Positions 1 through 64,000 of a DNA stretch of 64,000 bases are shown one piece after another (position 1 is the first letter of the stretch; the number at the start of each line of letters is the position of its first letter). Made by a program: the position numbers and the translations under genes. The notes below the pieces were generated by a model. The model saw only the letters and a program-made list of their open reading frames with translations, did no database searches and was not told where the DNA came from. Source of the stretch: Utricularia gibba (Eukaryota > Streptophyta > Magnoliopsida > Lamiales > Lentibulariaceae); NCBI GenBank assembly GCA_002189035.1, contig CM007992.1:3286001-3350000 (forward strand), read 5' to 3'.

Positions 1-1090
1 TCAAAATTAAGTATAATTATATCAATTTTCGTATTCCACATTATAATTTATATAAATATTACACAATATCTAATTTGCATTATTGAATTCTCATGTGGTA
101 TGATTACAAAAGATGAATTTGTAATGTCTAGATTAATCACATAACCGAAATAATAATGCAATAATCACGTAATTAAATGATATATATTATACAATGATCA
201 AAAATCTTATAATTATGCGAAGTAAGTTCTCCAAACGTTATTATTCGAAATTTTGAATCATATATACTAACAACATTTCTAAAACAATATTTGTGCTTTT
301 ACTTATATTAAAACTTATCATTTTTCTAGATTACAAACTATTCAAAACAGTATTCATAGGCATTATTTAGCACTAATAAGCAGCATACAAAGTAGTCTAA
401 TGGTATAATCTGTACAACTTATTTTTCAACTTATGATTTTAAGTAGAAGTTAAAATTGCTTATTACAAAACCACTTGACTTTTATTTATTTATAACTTCT
501 ACTCAAACTTATACTTAACTTATACTTATTTTAAATTTGCCTACATTTCTACTTAAAACTCAACTTATTTAATAAGTTACATTTACCTTACTTATCAAAA
601 TAAGTCACCAACTTATTCCAACAAATGCATTCGCTTCCAATAAATCAAATCTGAACAAAATCGAAATATATTTGTTTCTTTATAAATAAATAATAAGTTG
701 TATAGACCACAACTACTTATTTAAATTCTACTTATCAAATAGATTCTACTTATGAATTAAGTATAAGTTACAAAATAAGTGGTGTAGACTAAGTGTCAAT
801 TAAGGATAATAAACAGTGTTTAGAACTCTTCTGAGCACCACTTAGTGATTATTACCAATGTTCATACTTCTGTCGATGCTGTTTAGTGATAAATAAACAA
901 CATCCAAACCCCTTCAGTAGAAGGCTGGAAATTTCAAAACTATGTTGGGACAGCAAAAACTGAGAGGGGAAAACATTCCTGCAAATGACTAGGAGATATA
1001 GCCATTCAGAAAGCACAGTTCATCAAGAATGGCACCTGATCTTAAGAGAGAAAGTTAAGATAATGTCCACAGACACAAGGAAGTGAGGCT
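1..1090. other. AT-rich intergenic, 3' flank of the PPR gene
   Basis: No coding region is supported. The stretch lies downstream of the minus-strand PPR gene and is strongly AT-rich. It contains the candidate inverted-repeat element listed at 393-791. The last 200 bases are less AT-rich and probably include the 3' UTR of the PPR gene. Confidence 0.6.
393..791. mobile_element. candidate MITE-like inverted-repeat element
   Basis: The left edge (TAGTCTA followed closely by ACTTATTTT) reappears in inverted form at the right edge (AAAATAAGT then TAGACTA at 785-791). The roughly 400 bp between are non-coding and crowded with ACTTAT/ATAAGT motifs in both orientations, so it could fold into a long imperfect hairpin. 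This is the general shape of a non-autonomous DNA transposon. No clear target-site duplication was identified, so the assignment is tentative. Confidence 0.35.
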
Positions 1091-2050
1091 TTAAAATAGA
1101 GACCTGGATTGATCTTTTTTCCCAAGGATTGCTTCCCAAACAGAAGATGAGAACGGCCCTTTCTTGTCCAAATACTCCCTAGCTGCTTTCCCATCCACAA
1201 AGAAGCCTTTTTCCTTCATCTGTTCTACCAAAATTTTAGCTTCTTCCAGACCCTTTTCCTTGCAATACCCATCGACCAAGGCCGTGAAAGTGACCAAATT
1301 TGGTGAAAATCCAGCCTCCAGCATTCCAACTGTAAACCCCACTGCATCATCCAATCTTTTTCCACTGCATAGCCCCTGAATCAAAACCTGATAAGTGAAG
1401 GCGTTTGGGGTCACCCCATTTGACAGCATTTTCTTGAAAACTCTCATGGCATCATCATGCTTGTGAGCTTTGCAAAAACCTTCCACCACAGCAGTGTACA
1501 CGACCACCTCCGGGATTGAACCCTTCTCGCGCATCAGACCGAACAGCTTAAGGGCATCTTGCACCAGTCCGTCTTTACATAAACCATCAAGCATAGCAAC
1601 GGCATTTGGGATCAAACCCGTCTCCTTCATCTTCCTGAATATCTCCTCTGCATCTTCCGGAGGTGGTAAAGCTTCCTCCTTCTCAGATTTCTGAGGCTCA
1701 GAAATCTTGTCCGCAGAACTGACATCCCGACCCTCGGAACGACGATCGAAGCCAAGTTTGAATCTTTCGAGAAAATCGGCATCACTCTCCCCCTTAAAAG
1801 AACTCAGGCTCCCAGAAACATCACGAACGCGGTTGGTTTTCGGGAATCGGTCGTTCCGAGGGGGGTTTGACTGTCCTCTCAGTGGGCGATTGGGAATTGG
1901 TTCTGGGGGTGGGTGAGAATGCCCAGAAGCATCATCAACCAAGGAAAATAATCGTAAATTCCGACCAAATTGAACCACAGAAGGGACTCTAAGCTTCGTT
2001 TTGAGCATCAAGAACATTAGAAAAAACACTAGACGCCCGTCGCAGATCAA
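1091..2050 (-). CDS. pentatricopeptide repeat (PPR) protein, P class, organellar
   Basis: A single-exon 319-residue protein. The N-terminus is basic and rich in hydrophobic, Arg and Ser residues, as expected of a mitochondrial or plastid presequence. Residues 60-130 are a low-complexity linker. Residues about 135-300 hold four to five 35-residue PPR motifs, seen as repeated blocks such as LDGLCKDG, VVEGFCKAHKHDDAM, LIQGLCSGKRLDDA and LVDGYCKEKGLEEA. P-class PPR proteins bind organellar RNA in a sequence-specific way and affect its stability, splicing or translation. It is short for the family and resembles, from memory, the small Arabidopsis protein At4g38150. There is no E or DYW domain, so no editing deaminase role is implied. 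In-frame Mets at residues 12 and 15 are alternative starts, and the presequence-like stretch would survive either. The target RNA is unknown. Confidence 0.85.
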   Translation of the reverse strand: MICDGRLVFFLMFLMLKTKLRVPSVVQFGRNLRLFSLVDDASGHSHPPPEPIPNRPLRGQSNPPRNDRFPKTNRVRDVSGSLSSFKGESDADFLERFKLGFDRRSEGRDVSSADKISEPQKSEKEEALPPPEDAEEIFRKMKETGLIPNAVAMLDGLCKDGLVQDALKLFGLMREKGSIPEVVVYTAVVEGFCKAHKHDDAMRVFKKMLSNGVTPNAFTYQVLIQGLCSGKRLDDAVGFTVGMLEAGFSPNLVTFTALVDGYCKEKGLEEAKILVEQMKEKGFFVDGKAAREYLDKKGPFSSSVWEAILGKKDQSRSLF

Positions 2051-2209
2051 ATTGCGGGCAATACGAGCTTGTTGAGAACCCTAGTTCCACGCAATTATCC
2101 CTAAATCAATTGCATAGATAGAATCACTGTTTGCCTTTCAAATAGAGATTTTATAAAATTCGCAACTTCGATAACTGTATTCATAGACTGTGTTAGGCTA
2201 GTTACCAAG

Positions 2210-2560
2210 TCTTCAGACTATGTCTGGAAGTTTCGCTCCCGAGACAAACGTTGCCGAGTGTCTCCGAGCACCGAGTGGATGGAAGAATCGGTAGCGATTG
2301 TTCTTGGATACAACACCAGGAAAGAGTCCTAACGCTGAGAAATGAACGGAAACGAGCGCAGGCGTCAGTACCGAGGGTGGGAAATGAAATGTCGACAACG
2401 GAGCGTACCCCTTACAACCGGCGGAGTGCGACGGAGTACAAAAATGGGACGCCGCCTACCGAGCGTCGCAGATCCTCGCCCTATCGAGTGTTGCTGAGCC
2501 AAATGCCTGACACTCGGTTTAGAGATAGAAAGCATGTAAATATTTATACGAGTTTGATTT
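2210..2560. other. GC-rich unassigned patch
   Basis: Base composition changes sharply from the AT-rich surroundings to a stretch rich in CGAG, CCGAG and GGAG words. Short reading frames exist on both strands, but none resembles a known protein. It could be a transposon remnant or an inserted fragment of another locus. I cannot assign it. Confidence 0.3.
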
Positions 2561-2897
2561 GAAAAATAACAAAAGTATCCGTACGACCACATTTATTCAT
2601 ATTTGAGAAAATTGCACCAGAAATCCCAATTGTATAATATTTTATAAAATTAATCTACATTATTTAAAATAAATTTCATATTATTATCAATGGATAAAAT
2701 CGATCCCTAAAGTTTTGCGTATTCAGAATAATTAGTCTCAAAGTTTAGTGTATATGACTTTACATATGGCGTACTGTATGCTCCTCGATAGATTTGGGAT
2801 TGACTTTTTTTACTACAATCATTAATTCCTAAGGTTTTTAAAATTGGCACGATTAGTTCCAATGTTTAATAAAAATGATATAAGTATTCCCTTATTA

Positions 2898-2990
2898 GCA
2901 TATTTAGTTCTCAAATTTTACGTACTCGGCATATTTAGTTCTCAATTTTTGACGAACAGAACATATTTAGTCCTCAATTTTTTTAAGTTA
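2898..2990 (+). repeat. three diverged 31-bp direct repeats
   Basis: Three consecutive units of about 31 bp begin at 2898, 2929 and 2960. Each contains CATATTTAGT, then CTCAA and a T-rich tail, and the tails differ between units. Similar TTAGT(T/C)(C/T) phrases are scattered nearby (around 2730 and 2850), so the patch may be part of a larger degenerate dispersed repeat. Confidence 0.55.
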
Positions 2991-3990
2991 ATCATTTTTT
3001 ATTCCTACTGTTTAGATAACATTTATAATAGATCATCAATATTTTAAAATCGAATATATTCTACTCTCATTGTTTAATAATTTGATAAAATTGGTTCTCA
3101 TTTTCTTCGACCACCGTCCGGCCACCACTAAACACCGCCGACCGCCACCAACCACCGGTAACCAGCGGTCGTCAATGGTTGGTTGAAAATAGTAAAATTA
3201 AATTGATGAAAAAATTAAAGTTTTATATTGGGTATTGATTTTGCCATTAGTGTAAATAGTGGGACTATATTTGCTAAATTTTGAAAGAACGAAGACTATT
3301 TTTGCCCGAGTCTGAAACTGTAGGAACAAAGTATAAATGATTTTGAAATAATTGAACTTAATTAGTATTCTGAAAAATTTTTGAAAACTATTTTTATTTT
3401 TTAAAATTTATTTAAGAAAAAGTAGAAATTAAAAGTAAAAGTAAATTAATTCTTATTTTTCCAAAAGTAATTTTTGTAATATAATTTCAAAAATATTTTT
3501 GATATCATTACTTTTATAATTAATAATATTCTAGAACATAATTATTTTTATTTTTTAAAAAGCAAAATTAGAGTTCAAAAATTTTTCAAAACACTGATTT
3601 AAAACACTATTTAGGAAAACCAAATATTACATTTAGGTAAAAAAAAGTAGGGACCATTGATGCAATTTTCCCAATCATGTAATTGTTAAGAATTCATTCT
3701 CACAAAATGATATTCCTCAAACTACACATAGTTGAGATTTGCAAAATTGAGGGCTGCATGCATACTTACATGCATTTTGAAAGATTTTCCACCAGAGTGC
3801 CCAAACTTCATTTCCCTAATAAATGTTTCAAATGAAATAAAATAAGTTCGAATTTCTAATTAAACAATTAAATAGGAATATTTTTTATTGGGGGAAATAA
3901 TAAAAAAAAACTGCATTAATGAGGGAGAGCCCAACTGAGGGCCCAAGTTGTTTATTAGCCCAATTGCTTAGTTATACTCATTTATTTATA

Positions 3991-5084
3991 TCCACCCGTC
4001 TCTGTCTTCCGGAATTGGCGAGACTCCATCGTCACGTTGAGCTGTCGACCGGGGATTGGCTACAGATCCGGCAACCCGACCTCTGCTGTCGTTGAATCAT
4101 GGTGTCGTTTTTCTGCGTTTCGTTTCTATTATTCTTTATTCTGGGCGTTTGACTGGTCTTGACTGATGGATTTGGATCCATTGATACTGTGATTAAGAAA
4201 GGGATTGTTTAATTTTTATGGGGTGTTTGTTTATGGGGGTTAGGGTATCATTTGGTGGGAGGTAGAAGCAAACTGCAAAAGTGTTATTGTGGAAAGCAGT
4301 CAAAGTCCCGCACGGGAAAAGGACGGACGGACAGTCAAAGCAAGCTTCTTTTCTCGCTTTCTTTGGTTTTAAATTCTGGGAAATCAGTTTTTTCCGACCA
4401 TTTCTGAAATCGAGAAATTATTTCCATGCCCGATGGATTAACGAGTGGCAGACAGATATATTTGCTTTGCTCGTGCTTTCTTTTCTTTGTACCCATTTCT
4501 TCTCTCGCCGAAGCGGCGGAGCATTGGGGTTTGGTTTGGGGTTGGGATACCCTTCTTTTCTTTCTCGCCTTGGGGAATTGTGATCTGGGTCTTGGTTGTT
4601 TCCCTTGCATTTTCGTCAAAGGGGTTTTTTTTTCCCTCTGGATCTCTTCACTGTTTTTTGAGGCGTCAACCGGTAGCGAGATCTGGGGTTCTAGGAAAGA
4701 GTGTTGGTTGTGAAATTTCTCTGCTTGTGTGTTATGGTGATAATGCTGATGGCTTTTGACCATTGAAACGAAATTGTGGAAAAAGCTAAAGGTGTGGTGT
4801 GACTACTCTTTTAGAATGGTGCGAGTGCTTTGTTGCACCTTGTAATTGTCACTGAAAGCAGAATGGATGTTTGAGGAAGGCCTCATTCTTTATTCCTTTT
4901 TTCTTCCTTTAACAATTGCACGTGTTCTAAGGCAGATGCGACGTGCTTTGTTGAAAGGTGGAGATTTCGCTCATCCTTGTCATACAAGGAAAGGGGAAGA
5001 AGGAAAGATGGAATTTGAGCGCTCTATCTGGTAATTGGGGCAGTTGTCTTTACATATACAGGACGGGAGGGGGAATTTACGGCA
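3991..5084 (+). promoter_or_regulatory. probable promoter and long 5' leader of the U-box gene
   Basis: Sequence composition changes near 3990 from AT-rich to mixed, and the region holds several GT-rich and T-rich tracts typical of a 5' UTR intron. Upstream ATGs with short frames occur, for example from 4846 (62 codons) and 4958 (93 codons, running past the main start). If this region is transcribed and unspliced, those would be upstream ORFs. A leader intron removing some of them is equally possible. Confidence 0.4.
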
Positions 5085-6425
5085 ATGCCGATGCGTCCAC
5101 CATCAAAGAAGAATGGATTTCTTGGGGGTGGAGATGGGCGCGTGCTAGATCTGGATACCGCTGTCAAAGATGGAGTCTTGGGAGGAGTTGGAGTTGGTGG
5201 ATTAGGGACTGGGGTTGTGGAGAAATTGGATCTCAATAAGATGATTGAAGAGCTAAATTTACCTGAAGTTCCCTCAGTTTTCATCTGCCCCATCTCCTTA
5301 GAACCGATGACAGATCCTGTCACTCTCTGCACAGGACAAACGTACGAGAAATCCAATATTCTCAAATGGTTGGGAATGGGGCATTACACTTGTCCAACAA
5401 CTATGCAGGAGCTGTGGGATGATATTCTTACGCCCAACAAAACGCTTTATCAGTTGATTTGCACTTGGTTTTCACAGCAGTATGTGCAGATGAAGAAGAG
5501 ATCAGAAGATGCACAAGGCAGAACTTCGGAGCTTCTGACGACCCTTAAAAGGGTCAAGGGCCAGGCTAGAATCCAAACTCTGAAGGAATTGCAGCAGCTT
5601 GTGGCTAGCCATGTAACTGCAAGGACTGCGGTTGTTGATGAAGGTGGGGTGGCGGTTCTCTCATCCTTGCTCGGTCCATTTACCTCCTATGCTGTGGGCT
5701 CAGAAGTCATAGCAATTCTTGTGAACTTGACTCTGTGCTCTGATTCTAAAGCAAACTTGATGCAACCTTCAAAGGTTTCCTCTGTGATAGATGTTTTAAA
5801 TGAAGGGTCTATAGATGCTAAGCTGAACTGCGTTTGTCTGATTGAGATGTTGATGGATGATAATGGTTTCTCCGTGGAAGCAATATCTAGTCACAGCTTA
5901 TTGGTTGCATTGATGAGGCTGATTAAGGATAAGAGACACCCAAACGGCCATTTTCCTGGTCTTTCTCTTCTCAAATCCATTAGCATACATCATGAACTAC
6001 AGACTTTGATTCTGAATATTGGGTCTGTACACCAGTTGGTAGAACTAATACCATCCTTGAAACCAGAATGCATTGCCTTGGCACTCTTCACATTGGATGC
6101 ACTCTCTTCTACATCTGAAGGGAAACAAGCTCTCAAGGATTGCTCAAAAACCATACCTACCATGGTGAAACTACTGATGAGAATATCTGAGATCTGTACA
6201 GGACATGCTCTTTCAATTTTGTTATCGGTTTGCAAGCATGCACCTGAAGAATGCTCTTTGATAGCTGTGGAGGCAGGGCTGGCCCCGAAGCTCCTCCTTG
6301 TCATCCAGAGTGGTTGTAGGCAAATTCTGAAGCAGCAAGCGGCTGAACTGTTGAAACTGTGCAGGCTGAATTACTCAGACACCATGTTTATATCCAAGTG
6401 TAAACTAACCAGGACGATCCAATGA
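5085..6425 (+). CDS. PUB30: U-box E3 ubiquitin ligase with ARM repeats (PUB30/PUB31 type)
   Basis: An uninterrupted 446-residue frame. Residues about 1-60 carry the family N-terminus (MPM start, LDLDTAVKDG, then EELNLPEVPS). The U-box spans about 64-138, beginning FICPISLEPMTDPV and including CTGQTYE and TCPTTMQEL. U-box proteins recruit E2-ubiquitin and transfer ubiquitin to substrates. The rest is Leu-rich alpha-helical ARM repeat, including AVGSEVIAILVNL and PEECSLIAVEAGLAPKLLLVIQSG, ending SKCKLTRTIQ as I recall for Arabidopsis PUB30/31. Length matches the family (about 444-448) and no intron is needed. Which of the PUB29-31 paralogues it is cannot be settled here. Those proteins are linked to ABA and salt responses in Arabidopsis; a similar role here is inference. 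Confidence 0.93.
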   Translation: MPMRPPSKKNGFLGGGDGRVLDLDTAVKDGVLGGVGVGGLGTGVVEKLDLNKMIEELNLPEVPSVFICPISLEPMTDPVTLCTGQTYEKSNILKWLGMGHYTCPTTMQELWDDILTPNKTLYQLICTWFSQQYVQMKKRSEDAQGRTSELLTTLKRVKGQARIQTLKELQQLVASHVTARTAVVDEGGVAVLSSLLGPFTSYAVGSEVIAILVNLTLCSDSKANLMQPSKVSSVIDVLNEGSIDAKLNCVCLIEMLMDDNGFSVEAISSHSLLVALMRLIKDKRHPNGHFPGLSLLKSISIHHELQTLILNIGSVHQLVELIPSLKPECIALALFTLDALSSTSEGKQALKDCSKTIPTMVKLLMRISEICTGHALSILLSVCKHAPEECSLIAVEAGLAPKLLLVIQSGCRQILKQQAAELLKLCRLNYSDTMFISKCKLTRTIQ

Positions 6426-9083
6426 GATATTGGAGCAAGAGTTGCCAACACATGCCTGGACCTTTTATTCCTGAAGCTGCTTTGATTTAACATAAATGGT
6501 GGCTTGCTGAATTTTCTAATAAGCACTCGTGGGAGGAGACAGGGAGCCAGAGGTCAGTCATGCCCCCTGCACTGTTTCATTGTAAATGTATAAAGACAAG
6601 AACAGACCGTCTGCAGCCATTCTATTCTCATTCATTATCACGCGACTTGATGGGAGTTTCAGTTGCAAATCTCACTATCAGAAGCTGCTGTTCTGCTCCA
6701 GTTTTTCTTCAACTTTTTTCCTTGCTACTTTTTCTGAAAGTTTTGCTGTGGTCTTAGAGACTGTAGATTGTAATTGCTGTGAACCTCCTCACTCAATTTA
6801 AGATAAGAGCTTATTGATCAGCAATGCACCTAAGAAACAGAAGCTGCGGGGTAAAGAAAGCACCCCAATGAACTGGCAACAGTAGGAATGAAACGTCCAA
6901 TGCAGTTACCTCAAGAAGGGAAACATCTCAATGCAGCAGCAAAAGCATGATGAGATCAATCCTGCTGCATTCACAGTCTAATTCCCACAGCTCTTTCTCG
7001 GTCTTTCTCCCTTTGTTTGATTTGTAGTAGACGCTCATGGATGTGCCCACAGCTCCGTATTTGCCCCTGCGGTGCTCGGATACAGCATACTGTGGTTCGA
7101 GGTCATGGTTATCTATCAAAAAGTCTCCATTTTGCCAACTTTCTCTGATCCATCGAGTTCCTCCCCGCGCAGGACGGGTCCCGGAGCACAGTAGACTCCA
7201 ATGTCTGTGTACATTTGAGCGTAAGCTACATAGCCTTGATGTAGCTTTTGAAAGAATCCTGATTTTAGTACTGTGTTTGGTATATGAATAAATTATATTA
7301 AGAATAAGAGTTGCCAGTTATCAAAACAAGGGATTTTCGATTTTTTTAGATATGGTATATAATTAGTCATCATTATAACTCTTTTTTTATTGATCAAATT
7401 TGATTTTAACTGATAAAAACCGAATTTTGAACCGGTTATACCGGTTTGGTTTGTACTACCGGTTTGAAAACATAATACTATCATATTAAATTATTGTATA
7501 TTTGTTTTAAAAATCTTTTATTATAACGATTGATTTAAATTCTAATCATTTTAGAATAAAAAAATGAATTAGAATCCAATCATGATTTGATTAAGATTCA
7601 ATTATATTTTAATATTTTTCATAATAAAAAACAAATGATTCAATCATAATTTAAACTATAGTTAAATTGTTCAAACCACGAAACCATTTTATAAATAATT
7701 TAGGATTATTTTGATGATCTAAAACAATATCATTATCTAATATAAAAAAACCAAGTTGTTGACTTAGCCTTAGAGCCCTCCCTAGTAGTTAGCTTATCCA
7801 AAGTCTAGGAGTAGAATTAATTACCAATATTTCTTGACAAATATTTCTAAATGCTTAGCAATGGAGCAACTGATAGAGGCATTGAGTGATCGAATGGGAT
7901 GAAGAGCACACACGAGAGACTTATGGGGAATCTACTTGTAGGTGTGCGTGGGCTTTTGCAGGACGTGTGAATAGCCACTTGGTAGTATGAAATGCACTAT
8001 AATGTCGTGTTTGTAAGTTATACCGGTATACATTATTTCGATATAAATTTATTCAAATGACCAAATAAACTTAATGAGTAGTGACATGTAGGAGAAATAT
8101 ATGCTTATAAGAAGAGAAAAAAATGTATGAGAATAAATTTATATTAAGTATCAAATACATATTATATATTTTAGTATATGGTATATACATTATTATACAA
8201 GGTACCAAACACAACATGTTTTTTATGTGGATATAATACTTTGATTTATTTGATAAAAACTGCTATATGCGTTTGTTGAAGTAGTTTAGATATTCTTAGA
8301 GAGCATTTTTTTTCTACATATACTTAATATATCATTAAAATATTTAATAGAATAGAATTTAATATAATTAAGTTTCAATGTTCAATATATTGAAATTGAA
8401 AATCAAATTCAACTATGCCTAATTGTTTATTATACAATTTATTGTTTACAAACAAAAAAAATATTATTCGATTGAAAATGATTTACCAATAAAATATAAT
8501 TTATATAAAATTAACTATTTAGAATATAAATGAATGATTATGAAATAGTCGAGCTTTAAAAAATGTATGTTTACAAATCTAAATGAAAAAAATATATAGT
8601 TAGTAAAAAATAAAAATAATAAAAAGAAAAGGTCAGGTTTAATGTCAATTGATCAATTTTGAAATTAATTTTAATTGGAGGAACGGTTTTCTAATTTTTG
8701 CTAATTCTCTATAAAAGGTAAGTATGTTTATTAATAGAAAGTAATTTATTTGTATTAAAAATACTTTTTTATTACGATTTAATTTCATTTTTTTGTTAAT
8801 TATTTTTAATTCAGTTTTAAATTGGCCTCTGGATTGGTCAACTGATGCCCCGCCGACAACGGCAGTGTACTCGACAAGTGAATCTGGTGCTTAACTGGGC
8901 GTATCTCATTAATAATTAGTGGGGAAGATTATGTGGAGAAAAATCTGTTAATCATACTTAAAAGCAAGTTAATCCAATGATTAAGACTATTAATGACGCT
9001 ATATAAACACTTGATTCCTGCATATGCAAGCAGCACTTCAGTAGTACGTTCAACTTGTCTTCTTCGTCGAGTTCGTACGGGAA
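6426..9083. other. intergenic: 3' UTR of the U-box gene, then AT-rich spacer
   Basis: About 6426-6830 is probably the 3' UTR of the U-box gene. From 7260 to 9000 the DNA is very AT-rich with no coding support. The last 100 bases before 9084 are the likely leader of the alpha-glucosidase gene; a TATATAAAC box-like stretch lies near 9000. The only protein-like patch is the minus-strand segment at 6928-7205, listed separately. Confidence 0.55.
6928..7205 (-). pseudogene. unidentified protein-like minus-strand segment, possibly a relic
   Basis: On the minus strand one frame reads plausibly from about 7205 (Gly/Pro/Cys-rich, containing GVYCAPGPVLRGEELDG) down to tandem stops near 7117. The frame then changes and a second open piece of 63 codons (residues NHDLEPQYAVSEHRRGKYGAV and onward) runs to 6928. 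Composition is that of real protein rather than AT-rich spacer. No family was recognised. It may be a broken gene fragment or coincidental coding potential in UTR sequence. Confidence 0.2.
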
Positions 9084-12044
9084 ATGAGGGAGAAGGGATG
9101 GGGAAACTGCCTTCTTGTGATGATTCTTTTTTGTGATTTCACAGCATTTTCGGTTTCTGCGCAGGAAGGGGTGGTCGGATATGGGTATAGCGTGAAGTGG
9201 GTGACCGTTTCGCCCACGAAGAGAAAGCTCACGGCCCAGCTTCAGGTGATCGGAAATTCCTCCGTTTACGGGGCGGATGTGAAATTCCTATCCCTCACCG
9301 CGAGGTAATGCTGCGTTTGTTTTCGGCGATTGATGTATAGGGCTAATGGTTGTTATTGCTTTTCATTTTGAAAGTTTGGAAACTGGGGAACGGTTGAGAA
9401 TCACGATAACTGATTCGGAGAATCCGCGTTGGGAAGTTCCCAACTCCGTTGTTCCACGTGGACCTAATGTCCCTCTCCCCGGGCCGCCGCCATCTCAGAA
9501 GCCTGCTTCGGAGGTGCTCTACTTTCCTGGTTCTGGCTTCATCTTCACACTGCAAAACAGTGCTCCATTTGGGTTCAGCGTCAGCCGCCCCTCCGGCGAG
9601 ATACTGTTTGATGCTTATCCGGTGATCGGCGATTCGTCAACGTACCTCATTTTCAAAGACCAGTACATCCAGCTCTCATCGTCTCTGCCGAAGACCTCCA
9701 ATATTTACGGCCTCGGAGAGCATACAAAGAGCACTTTCAAGATTCAGCCTAATCAGGTTCTTACTCTATGGAACGCAGACATTGCGAGTTTCAATAAGGA
9801 TCTTAATCTCTATGGATCTCATCCTTTTTACATGGATTTGAGAGCTCCCAGTGGTACTACCCATGGAGTTTTGCTGCTCAATAGTAATGGCATGGATGTT
9901 GTTTACACTGGAGATAGGATTACATATAAAACTATAGGTGGGCTTATCGACTTGTACTTGTTTGCCGGACCAACCCCGGCGGAGGTTATGGAACAGTATA
10001 CTGAACTCATCGGCCGCCCTACTCCCATGCCCTACTGGTCATTTGGTGAGATACATCCAAACTTGGACCTTCTTCATGTTCATGCTTTGTCCATTGTGGG
10101 ATTTATTCATTTCACTCTCTCTGCTTATAGGATTTCACCAGTGTAGATATGGCTACCCCAATTTGGCTTATTTGGAGAATGTGGTGGCTAATTATTCAAA
10201 AGCTGGAATTCCACTGGATGTTATGTGGACAGATATAGATTACATGGATAACTACAAGGATTTCACCTTTGATCCGGTTAACTTCCCTGTGGATGGAATG
10301 AAGAACTTTGTCAATTCACTTCATGCGAAAGGGCGGAAGTATGTGGTGATAGTGGATCCCGGCAAGTCCCTTACTTGTTACATGTATGTCTTTTATTTCA
10401 GCTTGCATATGCATCTGAATCTGGAGCTTCTCTTTGGAATGTAGGAATTGCTGTGGATGACTCGTATCCGACGTACCTCCGGGGATTGAAAGACGACGTC
10501 TACATAAAGAGAAATGGTGTTCCATATCTTGGACAAGTGTGGCCTGGTCAAACTTACTTTCCTGACTTTCTGAACCCGAAAGCTGGAGACTTCTGGACTA
10601 CAGAGATCAAGATTTTTCATGACACTCTCCCTGTTGATGGCTTATGGATTGACATGAATGAGCTATCCAACTTCATTACCTCACCTCCTGATCCATCTTC
10701 TTCCCTTGATGACCCTCCTTACACGATCAACAACTCCGGCGGCCAAGTTCCGATCATCAGCAGGACTGTCCCAGCCTCAGCTCTCCACTATGGGAACCTC
10801 ACGGAGTACAATGTTCACAATTTGTATGGATTCCTCGAGGCAAGAGCTACAAATGAGGCTCTAGTCTCCGTTACTGGTAAAAGGCCATTCGTTCTTGGTA
10901 GGTCTACTTTCGTTGGGGCTGGGAGGTATACTGCCCACTGGACAGGGGATAATGCTGCAACATGGAATGATTTGGCTTACAGTATCCCAGGCATCCTGAA
11001 CTTTGGATTGTTCGGTATTCCGATGGTCGGAGCCGATATATGCGGCTTCGCAGGAAATACGACTGAGGAACTCTGCCGCCGGTGGATTCAGGTAAAAGAA
11101 GCCAACTCACAATGCAGCTTCCTAGTTCCTTTGCTGCTTCTATGACCTTTAAGCTTATGGTGCAGTTAGGTGCTTTTTATCCCTTTGCAAGAGATCATTC
11201 AGCCAAGGACAGCAACCCCCAAGAACTCTACATCTGGGACTCAGTCGCTGCGTCTGCAAGAGCATCGTTAGGCCTTCGCTACAGGCTCCTGCCGTACTTG
11301 TACACACTGATGTTCCAGTCACACCTTAAAGGCACTCCGATCGCCCGGCCGCTATTCTTCTCATTCCCGGAGGATACAAACACCTACGACATCAGTTCAC
11401 AGTTCCTCCTGGGCCAAAGTGTGTTGATCACCCCTGTGCTGCAGCAGGGAGCAACCTCCGTTGATGCATATTTCCCAGCAGGGAAATGGTTCAATCTCTT
11501 CAACACCTCACAGTACCTGAGCCTGAAAACCGGGCAACGCATCCTCCTGGATGCCCCAGAGGATCATGCCAACATCCATGTTCGGGAAGGCACTGTATTA
11601 GCTTTACAGGGAGAGGCAATGACATCTACCGCAGCTCGGGAAACGCCCTTCGAGCTGCTGTTCGTTGTGGGGGGAGACGGAGGGAGCTTCGGGGAAGTGT
11701 TTTTGGACAATGGGGTCGATTTAGAGTTCGCAGGAGAGGACAGGAGATGGACGAGTGTGATGTTCAGCAGCAGGACGATTGGAGACAAGCTGATTCTCAG
11801 CTCCAAGGTGGTGAATGGAGAATTTGCACTGAGCCAGAACTGGATCATCGACAAGCTAACAGTTTGTGGGGTTGGAAGAGGCTTCAGTGGGATCAAAGGA
11901 TTGACATTTGCTCCGGCGACAAGAGCAGGTGTGGATGTACAAGGAAACGACGCTTGTACGGCTATTTCCAACCTCTCTTTGCCCATAGGCAGAGAGTTTA
12001 TCATCGAAATTACCCTTGGCCGTAGTCACCAATTCCACGTGTGA
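9084..12044 (+). CDS. AGLU1: GH31 alpha-glucosidase, secreted (five exons)
   Basis: Exons: 9084-9304, 9375-10045, 10131-10361, 10445-11091, 11166-12044. The phases fit and give 882 residues. A signal peptide ([18 protein letters not shown]) targets the wall or vacuole. GH31 hallmarks are all present: the GVIDLY-like and [16 protein letters not shown] block, the catalytic nucleophile Asp in WIDMNE, the acid/base Asp in [10 protein letters not shown], and [20 protein letters not shown]. The enzyme hydrolyses terminal alpha-1,4-linked glucose from maltose and starch-derived oligosaccharides. The match from memory is to At5g11720-type alpha-glucosidase rather than alpha-xylosidase XYL1 ([10 protein letters not shown], not the XYL1 form). 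Intron 3 (10362-10444) uses a GC donor (G then GCAAGT); reading it as intron restores the family DPGI motif. No lesions were found over 2.6 kb of coding sequence. Confidence 0.93.
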
Positions 12045-12392
12045 CCAAAGTCAGGACAGGTTCTTTGTAATAAAAATGATTTTAAATTGATGAATGGTAT
12101 CATCCAATAATATGATATTGTCCGTTTTGAGTAATCAAATTTTATAATTTTACGTTTTCCTTTTCTGAAAAAAAGGTTTTGTATAAGGTTTAACGTGATT
12201 ATTATATTTAATCTTTTTCTTTTCTTCATTATTAATAGATATAAAATTCATCTAATTTGATTGCTAAACACTTAATTGAATAGCGCCTTATATTCACCCT
12301 CCTCATAAAATATAAACTCACATGCTTTTTGAGATTTACATTGTTTTTAATAATAAATACTTAATTAAGAATTAAAATACAATGGGCATTCG
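12045..12392. other. AT-rich spacer between convergent genes
   Basis: This short region holds the 3' UTRs of the alpha-glucosidase (+) and the first DMP gene (-). No other feature was seen. Confidence 0.6.
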
Positions 12393-12961
12393 TCATGGGC
12401 CAAATTTCGGGTCCGGGTCGGAGGAGGGATACCCTATTCCATGGCGGCGGTTCGGAAACAGGACGAACACTGTGCTTGCGATGGACCCGAACACCGCCGG
12501 CAGAGCGATGAGCAACGTTTTCTGAGTGGACGCGAAGGAAGGGTAGAAGCATTTAACCGAATTGGGGTCCAAAAGAGACAGAACCGCAAACACGAAGACG
12601 CCCAGAAACGCGTGCACGAAGTCCCCGATCCTTAGTCTGTAGGCCGACAAGTTCTCCCCTCCGATCCCGGCCACATGCCGCTCCTGGTCGCGATCCCGTA
12701 TCGCTTGACTCCCTGGCTGTCGGTATAGCTATCGGTGAAGGACGAAAAGAAGCAAGAAAGGCCGCCAAAGGCGATCAGCGCGCCGGATAGGACACGGTTG
12801 GCCGGGAGGCACTCGCCGTTGTTGGATAACAGAGGGTTTAGGAACTGGAATAGGAAGACGGTGCCGGTGGGAAGCAGATGCATCAGGCTGCCGAGGCCCT
12901 CGAAAGTCGACTGACCGGCGGCTCTAGGTCTTGTGTTCTCAGAGTTGGAAGACGCCGCCAT
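12393..12961 (-). CDS. DMP (DUF679) membrane protein, copy 1, apparent one-base frameshift
   Basis: The N-terminal part (start 12961, ATG of MAASSNSEN) and C-terminal part (from about 12674) lie in different frames. They join seamlessly if one base is added to the C4 run at 12656-12659: the frame then passes from GMWPG through [10 protein letters not shown] with no gap, giving 189 residues. DMP hallmarks: [20 protein letters not shown] (TM1), [51 protein letters not shown] (TM3), KCFYPSF, and [11 protein letters not shown] near the end; four membrane spans are expected. The DMP family acts at endomembranes; DMP8/9 act in gamete fusion and others in senescence. This pair looks closer to DMP2/DMP4-type members, but that is uncertain. 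Its tandem neighbour at 14198-14788 is intact, which argues the break is a sequencing error or a very recent loss. Confidence 0.8.
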
Positions 12962-14197
12962 TTCGATCTCCGATCCTGGAGCTGATCCCAATGCCTAAAC
13001 TGCAGCAACTCCGGCGATCGATCACACACGAATCTGTACCTGATCTGGGATATGATGAATGCAACTCAGCAACTCTTTGTAGATATATAGTGTGTTGCTT
13101 CCACGTGCAAACTGGGGAATTCAACGCTTTAAGAAAAGACAACGCAAACTTGCCGATGTGCATTCCCATTTCTAGCACCTACGTCCCCTTGCTTCTCCCT
13201 TCAGAATATTGCAAGTCATGTATGATTCCAACTTCCCACATTGCCCCTTCCAACTTCTATACCATTCCAAAGTCAACTGTGGATAGTGCGAGGATAAGAC
13301 GGTAATTGTCCACTAAAAATAATATTCCCCATTTTCTATTTTTTTAAATAAAAGTCAGCTGTCCTTTAATTAATTAAATACGATGCAATTTAATGTCGGT
13401 ATAATCATGGAGTAATCAAAATTAGTCTACTGGATAATAAAACCTATTAAATAATAATATTTTTGTTATTAAATTAAGATTTGTTGATTAATACGTATTT
13501 GTTAAATAAGGTCTGACCAAACAAAGAGTCATCCCCAAAACACACCAATAGAAATGATATGTAACATCAAATATTAATAATCAATATTCAGGAATGAAAT
13601 TCGTATTTATATTGATAAATTATTTACATTTAATTATAAATTCTATGAAATTTCAATATATAACATACACTGTATTTATTAATTTATCATCTACAAATCT
13701 CACTAACAAATTTCAACTCTTAAAATAATTTTTTTTTTGAAAAAAGTTTAAACTAAATATAAATAAAATGTACTACAAATAAAATGTAACCATCCATCAT
13801 ATATTTACATGATATTGTTTATTTTGAATACATAAGTATTTTGATTTTATATTATTCATTTAAAAAAATCTCATGCAAGATTAAAAAAATTATTCTATAT
13901 AAATTGTCCATCTTTACTATCCGTAACCAATGTAGAATTTATCTAAAGTTATTCTATACTCCCTTTAACCGAGCTCTTCATATTTTTAAGAAAAATATAA
14001 AATATTAATTTTTATTTTAAAATTTTTCAAAAAAAAAAACTATCAAATAGACTTATCTTCAACTCTATTTTGAATATAGTGAACATAAGAAAATATGATT
14101 TTTTACTGCAAACTATTCAAAAAAAAATAATGCAAACGTTTTGTTATTATTACAGGAATTAAAAATTGGTTATATAATGAAACATAGCTTTCTTCTT
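12962..14197. other. intergenic between the two DMP genes
   Basis: About 12962-13310 is less AT-rich and probably the promoter and leader of DMP copy 1. The remainder is AT-rich with poly-A and poly-T tracts. No gene is supported. Confidence 0.6.
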
Positions 14198-14788
14198 TCA
14201 GGCTGAAGGTGAACCGGATTTGGAGTGGCCGGTGGAAGAGGGAAAGCCGATCCCATGGCGCCGGTTCGGGAACAAAACGAATACAGTGCTGGCGGCGGCC
14301 CCGATCACCGGCGGCAACACAACGATCAACGTCTTCTGAGTGGAGGCGAAAGAAGGGTAGAAGCACTTCACCGAGTTGTTGTCCAGAAGCGCCAGAACAG
14401 CAAAAACGGTAACACAGAGAAACGCATGCACGAAGTCCGCGGCTCTCAGTCTGTACGCCGACAGATCTTCGCCGTGCGCTCCTGGCCATATGCCCTTCCT
14501 CGTCGCGATCCCATATATCTTGAATCCTAGGCGATCCTTGTAGCTATCGGTGAAGGATGAAAGGAAGGAAGAGACGCCGGAGATTGCGATCAGGGCGGCG
14601 GTTAGGATCCTGTTCACCGGGCCGCAGTCGCCGTTGTTGGATAAAACAGGGCTTAGGATCTGGAACAGGATGACGGTTCCGGCAGGGAGGAGATGGACCA
14701 GGTTTCCGAGGCCCTCGAATGCCGACGTGGCGGTCGACTTCGATTGCGGCGGTGTGATAAGATTCTCGGAGTTCGCTGATGTCGGCAT
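14198..14788 (-). CDS. DMP (DUF679) membrane protein, copy 2, intact
   Basis: An intact single-exon 196-residue protein. The start at 14788 (MPTSANSEN) is chosen because it aligns with MAASSNSEN of copy 1; the longer upstream frame to 14953 has no family similarity. The order is the same as copy 1: [20 protein letters not shown] (TM1), [20 protein letters not shown] (TM2), [43 protein letters not shown] (TM3), [30 protein letters not shown] (TM4), [11 protein letters not shown]. The C-terminus is about eight residues longer than copy 1. Both copies lie in the same orientation about 1.2 kb apart, a straightforward tandem duplication. Function is inferred from the family only. Confidence 0.9.
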
Positions 14789-16333
14789 TCCGATCTTGAT
14801 ACCAGTCTCTGGTCGTTCCGCAATTTTCAAGATATATTTATAAATACAAATTCCACGTGGGACAATTTGGAGTTTTCCTTTTTTTAATTGGTTGCTTCTA
14901 CTTTTAGAATTCTCTAGCACTATCCTAGTCTTTCTATCCGCATCATGTGACAAAACCTTCCGAAAATGCCCTTCCCACTCAACTGATATCCTTAATTACA
15001 AACATGGGGTCATGTGGGTAGCATGGTAATTTATCTGGTAATCATAGCAGAGTCAAACCCGTCAAATAAAGTACGCAATGATGAAATATAATATAATGTT
15101 GGAAACCTTCTTTGTCTTGGTGACGACTTTGCCACGTGCCGCTTTATCTATAGGTTGGTTTTTTTTTAATAATATAGTAATCATGATTTATTTATTTATT
15201 TATTTTAAAAATATTATATCCCAACTTAAAACCGCGACTGACATGCACTTGAATAGTATATACCCATTTTCTTATTTTATACAAATTCATGTACACGTAT
15301 TTAATAATCTGATTCCATTCTATAGTTATAATTTTGTTTTATTTATTAGTAGTTGTGTGAATGAACTTTTTTTGTTGATTAAAATTATGTTATTCGTGTA
15401 CGTTAATTTTGATATTTCCGATATTAGATCTCTTTTAAATACTGATTAATATGATATTTAAATATTTAAACATTGACTTATTACGTTATTATTAATAGTT
15501 AAATCTAAAAGTTTATATATCAAATTAATTATTTGCTATTATATAATTTTTTTAAATTAATGTATTTTTAATAAATAATTTTATTTTAGATATAGATAAA
15601 TCTAACTTTCACAAATACTCGTAGTGGTATCCGTGTATCTCTCAAAACCGTGAACCCACACTTAGTCCATCATATCTTCTAAGTTAATACTGGGAGTGAT
15701 TGTTTTTATCACACATGCAATAATGCAATACGGCACGTGGGCTCCCCACGAGCATGTCATGTCTCCACCATTCAACCTTTAGAATTTAAAGCATTTTTAC
15801 TCATTTTCGGAAATGACACTTATTTTTAAAAAATGTTAATGTAGCATTTTTAAAAATGAGATAAATGTTTCGAAAACAATTAAACATGTTTTTCATTTTT
15901 TCCGGAAACGAAAATAAGAAAACCTTGTTTTCTTCCGAAAATGTTTTAAAATATTATTATTAATATTATGATTTCTCAAAATGAATACAAACATAATGAA
16001 AATTTAATAATTCAATTTTCAAAAATGCTATTTAATCATTTCCAGAAACAAATAAAGATGCTATTATTAATTGACAAAAAATATTATATTGTAGGTTAAT
16101 ATTGGGAGTTATGAATTCGGATGAGCATTTTTGTTAGAACATTGACAAAAATATTTTTTTAAAAAAAATTCTGAATGTCATTTTACGACGGTACCCCTCA
16201 CATGGCTTGTCTTCTTTATACCCATCTTTTATTACACGCTTGCGAAATAGATATCTATCTCCCCATCACACAGCACATAAAAGCACGTGATGGAAAACAA
16301 ACATGGGAGAGGAGAAGGAGCGTCGTGGCAGCA
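14789..16333. other. AT-rich intergenic
   Basis: About 14789-14990 is the probable promoter and leader of DMP copy 2. The rest is AT-rich spacer with CACGTG/ACGTG words near 15135 and 15735. No coding region is supported; the short plus-strand frames at 15078-15449 and 16175-16414 have no family likeness. Confidence 0.55.
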
Positions 16334-17400
16334 CTAACGTGTTCCAAGTGTCATGCGTCTCCCTTTCATCAACTTGCTTCTGAAACTCAACTGAAGCACC
16401 TCGCCAAGCGTTAGCAGGAAGCACCACAGAACAGTTAGCAGAACTGCAAATGGCCGGTTTGCTGCTACTAGCCCCACAACGATAATGAAACCAACAAGAA
16501 GTAAACTTGCATCCTCTCTTGCTCCTTTAACTTGAACAGATTCAGAGAAATTAGTATGAACCGCATCTTCATGTTTACCTGAAACAGGAGACTCACATTC
16601 TGGTTCCCTGTTGTTCTGGGATTGATTTGCTTCTTCGATCTTTTGAGGGTTGCTCCCTTTTGGAAGTCTTTTGCTGAAAAGCTTTATCAGCTTTGATTTC
16701 ATGTTACCTCTCTTTGACATTTTCTTGGGTTCCTGTTTCATCTCCAACATTTTCTGATGAATTACTGGAGAGGCTTGAATTTCCTTTACCGGGGTTGCAG
16801 GAGAATCAATGCACTCAACAACTGGCATGGCATCTTCTGAGGACTGGATCAGAATATGACGCCTTACTCTGGCTAGCACAAAGGGGTTCCTCCAAAATAA
16901 CCCTGTTTCCTCCAAGAAAAGAGTCAGCTTCGCCAGCACAGAGTTCAAGATATGATCCGGAAAAAATAGTAAGAACATGGAGATTGAGATTCCAATGCTT
17001 AATTTGTCTGTCCCAGCAACAAAAAGACAACCAAGAACATCTGGAAAGCAACCACGAAGATGCTATTTGAAGAAACGCCATCACTTTTTAGGAGAACACT
17101 TTTGGATTCTCCTTCCGAAGTGGGAAGCTCATCTGTGTCAGAATGAACTGAGGAAGGCGTTGGTGATGGAAGACAAGGCAGAGGATCCTCTGCATCAACA
17201 GAGCACTTGTCGAAACGCTTTTGCTTGGATGGTTTCTTCATTTTCTCCTGATTCTTCATGAACAGATCAACAAGTGAAGTTGAAAGCCCCATTTCCACAA
17301 CAAGAGGAGACCCATCTCGCCGTTTCCAAGAGTTGTGCAAATGATCACTCACAAGTTGAGAAATTCGCCCACCCTTCACCTTCCTCCACAGTAAAGGCAT
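16334..17400 (-). CDS. ERT2-like plant protein of unknown function, apparent break near 17012
   Basis: Two minus-strand frames make one protein. The first, from 17400, begins MPLLWRKVKGGRISQLVSDH, continues with SPLVVEMGLSTSLVDLFMKN and an acidic Ser-rich stretch, and enters a membrane span (IFVVAFQMFLVVFLLLG). The second continues LSIGISISMFLLFFPDHIL, has a basic middle region (MKSKLIKLFSKRLPKGS), and ends with a two-part hydrophobic segment (LLLVGFIIVVGLVAANRPFAVLLTV, shown here as a description, not a motif). Adding one base to the CCC at 17012-17014 or the A5 at 17021-17025 gives 355 residues. A 59-nt intron (donor in AAAA/GTGTTC, acceptor TTTCCAG) would give 335, but that is very short for a plant intron. 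It resembles what I recall as the ERT2 family, and position beside HDH1 and GHR1 fits At4g20880. Function is unknown. Confidence 0.6.
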
Positions 17401-18143
17401 GGCTCTATATTCAGAAAACCAAAGCCACTACGCCATATCCTCAGAGAATTTTTAGCTAAAAAAACCTCGAAGAAATACGATTACAAAGCATATTAGCTCA
17501 AAAAAGAGAATCCCCACTAACCCAAAGCGAAGATTCTCGGTGCTGTTGGCTAGGTGTAAAACTAATAGAAAAGAAAATGTAACAAGATGGTGGTGGATCC
17601 AATTTCTTCGTCTCTAATCCATCGACCCAAATAACCCATCCACTCCACCCTTCCCACGACTTACTTTTAAAGACAGGGCCGCAAGAGAACTTATTGAAAG
17701 CTGAAAAAGAGTCACCAAAAAAGCCGACTGCGATCATGGGGCAGCGGCTGGTGTGGCTGTCCCTTTCTTTAATCTCGCTCTCGTCTCAACCGCGAAGAAG
17801 TCTGAAACATCAAATGTGTTTCCATAAGTAGGCTGTCGGCAACACGTTCAGGCTACCGGTAGACGGCTCGATGCGACAGATCATCGTCCACTGGAAAATT
17901 AATGCCTTCCAATTTGAATCAATATCATCAAATTCTCTATCAAAAAGCACAGCTCCGGTCAAGAAATTCTCCGTTTCATCTCAAACGAGAAGAGATCCAT
18001 TTGTAAATTGCAAAGAAAACACAGGTGATGAAGACGATAAGCCGTTGCGTTTTTTAACAGCACAGTTTCAAGTGAAACAAAATGGGCCGGTCCAACAAAT
18101 ATACGTGGGCCTACAGAAGAAAAGGCCTAATTATATTTAATAA
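17401..18143. promoter_or_regulatory. promoter/leader of the ERT2-like gene and 3' flank of HDH1
   Basis: Both neighbours are on the minus strand, so the 17401-17760 side is the likely 5' UTR and promoter of the ERT2-like gene and the 18000-18143 side the 3' UTR of HDH1. Composition is mixed and no open frame has family likeness. Confidence 0.5.
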
Positions 18144-19824
18144 TTATTCACGAGCAGGCTCATCCTTGCCGCAGAAGTAATGTCGAAAAACGCCGGAGAA
18201 GTCTTTGGCGCCATGCCCTTCTTCGCAAAGCTCAGTGAATCTGCATGGAATGCCAAAAAAGAGAGATAGGGAGAAGGAGAGCGCCGATATGAAGCATGTG
18301 AATGCAGTTGAAACACTCTGCAGCTTACATTTCGTTCGCCAGAGCTGCCATCGGAATTCTGGTTGCAGCACCGACGTCTGCGGCGGAGGAGGCCGCCAGT
18401 GTCAGATCTTTCACCTATCATTGCGGGAATCGTGAGATCTGTGGAGCGTAACCGCTTGAATTTTGAATTTCTGGTTTAGAATCGACTGATCATACCATGA
18501 GTTTGGTGGCGAAACCTCCGTCGTAGTTTCTGGAGGCCGGCACACCTTGCATAACACCAGGTACTGGATTATACGAATCGCTGTGAAATATGACGATGAA
18601 AGCATGGAGATCAGGAATATTTCATTGGCGCGATCCAATCTAAGATAGGGATTGGTGATTTAATTACCTACTCCAACATCTTGCACTTGAGGAATTGAAT
18701 ATTTTGGTCAATGTGGCGGCTGGAACGCCCAAAGATTGTCCCAGGGCAATGGCTTCCGATACTCCGAGCATGCTCACCGCCATCGCCATGTTGTTGCAGA
18801 TTTTGGCAGCCTGAATTGGAAGCATTGAGAAGCTACTGTATTGGGGTTGTATTGTGTAAGCAAGTTTGAGTCTATTACCGAACCATTCCCAGGACCACCA
18901 CAGTATATCACATTTTTTCCCATTGCTAGAAACAGAGGCTTTGCTGATTCACAGGCCTTCTCAGAGCCACCAACCTTGTGAGAGAAGAGAATCTCAAATC
19001 CTGACTCGAGAACAAGAGTTGATCTTTGAGTATTGGGAGCACGACGTACCATGAAAGTGAGTGAACCAGCTTCAGCTGATAGAACACCACCAGAAACAGG
19101 AGCATCCAGCATTGCAGCTGTGCATCAGGAAAGACCAGTTTCTGTAATAAGTTTGTGCTGGCATAAGTAGATCAACAGTAACTTGCCTCCCTCTCCCATA
19201 GAACTCGAAGTTGCAGCGGAGATTTTCCGAGATGTTTGTGGATCGATGGTTGAGGAATCTATGAAGAGCCATGGCCTAAGTGAGCTGCCAGCAGTAAGCA
19301 AACCGTTTGCTCCCGTGTAAACTTCCAGCACCTGATTGGTGAAATGGCAGGATCACATTCACCCATCAAAGCACTTTAATCACTGTCCTTACATGGGACG
19401 GGGAAGGAAGCATTGTTATGACAACATTGCTTGCTTGAGCAATTTCTAAAGGTGAATGGCCTAAGAGAATTCCCTCCTTCTCTGAGAGCCTCTTCATGGT
19501 TTCCTTGTTCCTGTGTAACATGGTGGTATCAAGATAAAGAAGAGAAAAGAAGTTACGAATTCATACACCGAGAGGAAGAATTACGCATCATAGGCGATAA
19601 TATTGTATCCAGCCTTGATCAAATTATTTGCCATCCGGGATCCCATGCTTCCCAGTCCTATGAATCCAACCCTCTAACACAGTGTGGTAAAGCTATTGAT
19701 TAGGTTTCAGATACTCGTATGAATGAAGGAATTGAAGCAAACTTACTTCAAATTGAGACTGGAGAGACGAATACAAGCGAGACCATGAACACTGAGTTGT
19801 ACGGGAAGTGATTCGGGACAACAT
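18144..19824 (-). CDS. HDH1: 3-hydroxyisobutyrate dehydrogenase, mitochondrial (ten exons)
   Basis: Ten exons: 19747-19824, 19585-19673, 19393-19510, 19187-19331, 19050-19117, 18879-18974, 18668-18810, 18496-18580, 18329-18414, 18144-18240. They sum to 1005 nt, or 334 residues, with all phases consistent. Residues 1-26 form a Ser/Arg-rich mitochondrial presequence ([14 protein letters not shown]). Then come the Rossmann nucleotide-binding motif [33 protein letters not shown], the substrate motif [14 protein letters not shown], and the catalytic Lys in GNGSAAKICNN. The C-terminus is [15 protein letters not shown]. The enzyme oxidises 3-hydroxyisobutyrate to methylmalonate semialdehyde in valine breakdown, with NAD+. 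Intron 4 (19118-19186) has a GC donor (GAG then GCAAGT). No lesion was found. The next gene upstream on the same strand is GHR1. Confidence 0.92.
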
Positions 19825-20163
19825 TGTTCTCTGTCTGCAGCCCCTCCTGGAATTCTCGCCCTTTCTTCGATAGTGAAGTGTGATTTTCTTGTGTTTTTTT
19901 TTCTTTTTCTTTTGGTAAGTTGTTGGTATATCCATCGTATAATTTTTATATTGCTTTTCTTTTCTGGGTTTTAGCTCATGCCACTTGCTCGTGATCTTAT
20001 CTTCAGGAGTTTCCAGCCCAAGTTTCTTATCGTAGGGTCATTTGAAGAATGAATAAAGGTGGTCACATCAAGCTTCATACCAATCTAGTGTACAACCACT
20101 GTCCTCGAAACGGAGACCAATGAGATATTTGATTACCGTTGTTCAAAACAAGGTGTCCCCTCA
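19825..20163 (-). promoter_or_regulatory. HDH1 promoter/leader and GHR1 3' UTR
   Basis: A 339-bp gap between two minus-strand genes. It must hold the GHR1 3' UTR and polyadenylation region and the HDH1 promoter. A pyrimidine/purine tract near 19890-19920 (TTTTTTTTCTTTTTC) lies just upstream of the HDH1 start. Nothing else was seen. Confidence 0.5.
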
Positions 20164-23100
20164 CTAAATGGAAGAAAGGTCCTCGTATATATTTTTGATA
20201 CCAGGCCTCTGAGAAAGAGGCCGGATGCATTTGAGAGCCACACCAAGAAACTCCTTCATCCCTTTTTCAGCAATGGGTGCATCCCTATCTGGCGCCAGTG
20301 CAGCATCCCGGCAATCTGATCCTTGGCCCTTGGCCACTCTCAAACGAACCCAGTCTGTCAATTCGATGCCCCCATCTGCTCCCGAGACAACCTCACCAGC
20401 ACATCTTCCTGTCAGGAGTTCTAGCAGGATAACCCCAAAAGCATAGACATCTGATTTGAAAGTGGGAAGTGGCTTTCTCGAAGCAGCTAGTTCAGGACCC
20501 CTGTATCCTAAGACACCAGCGTCAAGAATCTGTTCAGTTGTGCCTGATTGCGTCATCAGGCGGTGAAGGCAGTAGTCCGCGACTCTGGCGTTCAAGTCAG
20601 GCCCTTCCAGCAGTATATTGGTTGCTTTGAGGTTTCCATGAGGAATGGCTCGGTCGAGATGGAGATAGTTCAGGCCACGTGCAATATCAACTGCTATTTT
20701 CAGCCTCTGGGGCCAAGTCAAGGTTGGTCCTTTTCTTCCTGGTTTATCTGCAAAGGATACAAGTTCATGTTAGCAAGATGAGTTGACAGTGACGAGGTTG
20801 AGGGGGGTCGGGACTCTAACCAAAGAGGAAACTTGCAAGACTTCCTGGTGAAACGTAATCCGAGAGGATCAGCTTCTCATGCTGTGTTGGACCCCAGTAG
20901 TATCCTCTCAAACCAACCACATTGGGATGTCTGATATTCGCAAACTTCTTGGCTTCTTTTTCGAATTCCTTCTTTTGCTTAACAACCCCATCTCTCAACC
21001 ATTTCACAGTAAGAAACATTCCATTTTCCAATGTTGCTCTGTAGGATGTCCCGTGGGTGCTCCTTCCAAGAATTTCTGCTGGCGCCTTGGAGAGTTCTTC
21101 AGCTGTAAACGAGATTGTGTCATCGAGAAAATAGAGCTCACCAGCGAGCTGTTCTGGAGACCTGGAATCCAGTTTTGAAAAACCCTCCATGGCAAAAGAA
21201 TCACCAGACTCAGGTGACCAGGAGAGCTGACTGGCTTTTTGTGGGGAGGAATCAGTTGCTGCACTCATTTTCCCTTCACTGACTACAGTTGCCGCCCCTT
21301 TTCTAGAAGTCTCATGACCATGTGGCGCAACCATCATTCCACAAGAACTGTCTCGGCCTTCGAAGCTTGAAGGAATAGGTGAAGTCTGTTGGCTAACATC
21401 TTTGGTGCTTGCAAGCCGCCTGTTGCTCCTTGTGGTGCAGATACAGCGGATCAGAACCACCGCCAAAAGGATGGAAACGAGCAGCGCAGAAATACAAGCA
21501 ACAACTATCATGACTATGATGATGGTTCTCACATGATTTTCCGATGAACTGTGACCTGAGCCATGATCGGTGTTCGGAATTTCCAAGTCAGAGTTTCCAG
21601 GATAGAAAGAAGAGCGAGGAAACTCTCTCAAATTTTCAGGGACTAACCCCGAAAGGCTATTGTATGATACATTGAAGCTTTGGAGACTTCTGGACAAGTT
21701 CATAGGTAATGAGCCTGTCAAATAATTCCTTGACAAGTCCAACACCGTGAGTGTGGAGACATCACCTATTGATGTTGGGATTGAGCCAGAGAAATTGTTC
21801 CCTGCAATGTTGAAAAGCTGAAGTTGAGAAAATGCACCTATGTTATTAGGGATATCACCGGTGAACCGATTGTTGGAGAGATTGATGAGACGGAGAACTG
21901 AATGATTAGAGACAAGTGACAGATCGATCCCCTGGAAAAGCATATTGTTCTGCAGGTGGAGTTCATTTAAGCTTGATGAAGCTAAGAGCGAGGGTGAAAG
22001 AGGTCCCCCAACTGATTGAAACTCAGATCAAGGATTGTGAGTTTTCTATACTCAGTAAGTACTTTCGGAAGAGTGCCATTCAAAGAATTACCAGACAGAT
22101 TGAGGTAGTTCAACCGCAAGAATTGAGCAGTTTCCTCTGGAATTGGTCCAATCAATTTATTTTGGCTAAGATCAAGGATTTGTATGTCCCCCATTTGAGA
22201 ATCCTCATCAGACTTCCTTCAAACTGATTTCTTGAGAAATCAACCACAACACAGCTTCCGGTCAGCAGAGGAAGTTCACCAGATAACATGTTGGAGGACA
22301 GATTAAGGGTATGAAGTGTAGTTGAAGTGATCATACCAACAGAACCTGTGACATAATGGCACAAAGAAAAGCTATTAGCTATTGCAGATTTATGACGAAA
22401 AGCCTTGGCATTTAGTCTGCATACCTGAGAGGTTGTTTCTACTCAAGTCCAACTCTTTCAGCATCAACGAGTCACCTTTTAAAAGGTTAAAAGGAATGAA
22501 ACCAGAGAAGCTATTGCTTCCCAGTCTAAGGACTTGAATATCATAGGCAAAGTTGAAACCAGGTAACTCCCCTGAGAGCTGATTATGGCTGAAATCCAAA
22601 ACCTTCAAGCTTCCAAAAACCCGAGCTTCGTCTCCACCAACAAGTGATCCTTCTATCTGGTTATGGCTAAGATTGAGATGGCGAATCGAGGGAGATATAA
22701 AATTAAGGATCTTCTGATGCTCCTTGTTCATAGAGCACACCAAGGAATTCCCACTAAGATCAACATAGCTGGCATTCGCAAGGAGCAACAACTTCAGATC
22801 AAGTTCTCCGTCAAGCATGTTTCCATGTAAGTCAAGTACATCCAGTTGGTTCATCTGCTCTAACTCTGTGGGAATGCTCTTTGTGAAGGCATTCTGTGAC
22901 AGGTTAAGGTACACCAGCCCTTCCAACTTCGTCAATGACACAGGCAATGGACCTGACAGAGAATTGCGGCTCAAATCCAGGGAACGCAGTGATGCGAGCT
23001 CAGAAATCGAATCTGGGATTAGGCCGGAGAGTCTGTTTCCAGCCATAGACAGGCTCTGTAAACTAACTAGCTCCCCAAGCTCTGAAGGTAGTGATGAGGA

Positions 23101-23495
23101 AAACAGGTTATCAGAGATATCCAAATACTCCAAGCTCCTGAATCCAACAAGGTTCGTAGGTAACTTCCCTGAAATTGAGTTATTTGCAAGTGAAAGCTTC
23201 ACTAGCAGACTGAGATTTGACAGTGCACCCAAATCAATCTCAGCTACCAGCTGGAGGTTATCAAGAACCACTGCCGCAACATTGCCACCATTACACATGA
23301 TACCATTCCAAGAAGATGGGCAGCCATTGAAGTCTATGGCCTCATCATTCCAAGAATCAAGCACAAATCCAGTTGGGTCATGCTTTATTCCTTTCTTGAA
23401 TTCAAGCAAAGCTGAAATGTCTTGAGAAGGGAGTTGCCCCCAGCTGCTGGATGCACAACAAAGAACCACAACCAAGAGCCTCAACCCAGCCTCAT
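20164..23495 (-). CDS. GHR1: GHR1, LRR receptor-like pseudokinase; three apparent one-base deletions
   Basis: Exons: 22425-23495, 20821-22345, 20164-20747. Signal peptide, then GQLPSQDISALLEFKKGIKH, WNGIMCNGGNV, about 20 LRRs, LRR end near FYPGNSDLEIPN, a TM (IVMIVVACISALLVSILLAV), then a kinase-like domain with GRSTHGTSYRATL and VKW. The loop reads HGNLKATN where an active kinase has HRDLK, and DYC replaces DFG, so it is predicted catalytically dead, as known for GHR1. In Arabidopsis GHR1 sits at the plasma membrane and is needed for SLAC1 activation and stomatal closure. The frame breaks at three places: CCC 23485-23487 (separating the ATG at 23495 from the signal peptide), C5 22188-22192 and C5 22005-22009. 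One base added at each gives 1060 residues, near the roughly 1053 I recall, with exon phases that fit. The introns are 22346-22424 and 20748-20820. Confidence 0.92.
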
Positions 23496-25170
23496 TCTAG
23501 ACTATCAGCAGAGGAGAAACACAGTGACCTTGGCATCACGTTCTAGAAACAGTGTCCACAGCATTGCAGCAACAGAGAGGAAGAAGCAGTGAGGATTCCA
23601 GATCTGCACATTTTTCATAAAAACAGAGAGAATGCAGCAGAACAGGAGAAGAAGAGTTTGTTTCACAGATCCGAGCTTTTGAACTCAAAAGAAGCTGCCA
23701 TTTGAAGACACTGCGAGAGTCCTCTGGAAGCAGAAAGAAGAAGAAACAAAAACTGGAGCAAGGTGCAAAATGGAAAGGGAACAAGTGTTGATTATGCATT
23801 GAAAGCAGAACCCCATCCACTTCACGCCAAGGTTATAACTGTCAGTGGCCAACCCTTGGCATCTCCGAACAGCTCCTCGTTCTTCTCTGCATGCCTTCAG
23901 AACAGCAACTGTTGATCCACTCCAGCGTCAGCCCTAAATCTCCACCCACCCTTCTTCTCCACACACCGTACAGAAAAAGGTGGAGATCCAGGCATGAGTA
24001 AAAAAACATCCAAAAATTTAAAAAAAAAAGGGGGAAAGCAGAATCATTAATGTCTCTGTACGGTTATCTCTTAGGAAATGATGGTGATAGATGAAAGTGG
24101 GCTCCACCGAGACAGCGTTGTTACAGAGCGGGTCCCCCAGGTGGCCTTCCGCGAGACTCTTTTTATATATATAACTAATTAATATTCGGAGGAAAATAGG
24201 GACACAATTGGACCTGGGGTTGTGGGCCAAATGGGGCTCATCCCCATATAATAGATTATTATTCGATTCGAAAACGAATCGAAAATGATTTTTTTAAACT
24301 ATCATTTCATAAATCTTAGTTTACTATTGATTTCAGTTTTTATTTTGAATTGAAGTTGAATTTTTAAATTTTGAATCAAATAAAAAACATTGAATCCAAC
24401 CGAAATTAAAAAAAATGATTTTTTAAAAAATTAATTTTGAGACATCCATATGAATTATTATACATATCAGTGAAATTTATTATTGTTTTAAAATTTTTTT
24501 TATCTTTCATAAAAATTATTAAAAATATATAAAAAGATGCTAAAAATAGAAAATGTTTTCCATATATTCATATGATTCATTAAGAATGTTTGAGAAATAC
24601 ATTATTTTTTTAAATAGTTTTTCAATCTTTTATAATGACTATTAAGGACACCTGATATCAATTAAAAATAAAACTAACGGTTCATCGATTTCCATTAATT
24701 CCACACGCACTCACAATTTTTCAATTCCAAATATCTCAAATCAACTCAAAACCGTATGATTCCGATTTCAGAACTAGAACCCGATCTCGTAACTAAAACC
24801 GTATAGATGCTCACATTCCCGAACTGAAATAGATCAGAACCGTTATTTTAGTTGCGGTTTGAACCGATTACAACTCTGTAATAGACTAACTAGTTAGCAT
24901 GGTTTAAGGTATGTTTATCACACATAGGATTTAATCAAACTCAAACCAGATCAACAGGGACGATAATGCACAGCACAGCAACTTTTCTTTTCGGAATGCG
25001 CACAACAGATTAACAAACCAAGAAAGATGATGATGCACTACTGCACAGCACTGCAGTCCTCTTCTCTGGTTCTCTCCCAACACCAGGGGACAAGCAGACA
25101 GTTTGGAATAATGCGAAAAAGCAGCAGCCATGGACTTGCATAAACAGGGTGATGATGGAGGAATGAATGC
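23496..25170 (-). promoter_or_regulatory. GHR1 5' leader and promoter, then AT-rich spacer and KAB1 3' flank
   Basis: 23496-24000 has mixed composition and purine-rich tracts and is the probable GHR1 leader and proximal promoter. 24240-24900 is AT-rich. 24900-25170 is the probable KAB1 3' UTR. Short minus-strand frames in the leader (for example 23536-23820) have no family likeness. No further gene is supported. Confidence 0.5.
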
Positions 25171-27254
25171 CTACCGGTAGGAATCTGGACGCTTGGGCTT
25201 GCTTTGGACCACCTTCTCTATCTTCTCCATCACGGCGGGAGTCAGCAATGGGATGACATTCACCGCCTTCATGTTCTCCTGAATCTGGTGGACAGGGAAT
25301 TTGCAGACAATGTATGAGGGAAGGAGGGGACGTCCACGACGAAGGTAGAGAAAGCTACACAAAGGGTGACTGGATCTTCCATCCGGGGCACGAGAAACAG
25401 GCCCAATGAGCAGAGACATTGTTTCAAGGGAGCAAGGAAGAAATCATGCAGACCTGGGCTACTTTGGTGGCACCGGTGATGACTGTTGAGACATTAGGAT
25501 TTGCAGCACACCATGCGATTGCCAATTGAGATAAAGACACTCCAAGCTCATCAGCTATTGGTTTCAGCCACTCGACTTTCTTTAGTGATTCATCCACCAA
25601 GGACCGGCTTGCAAGATTCTGAGGCAAATACACTTGTTTATGAGGTCTTGGAATCATATGGGGGAAAGAAGATTTGAGGATTTCAAAAGCAGATGCTACA
25701 CCAACGCATGATTCAATTGGTTATACCCAATACTGAAATGATGCCTACGGACTTGTTGAGCTGAATAAGTTCTGTAGCTTACAGGAACATAGAGCCCCAC
25801 AACACAAACATGCCATGATAAAGACACAAACATGATCCAACTAAGTAAACTCTAGTGACCATAAAGACATCAAAACTGAATGGTTATAGATCTAATGTAA
25901 GGAAGAGAAGCAAAAACACCCGAACCTGACAACTAAAGAATGTAAAAGCGCTGAAGGTGTCGAGAAAGGAGATGGAAACAACAAAGGAAACAGAGGGCAC
26001 AAAACTGGTGAGTTACCTTATAATTTTCCAAGGCAAAACGACTATCCGGTGGAATGTTCCCTGAGTTATATTTTCCGGTGAGAACCCTGAGGCCAGCGGA
26101 CTCCAAGTTGTGAGCCCAAGGCCATAGTTAGTATACAGAGGTAGATATTCAGATTCAACCTGGAAGAGTTTGGAAAAAGAAATCAAATTACGGCACTTGG
26201 TGCATTTGGGGTCATGTTTTGCAACCCACAACCAAATATGCACCAAAGAAAGACAAAAAAACCAGAAAGGAAAACAAGGGGCATCGGCCTGTTCCTTAAA
26301 CCAAAGACTGAGTATTGACTCTTCTGAGATGTTTTTCTTCTTACCTTAATGGCATCAAGTCAACTTTCAAGTTTGGCACAATTACAATACCTACTCATCT
26401 ATAGACTGACCTTCCGAGAAAAATCCAAACCCACCCACAAAGAGCGAACTTCACATCTTTTCCTCTCGAGAATGAAAGCACACAATTTCAAGATAACATG
26501 CATGTTCCCAGAATCCTGATGCTTCGGTTTCCATACATAACTAAAAAATCCAAAAACCGTAGGAAAAGAATCCAAAAAGATGCCAAATGAAGGCGGTTTG
26601 CAAGCTAAACTTCGGAAACATAAAAAACTTCTTGGAAAATAAACAAAAAACATCGAAAGCAAATGAAATTTAAATAGTTCCAGGAAACTACCCTTGTTCT
26701 AGAGAAGAGATTGTACTCAGGTTGTTCAACAATCGGCCCCACAAGATCAAGCCTTTCAGCAATACCCCAAGCCTCGGTAATCTGCTGAGCACTCCACTCA
26801 CTGGTACCCCAATAATAAGCCCACCCCTGATCAATCACATGGTTCATGGCTCTCACAGTTTCCTCGATGGGGTGGTGGTGTCGGGGCGATGGCAAAACAG
26901 GACATCCACATACTCCATATCCAGTCTCTTCAAACAACTCTTAGTCCCTTCGAGTATATGCTTCCTAGATAAACCCTTATCATTGGGGCCAGATCCGCCC
27001 CAGAAGATCTTCGTCGACACGACAATATCAGATCTCTTCCACCCCAGCTCCTTTATCGCCTGACCCATGATCTCCTCCGCCCGGCCGTTGGCGTAAACCT
27101 CGGCGTTGTCGAAGAAATTAACGCCGTTGTCACGGCAGCATTGGAGGATAGTTTTCGCATCCTTGACATCCAACTGGTTCCCAAAAGTCACCCAGGCGCC
27201 GAAGGAGAGCTGGGAAACCCTCAGGCCGGATCTCCCCAGGTTATTGTACTCCAT
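25171..27254 (-). CDS. KAB1: K+ channel beta subunit, aldo-keto reductase fold; two apparent one-base deletions
   Basis: Exons: 26692-27254, 26017-26159, 25454-25618, 25171-25284. With one base added to G4 at 26869-26872 and one to CCC at 26085-26087 the protein is 328 residues, the length I recall for Arabidopsis KAB1. Motifs in order: [21 protein letters not shown] at the start (described, 20 residues at most here: [14 protein letters not shown]), [16 protein letters not shown] with the catalytic-type Tyr, STKIFWGG with the Lys, [43 protein letters not shown], and the C-terminal [16 protein letters not shown] and KPKRPDSYR. Kv-beta-type subunits bind K+ channels and NADPH. Without the extra bases, exon 1 stops soon after [10 protein letters not shown] Met two codons upstream (27260) is an alternative start. 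Confidence 0.9.
25619..26016 (-). other. KAB1 intron 2
   Basis: A 398-nt intron with a GTAACT donor after ENYK and a CTCAG acceptor before NLASRS. No internal gene or repeat was seen. Confidence 0.75.
26160..26691 (-). other. KAB1 intron 1
   Basis: A 532-nt intron, donor GTAGTT after FSRTR and acceptor TTCCAG before VESEYLPL. A short frame inside (26399-26662) has no family likeness. Confidence 0.75.
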
Positions 27255-30081
27255 CGACACCTCCTCCTCTTCTTCTCCAAACTGTAGACTCCAAGAAATC
27301 CGAATGTTGTCTCCTGGAATGGAATGTCAGGACGGCATTGGAGCCGTGATTCCTTTCTTCTTCAATACTTTTAAAAGCTTTGACACGTGGCAGATATTTT
27401 AACGTCATTTTTTAATTATATTATAATTAATAATATATGTGAATTATAAATGTTATTTTATTAAAATTTAAAATTGTGTTGATAAAAAGTTAAATAATTT
27501 TAAAAATATGGTTAAAAAGTCATCCCATGAAACTCTTACCATCATACACCTTGATAATCTATTATCCTATATTTTTAACGTTTCATTTACATTTGTACAT
27601 ATTTTTTAAAACTTTAAATCTTGTCATTGAAAAAAAATTTGTTATAAAAATTAATACAAAGTATATTTAAATAAATTTAAATATGTTAAATGCGTTTTTC
27701 GTCAATAAAAAAATGTATTTTATGTTAAGATCATTTTGAAAAATAAACATTTTTATACTATTTCTCAAATACACTAAATTAAAAAATTTACATTGTGAAT
27801 GATCATTTTTCTAACACAATGTCTGACATTGTCATATTTCTAATTCATACTTTTTATGTTAATGCAATTCTACATCCCTAAACTATACTTTATTAAATAA
27901 TTAATTCCTTAAATGCCAATAGATTGGACGCCTACGCAGGTTTTAATATCATTAATAGCCCGGTGGATTACCCGAATTGACCGTCTATTAACAACTCATC
28001 ATGAACGTTAATTTTATTCTATTTTTAAAAAAGAAAAAGAAAAGAAAATTGATTGGTGTTTATGAAAACGCACAATTTTCCATCTCGTTGCACTGCAGCC
28101 GCACCCGCGTCGGACTCGGGAAAGCGGAAGGGAGGAAAGCATTCCATGTGGGGCTGACGCGGGCTACAATTAATAGTGAATTAAACTCCTAGACAGGGAC
28201 TTTGACGTTGAAAAATGCTCATTACCTCCATCTTAAGACACTCTTTGGTCCGTGTGCCCGCTCCTTTTCGAGACCCGTCGGATAACTCGACCCGAACCCG
28301 GTTTCGTTGAATTAATAAATATCTTGTTTATATAATCGCTCATCGTAAATATAGGATTCAGTTGCCATCGGTTCGAGATATTTAGAATCTAAAAACATTT
28401 ATCAGTCATTATGGAAATTTTAAAAACATTTAAAATAACGATAAGCTTCTCAAATACCCTCAACGCATGTGGATGCTTGGGAAATATCTTTATTCTTAGG
28501 ATTATTTTTATACATCATTAACAATCGTTATGGAAATCTGAAAAATAGTCTAATGAAACATAAATATCCATAATGATTCATTAGGTGTTTCGAAATTAAT
28601 ATCTATTTTTTAAAACACACAGTTCAAACTGAAACTATCTGATTTCGATTCTTGTTTGATTCAATATTTTCTGTTTCAATTTTGAATCAAAATCATGCGA
28701 ATTGGTTCGGATTCTGATTTCGGTTTTGGTTTCAGTTCGGCTCAAAGTTTAAAAATACGATTTCGAAGTCAATAGCAAACTGTGGTTTACGAACCGACGG
28801 TTATAATAAACAGTTCTCCTAGGAACAAATCTCAACTCTATTCTCAAGTTAGGGGCGGGGGTCTCACACGTGGGTGGTGCTCGGTGGAGAAAAAGCGCAA
28901 CGTCCCGGACCTACCGAGTACCGACCTCCTCTCCAGTCTTCCAAACCCTTAAAAAATGGAACCTCATGACATACTCCTGTCCCACATCGACTCTGCAACA
29001 ATCCATTTGGGTATTAAATAAAATGTTTTTTAAAAATATAAAACCTTCTGTATGATTAGAAACTTACAATCTTTTGAAACAATTTTTCCTGGAAGTTCAC
29101 TTTTTAAATCAAATGGAAACCCATTTTTTTTCAAAATTCGAAAACATTGGTGTAGAAAGGGTTTGAGAATGTGAAGAAAAAAGGACAGACGGCGAAATCA
29201 TCCACACTCGCAATTACTGCCGCCGAGACTCGCGGCGGTGGGGAACCAGCTCAGCCCCCCGAGGACCACCTAATGCCCTAAAAACTCTTTGACTATTTTA
29301 ACCCTCCTAAAAATCCTCACACTTAAAATTTATTTATATTTTTCAGAAATAAAAATAGTTTTATTTTATAATATTTTTACTGTAAAAGTAATTCTATTAA
29401 AAACACTTTTAAAATTATAATTACAAAAATTATTTTTAGAAAAGTAAGAAATTGATTACTTTTATTTTTTATTTCTATTTTTCAAAATTATTTTTAAAAA
29501 GTAAAAATATGTTTTAAAATTTTCCAGAACAGTATTTAATTCCCAATTCAAAAATTATACAAATAATCCCAATTAAGCCCCTAAACTCAAAATTCTTCGT
29601 CAAATAACGAGTTTAATTGAGTTTCATTGGTCGGCGTAGGGTATGATGGTGGGGACGTCCACACCTTTCCTTTTCCCAGCGTTTTATTATGGAGCGGGGG
29701 ATTTTTCTCCCATTCCTCAGTTCAATATTAAATGCCTTTTGTTTTATTATTTATCTTGTTGGGTGAGTAAACAAAAAATAATGAAGAAATATTTAATGAA
29801 TTTGTGTATTTCTAGAGATACTATTTATTGCACCTCCCTACCTTTTTTTCCCTTTTTAATAAATATTTTCCTAATTATTTACTTTTTTAGTATTTAGCAT
29901 CTTTCTATTAATTTGCATACAGATAAATAAAAAAAACCGTTATTCAATTTATGTGTTTGGTATGTAGATATACGGTTCATGTATAAATATGTGTAGGTAT
30001 TAATATTATACTTTCATATAAATCTAGTAATATTAAACATATATACGAACACATAAAAATATTATAAAAATTAATAAAATA

Positions 30082-30112
<31 letters not shown>

Positions 30113-30591
30113 ATCTTAATGTTTAATTTAATATTATGATATAAATGTATTTTTTAAAATAAATAAAATTTGGATGCTATAATTTTGTTACCTAAATTAT
30201 TATTTAATCATCAAAATCAAGATTCAATAAATGAAATAATTTCGATTACTATTTAAAATATTTATAAATTAAACAAAATCAATTCAAAAATAGTATTTAC
30301 CAAAATGAAGGTATATCAGGGTGGGAGGATATGGAGCACGTGACGGGCACGTGCAGCTTACTACTGTTGGTGAATGAATTAACCAGGGTGGAAGGGTAAC
30401 CAAATACAGCGGTTAGTGAACGGCCGTTAGGGTTAACGTTCTCTTCTGGTTCTGAGTCTTCTCTCTCTGTCAGTCTATAAAACCAAGCAGTGCTCGCAGT
30501 GGCCGTTACAAGTGGCGGACCCTCGTTCCTCAGTCTTGTCTCTGCTTTGCTTCTTTCTCTCTGTTCAGAAAGAAGCGGGGTTGCGTTGACA
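27255..30591. other. long intergenic region between KAB1 and the pectate lyase
   Basis: 27255-27400 is the probable KAB1 leader. Mostly AT-rich with small GC-richer islands near 28080-28180, 28850-28990 and 29190-29280. An A/T tract resembling the 3370-3560 region, partly in inverted form, lies at 29340-29530, suggesting a degenerate dispersed repeat. 30300-30591 is the likely promoter and leader of the pectate lyase. No gene is supported. Confidence 0.5.
30080..30108. repeat. (AT)n microsatellite
   Basis: A run of about a dozen or more alternating A/T dinucleotides within an AT-rich spacer. This is a common plant simple repeat and a polymorphism candidate. Confidence 0.85.
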
Positions 30592-33463
30592 ATGGCGGTG
30601 TTCGTCGAGAGGCGGCGGCACTGGGCTTTCACGCCTGCTTTGGCTTTTCTCGCCCTCGCTGTGATTTGTGTTGCCGTTGTTGATGGAGATCACGGTGATG
30701 GATCCCTGATTTCGAGGTTTTTGTTTTTCGACTAGCACATTTTACGAGTGGTTTCTATGTTGCTCGGCGGTTTTCTTGTTTTGCTCTGTCTTTGCTGAAA
30801 CGTCATTGTTGTTCTTTTGTTGCCGTTTGAATCTGCAGTAGATTAGAGGACGAGAAGTTGCAGAGGTCTACGAACTCAACATTTTCCGCAATGTAAGTAA
30901 AACGGTCGGTGTTTTGATTCGAGGTTTGGCCCTCAGATCTTCATCCCCAACTCATGACTCTACATATTCCCCAATGCATCTTGACCGTTTCCTTCATTAT
31001 CACCAAATTCTCCACCGATTCGCCTCCCAATAAACGCCTCCGCTAAAATGCACTTTACAAACAGAGGCTCTTCTCTCTGGGGGATGCCGGCGTCGTAATC
31101 GTGACGCCGGTTAAATCAAGAGGGGTTTAATGATTTGATTCTCTTCTTCTTTTTTTTTTTTGTTTCAATCTCCCACTTTTAAGACCGGCTTTGACTGGTG
31201 ACTTGGATGTCTAGTGAAGGAATATAATACTGTTATTATGGCTACTTTTTAATATCTTCCTCCAAATCCCTTTACAGTGATGCGCTCCGGCGACTGTTTG
31301 TTTTCTTAACGCCAATTGTTACCATTATCTTAATGTGTCCGTTCCACAAGTGAATTTTGCCGCTGTCGGTGGCTGCTAGCTGACACCCCATGTGAAAGTT
31401 ATTACCAGAGTTGCTTCCATTTTCAAGTTTCATTCTCTTCTCCCCCCTTTTTGTGTTTTCTTTCTTACTTTACACCAAGGGTTCCTCCCCCAAAGGGGGT
31501 CCCCCTCTTGGGCTTTTAACCTGTCTAAAACTGTAGAATATTAAACTCTACTCGATAAAATTCGGCGAGTTTGGTGCGTCATTAATGCTTGATGGGGATT
31601 GTGGTTGTTGTTCAGGTCGAAAGGAATTGATGAGGATGAAGCTTTTAATGAACATGCTGTGCATGACCCCGAAGCGGTTGCAAGGATGGTCGAAATGTGG
31701 GTGATTCTCTTTTTTCTCTTCCCATCTTTCTTTTTCCATCTTTTTCTTTTAAGTGGAGTGAACTGACTCTGTGAATTCAGAAGCTTTTGGTTTTAAAATC
31801 ATAAATGGTTTACAAACATGTGGTGTGTGATGCTGCTGGTAAGCTTTTAATATTTTTCAACTAGAGGTCTTGTGGAGTATTCAATGCCGCCGCTGCATCA
31901 GTACCAGATCTATAGAAATCGTATTCCGTACATGTCCTCCTCGATTTTTTTTGTTTATTGCTTCAAATTATTCTGTTTTTTGTCACGGAAAGGTGAATCA
32001 TGCTCTTGTTACTTTGCTTCCAACAAAGAAAAAGTGTCTATAGGGATAACACTCGAGTTTCATGTCGGATGAGCAGTGCATAACATGAAATTCTGCAACT
32101 TCTTTACAGGACCATCAGCAACAGCACTGAGAGGAGAAAGCTGGGATTTTTTCTTGTGGAACCGGTAACCCCATTGATGATTGCTGGCGCTGTGATCCCA
32201 ATTGGCACAGGAACCGCAAGCGGCTAGCAGACTGTGGTATTGGTTTCGGCCGCAACGCGATCGGTGGCCGAGATGGACGTTTCTATGTTGTTACTGATCC
32301 TGGTGATTATGATCCTGTTAATCCTAGACCTGGAACCTTGCGCCATGCTGTTATCCAAAGCAGGCCTCTCTGGATCGTTTTCCAAAGGGATATGGTTATA
32401 ACATTGAAGCAGGAGCTGATCATGAATAGCTTCAAGACTATAGATGCACGTGGAGTCAATGTTCACATCGCCAATGGAGCATGCATCACTATCCAATTTG
32501 TCACCAACATCATTATTCATGGGTTGCACATCCATGACTGCAAGAGAACTGGTAATGCTATGGTCCGGAGTTCGCCTTCACATTATGGTTGGAGAACCAT
32601 GGCTGATGGGATGCCATTTCGATCTTCGGTTCGAGCCATATTTGGGTTGACCACAATTCATTGTCTAACTGCGCTGATGGTCTTGTGGATGCTATCATGG
32701 GTTCCACAGCCATTACCATCTCGAATAATTACCTCACTCACCACAATGAGGTAACTTATTCTCCTGGTTCGTTCATACTTGTTGTGAAACAGAATACTAT
32801 ACTACTCTATTCTTATGTATATTTGATTTATGGAGCAGGTTATGCTCTTGGGACATAGTGATTCCTACCTTAGAGACAAGCAAATGCAGGTGACGATCGC
32901 GTTCAACCACTTTGGTGAGGGGCTCATTCAGCGAATGCCGAGGTTTTTATCTGACACACCACAGTTCTGATACCGAATAATTTATTATAAATTTGTGTGT
33001 GAGCTGATGCAAAATGTTGTAAATCTTTAGGTGTAGACATGGATACTTCCATGTGGTGAACAACGACTATACCCACTGGGAGATGTATGCCATTGGTGGA
33101 AGTGCAAATCCCACTATTAACAGCCAAGGAAACAGATACCTTGCTCCAACCAATGCATTTGCAAAAGAGGTATTCATTGCAAACGCCCTTGGCAAAGCAT
33201 CTGTGTAAAATGATTTGGATCCTGATTTTTTCCTTCATCAGGTGACTAAGAGAGTTGATACAGCAGAAAGTCAGTGGAAGGGCTGGAATTGGAGATCAGA
33301 GGGAGACTTGATGCTAAATGGAGCCTACTTCACTCCATCCGGAGCTGGCGCTTCAGGAAGCTATGCCAGAGCTTCAAGCCTGAGTGCGAAGTCTTCTTCC
33401 ATGGTCGCATCCATCACTTCCGGTGCCGGTGCTCTTGGTTGCCGCCGAGGCCGTCAATGCTAA
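30592..33463 (+). CDS. pectate lyase, PL1 family; two apparent one-base deletions in exon 4
   Basis: Exons: 30592-30716, 30839-30892, 31616-31696, 32110-32750, 32839-32942, 33031-33169, 33242-33463. Residues about 1-31 are a signal peptide. Then come a plant-specific N-terminal segment ([31 protein letters not shown]), the Cys motif [70 protein letters not shown] and [17 protein letters not shown] with its conserved Arg/His, and the end GCRRGRQC. The enzyme cleaves de-esterified pectin by beta-elimination in the wall and needs Ca2+. The frame breaks at 32143-32152 (GGG or T6) and at GGG 32608-32610. One base at each restores 455 residues and correct phase at the exon 4/5 junction. The gene belongs to the large PLL family; the subtype is not assigned. 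Confidence 0.9.
30893..31615 (+). other. pectate lyase intron 2
   Basis: A 723-nt intron between exon 2 (ends FSA plus AT, donor GTAAGT) and exon 3 (acceptor TTCAG). T-rich with no internal gene seen. Confidence 0.7.
31697..32109 (+). other. pectate lyase intron 3
   Basis: A 413-nt intron, donor GTGGGT after VARMVE and acceptor TTTACAG. No internal feature was seen. Confidence 0.7.
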
Positions 33464-34289
33464 CGGTACAAAACCACCACACCTAACTCCTCAAAAACCT
33501 AAACCCAAGTGTCGTTTGCTTTTCTTGATGTTTTTTAGTCCATTCCAGCAAGTATAGCTCAACACCCCATCCAGTCCGAGCTTCATCTCTTCATATTGGG
33601 TAACCACTGTTTCTTTTTTTTTTTTTTTTGGTTTTACAAAAAGTACACCCCATTACAAACCACTTCCCATGTTGCTCAACCTCTGCTCCTGCTTCAGTCA
33701 TCAAAAAGAAACCAAATCCTAGCCGTTGCAGAAGTGTTGTTCCAACTCTCCCTTTTTATTTCCCCTTCAATTATACCTTTTGATTTGTCTATTGTTGTCA
33801 GTCCCAAGTTCTATTTCACAACCAACGCCAGCGTTTTATCCAGTCTGTCGTCTTTTAAAGCCTACTCCTTGTTTTAAGAGTCGTGTGAGGTGGAGAACCA
33901 GAATTGTTCACCTGAAGAAAGTGTAGAAGAAGCAAGTCATGATTGATTTGTTAGGAAGGCTCACCCTTTGTGATTGAAATGAACAGAATCAGATTGTAAT
34001 CCAGAGGAGGATCTGTCTTCTGGTTTGGTGATCAATGTATATCATTGTCGTCTATATACTGTCTGGTTCATGATATGACAAAAGGGCAATCAGTCCCTTG
34101 CTCCTTGCTATCTTCTGATTAAGATCACAAATGCAGCAGAAATTGTCATATGGTCGAGAAGCCTACTGGCAATCTCGACTTCTGTACCATTCATAGCAGA
34201 GGTGGGTGGGTGGGTGATGGGGGAATGGAATGTTGGGAAACATGTGATATGTACAGCTGGGCTCCGGCCAGAGAGATGCTGGTATAAGC
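33464..34289. other. convergent 3' flanks of pectate lyase (+) and CYP76 copy 1 (-)
   Basis: Holds the pectate lyase 3' UTR side and the CYP76 copy 1 3' UTR side. Parts of both halves reappear near 37440-37790 (see the duplicated segment there). No coding region is supported. Confidence 0.6.
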
Positions 34290-35838
34290 TCAGTCCATGG
34301 CGGATGATATGCAGGAAACAGGAAGGGCCCAAAGGGACTGAGCCTTCTGCAGGGTGAACCCAAATTTCTCCTCCATGTCCATGTCTTCTTCCAGCTTCCA
34401 GTCGAAGGAATTCAACAGGGAGCCCAACATCACCGGCACCATTCTATTCGCCAACGGCTGCCCGGGGCAAGATCGGCGTCCGCCGCCAAAAGGGATCAGC
34501 TCGAAATCATGACCGGCTTCCGATTCCAGGAACCGCTCCGGTTTGAACTTTAGGGGATCTAGCCAGGTGCTTGGGTCTCTTCCGATGGCCCAAACGTTGA
34601 TCATAACGTGCGTATTTTTAGGCACCGTGTAGCCGAAGACTTGCTCATCCTTGTCCACGGTGCGGTGGATCAGCGGCGCCGGTGGGTGAAGCCTAAGCGT
34701 TTCCTTGACGATGCACCGGAGATAGGGAAGGTTGGGGATGTCGGATTCTTTGACGGCATTTCCCTTTCCGATCACCTTTTCGAGCTCATCTTTGACTTTA
34801 GACAGAGTCTCGGGCTCCTGAGTGTCTCCGCCATCGCCCACTCCATCGTGCTCGACGTTGTGTCGGTTCCAGCGACGAAAAGATCCTACGAGAACACGCA
34901 ACGTCTTCAGTAAACAATTTTCTGAAACATCAGAGCGGAATATTTACCAGGCAGAGGTGCAGGATGTGATTCATGTCGAGTTCATGAGGACTTTCTCTGC
35001 TCATCGTGAGGAGACTATCGATCACATCCTCGCTGCATATGGTCCCCGGAGTGCTCTTCTGCTCCAATCTTTCATCAATCAGTACTCTGCAATCGTTTAT
35101 GACCTTCTCGTAATAGCCAGTCAGGCGATGTCTGACGCCCTGTGGATCAATCTTTTCCAGAAATGGAAAGAAGTCGACCAGGTTGGGTTTTCCGATCTCC
35201 TCCATGATTTTCACGACCAGTTCCTTGAATTCCTTGGCGGAATCAGAGAACGGATCCGTCAGATTCATCGAGAAGATGGTGTTGGAGAGCAGATTCAGGG
35301 CCGTCCTGAATGCAGCTCGACCCACATTCACAGGGACGCCGCTCTCACAACATTTCCGGCAGTAAGTGATCAGCTCCTGCACATTCTTCACTCGGAGATG
35401 TTGACACGCTCCGATGCGGTTAGCGGAGAAGAAATTCGAGTTGAGAAGCTTGCGTAAACACTTCCACTGCGGCGCCACCGGAAGCCACCCTACAGAGTAC
35501 TTGTAATGATCGAGAGCTACGACGGCGTCCGTTATCGGGCGGTTAGAAAACCGAAGGTCCTGCTTCTGCATCACTTCCTTGGCCGCCGCGGCGGAGGAGA
35601 AAACTACCGAATCACTGAAACCGAGCCGCATATACATCACCGGGCCGTGAACCTCCGCCAGCCGAGCCAGCGACTGGTTCGGGTTCTTGCCCAGGAGATG
35701 GATGCTCCCGATCAAAGGTAGCGGCTTTGGACCCGGAGGGAGCCTTCTCTTGACCCGATTCGGAAAAACTTTCACGACCCGGATCAACACGAGAACGATG
35801 AGAAAGCCGACGACCGCCGTGACGACTTCCATGTCCAC
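34290..35838 (-). CDS. cytochrome P450, CYP76-like, copy 1; apparent one-base deletion in exon 2
   Basis: Exon 1 is 34948-35838 and exon 2 is 34290-34885, with a 62-nt intron. The protein has an N-terminal membrane anchor (VVTAVVGFLIVLVLIRVV), the PPGPKPLPLIGSIHLLG proline hinge, the I-helix AGTDTTSS, ExxR in KETLRLHPP, a PERF-type KPERFLES, and the heme loop PFGGGRRSCPGQPLA. It belongs to the CYP71 clan and looks like CYP76 (terpenoid and phenolic oxidases); the substrate is unknown. Exon 2 changes frame at the GGG at 34812-34814. The equivalent place in copy 3 has GGGG and is open, so one missing base explains the break; with it the protein is 495 residues, ending SCISSAMD. Copies 2 and 3 follow on the same strand. 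A second Met lies at residue 3. Confidence 0.9.
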
Positions 35839-37727
35839 CGAGGAGAAGAATTAAATTCCCCCTCCCTAAGCGTTTGTCGCATATGGCCGTCAAGATTGGG
35901 CAGCCTCGGAAATCTATGTGCCAGCAGCCGTTACACACAGGTTTTTCTAAATGAATATTAATTATTATATTATTTGTAAAACAAAAAGAATTCTCATTTT
36001 CTTAGGGTGGACAATGAATCCTCAATCCTATATAACATTTTCTTCTAAAAATATAGAATATAAAATCATAATCAATGATTATGATTTGAAATGAATAATA
36101 TTATATAAAAATATATATCGTAATCTTTAGTATCAGAACTAAATTGACGAAACAATGTGTTAATACGAAAATGACAAGGCATGTGAATGTCGCAAGAATA
36201 TATGCTAAGCAAGATGGCAAGGTCATAATGATAACCATAAAATTAATTGGATAATGAGGCTCTATACAATAATTTCACTTTTGTGGGATTCATATCCCTA
36301 TCTTTCATGAGATTCTGCAAAACAATCTTGAAACTAAAAATGGTAAAAGGTAAGAATGAGGGATGGTGATGTCATGCCTACTTGTTAAAGGAATAAAGTG
36401 TAATTTTATCACCTCTCATATACCAGTCTCAACCTCAAATATTAGAGTAATGATCTATAAGATAGAAAATTCATGTGTGTAGTCAAAATCATTTTTTGAT
36501 ATCTCCCAATGTTGAATAGTGATTGATATAATTTGAACTCGATAGCCATAGGTTGAATGCAAATATTGCGTATCGTTTATTCAATAAATTTTAATTAGAA
36601 AAATATAAATAATTATAATATAATCATTGATTATAGAAATTTGAGTTTAAATGAAAGGTAAAGCTTTCAAGCATATTAAAACTGTCACATTTTTTAAAAT
36701 GGTTTGAAAGATACGAAAATAAGAAATAAAACTCAGATTAAATTAATTTCTAATCCGATAACTTTATCTTAAATTAAAACTTCAAAATACATAATTAAAA
36801 ATATATAAAATAACATTTAACATATTTACTCATGCTTATCACAATTATCCTCAAGTATAAAAATCATATCAATCTATGATAGAAACAAAATCTAAGACAT
36901 TACATAACAATTCATGTATGCTTATTGACCCACAATTTCGTCAAACAAAAATTGCCTTTGGCACCCTTAATTTTTTTTATCCTGTTTTTCATCTTAATCA
37001 CAATAAGAAAAAAAAAAGAGAATTATACATGACAGTTCATAGTTGATCATGGTATGTATCTCTTGGTAAGGCATGTAATAAAAGATTGATATTTAGACAA
37101 AGATAACTTTGTAGTATTTCTTAACATTACAAGAGATTCAAAAACCTGAGCCTGATCAGTTCTAGAGTCCTAATATCTAATCATGGAAGTAAATAATACT
37201 CAAGACAGCTTCACAAAAGAAAACTAGAATAATTACTAATAAAAACATAAATAAAACGTAAATCTTTAATATAAATAAATATTTAAGATAAATTGTTAAT
37301 AAAAATATAAACAAGAATAAAATACAAAGAAAAAATAACTAAAGTATATTACTAATAAAAAATATTAAAAAAAGATAAATAACAAATACATTAAAATAAA
37401 AAAGTAAATGATTAATAAAATAAGTCATGTTTTACAAAATGACATGGTACAACACCACCACACCCAACTCGTGAGAAAACTAAACCCAAGTATGGTTTGA
37501 TTTTTTAAATGTTTTTGTTTTAAAAGCCAAATATACAATAAACGTATATCATATTAAAAATGATTAAATTCAATTAATTATTAAAATTTATAATATTTTT
37601 TATACATTGATGTGATATTTGTTTGTTCTAATAATCCCTTCTTCTTCTTCTCGTTGTCTCCGTTTATGATTGAAATGAACAGAATCAAACAGTAATCCAG
37701 AGGAGAATGTGTCTTCTGGTTTGGAGA
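35839..37727. other. intergenic between CYP76 copies 1 and 2
   Basis: The left part is the copy 1 promoter. The middle, about 35940-37430, is AT-rich with no gene. The right part contains duplicated 3'-flank sequence, listed separately. Confidence 0.6.
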
Positions 37728-37790
37728 TCAATGTATATCATTGTCGTATATCTTGCTCCTTGTTATCTTCTGATTATGATTACAAATGCA
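37440..37790. repeat. duplicated pectate-lyase/P450 3'-flank segment
   Basis: About 37449-37515 matches 33468-33535 just after the pectate lyase stop (shared CCACCACAC, AACTAAACCCAAGT-type and GATGTTTTT-type words). About 37665-37790 matches 33975-34145 (shared TGAAATGAACAGAATCA, AATCCAGAGGAG, GATCAATGTATATCATTG, AATGCAGCAGAA). So the duplication that made P450 copy 2 began inside the pectate lyase 3' flank. The rest of the original sequence between these blocks was lost or diverged. Confidence 0.75.
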
Positions 37791-39342
37791 GCAGAACTTG
37801 TCCATGGGGGATGATGTGCAGGAAACTGGAAGGGCCCAAAGGGGCTTATCCTTCTGCAGGGTGAACCCAAACTTCTCCTCCATGTCCATGTCTTCTTGGA
37901 GCTTCCAATCGAAGGAATTCAGCAGGGAGCCCAACATCACCGGCACCATTCTAGTCGCCAGCGGTTGCCCGGGGCATGTTCGGCGTCCGCCGCCAAAAGG
38001 GATCAGCTCGAAATCATGGCTGGTTTCCGATTCCAGGAACCGCTCCGGTTTGAACTCTAGTGGATCTGGCCATGAGCTGGGGTCTCTTCCGATGGCCCAA
38101 ACGTTGATTATAACATGCGTGTTTTCGGGCACTATGTAGCCGAAGACTTCCTCGTCTTTGTCCACGGTGCGGTGTATCAGGGGCGCCGGTGGGTGGAGCC
38201 GAAGCGTTTCCTTGACGATGCACCGGAGATAGGGAAGGTTCGGGATGTCGGATTCTTTGACGGCATTTCCCTTTCCGATCACCTTTTCGAGCTCCGCTCT
38301 GGCTTTGGTCATGATCTCCGGGCTCCTGAGTGTCTCCGTCATCACCCACTCCATCGTGCTCGATATCGTGTCGGTTCCAGCGACGAAAAGATCCTACGAG
38401 AACACGCAATCTCTTCATCTGTAAACAGTTCACTGCAACATCAGGGCTGAGTTTTACCAGGCACAGGTGAAGGATGTGAGTCATGTCGAGTTCATGAGGA
38501 CTTTCTCTGCTCATCGTGAGGAGACTGTCGATCACATCCTCGCTGCATATCGTCTCCGGAGTGTTCTTCTGCTCCAGTCTTTCATCAATCAGTACTCTGA
38601 AATCGTTTATGACCTTCCCGTAATAGCCAGTCAGGCGACGTTTGACGCCCTGTGGATCAATCTTTTCCAGAAATGGAAAGAAGTCGACCACGTTCGGTTT
38701 TCCGATCTCCTCCGTGATTTTCACCACCAGTTCCTTGAATTCCTTGGCGGAATCGGAGAACGGGTCCGTCAGATTCTTCGAAAAAACGGTGTTGGAGAGC
38801 AGATTCAGGGTCGTCCTGAACGCAGCTCGACCCACATTCACAGGGACGCCCCTCTTGCAACATTTCCGGCAGTAAGTGATCAGCTCCTGCACATTCTTCA
38901 CCCGGAGATGTTGACACGCTCCGATGCGATTAGCCGAGAAGAAATTCGAGTTGAGCAGCTTGCGTAAACACTTCCACTGCGGCGCCACCGGAAGCCACCC
39001 TACAGAGTACTTGTAATGATCGAGAGCTACGACGGCGTCCGTTATCGGGCGGTTAGAGAACAGAAGGTCCTGCTTCTGCATCACTTCCTTGGCCGCCGCC
39101 GCAGAGGAGAAAACTACCGCATCGCTGAAGCCCAGTCGCATGTACATCACCGGGCCGTGAACCTCCGCCAGCCGAGCCAGCGACTGGTTCGGGTTCTTGC
39201 CCAGGAGATGGATGCTCCCGATCAAAGGTAGCGGCTTTGGACCCGGAGGGAGCTTTCTTTTGACCCGATTCGGAAATACTTTCACGACCCGGATCAACAC
39301 AAGAGCGACGAGGAAGCCGATGACCGCCGTGACGAATTCCAT
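37728..39342 (-). CDS. cytochrome P450, CYP76-like, copy 2, with altered C-terminus
   Basis: Exon 1 is 38458-39342 (start at MEFVTAV; a longer upstream frame lacks family support) and exon 2 is 37728-38393, with a 64-nt intron. 516 residues, frame intact. Anchor FVTAVIGFLVALVLIRVV, I-helix AGTDTISS, KETLRLHPP, KPERFLES, heme loop PFGGGRRTCPGQPLA. Very close to copy 1. The C-terminus differs: after SCTSSPMD it runs on about 24 residues (KFCCICNHNQKITRSK and on) because a deletion of roughly 150 bp relative to copy 1 removed the stop and joined coding sequence to former 3' UTR. The I-helix has Ile in place of the second Thr of the TT pair, a possible effect on proton delivery. Substrate unknown. 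Confidence 0.9.
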
Positions 39343-40919
39343 GTCTGCCGGAGAAGAGGATTCCCATCTCCCTTTAAGCATAAAACAACACAAAGGGTTG
39401 CTCGCACGTGACCCTCAAAATTGGTCAGCAGTGCAAATCAATGTTCAAGAAGCCAACCAATGATCACCTTAATCATACCTTTATTTTTTAACAGAAAAAA
39501 TGACATAAAATTACAAACATTAGCAATAGTGTACAAAAAAAACACATCCTAATCTTTCATATAGTAGGTTTCAATGTGGTACATTCTACTTCTATAAAAA
39601 AAATTATCATACAAGATTAGAATAATTAATCTATTTAAACATGTTTTGCCATCGTAGCTCCTAACATTACACTCAAAATCTTTGGTCCAAACGGATTCTT
39701 TTACAAACCTCAGAGTTGACTTTACCCAAATCGCATATGTAAAAAAAAACACAAGAGAATAGATGATAAAAAAAGAAGATGTATATAGGTTGAAAAAAAT
39801 GTTAATTTGATAAAATCACATGATGGAAATAAATAAGGTAAGGGAGGTGGCTATTTTATATAAACTCACCCACGATGGTTTATAAAATCTGTGTATAAAC
39901 TGTGAATATATAAAACTACAAACCAAACACAGTGATATCTAATAACTATTAATTAATCTCCCATTATAACTACAACTAAACACTGACTCAATGTCTTATT
40001 TAAGTGCCCTCTTGTTACATCATTAGTAGGCATCCAGGTGTAGCTTTGATATTAAATATCAATATTTATGTTTTAATTTCATGATATTATCTATTTCATA
40101 TACACACAACTCTCAAAATAAAACATGATAATACCACTCACCAAACATAAGGTAAAGTGCAAGAGTAGAGGCGAATAGAGTATATGCCTCCATACCACTT
40201 TTTAGGATTTTTGTATTAACAAATGAAAACATAAAACAGCGAAAAATAATATTGAAAATGATAAATACATGTATTGTACAATTAAAAAAAAATATCCATG
40301 CAACGCCGTGGGGCCCAAAAACATTTACCATTACAGAATGTTTGCCACGTGGACTGCTCCAACCGACAGTGCTATTCAAGATATCATTATCCACTTCAAA
40401 AAAAAAATATCATTGTTATGGGTGGTGGGCCCGTGGCCGGAGCCACGTCGATGTCATCTCCTTTTTTGTGGTTCATTGAGTACACATCTGGTCTGAATCG
40501 TGGTTGGATGTCCCTCTCAAAATATGTATATAGAATAAATTTTTAATGATTGAAACCGTAATTATAATATAATAATTGTATCGATTTTGTGATTGTAGTA
40601 TTTAAACTATGATGGTTAATTTTAGTAAAATATATGAAAAAACATTATTAGTAAAACTTGGATGTTCAAAACGGAAAGTATTTTTTGTTTTCTGAAAAAA
40701 ATCAATTGAATAGACAAGAATTGCATGAATGCGGCGAGCGAGCGAGTTTCTATAGTTGGACGATGGTGAAAAGATCGTAATTTCGATGTGATCTATTAAT
40801 GGTGGCTTGGATAATATCATATCAATACTTGAAAAAAAAATCAATTATATAAAAAATTATAAATCATAAATAATCTGATTAGTTTGCAACACCACTAAGA
40901 GGGATTGTTGCTGCTATTC
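39343..40919. other. CYP76 copy 2 promoter and AT-rich spacer
   Basis: About 40305-40520 shares blocks with 43485-43640 upstream of copy 3 (GTGGGGCCCAAAAAC, GGTTGGAT, CATTGAGT), showing that the duplicated unit reaches over 1 kb into the promoters. No gene is supported. Confidence 0.6.
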
Positions 40920-41450
40920 AGGGGACATCGGAGGAGTTCCAAAATCGATGTTACAGATGCCTTTTCCTGAGCAATTGGGGCTAGTTGTTTCTGGGCATTG
41001 ATTTTATGAGGTTTTGAGAAGTTATTGCTTAGGGGCTCAGAATGGCGTCCGGCAAGGTGCTGAGGAAGCAGCAGCTTCTGGAAGCCGGAAAGACAAAGGT
41101 TTCATCTGATTAACTAATCTGCGTTATATACTACATTGATGAGTATTGTTATTGTATCCTTGCTTGTACTCAATCAACATTACCACACAGAAGAGTTTCC
41201 CAGAAAGAAACCTGTGGACAAAGAGGTTGCTTCAATCTTCTGATGTCATTGAAAATGAAAAACAAGAATCTGAATTTCCTGTCTTATTTCCATTGATAAT
41301 CGCTTGTATACTCATTCACCTGTTACTGAAGGAGGAGCTGAGAGACTTGAAAGAGGGAGGCATATGCTAATGTTCAGTTGGAATGTGCAGCTGATGGAAG
41401 TGCAATGCTCTTGCCTTCTGAAGTCATTTAGCTGGAAGAGAAGGTAGTCA
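40920..41450 (+). pseudogene. BLISTER-like gene relic 1
   Basis: A first-exon-like piece at 41042-41098 reads MASGKVLRKQQLLEAGKTK and is followed by a GT donor. At about 41355-41448 a second piece reads EAYANVQLECAAD, then LLPSEVI, a stop, and LEEK. This resembles a coiled-coil stretch I recall from BLISTER (YANAQLECNAADERAKLLASEVIGLEEK region, described only). Most of the gene in between is gone, so this is a truncated relic, not a gene. BLISTER is a Polycomb-associated coiled-coil protein. It lies directly beside the 3' end of CYP76 copy 3. The identification is from memory. Confidence 0.55.
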
Positions 41451-41505
41451 ATCTAACTTGATGGATTGCTTTGTCCATGTTTTTTGAGAATTGGAAAATT
41501 CATCT

Positions 41506-43117
41506 TTAGAATAGCAAGCAAGCCAAATAATTCATGCAGAAGAATGATTTTTTTTTTGTTGGCATAAGCTCAGGCCAGTCCATGGCGGATGATGTGCAGG
41601 AAACTGGAAGCGCCCAAAGGGGCTGTGCCTTATGCAGGGTGAACCCAAATTTCTCCTCCATGTTCATGTCTTCTTCGAGCTTCCAGTCAAAGGAATTCAG
41701 AAGGGAGCCTAACATCACCGGCACCATCCTAGTCGCCAATGGCTGCCCGGGGCAAGATCGCCGTCCGGCGCCGAAAGGGATCAGCTGGAAATCATGACCG
41801 GTTTCCGATTCGAGGAACCGCTCCGGTTTGAACTCTTCCGGATCTGGCCATTTGCTGGGGTCTCTTCCGATGGCCCAAATGTTGATCAAAACGTTCGCGT
41901 TTTTGGGTACCGTGTAGCCGAAGACTTGCTCGTCCTTGTCCACACTCCGGTGGATTATCGGTGCCGGTGGGTGAACCCGAAGCGTTTCCTTGATGATGGA
42001 CCGGAGATAGGGAAGGCTCGCGATGTCCGATTCTTTGACGATATTGCCCTTTCCGATCACCTTCTCGAGCTCCGCTTTGACTTTAGACATCCTCTCGGGG
42101 CTCCTGAGTATCTCCGCCATCGCCCATTCTATCGTGGTTGACGTTGTGTCGGTTCCAGCGATGAAAAGATCCTACGAGAACATGCAAAGTCTTCAGTAAA
42201 CAGTTTACTGCAACATCAGGGCGGAATTTTACCATGCACAGATGCAGGATGTGATTCATGTTGAGTTCTTGAGGACTTTCTCTGCTCATCGTGAGGAGAC
42301 TGTCGATCACATCCTCCCTGCGAATGGTCTCTGGATTGCTGTTTTGCTCCAATCTTTCATCAATCTGCTCTCTGAAATAATTCATGAGCTTCAGGTTACA
42401 GTCAGTCAGGCGACGTCTGATGCCCTGTGGATCAATCTTTTCCAGAAAAGGAAGGAAATCGACCAGGTTGGGTTTTCCAAACTCCTCCGTGATTTGCACC
42501 ACCACTTCCCTGAATTCCTTGGCGGAATCAGTGAAGGGGTCCGTCAGATTCTTGGAAAAGATGGTGTTGGAGAGGAGATTCAGGACCGTCCTGAACGCAG
42601 CTCGACCCACATTCACAGGGACGCCGCTCTGGCAACATGTCCGGCAGTAAGTGATCAGCTCCTCCACATTCTTCTCCTGGAGATGCTGGTTAGCTCCGAT
42701 GCGGTTACCGGAGAAGAAATTCAAATGGAGCAGCTTGCGTAGACACTTCCACTGCGGCCCCACCGGGAGCCAACCTACAGAGTATTTGTAATGATCGAGG
42801 GGTGTGACAGCGTCCGGTATCGGGCGGTTAGAGAACTGAAGGTCCTGCTTCTGCATCACTTCCTTGGCGGCCGCCGGGGAGGACAAGACTACCACATCGG
42901 TGAAGCCCAGCCGCAAGTACATCACCGGGCCGTGAGCCTCCGCCAGCCGAGCCAGCGACCGGTTCGGGTGCTGTCCCAGGAGATGGATGTTTCCGATGAA
43001 GGGTAGCGGCTTTGGACCCGGAGAGAGCCTTCTTTTGACCCGTTTCGGAAAGGCTTTCACGGCCCGGATCAATACGAAAGCGATGAGGAAGCCGATGACC
43101 GCCGTGACGAAGTCCAT
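41506..43117 (-). CDS. cytochrome P450, CYP76-like, copy 3
   Basis: Exon 1 is 42233-43117 and exon 2 is 41506-42171, with a 61-nt intron. 516 residues, frame intact. Anchor FVTAVIGFLIAFVLIRAV, SPGPKPLPFIGNIHLLG, I-helix AGTDTTST, KETLRVHPP, KPERFLES, heme loop PFGAGRRSCPGQPLA. It is more diverged from copies 1 and 2 than those are from each other, so it is probably the older duplicate. Its C-terminus after SAMD runs on (WPELMPTKKKSFFCM and more) because a short insertion (GGCC) displaces the stop used by copy 1. The gene is flanked on both sides by BLISTER-like relics. Substrate unknown. Confidence 0.92.
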
Positions 43118-44689
43118 CTCTGCCGGGGAGAAGGATCCTCATCTCCCTTTAAGCTTGAGACAAGAGGGTTGCTCGCATGTGACCATAAAAAATACATGCC
43201 TTTTTTTTAATGAATATTAAAACTGATATTATTACAAAAAAAAAATCTAGTTTTATTAAGTTAGACAACGAAACATCGATACCATACTTTTTTTCTCAAA
43301 GAAGAATGTAAAACTACAAAAATTAGATATTTAACTTTAGGTTATATAAGTACAAGTGCGTGTATTCATCGATCGACCAATTTAGATATGCCAATTCGTC
43401 ATTTTAAAAATTACAGATTAATTAATAGTTTCAATTTTAAAAAATTAAATTATTTTAAAACTTTAAAATGATTCTCCCTTCAACCCGTGGGGCCCAAAAA
43501 CTTGTTTGGTTAGAGGATGAATGCAGACTAATCAAGATATGATTGAGGGGTGGTGACTGGTGGGCTTCTCTCCTTTAGATCTTCATTGAGTTCATGTCAG
43601 TCGTGGATCATGGTTGGATTTGCCCTATCAACGGACACACCAGTGGGTCCCGTTGTTGCTCGTATTAGTTGTATCGAAATTAAAAATTAAAAATTTGATG
43701 TGTTTTACTATTAGGTGTAAAATCCAAATATACAAAAAGCAAGAATTTCATTAAAAAAGGTTAGTCTTAATCAATTATTTTAGTATGAATTTATTTTATT
43801 TTTTAAAAAAACATGTATTCCTTCATGATTTCATCAAAATTGAACATAATTTTGAAAAAAAATTAACTTATTAGTGAAAAATACCATAATTTTGTTTTCA
43901 AGAAATTCATTATTCATATACATAATGTTATAAATCGAATACCAAAATGAAAATGATCAAAAATTAATACACGTATGCATGCTATGCTAAAAAATTTCTC
44001 AATTATCGAGGATTCAAGACGGCCATCAAGAAAATGATATCGATCTTAAGAAATCAATCAAACACGTTGAATATATAAATGTCTAATCTTAATGCACTTG
44101 AATCAAAAAATATGGGCTCGGCCCGCCCACATGGGAGAGTCTTTTGGAATTAGATTTGCACCCACCCCTTATATGCGTATACTTTTAGGATTCGAAGTTA
44201 CTCTAAAAATCCAATTTAATTTAACAAATTAGATATTACACACACGAAGTCCAACTTATTATCAAGTCAATCAAGGTTTATGAACTGTTCATATAAACTA
44301 GTTGAAATGAGTTTCAATTAGCAATGATTCCATACATCTTATCTAATACCATATTTCCAAAACATAATTATTAAAAAAATTCTCAACCATTGATTGAGAT
44401 CTGGACTCACCCTTGGGAGCCGACCAACTTGTACGTAGACCCGGATATGATGAAAGCATAGAAACCAGGAAAAGAAGGTAACAAAGAAATTTTAGCCAAT
44501 AGGAATGGGATTCACTGTGGGATGCACCGGTTTTTCCTCACGAAGCACTGACGGAATTCCTCCTCACTACTCGTGTTCCTGTAGTCACTCCCCCTGCTGC
44601 TTTATGATGCCAACACCCCACATTTTCCATTTTCGATAACTGCCACTGAATCTGTAGTGAAACTAATGCAGCCCATGTTTTCCTGTACA
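43118..44689. other. CYP76 copy 3 promoter and spacer
   Basis: Upstream of the minus-strand P450 copy 3. 43485-43640 is homologous to copy 2's promoter region. 44400-44690 is less AT-rich and resembles a promoter/5' UTR running into the second BLISTER-like relic. No coding region is supported. Confidence 0.55.
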
Positions 44690-45520
44690 GGGATATTGAA
44701 TGCCCTGATGTGGGGAGTTGGGGCTCGCTGTTTCTAGTTGAATTTTATGAGGGTTTTGAGAAGGTATTGATCGGGGACTCTGAATGGCGTCGGGCCAGGT
44801 GCTGAGGAAGCAGCATCTTCTGGAAGGTGGAAAGAAAAAGGTCTCATTTGCCTTACCATGTGTCTTATATACTAGCTTGATCACTTTTGTTAGAATATAT
44901 TTGCTTGTACTTGTTGAAATTAATTTTCTGATATGAGATTATTTATTTTAATACACGTACTCAAGTTGAATTGATATTTGATTTGATTAACATTTATTTT
45001 TTTATTATTATAGAAAATACTTAAATCATAATTCAATTTAATTTTATTGTCTGTACTTAATGCATCTTTTTATTTTTTTAATCATAATTCATATCAATAT
45101 AAAGCTCATCTTGATCATCTAAATCATGTTGCAAGGTAAGAGTTATGATACCATTGTGAAATTAAAGATTTAATGGATAGGAAAAATACGTGTAAAGCTC
45201 AAATACATCTTAGAAAAAAATTATATATAATTAATTATTAGTGATTTATAATTTTTATATAATTAAATATTTCATTTTAATTTCCATAATAGTGCTAACT
45301 CAATATTACAAGATAAAAGAGTTTCCTATAAAAAAGATGGGATAAAAAATGTTGCTTCAACAAAGCAACCTCAATCTTTTAATCTCATTGTAGATTACTA
45401 GGGATTCTTCAGTAATCGTTTGTATGCTCATTGATTCACCAGTTTCCGTAGTACATCAAAGCCTTAAAAGAGGCATATGCTAATATTCAACTGGAAGAGA
45501 AGGTGGTGAAGCATGCAACT
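44690..45520 (+). pseudogene. BLISTER-like gene relic 2
   Basis: A second copy of the relic. The first-exon piece at 44784-44840 reads MASGQVLRKQHLLEGGKKK and is followed by a GTCTCA donor. The flanks before and after match relic 1 (shared TTTTATGAGG, TTTTGAGAAG, TCTTATATACTA-type words). At about 45462-45510 a short piece reads KEAYANIQLEEKVVK, a more deleted form of the coiled-coil segment in relic 1. Roughly 600 bp of AT-rich sequence separates the parts. No complete gene is present. Confidence 0.55.
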
Positions 45521-47095
45521 CGATGGATTGCTTGCGTAACAACTTTAGAAACTCATGAACTTTTTTCAGCACTTTTATTGTTGTTTTGTATGGATTTTCG
45601 ACATCTACATGGGCTAAATGAGTTGGCTGTCTAGAAGCAACACCTTCATGAGCTCAGATTCATCTTTAGAAGAACAGACCAAGTAAAGGTATGTTTATTT
45701 TCATTTCATTAAAAGTGCTCCAAAAGAAGTGCTTCAAAAGCTGATAAAAGCGAGTATTAAACTGTTTAAAAAAAATTGAAACGTTTAGAAACGTTTCAAT
45801 GCTTCTGTGTTTAAAAAAAAGTAGAAGTTGTTTCTATTTTTAATAAAAATCACTTCAAAATTATTTAATTTAAAATATAAATTGAAATAAACAGACCTTA
45901 AATCATCCATGGAAAGGAATTTTTGTTTCTGGTAGCATCCCACTCCATGAATTTTTGTTTACTTTTTCCTTGAGTCCCTATTAACAACTTTTAGGCACTG
46001 CAATTGAGGTCTAATGAGCTCAAGTCAGTTGGATAACTCTAACCCAGAAGTATATTCTCATCATTAATGTCAATGTAGAGTGAATAATCTTGTTATAATA
46101 TCTTACATTGCTTATGAATAAGAGAATGAATGTGCTTAAACATAAATTTTCTTCTAATCTTATTTTAATTTTTTTTCGAAAATAAAAAACATAAAACTAT
46201 AAAAGTTGGATGTATGAAATAAATAATATCATATAATATAATGATGATTTGTGATATTTGATATTAGAGTTAAATTCAAGTTTATACCAATGATTATGTT
46301 ATTCTATATTGATTATGGTTACTAATGTGAGAGATGGTCTAAACCTAATTCATGTTCCCTATTGGTGGGTGAACAATCCAACAATTGGTGAATTCTGCTT
46401 CACAATGATAGTAAGAGCCGACATCGAACGATCAAAAATCAACGTCGTTATGAACGCTTAGCTGTCACAAGTTAGTTATCCGTGTGGTAACTTTTATGAT
46501 ATATTTAAACAGAAATAATTTTTTAATTTTATATGAAATATTTTCTTCAAAATCATATAACCAAAATGATAAATATTAAATATCAGAAACTTACAATATC
46601 ATACACGATCATAATGGGTCAAATTCATCCCTTCATTTACAACGTGTGCTTTTCATTATAACAGCATATCGTGGCGCAAAGCTATGCTGTTGTTGTGCTG
46701 TTATATTAGCATGTCGAATTCGTCTTCTTTTTAGAATGAAGTTCTGTATGTTTTATGCAAGAAGAAAGTTTAATGGCTAGAAAAAGATCAGGAAGCTCTT
46801 GTTGTTTTCCGTAGGAGGGCCCAGCTGATCCCTCTTGTGCAGAAAATAAGCTTTTCTCCGGAGGACCGTCAAGGTGGCGGCGGTCGCCATGATCCTTCCG
46901 TCTGATTAAGTGGTGGAGTCCATTTTCAGAGTGGGAAAAGGGCGTTCATTCTTTATCTTTTTCTTTGTGTGGGTGGTGGTGATTCGGACAGCATTAAACA
47001 GAAACTGACGGATCTTTGTTCAACGATGACGGCGCACTCAGGCGCAGCCGTCAACGGTAGAAACGAAACTAGGAACTGATATTGAAAATTGTACA
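45521..47095. other. AT-rich intergenic, 3' flank of AMT1
   Basis: No coding region is supported. The last 250 bases are the probable AMT1 3' UTR. The rest is AT-rich spacer. Confidence 0.6.
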
Positions 47096-48583
47096 TCAGG
47101 CGGCGGAGTTGGAAATTTTCCTCAACTGTAGGCTTCCGTGTTTGGATGAATCTTCGTCATCATAGGCATATGCGAATCCTCCATGGCGGGTCAAGTCCAT
47201 TCCGGCGAGTTCGTCTTCTTCGGAGATTCTCAGGAGGTTCATCCGCCGGAGGAACCAGAAGAGGGGGCCCATTGTGATGCTGACCCACGCCACGATCGCT
47301 AAAATCTGAATCAAATGGGCAGCGAGTAAGCGTCCGCCGCCGCCCATGAGCAAGCCGTACGATCCATCCGGCCGATCGGGGTAGACCTCGTTGACGTAGC
47401 GTTTGGTGGCGAATAGGGCGGTGAATATTATTCCCCACGCGCCGCAACCGCCGTGGAGCTGCGCTGCTTCCAGGGGATCGTCGTACTTCAGGACCTCGGC
47501 GAGTTTATTGCAACCGATTAGGACTATGGCGGCCACGAAGCCGCAGATGATCGCTGCCCAGGGATCGACGACGGAGCAGCCGGAAGTGATGGCGGCGAAG
47601 CCGCCCAGAAGTCCGTTGCAGACATCGGTGACGTTCCAGTGCCCCGATAGGAGTCTCTTGCCGAAGAGGGTTGTTAACGCAGCGGTGCATCCGGCGAGAG
47701 TGGTAGTCACCGCAGTGCGACCCACCGCCGACCATTGGCCATAATAGTTCCCGCTGTCGTACTCGATGAGAATCCTATTGAAGGAACCAGGGTTGAAACC
47801 GTACCACCCGAACCAGAGGAGAAAGGTACCCAAAACGACGAGCGAAGCGCTGTGTCCACGCAGAGTCACCGCTCTGCCGGCATGGTCAAACCGGCCGATT
47901 CTCGGACCTTCAATCATAGCGCCGTAAAATCCGGCGATTCCACCGACCATATGAACAACACCAGAACCTGCAAAATCGATGACGCCGGAGCCAAACAGCA
48001 GATTAGAGGTGTTGGAGGCGCTAGCCCAACCATCAGACGACCAAAACCAGTGAGAAACAACAGGGTAAACAAATCCAGTGAGGAAGGAGGAGTAAATCAA
48101 ATAAGCCCCAAACTGAGTTCTCTCCGCAATAGAACCACTGGTAATCCCAGCGGCGGCGATTGCAAACGCCCACTGGTAAAGAAAATTACTGTAGTCGAAT
48201 GACTCAGAGGGGATCTCATTGAGACCAAAAAAGTGCCTCCCGATGAATCCATTCGACGGCCCACCGAAGGCGAACGCGAAACCAAAAAGGTAATAAAAAA
48301 GACCGCCGGCGGCTGCGTCAAGAACGTTCGTAAGCATGATATTCATAGTATTCTTAGCGCGAACGGATCCAGCACAGAGCATCGCGAAGCCTAATTGCAT
48401 GGAGAACACAAGATAGGCGGAGAATAGAAGGTAGGTGGAGTCGATGGCGTGTCCCGCGTCCGTAAACCTGTCGGACACGGTTGAGAAGAGTCCGCAGATG
48501 AACTCCGCCGCACCTTGGGCGTCAGTGGTGTTAGACCCAAAGAGCGGCGCGAGCTGCTCCGGCAAACAAGTCAGAGACGCCAT
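47096..48583 (-). CDS. AMT1: ammonium transporter, AMT1 subfamily
   Basis: A single uninterrupted exon of 495 residues, as usual for AMT1 genes. The N-terminus [16 protein letters not shown] is extracellular. Eleven TM spans are expected; recognisable pieces are [58 protein letters not shown], the [16 protein letters not shown] signature with the first pore His, and [17 protein letters not shown] with the second pore His. The cytosolic tail carries [12 protein letters not shown], whose Thr corresponds to the conserved phosphorylation site that shuts the trimer when phosphorylated. The protein takes up ammonium at the plasma membrane. Which AMT1 paralogue it is cannot be told here. No lesions were found. 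Confidence 0.95.
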
Positions 48584-50729
48584 ACCTGGCCGGAGAGACG
48601 GAGAGTCGATTCAAGTGACGGAGAATGCGCAGCGCAAATTCCGATTATAACGCAACTTCCAGCTTTGACTTTTCTCTCCAAATCCCCCGGTATTTGTGGA
48701 CATGAAGAAATGGTTGATTTAATTAATTTTTTATTTCAGTGATTCTGATTGGTCCAGGTCAGATGAGGCGATTATTATCCTCAAATATTTAATAAAATAT
48801 AAATATAAATATATCATTCAATACAACACAAATATTTATTATTTTTCAAAATAAAAATATCAAATTTCCATTCCAAAAAAACATATCCTAAATGATTTAT
48901 TTCGATCATGCTAATTTTTCTAACAAAATCTTTTTCCAATAATATATATTTTTATTCTCCATTTTAATCCATTTATTGAAATAACTTCTTTCATTTGATT
49001 CAAACTATTATTTATGTATTAATATAAAATAATTTCTCATTTTATGATTTATTTTTAAAATTACATAGCATTAATTCATTTTACTTTTTTTATTTCTCAT
49101 TTTCATTTTCTGAAAATTTATTATAAACAAATACGTGTACGGAATATGCTTACTCGATTGGGTAGCCATCGTTGGACCAAATTAGTCTTATTCTAAATAA
49201 ATACAAAATCAGGAAGTTCAATTTGAATTTTGATTTGATGGGCTAACTTATGACTAAACCCTACAACTAAACATAATGAAGAAATGACCACAATCCATTC
49301 TCCGTATTAAAATTAAGTAACAAGTCAGTCAACCGGAATTATCGACTCTTCTTATATAATATTGTACGTTTTAATTACGTTCTCTCTTTCTAAAAAAAAA
49401 TTGGATTAGAAGACTTTTTATATAAATATTTTGTATATTTTATGACTTTTATATTAAATACTTATAATCTCATTAATAAAGATATGTTTAATATAAAAAA
49501 AATCATATAACTAGTATCCTCATGAAATTTTGTAATGCATCACCAAAATTAAATATTTATATCAATTTAGGTGTGAAAATTAAATATCTGTATAAAAATA
49601 ATCGTGTTATTATTGGGGCTCATTCCTTATTTATATAGGAGAGGCTTGAAATACTTGTTTTGAAATATTTAGTGCTAATGCCCATTAAATAAATTAATCA
49701 TTAATTAAACTAGTGTATTAAATATAAAAGACTTCATTGTTTCGGGTGACGAGGATGATAGCCATTAAAAGAACAGCTATCAAATATTTCATGTTTGTTT
49801 AGGATGAATACTTTTTGTTTCTAAAATAATATTTTATAAATAATTTTATCATATGAATGCTATTTAATAAAAATTAAAAAAATGGAAAAGTTTATTAATT
49901 TTGTAAAACTGCTGACCTCCTTTTTATAACAAATGACAGTTAATTTTACACGATATTGCTCGATATTATACGCTTAAATACTCAATTCTTACGATTTTAG
50001 CCTAATCTAATATTTTCAAGGAATGGACACCCGAGATAGATAGAATGCGGATTGGGTGGTTTACATCATTTGGGATCAATTTTATTGCAATAAATGCATC
50101 ATATAAAGAAAATGAGATTTTATATGAATTTTATTGTTATACATATTGAATGTGAAAAAAAAGAACCAGACAAAGTGGGATTAAAAACCTAATACCGAGG
50201 TAAGGTCTGCTTTTCCAAATATATGTTGTCGGCAGCGCATGAAGAAGCTGCGATATGGGAATGGAATCATCTTGCGTTTGTGGTTAATGCCGTGTGTCGG
50301 CGTGAGCTGTCATTTACCTCAGTAATGGTGAGCTCTTATCGGTGCCGTTGATTGGGTGCATTACTCGATGTTGAAGGCCCTTTCTTGACGGGAGGGTGTT
50401 CGATGAAATTACCCAGTGGATCCTCGAAGATCACGAGGATCGGGAGAAAGGAGGAGATGGGTTTTGGGGCTGTGTTGGATGATGGGCGAAGACTTGTGGG
50501 TCTTGGGTTTTCGTTTGTTGCAATCAATTATGAAAAATCAGTATTTTGATTGATTATTCAGCAGAAAACGACAACTCGTCCCTTCCAGAAGGCTTCGTGG
50601 CTTCGAGATATTCTTCCATCTTGAAACTTCTGGGTTCGTAACTCTGTAGTGTCTCTCATTTATGTGAAGCCGATGCTTGGGTCAAGCGATTCGCAGAGCG
50701 TTGCTCTCTGAACTGGGTTTGCTTCACTA
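48584..50729. other. AMT1 promoter, AT-rich spacer and leader of the folate transporter gene
   Basis: 48584-48770 is the AMT1 leader and promoter. 48780-50180 is very AT-rich. 50210-50729 is of mixed composition with short frames, probably the 5' leader (perhaps with an intron) of the plus-strand gene at 50730. No separate gene is supported. Confidence 0.5.
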
Positions 50730-52508
50730 ATGGGTCTTTCGATTAAGCCCCCATTAATATTTACAGGTACTGATTACACGCTCAGAGTTCGGACGTCTGG
50801 TTCCAAGATTTGTTGCACTCAGAGGAAGAAACCTGAGAACATGATGAAGGAATTTCCCAGGCCCGACAGGGCTCAGCTGCTGAACCCTAGTGTCATTAGG
50901 CTGGATGAAGAACCGGCGTCGCTTATCAGAAATTCAATGAAAAAGAACTTCTTTTTTGAGGGGAAGAGTGGGTTTCTGGAAGTACAAGATAAAGCTATGG
51001 CGGTTCTATGCGGTTTTGGTTATTATGTTAATGGGCTGAGGGGATTTCCGTGGCTTGCACTGAACTATCATATGTCACATAATCTTTGCATGCATCCATC
51101 CACACTACAGCTTATACAACACACTGGTAATTTACCGATGGTGGCGAAACCACTCTATGGAATTTTGTCTGATGCTATATACTTCGGCGGTGGCAGGCGA
51201 ATACCTTATATTTCCATTGGAGGTAAATCCATGAATTTCTTATACAGCAATGCTACATATGCAAACTGAGCATTTTGATCATATCTAATTGCAGCATTTC
51301 GATGTGCCAATAGTATGTAGATGCCTTTTACATTTGCTTAATGGCCTTTTACAGTTTTTCTGCAGGTGCTGTCCTGGGGATCATTGGCATTGATCCCAAA
51401 TGCAAGTGAAGCTCGCACTGTGCTTCTGGGATGTGTTCTAATGAGTAATCTCGGCGCATCCATTTCTGAAGTAGCCATGGATGCACTCACTGCAGAATAT
51501 GGCCAGAAGAACAAAATCCCTGGGCTACAGTCCTACGCTTTTATGGCCTCGGCATTTGGTGGGATTCTTGGAAATTTAGTTGGAGGTTTTTTCTTGCTGA
51601 AAACCCAACAAACCACGTCAATGTTCCTGATGTTTGCTTTTATACTCACACTTCAGCTGACATTGTCATTAAGAACGAGGGAAGAATCTCTTGGCTTATA
51701 CTCCCCACAGAACTATCCTCTTCCAAGGGAATCTATTCCGAAGAAGATCATGAAACAGTACTCGAACCTTTTAATCGCAATAAGGGAAGAAGGCATATCG
51801 CTCCCACTTATCTGGGTCGTTTCATCTATTTTAGTAATCCCAGTCTTGTCAGGTTCATTGTTTTGCTACCAAACTCAGTGCTTGAATCTCACTCCTTCCA
51901 TTATTGGGCTCTCAAAAGTGACAGGGCAAATGTTGCTTTTCTCATTCACCATACTCTACAATCTGTTTTGGAAGCCTATTCCACTGAGAAAGTTAGCCCA
52001 CAATCTTCAGTTGCTGTATGCGTTCTCTCTTCTTCTAGATCTACTACTTGTTAAGCAGTTAAATGTTCGAGTTGGAATCCCAAATGAAGTTTTCGCTCTC
52101 TGCTTTTCGGGTTTAGCCGAGACAATTGCACAGTTCAAGCTCTTGCCTTTTTATGTATATTTTGCAAGTTTAGCTCCACCAGGCAGCGAAGCGTCTTTGA
52201 TGTCCTTCTTAGCTTCCACCTTGTGCCTATCATCCATATTGAGTGGTTTCCTAGGTGTTGCATTGGCTTCATTCCTTGGCATAACATATGGTGATTATTC
52301 AAAGCTCCCCTTTGGAATCGCAGTACAGTTTGTTGCTGCTTTGCTACCCATCCTGTGGATCAACTGTGTGCCAATGTCTCAGGGCGTGCCTGAGAAGGCT
52401 CGAAGGATTGGTAGAAGCAAAAGAAGCAGGCGGTATAGAAGAATTGGAAGAATCGTTTTCGATTCCGTACAGTCTTATCGCCGGGAAAGAGAGTCTGACC
52501 TTGAATGA
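50730..52508 (+). CDS. folate-biopterin transporter-like (BT1/MFS) protein, probably plastid
   Basis: Exon 1 is 50730-51222 and exon 2 is 51355-52508, giving 548 residues. The exon 2 start is chosen at the TTTTACAG acceptor because it yields PYISIGVFLQVLSWGSLALIP-type continuity (ISIG, then VFLQ, then VLSWGS); the later CTGCAG acceptor puts exon 2 in the wrong frame. The basic N-terminus fits a transit peptide. FBT features: GFLEVQDKAMAVLCGFGYYVNG, GLRGFPWLALNY, KPLYGILSDAIYFGGGRRIPY, SNLGASISEVAMDALTAEYG, and about 12 TM spans. The tail is Arg-rich (RRIGRSKRSRRYRRIG). Members move folates or pteridines across plastid membranes; this one resembles the Arabidopsis At2g33280 type, from memory. 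Substrate is not proven. Frame intact. Confidence 0.88.
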
Positions 52509-53270
52509 TCAGTCAAGATTCTGGGCTCTCGAAGCTTATAAAGAGAACCAAAAGCCAACTGCTGGTTCTGACCTTGAAAGACACTGATGCAGAGGAGAAC
52601 AATGCTCCTGGTCTTCTGTTCACTGAATATACCAGACACTGGCAGAGCTGAGCTACTCCTGTATGAGGATTCATCCTCGTCCCATTTCTGCTAACAAAGC
52701 AATACTCCTAAAAAGAGACATGGGATGGCGGCGGTGGGGGGTAAGATCTGAGCGTTGATGTTTGTTAGCCTCACTGTACAATAAAGTTAGTGTAGCATAT
52801 GCCAGTGTGCTCATCAAGGATCACCGGCATTTTCCAGCGACTATAATGAATTCTGTTTTTATGTTTTCCTCATCCTGAATGCAAAAGTTTGATGATTTTT
52901 GGAGATATTTGTATCTAAAGTTGGCTTGATGCGATTCGGTATGGAATAAAAATATGAAAACTGCGAACTATGAAGTTCATGTTATAATGAAATGTGTTTT
53001 GCTGCTGCGGAACCGTGAAGCATGGTAAGAAAGTAAAATAAGAAAGAAGAACGACGTGCCGGAATCTGATTGGTGAAGCAGTCGGAGTGACGCCACCCCG
53101 GATTCTGAAAATGTGAAACGGGTATTTTGACTTTGAGGCTTGAGCACTCCGGAAAAAGGGGGAACAAAAAAAAAAAAGGAACTGGTGTGAAGGAACCTGA
53201 TTCGAGAAGCAGCCGGTCCTCAAATTCCGGCGCATCGTCGATAGGGCACGGTGTTTCTAGTTCGGGCGAA
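52509..53270 (+). promoter_or_regulatory. 3' UTR of the folate transporter gene and ACD11 promoter
   Basis: 52509-52880 is the likely 3' UTR. 52900-53270 is the ACD11 leader and promoter. An in-frame Met at 53127 precedes ACD11 by 48 codons, but that stretch is Ser/Lys-rich and is not part of the family. Confidence 0.55.
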
Positions 53271-54453
53271 ATGGAGGAACACACTACTCTGAAGAAGTTG
53301 GCGGAGGCGTTCAAAGAATTGGCGAGCATTATTGATCAATGTCCCCAAGGAGAAGAGCCCCGGATCGAACTGGGGCAGTTCGCCGGCGCCTGCTCTCTCC
53401 TCTCTCCTCTTTTTCGTTGCCTTGGGATCGCCTTCAAGTTCGCAGAGCTCGATTATGTTGCCAAAGTAATCATTTTATGCTTCTCGGATGAAATCTGTTG
53501 TGGGTGCTCGTGAAATTTGATTGAAAATGATCGAGATGGGTCAAGAATGAATCTTTCTTCTTATTTGGCACAAGAATCTGGACCAGCAAAACGGGAGATG
53601 ATTGATTCACTGTATTTTTATCTGCCGAACTACCTTTGCAGAACTCTTGAAAGTTCACCTCGAACTATATGCTTCGCTTCTTTATTTGCTATGTTTATAG
53701 TCATTCTGACTTCTGAGGTTTGTGCTGCGCTCCATGATAAAGCATTCTTATGGTATGCTTCTATAAAACTTGACATCAGGTAGCCGATCTAGCAGAGGCA
53801 TCAAGATCAATCTCCAATCTCTCAGTGATGATCAATTCGGATGTCGAAGCGAATTGCGTTAGGAAGGCAGGGAGTCATACAAGAAACCTGCTTAGAGTGA
53901 AGCGTGGGCTTGACATGGTTAAGGTGCTGTTTGAGCATATTATCTCTTCACAGTAAGTCTTCAAGAACCTGCAACTCCCTTAAGTTTAAACAGTTACTTA
54001 TCTTGAAAATAATGTTTAGGATCTGCTATTTTCATGAAATGCAGTTACTCTGCATCTGATAAATCAAACTAATCTGAGAATGGTGTTCAAAACTTTTGGA
54101 TAACCAGGGAAAATTCTTTAAGAGATCCTGCTTCAAAAGCTTATGCTCAAGTGTTCGCGCCATACCATGGATGGGCCATCAGGAAGGCTGTGGCTGCAGG
54201 AATGTATGCCCTTCCCACCAAGGCGCAGCTGTTGAATAAGCTTAATGAGGATGGTAAGTTTTGTGAGATAAAAAAGTGGCATTTGACAGTTTTTTTGCGA
54301 CTACATTCAAGAATACTTATGGTTGTTGATACTCTTGATTCTCCAGAAGCATCAGCCATGATTCAGATGCAGAGCTACATAACCTCCTGTAACCCAGTGA
54401 TCAAATACATTGACCAGCTTTTTCTTTCTAGAGAACTGGGGACTGATTGGTGA
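53271..54453 (+). CDS. ACD11: ACD11-type glycolipid transfer protein
   Basis: Exons: 53271-53465, 53780-53952, 54108-54253, 54347-54453. All phases fit and the protein is 206 residues, the family length. The whole protein is a GLTP fold: KKLAEAFKELASII, CSLLSPLFRCLGIAFKFAE, DYVAKVADL with the head-group Asp and Lys, CVRKAGSHTRNLLRVKRGLD with the conserved Arg residues, and VFAPYHGWAIRKAV with the conserved His. The C-terminus is LSRELGTDW. ACD11 moves ceramide-1-phosphate and related sphingolipids between membranes; its loss in Arabidopsis triggers cell death through an NLR. The start MEEHTT matches the family; the upstream Met at 53127 does not. No lesions were found. Confidence 0.94.
53466..53779 (+). 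other. ACD11 intron 1
   Basis: A 314-nt intron between DYVAK (donor GTAATC) and VADLAEA (acceptor ACATCAG). No internal feature was seen. Confidence 0.75.
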
Positions 54454-54608
54454 TGGTGAATTCTTAGATTCATATGCCAGTTTGAGTTCTGGATGCCTCT
54501 CTTAGATTTCTTCTTGAATTCCATGTAACTTCTATTGCCAAGACAAGGGCTTGTGTTCAATGCAGTACACATTCAAAAAATTTCAATAAATCATAGGTTG
54601 CTTGCTGC

Positions 54609-55573
54609 TCATCGTCCATTACTCATCGATGATCGTAGCCGAGCTCGCTCCATCTTCCGCTTTCGCCATTCCTCGAGAGCTGACACCAGTCTCACCCTTG
54701 AAATCATCCATATTCCTACAAAAAGATACATGAAAAGAGAAGGAAGCTTGCCTTTTGTGCTGCCCAGATTGGAATAAGAACGCAAGTCATTCAGCCTGGA
54801 CACGAGGTTTCCTGCAGTAAGCTGCTTAACATCATTTTCCTGAACTTGTTCCTCTTTGACATACACTTGTTCTCTGATTTCTCTTACCTGAACAAAACCA
54901 TACAGTACACAAGATCATCACCGCGAACTCAAAGGCCTGAAAAATCAATCGACTGATGGTACTCTTTTGATTAGATCCACTGGAATCATGGAGCGCCTAA
55001 TGTCTTCTGATTCCTTTATATGCCTGTAAAGAGCTGCACAATATGCGGGAAACCATTATCAGATCTTCAATGCTGCATCTCTAGAAGCACAGCTACCAAA
55101 AGGGGTTTATTTTCCCCAACAGTAACACATGAAAAACAGCAGCAGAAAGGGGATAACCAGGAGTCGTCTCTAAACAGCTAGGATTGAAACGAGACAAATG
55201 TTATTTCCACAAGTGAAAAGGACCGATCAACAAAGAGTAGATTGCCGAGAAACCCACCACTAAATCGCACATGAACACATGAAAAACAGTATAAGAAAGG
55301 GGATAGATAACCAGGAACCGATTCTAAACAACTAGCATTGAAACTAGACAAATGTGCTTTCCATAATTGAAAAGGACCGATCAAGAAAGAGTAGATTGAC
55401 AGGGGAATCAGACCTTGATGAGACGTGGAGCGGAACAAGCATCGGAGAAGGATGAGCGCCGTGATTAGGTTGATTGAGCAGACAATCAGGGTCAAATTCT
55501 TGTAGGACAAACGCCATCTCCCGGTGCCGCTCCTCCACCATTGCTGCTGCTGATGATGCTGTAAACCCTCCAT
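54609..55573 (-). CDS. small single-pass membrane protein with coiled coil, function unknown
   Basis: Exons: 55414-55573, 55033-54963, 54887-54752, 54679-54609 (minus strand), 145 residues. The N-terminus is Gln/His-rich, followed by RWRLSYKNLTLIVCSINLIT and ALILLRCLF as a single TM. Then comes a charged helical stretch (RHIKESEDIRRSM, VREIREQVYVKEEQV, LVSRLNDLRSYSNLG), predicted coiled coil, ending LEEWRKRKMERARLR. The layout is a type II or tail-anchored-like membrane protein with a cytosolic coiled coil. I do not recognise the family. Intron 3 (54680-54751) needs a GC donor (AAAG then GCAAGC). An in-frame Met upstream at 55624 would add 17 residues. Confidence 0.65.
55034..55413 (-). other. 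intron 1 of the small membrane-protein gene
   Basis: A 380-nt intron. It contains an internal tandem-like duplication: two blocks near 55120-55210 and 55285-55385 share ACACATGAAAAACAG, GAAAGGGGATA, ACCAGGA and AAAAGGACCGATCAA words. Confidence 0.6.
55120..55400. repeat. tandem duplication of about 80-110 bp inside an intron
   Basis: The block around 55128-55240 and that around 55275-55400 are clearly homologous (shared AACACATGAAAAACAG, AAAGGGGATA, TAAACA.CTAG.ATTGAAAC and AAAAGGACCGATCAA words). The copies differ by several substitutions, so the duplication is not very recent. Confidence 0.7.
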
Positions 55574-57050
55574 CTTCCTCGCTGAGTCAATAGAAGGAAC
55601 AACTTGCACTGCTCGGCGCTCCACCGATGGCTACCTGAGCTGAGATTGCAGGAATAGGTTCCGGTGCGTTAAAAATTTCAAAGCTTCGATTTTGGGAAAG
55701 GAATAAAATTTTATTAAAGTTAAATGTTATTTTTAATTTTTAATATAATATTTTTGTGTTGTATCTACTAAAAAAAATTATTTTATCATAAATTTAAAAT
55801 ATTAGGTATATGATATCTGAGTTATTACAAATAATTTCTAATTATATTTTGGAAAATTGTATAAGAAATTTGATAATTAAATTTGTACTTAAAAATAAAA
55901 AATTTTAACTTATTTTACTTTTGAATCAAAAAATTTTCTAACCCTATATCCTTTCCAAGTTTAATTTTGAATACAAAATTATGGATAGAAAAGGGTTACA
56001 CGATACTTAAAATGGTAAGTGAATAAACTTCACTCTTCAAATATAAAAATATAATATACATCTTTAAATAAAATCACATAATCCCTTATCTTCATTTAAA
56101 ATCAAATTTTGATTTATAATCTATTTATAGATAGGATAATAAATCTATTATATAAAATATATTTAAATTGAAAAAACTAAATATATAAAAAATATGAATT
56201 ATTAGTAAATGATTAAATCTATTCTTTTCAAAATATGATTTATATTTCTTATTTTTTTAATTTTTATGCATAATTTCAATAATATTCAAAAAGGCTCCAA
56301 CACACACAATACTTTTATGCAAAATCTTATAATCTAAATGAAGAATTTTCATAGAACCTTACAAAAAAAATTCTAATTTTTAATTCAATAAATTAATCTT
56401 GTATTTTCACTTTGGTATAATAATAAAACTATACTAATCAAATCAAATATATTGAAATTATTAATTTTATTTACATCAACCAAATCAAACAGAATTTATT
56501 GAAAATATCATGTCTCTTGCGTTTGATGGGAGGTTAAAAATGGAAACTTTCTAGATGGGAACTTTCTAGATTGATCCTCCTCAGCATCTGTTTTTATCCA
56601 TTTGTGAAGCCTGTTTTGGGGTGTTGCAACTTCCCAAAATAGAAAAGAACTTCCAAAAATAAACACAGGTTCTTCACTTTTGGCAAACTTCAATCAGAAT
56701 CTGCTTCGTTCCATTTCTGTATTCGATGACAATAAGAGATGGGCAACCAACCAAAATAGCAAAGATGTCTATAAGTGTCTGATATCGTCCTTACCGAAGA
56801 TGTAGAGAGCCACAGTTCCTCATAGTCGTAAATGATGCTCCTCAACGCCTTCTTAAAGACACCTGATACGCCCCAGTGAGCAGTCAGTGCACACCAAAAG
56901 GAAGATGAGGGAAGCAATAGCAGTAACTGAAGAACCTGTCACTCACCATTTCCAAACTTATCCAAGTAACTGTTCATCAGGGCTGCCTTGTCGCTCTCAT
57001 CATCCCCACATTCTCGGAGGCTTCCTGAGTTCACAGTAGAAAAGGAGTTG
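55574..57050. other. AT-rich intergenic, NLR 3' flank
   Basis: 55574-55680 is the leader of the small membrane-protein gene. 55690-56500 is AT-rich. 56500-57050 is of mixed composition and probably the 3' UTR of the NLR gene, perhaps with a 3' UTR intron. No further domain was recognised. Confidence 0.5.
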
Positions 57051-59678
57051 TTAGTGAGATACGGGAGTTGCATGGTGGTGAATGTGGGTGGTTTTACCAA
57101 GGACCGGGATGAATTCCACTTGAAAGAGGTCGTTTCCCATGTCCTCCTGTTCTTCGAGTATCTGCATGGCCCAATCCATGATTGCTTTCTGGTGATCTGT
57201 GAGTGTGATTGATTCCAGATCTTGTATACCTCCGAAGCCGTCTGGAAGTTCGGTGAGGAAGGGGCATCCCAAGAGGGAGAGCTTCCTGAGTCTTGGAAAG
57301 GGATCACTGCTTTCATTCCTCCAGCTTGCCCAGAGTTCACAAGAAGCCATTTCAAGTACTCTGAGGTCTGGGAAGTCCCCTTCCTTGATCTCCCACGCGT
57401 CCCCGAACAAAAAATCCTCACTCACCTTAAGCACTTGCAGATTGGGCAATGGACCAATTGCTCTTGTCATATCCTCCCAGGATGCGGCCACGGCGCCTCC
57501 CCGAAGTTTCAGTACTTTCAGACTGGATGGGAAAGTCACGCTGTTCATCTGTGGAAGTTCCATGGGCAAAACTAAGCCTCTTGGTTGTCCGTAGTACCAA
57601 AATATTTTAAGTTTCTCAAGATGGGTGAGATGGCAGAGGTTTTGGAAGTCATATTCAGACCAAAACTCCTGAGTGTGAGCAATGTCATAGCAGAGATCCA
57701 GTGTTTTCAGATTTGGAAACAGTTTCACCATCACTTCTTCAAATTTGAAGTTCCTAACAATGTCGAGAGACGAAAAGTTTTCAAGAGGACAGGTTTCACA
57801 TGTTGGACTGGGCAGGTATGATGCAGGAGCGAAGTCTATTCTTCTTAACTTGGGAATCTTCCAGATTTCCACAGGGAGAATGTGAGATTTGAACTTGCGA
57901 TATCTCACCCCACCGACCCAAATGGCCAACGTCTCAAGATTCTCCAGTTTATGTATCTCCTGCGGAATCTGCAAGCCACACTCCTGTGAAGAGGTCAGTG
58001 TTAAGTGCCTTAGATGACACAGTTTAAGCAGCTCTTGTGGGAACTTTTCAACCACCATAGATCGTGTATGCAATATCCTGAGACGCCCACACCTCTGAAA
58101 CTCAGGCAGCAAATCCCTGTTGTTCTCACCGTAGCAGATTACAGTGCGAAGATAGGGCTGTTTAGCACTCACAAACTGACTCGATTCCCCTGCAAAGAAA
58201 CTAGCCCTGCGTGAAGTGCTCATCTCTGCAATGCTGTTATTATGTTTCCTCTGAAGGAACTTCTCTTCATGAGCTATCTTATGGCTCAAGTCCCTTAGGA
58301 GATCGTGGACTGTGAAACTTTTAGTTTGGCCATTGAATCCCTTGCCAGTGGAGATTATGAGATTTCTCTTGAGGAGTTCCTCCACACATTCATAAGCTGT
58401 TTGTTCAATATCCATGGATGAGTTTTTCCCCCTGAGGAATCCTTCTGCTACCCAGCAAGTTAAAAGCCATTTAACACGAAAGTCAAAGCTCTTTGGATAA
58501 ACACTCAAGTACAGAAAGCATGGTCTCAGATAATGAGGTAGGTGCTGATAACTCAACGCAAAAATCTTCAAGATGTGATCATCACTTGATTCAATAGCTT
58601 CAGTTACGTCTTCTGCTATCTTCTCCCATGAATCTCTACTCTGATTCATGTTCACAAGAATACCAGCAATGACAACAATGGCGAGAGGAAGCCCACTACA
58701 TCCCTTTGCTATCCTCTTGCCGACCTCTTCTAGCTCCGGAGGGCAATGGCTATCTCCAAACACCTTGTACTCGAGCATACTCCAGCTCTTCTCCATGTCC
58801 ATGAGCTGCAGTTGGTAGATGGAACTGGATTGCTTAGTATAAAGTGCCACATCTTGGAGGCGTGTAGTCAACAGTATCCTGCTTCTGTTCCTGTCATCTC
58901 GTAGGCGTGACTGCACTTCATCCCATGCACTCAAATCCCATATATCATCGAGGACGATGAGATATCTCTTACCATACAAGAGATGGTTAACTTGGACGCC
59001 TAAATCTCTAATGCTGACATCCATGTCTTCTGATGGATTCTCAACTCCTAATATGGCCAAGAGAATGGCTTTGACATTGTAGCTCTGAGAAACTGCAACC
59101 CACCTGCAAAGATCAAAGTGTCTGTGCATCCCTTTACTATCAAACATAGAATAAACAGCTCTGGCTAGAGCAGTTTTCCCTATTCCGCCCATGCCAACCA
59201 CAGGTATAGTGCGCAGTTCAGAAGAATGATCAACAAGGCGATTAATGATTTCTGTGAAGTGATCTTCAAAACCGATAAGCTTGTCGTGGGTTTGATCAGG
59301 AGGAGGAGGTTGATCTTCAGTACCATCTATCTCCACCTCCCTCCTCATTTCATCCACAACAGAGTCGATGATTTCAACCACCTTGTTCATTTCAAGGAAG
59401 AAAGCTTGCTTTTCATTCAAGGTGATCCCTTCATTCCAAACTGTTTCTGAGATGTAGTCCTCGATGATTGACTCGGCTTCGTTTGCGGCGTCGTGGATCT
59501 TTGATTCCCACTTGGAAACTTTCCGAGGAGAACTATCGAACACCTCCTGTAAGAAGATGAGATTTTGCTGGAGAGATTGAAGGATCTTACCATGATGATC
59601 TCGAATCTGATATTGATTCCTTTGGATGAAATCTTTTAGGGTTTGCCCAAGAGAAATCAAAACAGCATAAGCCGCCAT
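57051..59678 (-). CDS. CC-NB-LRR disease-resistance protein (R1B-like), single exon
   Basis: An uninterrupted frame of 875 residues. The N-terminal coiled coil spans about 1-120. The NB-ARC shows the P-loop VGMGGIGKTA (about 161-170), kinase 2 YLIVLDDIWD (about 239-248), RNBS-B SRILLTTR (about 266-273), GLPLA (about 329-333) and a VHD at about 457-459 in place of the common MHD. The C-terminal half holds diverged LRRs (for example LPNLQVLKVSE and FPRLRKLSLLG). These are the marks of a functional plant NLR immune receptor of the R1/R1B type. The effector is unknown. It sits apart from other NLRs in this window. The VHD variant is common in this group. Frame and motifs are complete, so it is likely a working gene. 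Confidence 0.93.
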   Translation of the reverse strand: MAAYAVLISLGQTLKDFIQRNQYQIRDHHGKILQSLQQNLIFLQEVFDSSPRKVSKWESKIHDAANEAESIIEDYISETVWNEGITLNEKQAFFLEMNKVVEIIDSVVDEMRREVEIDGTEDQPPPPDQTHDKLIGFEDHFTEIINRLVDHSSELRTIPVVGMGGIGKTALARAVYSMFDSKGMHRHFDLCRWVAVSQSYNVKAILLAILGVENPSEDMDVSIRDLGVQVNHLLYGKRYLIVLDDIWDLSAWDEVQSRLRDDRNRSRILLTTRLQDVALYTKQSSSIYQLQLMDMEKSWSMLEYKVFGDSHCPPELEEVGKRIAKGCSGLPLAIVVIAGILVNMNQSRDSWEKIAEDVTEAIESSDDHILKIFALSYQHLPHYLRPCFLYLSVYPKSFDFRVKWLLTCWVAEGFLRGKNSSMDIEQTAYECVEELLKRNLIISTGKGFNGQTKSFTVHDLLRDLSHKIAHEEKFLQRKHNNSIAEMSTSRRASFFAGESSQFVSAKQPYLRTVICYGENNRDLLPEFQRCGRLRILHTRSMVVEKFPQELLKLCHLRHLTLTSSQECGLQIPQEIHKLENLETLAIWVGGVRYRKFKSHILPVEIWKIPKLRRIDFAPASYLPSPTCETCPLENFSSLDIVRNFKFEEVMVKLFPNLKTLDLCYDIAHTQEFWSEYDFQNLCHLTHLEKLKIFWYYGQPRGLVLPMELPQMNSVTFPSSLKVLKLRGGAVAASWEDMTRAIGPLPNLQVLKVSEDFLFGDAWEIKEGDFPDLRVLEMASCELWASWRNESSDPFPRLRKLSLLGCPFLTELPDGFGGIQDLESITLTDHQKAIMDWAMQILEEQEDMGNDLFQVEFIPVLGKTTHIHHHATPVSH

Positions 59679-60360
59679 ATTCGAACCAACTTCTAGTAAG
59701 TTCCTACCAGAAAGAACAATGCCATCATCAGTTTTTCTGATAAACAGCTACAAATACAAGGAGCTCGTAAAGAAAAACCTGGCCCTGGTTCTGGAATCCT
59801 GAACTCGGAATCCAATGTCGACAAAACGTGCTGGTAGTGGAGACTGGTCGGCTGAATCAGGGACCGGCCATCGTCGACACTGCTGACTTTTCTCGCGAAT
59901 CCAGACTTTTCACACCACAATGTGCATCTCCCATGTGTTCGAAGTTTTGCAAGGGATTACGTGTGGACGAACTCTTGAGTTGCCATGACAAGAACCATCA
60001 CATGATTCACCAAAACTGAGAACAATGATTCCCAGGCAAGGGAAAGGGGGCAAAAAAGTGAAGCCACATGGCAAATGGGACAAGAAAAAATCAAGTGCAG
60101 TGTGGGTGGAGTAGTCCCAAATCCTTGCTGTTCTTACATAAATCAGTTGACTCGCATCCTCTGGTAATCAAAATCAGACAACCACCTACGTTATCTTCTT
60201 CAGTCAGCTGTTTCCAAGTGGGCAGATGTTTTACAGCTGTGGTTTTCTAGTGTGTCTGTGCTACTAGCTTCAACTGCCCTCAGTAATCTGCACGTTTTTT
60301 TCAAACAAAGCAAGATTTGAGTTCCGATGCTTTTCAGAAACCACAAACAAATCAAATTAC
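59679..60360 (-). promoter_or_regulatory. NLR promoter/leader and 3' flank of the PDLP-like gene
   Basis: The probable NLR leader, then spacer to the PDLP-like gene. The frame continuing below 60361 from the PDLP TM domain appears to be 3' UTR or an unrecognised last exon. No other gene is supported. Confidence 0.5.
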
Positions 60361-61407
60361 CATCTTTTTGCTTCATCAATCCTCTTGCAAACAACAAGCA
60401 AATTACAAGGAACCCAACTCCTGCTCCTTCTAGTATTATAGCCACAGTTCTTCCTGTATTTGACCCTAACCCAGACCCTGCCCCTGTTTTCATCAAAACG
60501 GGTCCTTCTTCCAAGTTCAATAAAGAATACTAGATTTTGGACCACATGATATTATACGGCCAAATCATAGACATTAAGCAAGCAGAGTAGCATTAATAGC
60601 ATTAATATGCCTTATGAAAAGGCCGAAGAAGAGTAAGAAGAAAAAGATGGAGAAGATGGTGTTGATGATGACGAAGAAGATGAAGATGGGTCTACCAGGA
60701 ACTCCATTTGGGTAGTAACTGTAACTAATGAAGCATTTTTGAAGATAGACCTAAGCAGAAGCTGAGCTCCCACACCTGAGCTCTTTGAACAGCAGTTTTC
60801 ACACACTCCAAAATCAAAGATTCCAACAACATTTTCACATTGCCCCATGGCATAAATGGATTGGTAGCTTGAAGCATAGAAACCACTGATACCACTGCTA
60901 CTCATCCCATTTCAAGAGAAGACAGCTGTGTCTCTTCTCTCCTCAAACCCTACTCCTCCCACATTTTTCCCACTACAGATATTGTAAGCATCTCCATCCC
61001 AGAAATCTGAGGAAACCCTGAAATCTCATAAAGCATATAGCAACACAAAAGCCGAACTCTTGCCGCCATAGGCTTTGTTTATAATTATTGGTAACCTACT
61101 CACACAGTTATAGCATTCAACATTAGAAATGTCACCACTGCATTGAAAAAGGCCGCTTATTGTGGTCTGCCCACTCCCGGCATTCGCCTTGAAAAACCTC
61201 ACCGTTGACGACTGTGAAATGAGAGTCCCAAACACACACGCCAGCCCCTGGGAATAAACCCCCGTTGGATCTGATAAACTCTGTTTTGCGCATCCTTCAT
61301 ACACCAAAGTAGTGTACTCTGTCGCAGAATACGAAATGGGGTGACCTGAAAAACAGCGAAAATTGCTAGACAACGAAGAAGATATGATAACAAGAGAGGA
61401 AGCCCAT
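60361..61407 (-). pseudogene. PDLP-like DUF26 receptor-like protein, multiply disrupted
   Basis: All family parts are present in order but in different frames. The first DUF26 runs from YEGCAKQSLSDP through the Cys motif LFQCSGDISNVECYNC and AARV. Next come SGFPQISGMEML, FEERRDTA, YASSYQSIYAMGQCEN, ECVKTAVQRAQ, KCFISYSYYPNG and a Ser-rich linker, then GLGSNTGRTVAII and a TM (VGFLVICLLFARGL). One-base additions at CCC 61403-61405 (start, giving MGLPLLLSYLLRC), G4 61338-61341 and A2 60986-60987 repair three breaks like those in other genes here. But a two-base gap near 60795, an in-frame TAG nearby, and an unresolved shift near 61065 remain. PDLPs regulate plasmodesmal callose and defence signalling. 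It may be a true pseudogene with added sequence errors. Confidence 0.65.
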
Positions 61408-62910
61408 TCTCAATCCCCTTGAGGATTCACGGCATATTTTATTTTTTCCTTTTCCCACCTGAAGATGGCTTTAGCCGTTTAGGGAACAAGACTTCATTGA
61501 ATGCCGGACCAGCCGGCAGGAATTCCTGGTTTCTAGTGGCTTTTAAACCAGAGAAGAAGAGCAACAGCAAAAAAAGGACGCACCTTTTCCCTTTTCCTCC
61601 ATTCCCCCACTCTACCAGGCACTGTAGTACGCAAATTCTTTTCCACAGAATCTTAACTCCTTTTTCCTTTTTTTTTCCAACTTAAAAAAAAGGTTTTTTC
61701 CGTACATCACAACCGTTATTTATTCCAATGGGCCTAATGTAAAAGCCCATAATACACGGTAAATGGGCCACTAAAAAATGCCTCCATTTTATTCACATGC
61801 AAAATACCATTACTAATAAAAGCAATAGCTACTGAAAATCCCGACAGTTACAATGTGTCATCAAATTCTGTTAAGTTCGTTACCGTACGGTAATTTCCTG
61901 TATTTCATTTCTTTTTTATTTAACCAAAAAAAAAAAAACTAAACCAACCAAAATTCCAAGTCATCCGGAATATCGCGCACGGCCGGCGCTTCAGGCCAAC
62001 TCCGAGGTATGCACAAATATCTCTATCCATGTCTGCCTTTCAAAAAAACAAAAAAACAAAAAAGAAAACCCTTTTTTGGTAACTATTTAATTATCCATGG
62101 CTCCATGCAAATGATTGCTCAGCCCTAAATCCAATCCCCACCACACGCTGCAAACACACATGGTCGTCGCCTTCCTTCACCACAGACCGAAGCTCCCTCC
62201 TCCTCCTCCGTCTCCTCCGGTGGTATGTTGTAGGATTGGTGATGGCGAGAGAAGGGTCGCCGCCATTGGATGAGATTCTGATGATGGTGAACCATCTGAT
62301 TCTTTGTGTGTGTGTTTGGTTCTGATTCTTGTGTTTCTCTATATCGTGTGTGTTCCTTGTTTGTGTTTGTCTCGCATCGCATCGGGTCGGGTCGGATCGG
62401 ATTGATTCATTTACGGGTTTTCGAGAGGTGCCCTTTTTTGTTGTTGAATGGATGAATAGGGTTTGAGCCTCGAATGTGTGTTTTCGGGGTGGAATGGATG
62501 GAATGTACGAGCATGTGAATCACGTTTTTTTTTCTTGAAGTATATGATATGATACACGTGAGAATAATGCGGTATTTATGTCATTGTAGTAAGGGGTGGG
62601 GGCATTTATGTCATTATGCAATTTAATTTTTAATAAAATGAATTATGCGTATTCATTTTAATATACGTAACATGTGTTCATTGTGCGACAATTGCCGGAT
62701 TTAGATGGATAGCATGCTGTAAATGGAGTGGGGTTAGAATGTGTTTTTACAATTCTACCCATGAGTCAACTGGGTGCGTGCATGTAATTAATTATTATTA
62801 AGCATGCTGTAAATGGAACATGTGTTCCGTACTCCCCGGCAAAATAGGAGCACGTGAGGTTTGGCATTCCGTACATCCCTGAAGTTTGGTTCACTTGTCC
62901 CTAGAACGAG
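61408..62910. other. divergent intergenic region between PDLP-like (-) and CCT (+) genes
   Basis: Holds promoters for both flanking genes. 62100-62460 is of mixed composition with CT-rich and GA-rich tracts (CTCCTCCTCCTCCGTCTCCTC). A minus-strand frame at 62125-62382 is Glu-rich because it is antisense to the CT tract and is not credited. No gene is supported. Confidence 0.5.
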
Positions 62911-64000
62911 ATGATGAGCTCGACGGGAGGTGCGGAACAGGATGGAATCTTTGATTTCTGCTGCGATCCGGAGTTGTTCGGTGAAAATATTCACAACTCG
63001 GAGGTCGCATCAAGCTCGAATTGTTGCCAAGAGGACGAAAGCGCCGCCGCAGCCCCGGTTTCCGCCGCCGCCGTCAACGATGAAATAAAGCAGCCGGAGA
63101 GACTGGTATTCAACGAAGATCAGGTCGACAACGAGGTCTTGGGGTCGATCCACTTCACGGCGCCGCCGTATTTAGAAAATGCGGCTGCTTCTTCCGAAAT
63201 CTGTTTAGAGAATCAGAACATGACGGGGGTGGTTCTGGGTGGTGCTCTAGTTTCGCAGCTCAATTTCCAGCGATGGCTTCCCAGCTTGCTCCGCCGCCTC
63301 TAGAAGAAGAATGCCTGCCACCCTACTTCCGGATCAGAAATTCACAGGAAGCTTGCACCTTAATGGACCCAATGATGGGGCAATATCTGACCGCTCCTCC
63401 ATTTTCTTCATCTGAAACAGCAGGAATTTTCCCCTGCGGGATCCTGGGAAATGACTTTTCAAATCAAGAGCTTGACTTTCAAGGAGATAATGGTGGATTT
63501 TTCCTATCTGATACACTTCCAAGAGTCTTCAACTGCTCAAATGAACTCCAGGTACTATTTTTCAGCAACTAGAACCACAAAAAAAGTTGAATCTTGTTTA
63601 CATTTATCCTCCCATGTTAAATGGTCTCTTTCTTGGATCAAGGCACTTAATTGTGATGGGCAACTTCCTGCCCATGGCGGAGCAGGCACTAATCCTCTTG
63701 CATCAGACATTTCTAGTCTTGAAGATCCCACCTTCAAGGTTGGAAAGTTATCAGCAGAAGAGAGGAAAAGAAAGATTCAAAGATACCTCAAGAAGCGGAA
63801 CGAGAGAAATTTCAGCAAGAAAATCAAGGTGCTAACATTCATTCACTCATTCATTCTACGTATCAACATAAGAGACTTCAAAACATACAGTATGCTTGCC
63901 GAAAAACGCTAGCAGACAGCAGGCCAAGAGTGAGGGGACGGTTCGCAAAGAATGATGAACTGGGAGAGCTTGCTAGAACGACAGGGAGCAACCAGGAAGA
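62911..64000 (+). CDS. CCT-domain transcription regulator (ASML2/CIL-like), 3' part outside the window
   Basis: Exon 1 is 62911-63551, exon 2 63643-63828 and exon 3 from 63891 past the window end. The protein starts MMSSTGGAEQDGIFDFCCD and has an Ala/acidic-rich N-terminal half. The CCT domain begins RKRKIQRYLKKRNERNFSKK at the end of exon 2 and continues YACRKTLADSRPRVRGRFAK in exon 3. There is no B-box, so it is a CIL/ASML2-like single-CCT protein rather than CONSTANS. Such proteins are nuclear regulators, for example of sugar-responsive or chloroplast genes. Exon 1 has one frame shift at TTT/CC 63264-63268; one base there joins ALVSQLNF to AMASQLAPPPLEEE. With it exon 1 is 214 codons and the phases fit. 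Confidence 0.85.

Follow-up and report, generated by a model that had tools for sequence, protein, structure and literature searches.

Homopolymer indels that break genes are known from long-read assemblies (Kastor, PMC12007338; Polypolish, PMC8812927). For the PacBio genome of Utricularia gibba, a published account gives 88-fold coverage, HGAP assembly and Quiver polishing, with 581 contigs and an N50 of 3.4 Mb (PMC5793159), and the assembly studied here appears to fit that published genome. In the literature that we searched, which comprised papers other than the genome paper itself, no report of indel errors in this assembly was found. The stretch analysed here, called the window, is 64,000 nucleotides long (G000:C4:3286001-3350000), and the genome searched comprised 100.1 Mb in 516 contigs. 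A first-pass annotation of the window had described at least fourteen frame breaks in eight conserved genes and attributed them to homopolymer undercalling in the assembly. Undercalling is still the best explanation for seven of these eight genes, in a refined form that is specific to G/C runs and genome-wide; it does not hold for a PDLP-like gene.

For each named gene all six frames were read, and the sequence flanking every frame change was inspected. Proteins were aligned to DNA with a purpose-written aligner that permits introns and one- or two-base frameshifts. References were tandem copies or homeologs from the same genome where possible; those for GHR1 and KAB1 were Arabidopsis proteins, whose identities of 64% and 83%, respectively, are a partial check on the reference sequences. 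The eight genes are the following.

12380..12960, minus strand: DMP (DUF679) copy 1; one loss near 12660, adjoining a run of four G, on alignment to the intact copy 2 at 14.3-14.9 kb.
16334..17398, minus strand: ERT2-like gene; one loss at 17000-17014, with a run of three G as the likeliest site, on alignment to the intact homeolog L013.
20164..23510, minus strand: GHR1-like receptor kinase; two losses from alignment, one near 22189 and one near 22007, each at a run of five G.
25174..27252, minus strand: KAB1-like potassium channel beta subunit; two losses from alignment, one at a run of four C near 26866 and one at a run of three G near 26083.
31540..33460, plus strand: pectate lyase; one loss near 32609, at a run of three G, from alignment.
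34293..35830, minus strand: CYP76-like copy 1; alignment to the intact copy 2 at 37.8-39.3 kb puts one loss at a run of three C near 34815.
60697..61326, minus strand: PDLP-like gene; deletions of several lengths and two in-frame stops, on alignment to a homeolog at C413:990.1 kb.
62908..64000, plus strand: CCT-domain gene; frame geometry alone indicates a single change of frame, between about 63200 and 63290.

Frameshift-aware alignment gave eight single-base losses across six genes (DMP copy 1, ERT2-like, GHR1, KAB1, pectate lyase and CYP76 copy 1), and in the same six genes there were no gained bases and no in-frame stops. Three more breaks were placed by reading-frame geometry alone: one at the GHR1 start codon (about 23490), one in the pectate lyase 5' exon (about 32145) and the one in the CCT gene, for which a search for an alignment reference yielded a paralogue that did not span the break. 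With the PDLP-like gene set aside, the window thus holds 11 breaks in 7 genes in place of the fourteen or more in eight first proposed; the frame of GHR1 also changes at 22.43 and 20.83 kb, but these two changes are ordinary GT-AG introns and were not counted as breaks. The proposal that nearly all the breaks are repaired by adding one base held for all eight aligned losses and failed for the PDLP-like gene, with its 11-, 5- and 2-base deletions.

Pfam segments on either side of a break fell in different frames for DUF679 in DMP copy 1 (profile 3-84 and 89-163), for Aldo_ket_red at the first KAB1 break and for p450 in CYP76 copy 1 (269-295 and 293-451). When KAB1 was read with X at its breaks, PDB 8hw0 aligned with one residue opposite each X. 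Three CYP76-like genes stand in tandem at 34293-43115, where the proteins of copies 1 and 2 share about 90% identity and copy 1 alone is broken; alignment of copy 3 to copy 2 showed no break. The seven broken genes other than the PDLP-like gene are probably intact in the plant.

Selective constraint was estimated against homeologs or tandem copies. dN/dS was 0.12 for GHR1, 0.50 for the ERT2-like gene, 0.24 for CYP76 copy 1 versus copy 2 and 0.22 for DMP; saturation of synonymous sites prevented an estimate for the pectate lyase. When codon changes were polarised by CYP76 copy 3, the lineage of copy 1 had 22 synonymous and 16 nonsynonymous changes and that of copy 2 had 17 and 22, so that the broken lineage had no nonsynonymous excess over the intact one. 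Nothing in the broken copies points to relaxed selection, with the reservation that a very recent loss would escape a dN/dS test.

The context of the losses was assessed in 31 cases, taken from the window, the GHR1 homeolog, HSP70 and GRAS genes. Every possible single-base insertion near a break was scored, and a loss was assigned to a G/C run when extension of such a run (three or more bases) was among the insertions scoring no more than 8 units below the best one; the null was 300 simulated random deletions in intact GRAS genes, treated with the same tolerance. A G/C run of three or more adjoined 26 of the 31 losses and 52 of the 300 simulated deletions (17%; Fisher P = 8e-14, computed at tolerance 8 only), which bears out the earlier statement that the breaks sit in runs of 3-6 bases, mostly G/C. 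Localisation of a break depends on the tolerance, the strict setting favouring the reference residue, and the excess was present at each setting (18/31 versus 18/300 at tolerance 4; 15/31 versus 4/300 at tolerance 1). A/T runs showed no excess in the same test (9/31 versus 89/300). The other five losses had no adjoining G/C run of three or more.

Two homeolog pairs are broken at a common site, namely GHR1 (window 22189 and L012:1790, near a G run) and the GRAS genes L024 and L025 (C run). Common break sites of this kind suggest context-dependent error rather than random loss.

The same losses were found outside the window. Flagged GRAS loci were each aligned to the best match in a set of 18 intact GRAS proteins from this genome, and 19 one-base losses appeared in 13 loci. 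There were also three gains, one of two bases and two of a single base, and one of the single-base gains was accompanied by a stop. In HSP70, both loci that were read (C451 and C496) carried one loss each, at a G or C run. A genome-wide Pfam search of the assembly returned hits exon by exon, in which a lost base is seen as a pair of adjoining hits with an offset of 2 mod 3; by offsets taken by eye from the match tables, there were four such loss-type pairs in HSP90 and two in UDPGT. RNA polymerase subunit 2 showed no clear break in this genome, and the exons of the chaperonin family are too short to display breaks well. As rough rates, GRAS genes had about 0.4 losses per kb (about 44 loci of about 1.1 kb) and the coding sequence of the window 0.46 per kb. 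One-base losses run through the whole assembly, whatever the function of the gene.

Some DNA in this assembly is present twice: contig C241, of 31 kb, duplicates C304:2.223-2.258 Mb, and C316 duplicates a part of C412. C241 and C316 are probably alternative haplotypes or redundant assemblies, and they are useful for error measurement. Over 38.7 kb compared between copies there were 56 indels, 50 of them of one base, versus 38 substitutions; natural variation has several substitutions per indel. One GRAS ORF encodes 615 aa in C412 and 412 aa in C316, because C316 is one C short in a run of four. The indels of C241 are concentrated near one contig end, as would be expected of thin coverage there. 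An HSP70 paralogue (C304:2235.5-2238.0 kb and C241; L002-L005) has one break whose best placement is away from G/C runs, and since C241 and C304 both carry it, this break is probably a real mutation.

The PDLP-like gene is different in kind. Relative to its homeolog, whose frame is open across the aligned part, it lacks 11, 1, 2, 1, 2 and 5 bases, mostly away from homopolymers, and it has two in-frame stops, one of them a change of CAG to TAG. Among the aligned window genes, this one alone combines nonsense codons with frame-breaking indels of varied length, as a pseudogene would. Its dN/dS against the homeolog is 0.13, and therefore the decay must be recent. On its sequence, the PDLP-like gene is probably a genuine recent pseudogene that lies outside the artefact.

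Error had also been described as patchy in the window. There is weak evidence for this, as 10 of the 11 breaks lie within 12-36 kb, and a scan over blocks of seven genes, with approximate exon limits, gave P of about 0.01. On the other side, the number of genes hit was as random placement predicts (7 versus 7.9), and breaks occur genome-wide. Breaks may be concentrated locally, but the phenomenon as a whole extends beyond the window. When the genome was searched for another assembled copy of the broken zone at 16.3-36 kb, only paralogues and dispersed repeats came up. A dispersed, AT-rich repeat about 220 bp in length lies at 29323-29542 of the window; it has over 20 genome copies at 84-89% identity, and its inner part matches both strands. 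Blocks homeologous to the window are found at C413:0.985-1.033 Mb, with relatives of the CCT, PDLP and ERT2 genes, and at C4:0.50-0.54 Mb, with relatives of the CCT and GHR1 genes.

According to the explanation that we prefer, the assembly loses one base at short G or C runs, and each lost base shifts the reading frame and makes a conserved gene appear broken. Such loss occurs assembly-wide, at roughly 0.4 per kb of coding sequence, and may originate from long-read consensus error that survived polishing, with polishing, chemistry or later handling as candidate technical causes. We regard it as very probable that undercalling at G/C homopolymers explains the breaks, the PDLP-like gene excepted, because bases are lost and not gained, the losses lie at G/C runs, other signs of decay are absent and constraint is kept where measurable, and because the same signature appears in unrelated conserved families and indels outnumber substitutions between assembled copies. 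Three observations count against undercalling. The published 88-fold coverage (PMC5793159) should leave fewer errors; five of the 31 losses have no G/C run of three or more beside them; and the homeolog pairs with a common break site (GHR1 and GRAS L024/L025) need either context-dependent error or a real shared change. Genuine pseudogenisation, in which real deletions inactivated the genes in this lineage, has some basis, since real decay does occur here in the PDLP-like gene, the HSP70 paralogue shares its break between two separately assembled copies, and duplication of the genome in the lineage left spare copies of several genes. Nevertheless, pseudogenisation is very unlikely as an account of the other genes: those aligned are without nonsense codons, gains or longer frame-breaking deletions, their losses are almost all at G/C runs with no relaxation of constraint, like breaks occur in HSP70, HSP90 and GRAS genes genome-wide, and for KAB1 no second DNA copy was found in the genome search that would make its loss harmless.

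The lost bases could also be real and very recent, produced by a mutational process, in the sequenced plant or between its alleles, that deletes single bases at short G/C runs. In direction and G/C specificity the losses are as sharply defined as a mutational signature, and the copies that differ could be alleles; however, an excess of indels over substitutions between copies is unusual for natural variation, and the lack of enrichment of A/T runs at breaks is unlike mismatch-repair defects, which affect mainly long A/T runs. We know of no plant with a mutation spectrum of one-base deletions at short G/C runs, and we consider this origin highly improbable. Alternatively, real frame changes might be bypassed by frameshifting or slippage, in translation or in the transcript. 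The break sites common to GHR1 and its homeolog and to two GRAS homeologs would be in line with bypass; against it, tandem and homeologous copies are mostly without the break, and no shared motif other than the run itself was seen. To our knowledge, frameshifting on this scale has no precedent among plant nuclear genes, and bypass is hardly credible.

If undercalling is the right explanation, false frame breaks affect a large share of the conserved genes of this reference, as in some 13 of about 44 GRAS loci, and claims on gene loss, truncated proteins and pseudogene counts that are drawn from the assembly need checking against reads or transcripts. There is a precedent for such checking, as the truncated DCL3 of U. 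gibba was examined by RNA-seq and RACE (PMC8333044). The loss-only signature at G/C runs gives a simple flag for genes of this kind. Our results support the view that the feature is an assembly artefact and not biology, and that its value lies in a warning for gene-loss claims made from this reference.

Compared with known systems, the breaks resemble the errors described with Kastor (PMC12007338) and Polypolish (PMC8812927), where one-base homopolymer errors likewise break conserved genes assembly-wide. Those cases concern bacterial or small genomes, whereas ours is a plant assembly in which bases are only lost and the excess is at G/C rather than A/T runs. The likeness to pseudogene decay is that a broken copy has an intact homeolog or tandem counterpart elsewhere, and the PDLP-like gene fits this pattern. 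Unlike in pseudogene decay, the other aligned genes are free of nonsense codons, longer deletions and gains, and constraint was kept where it was measured.
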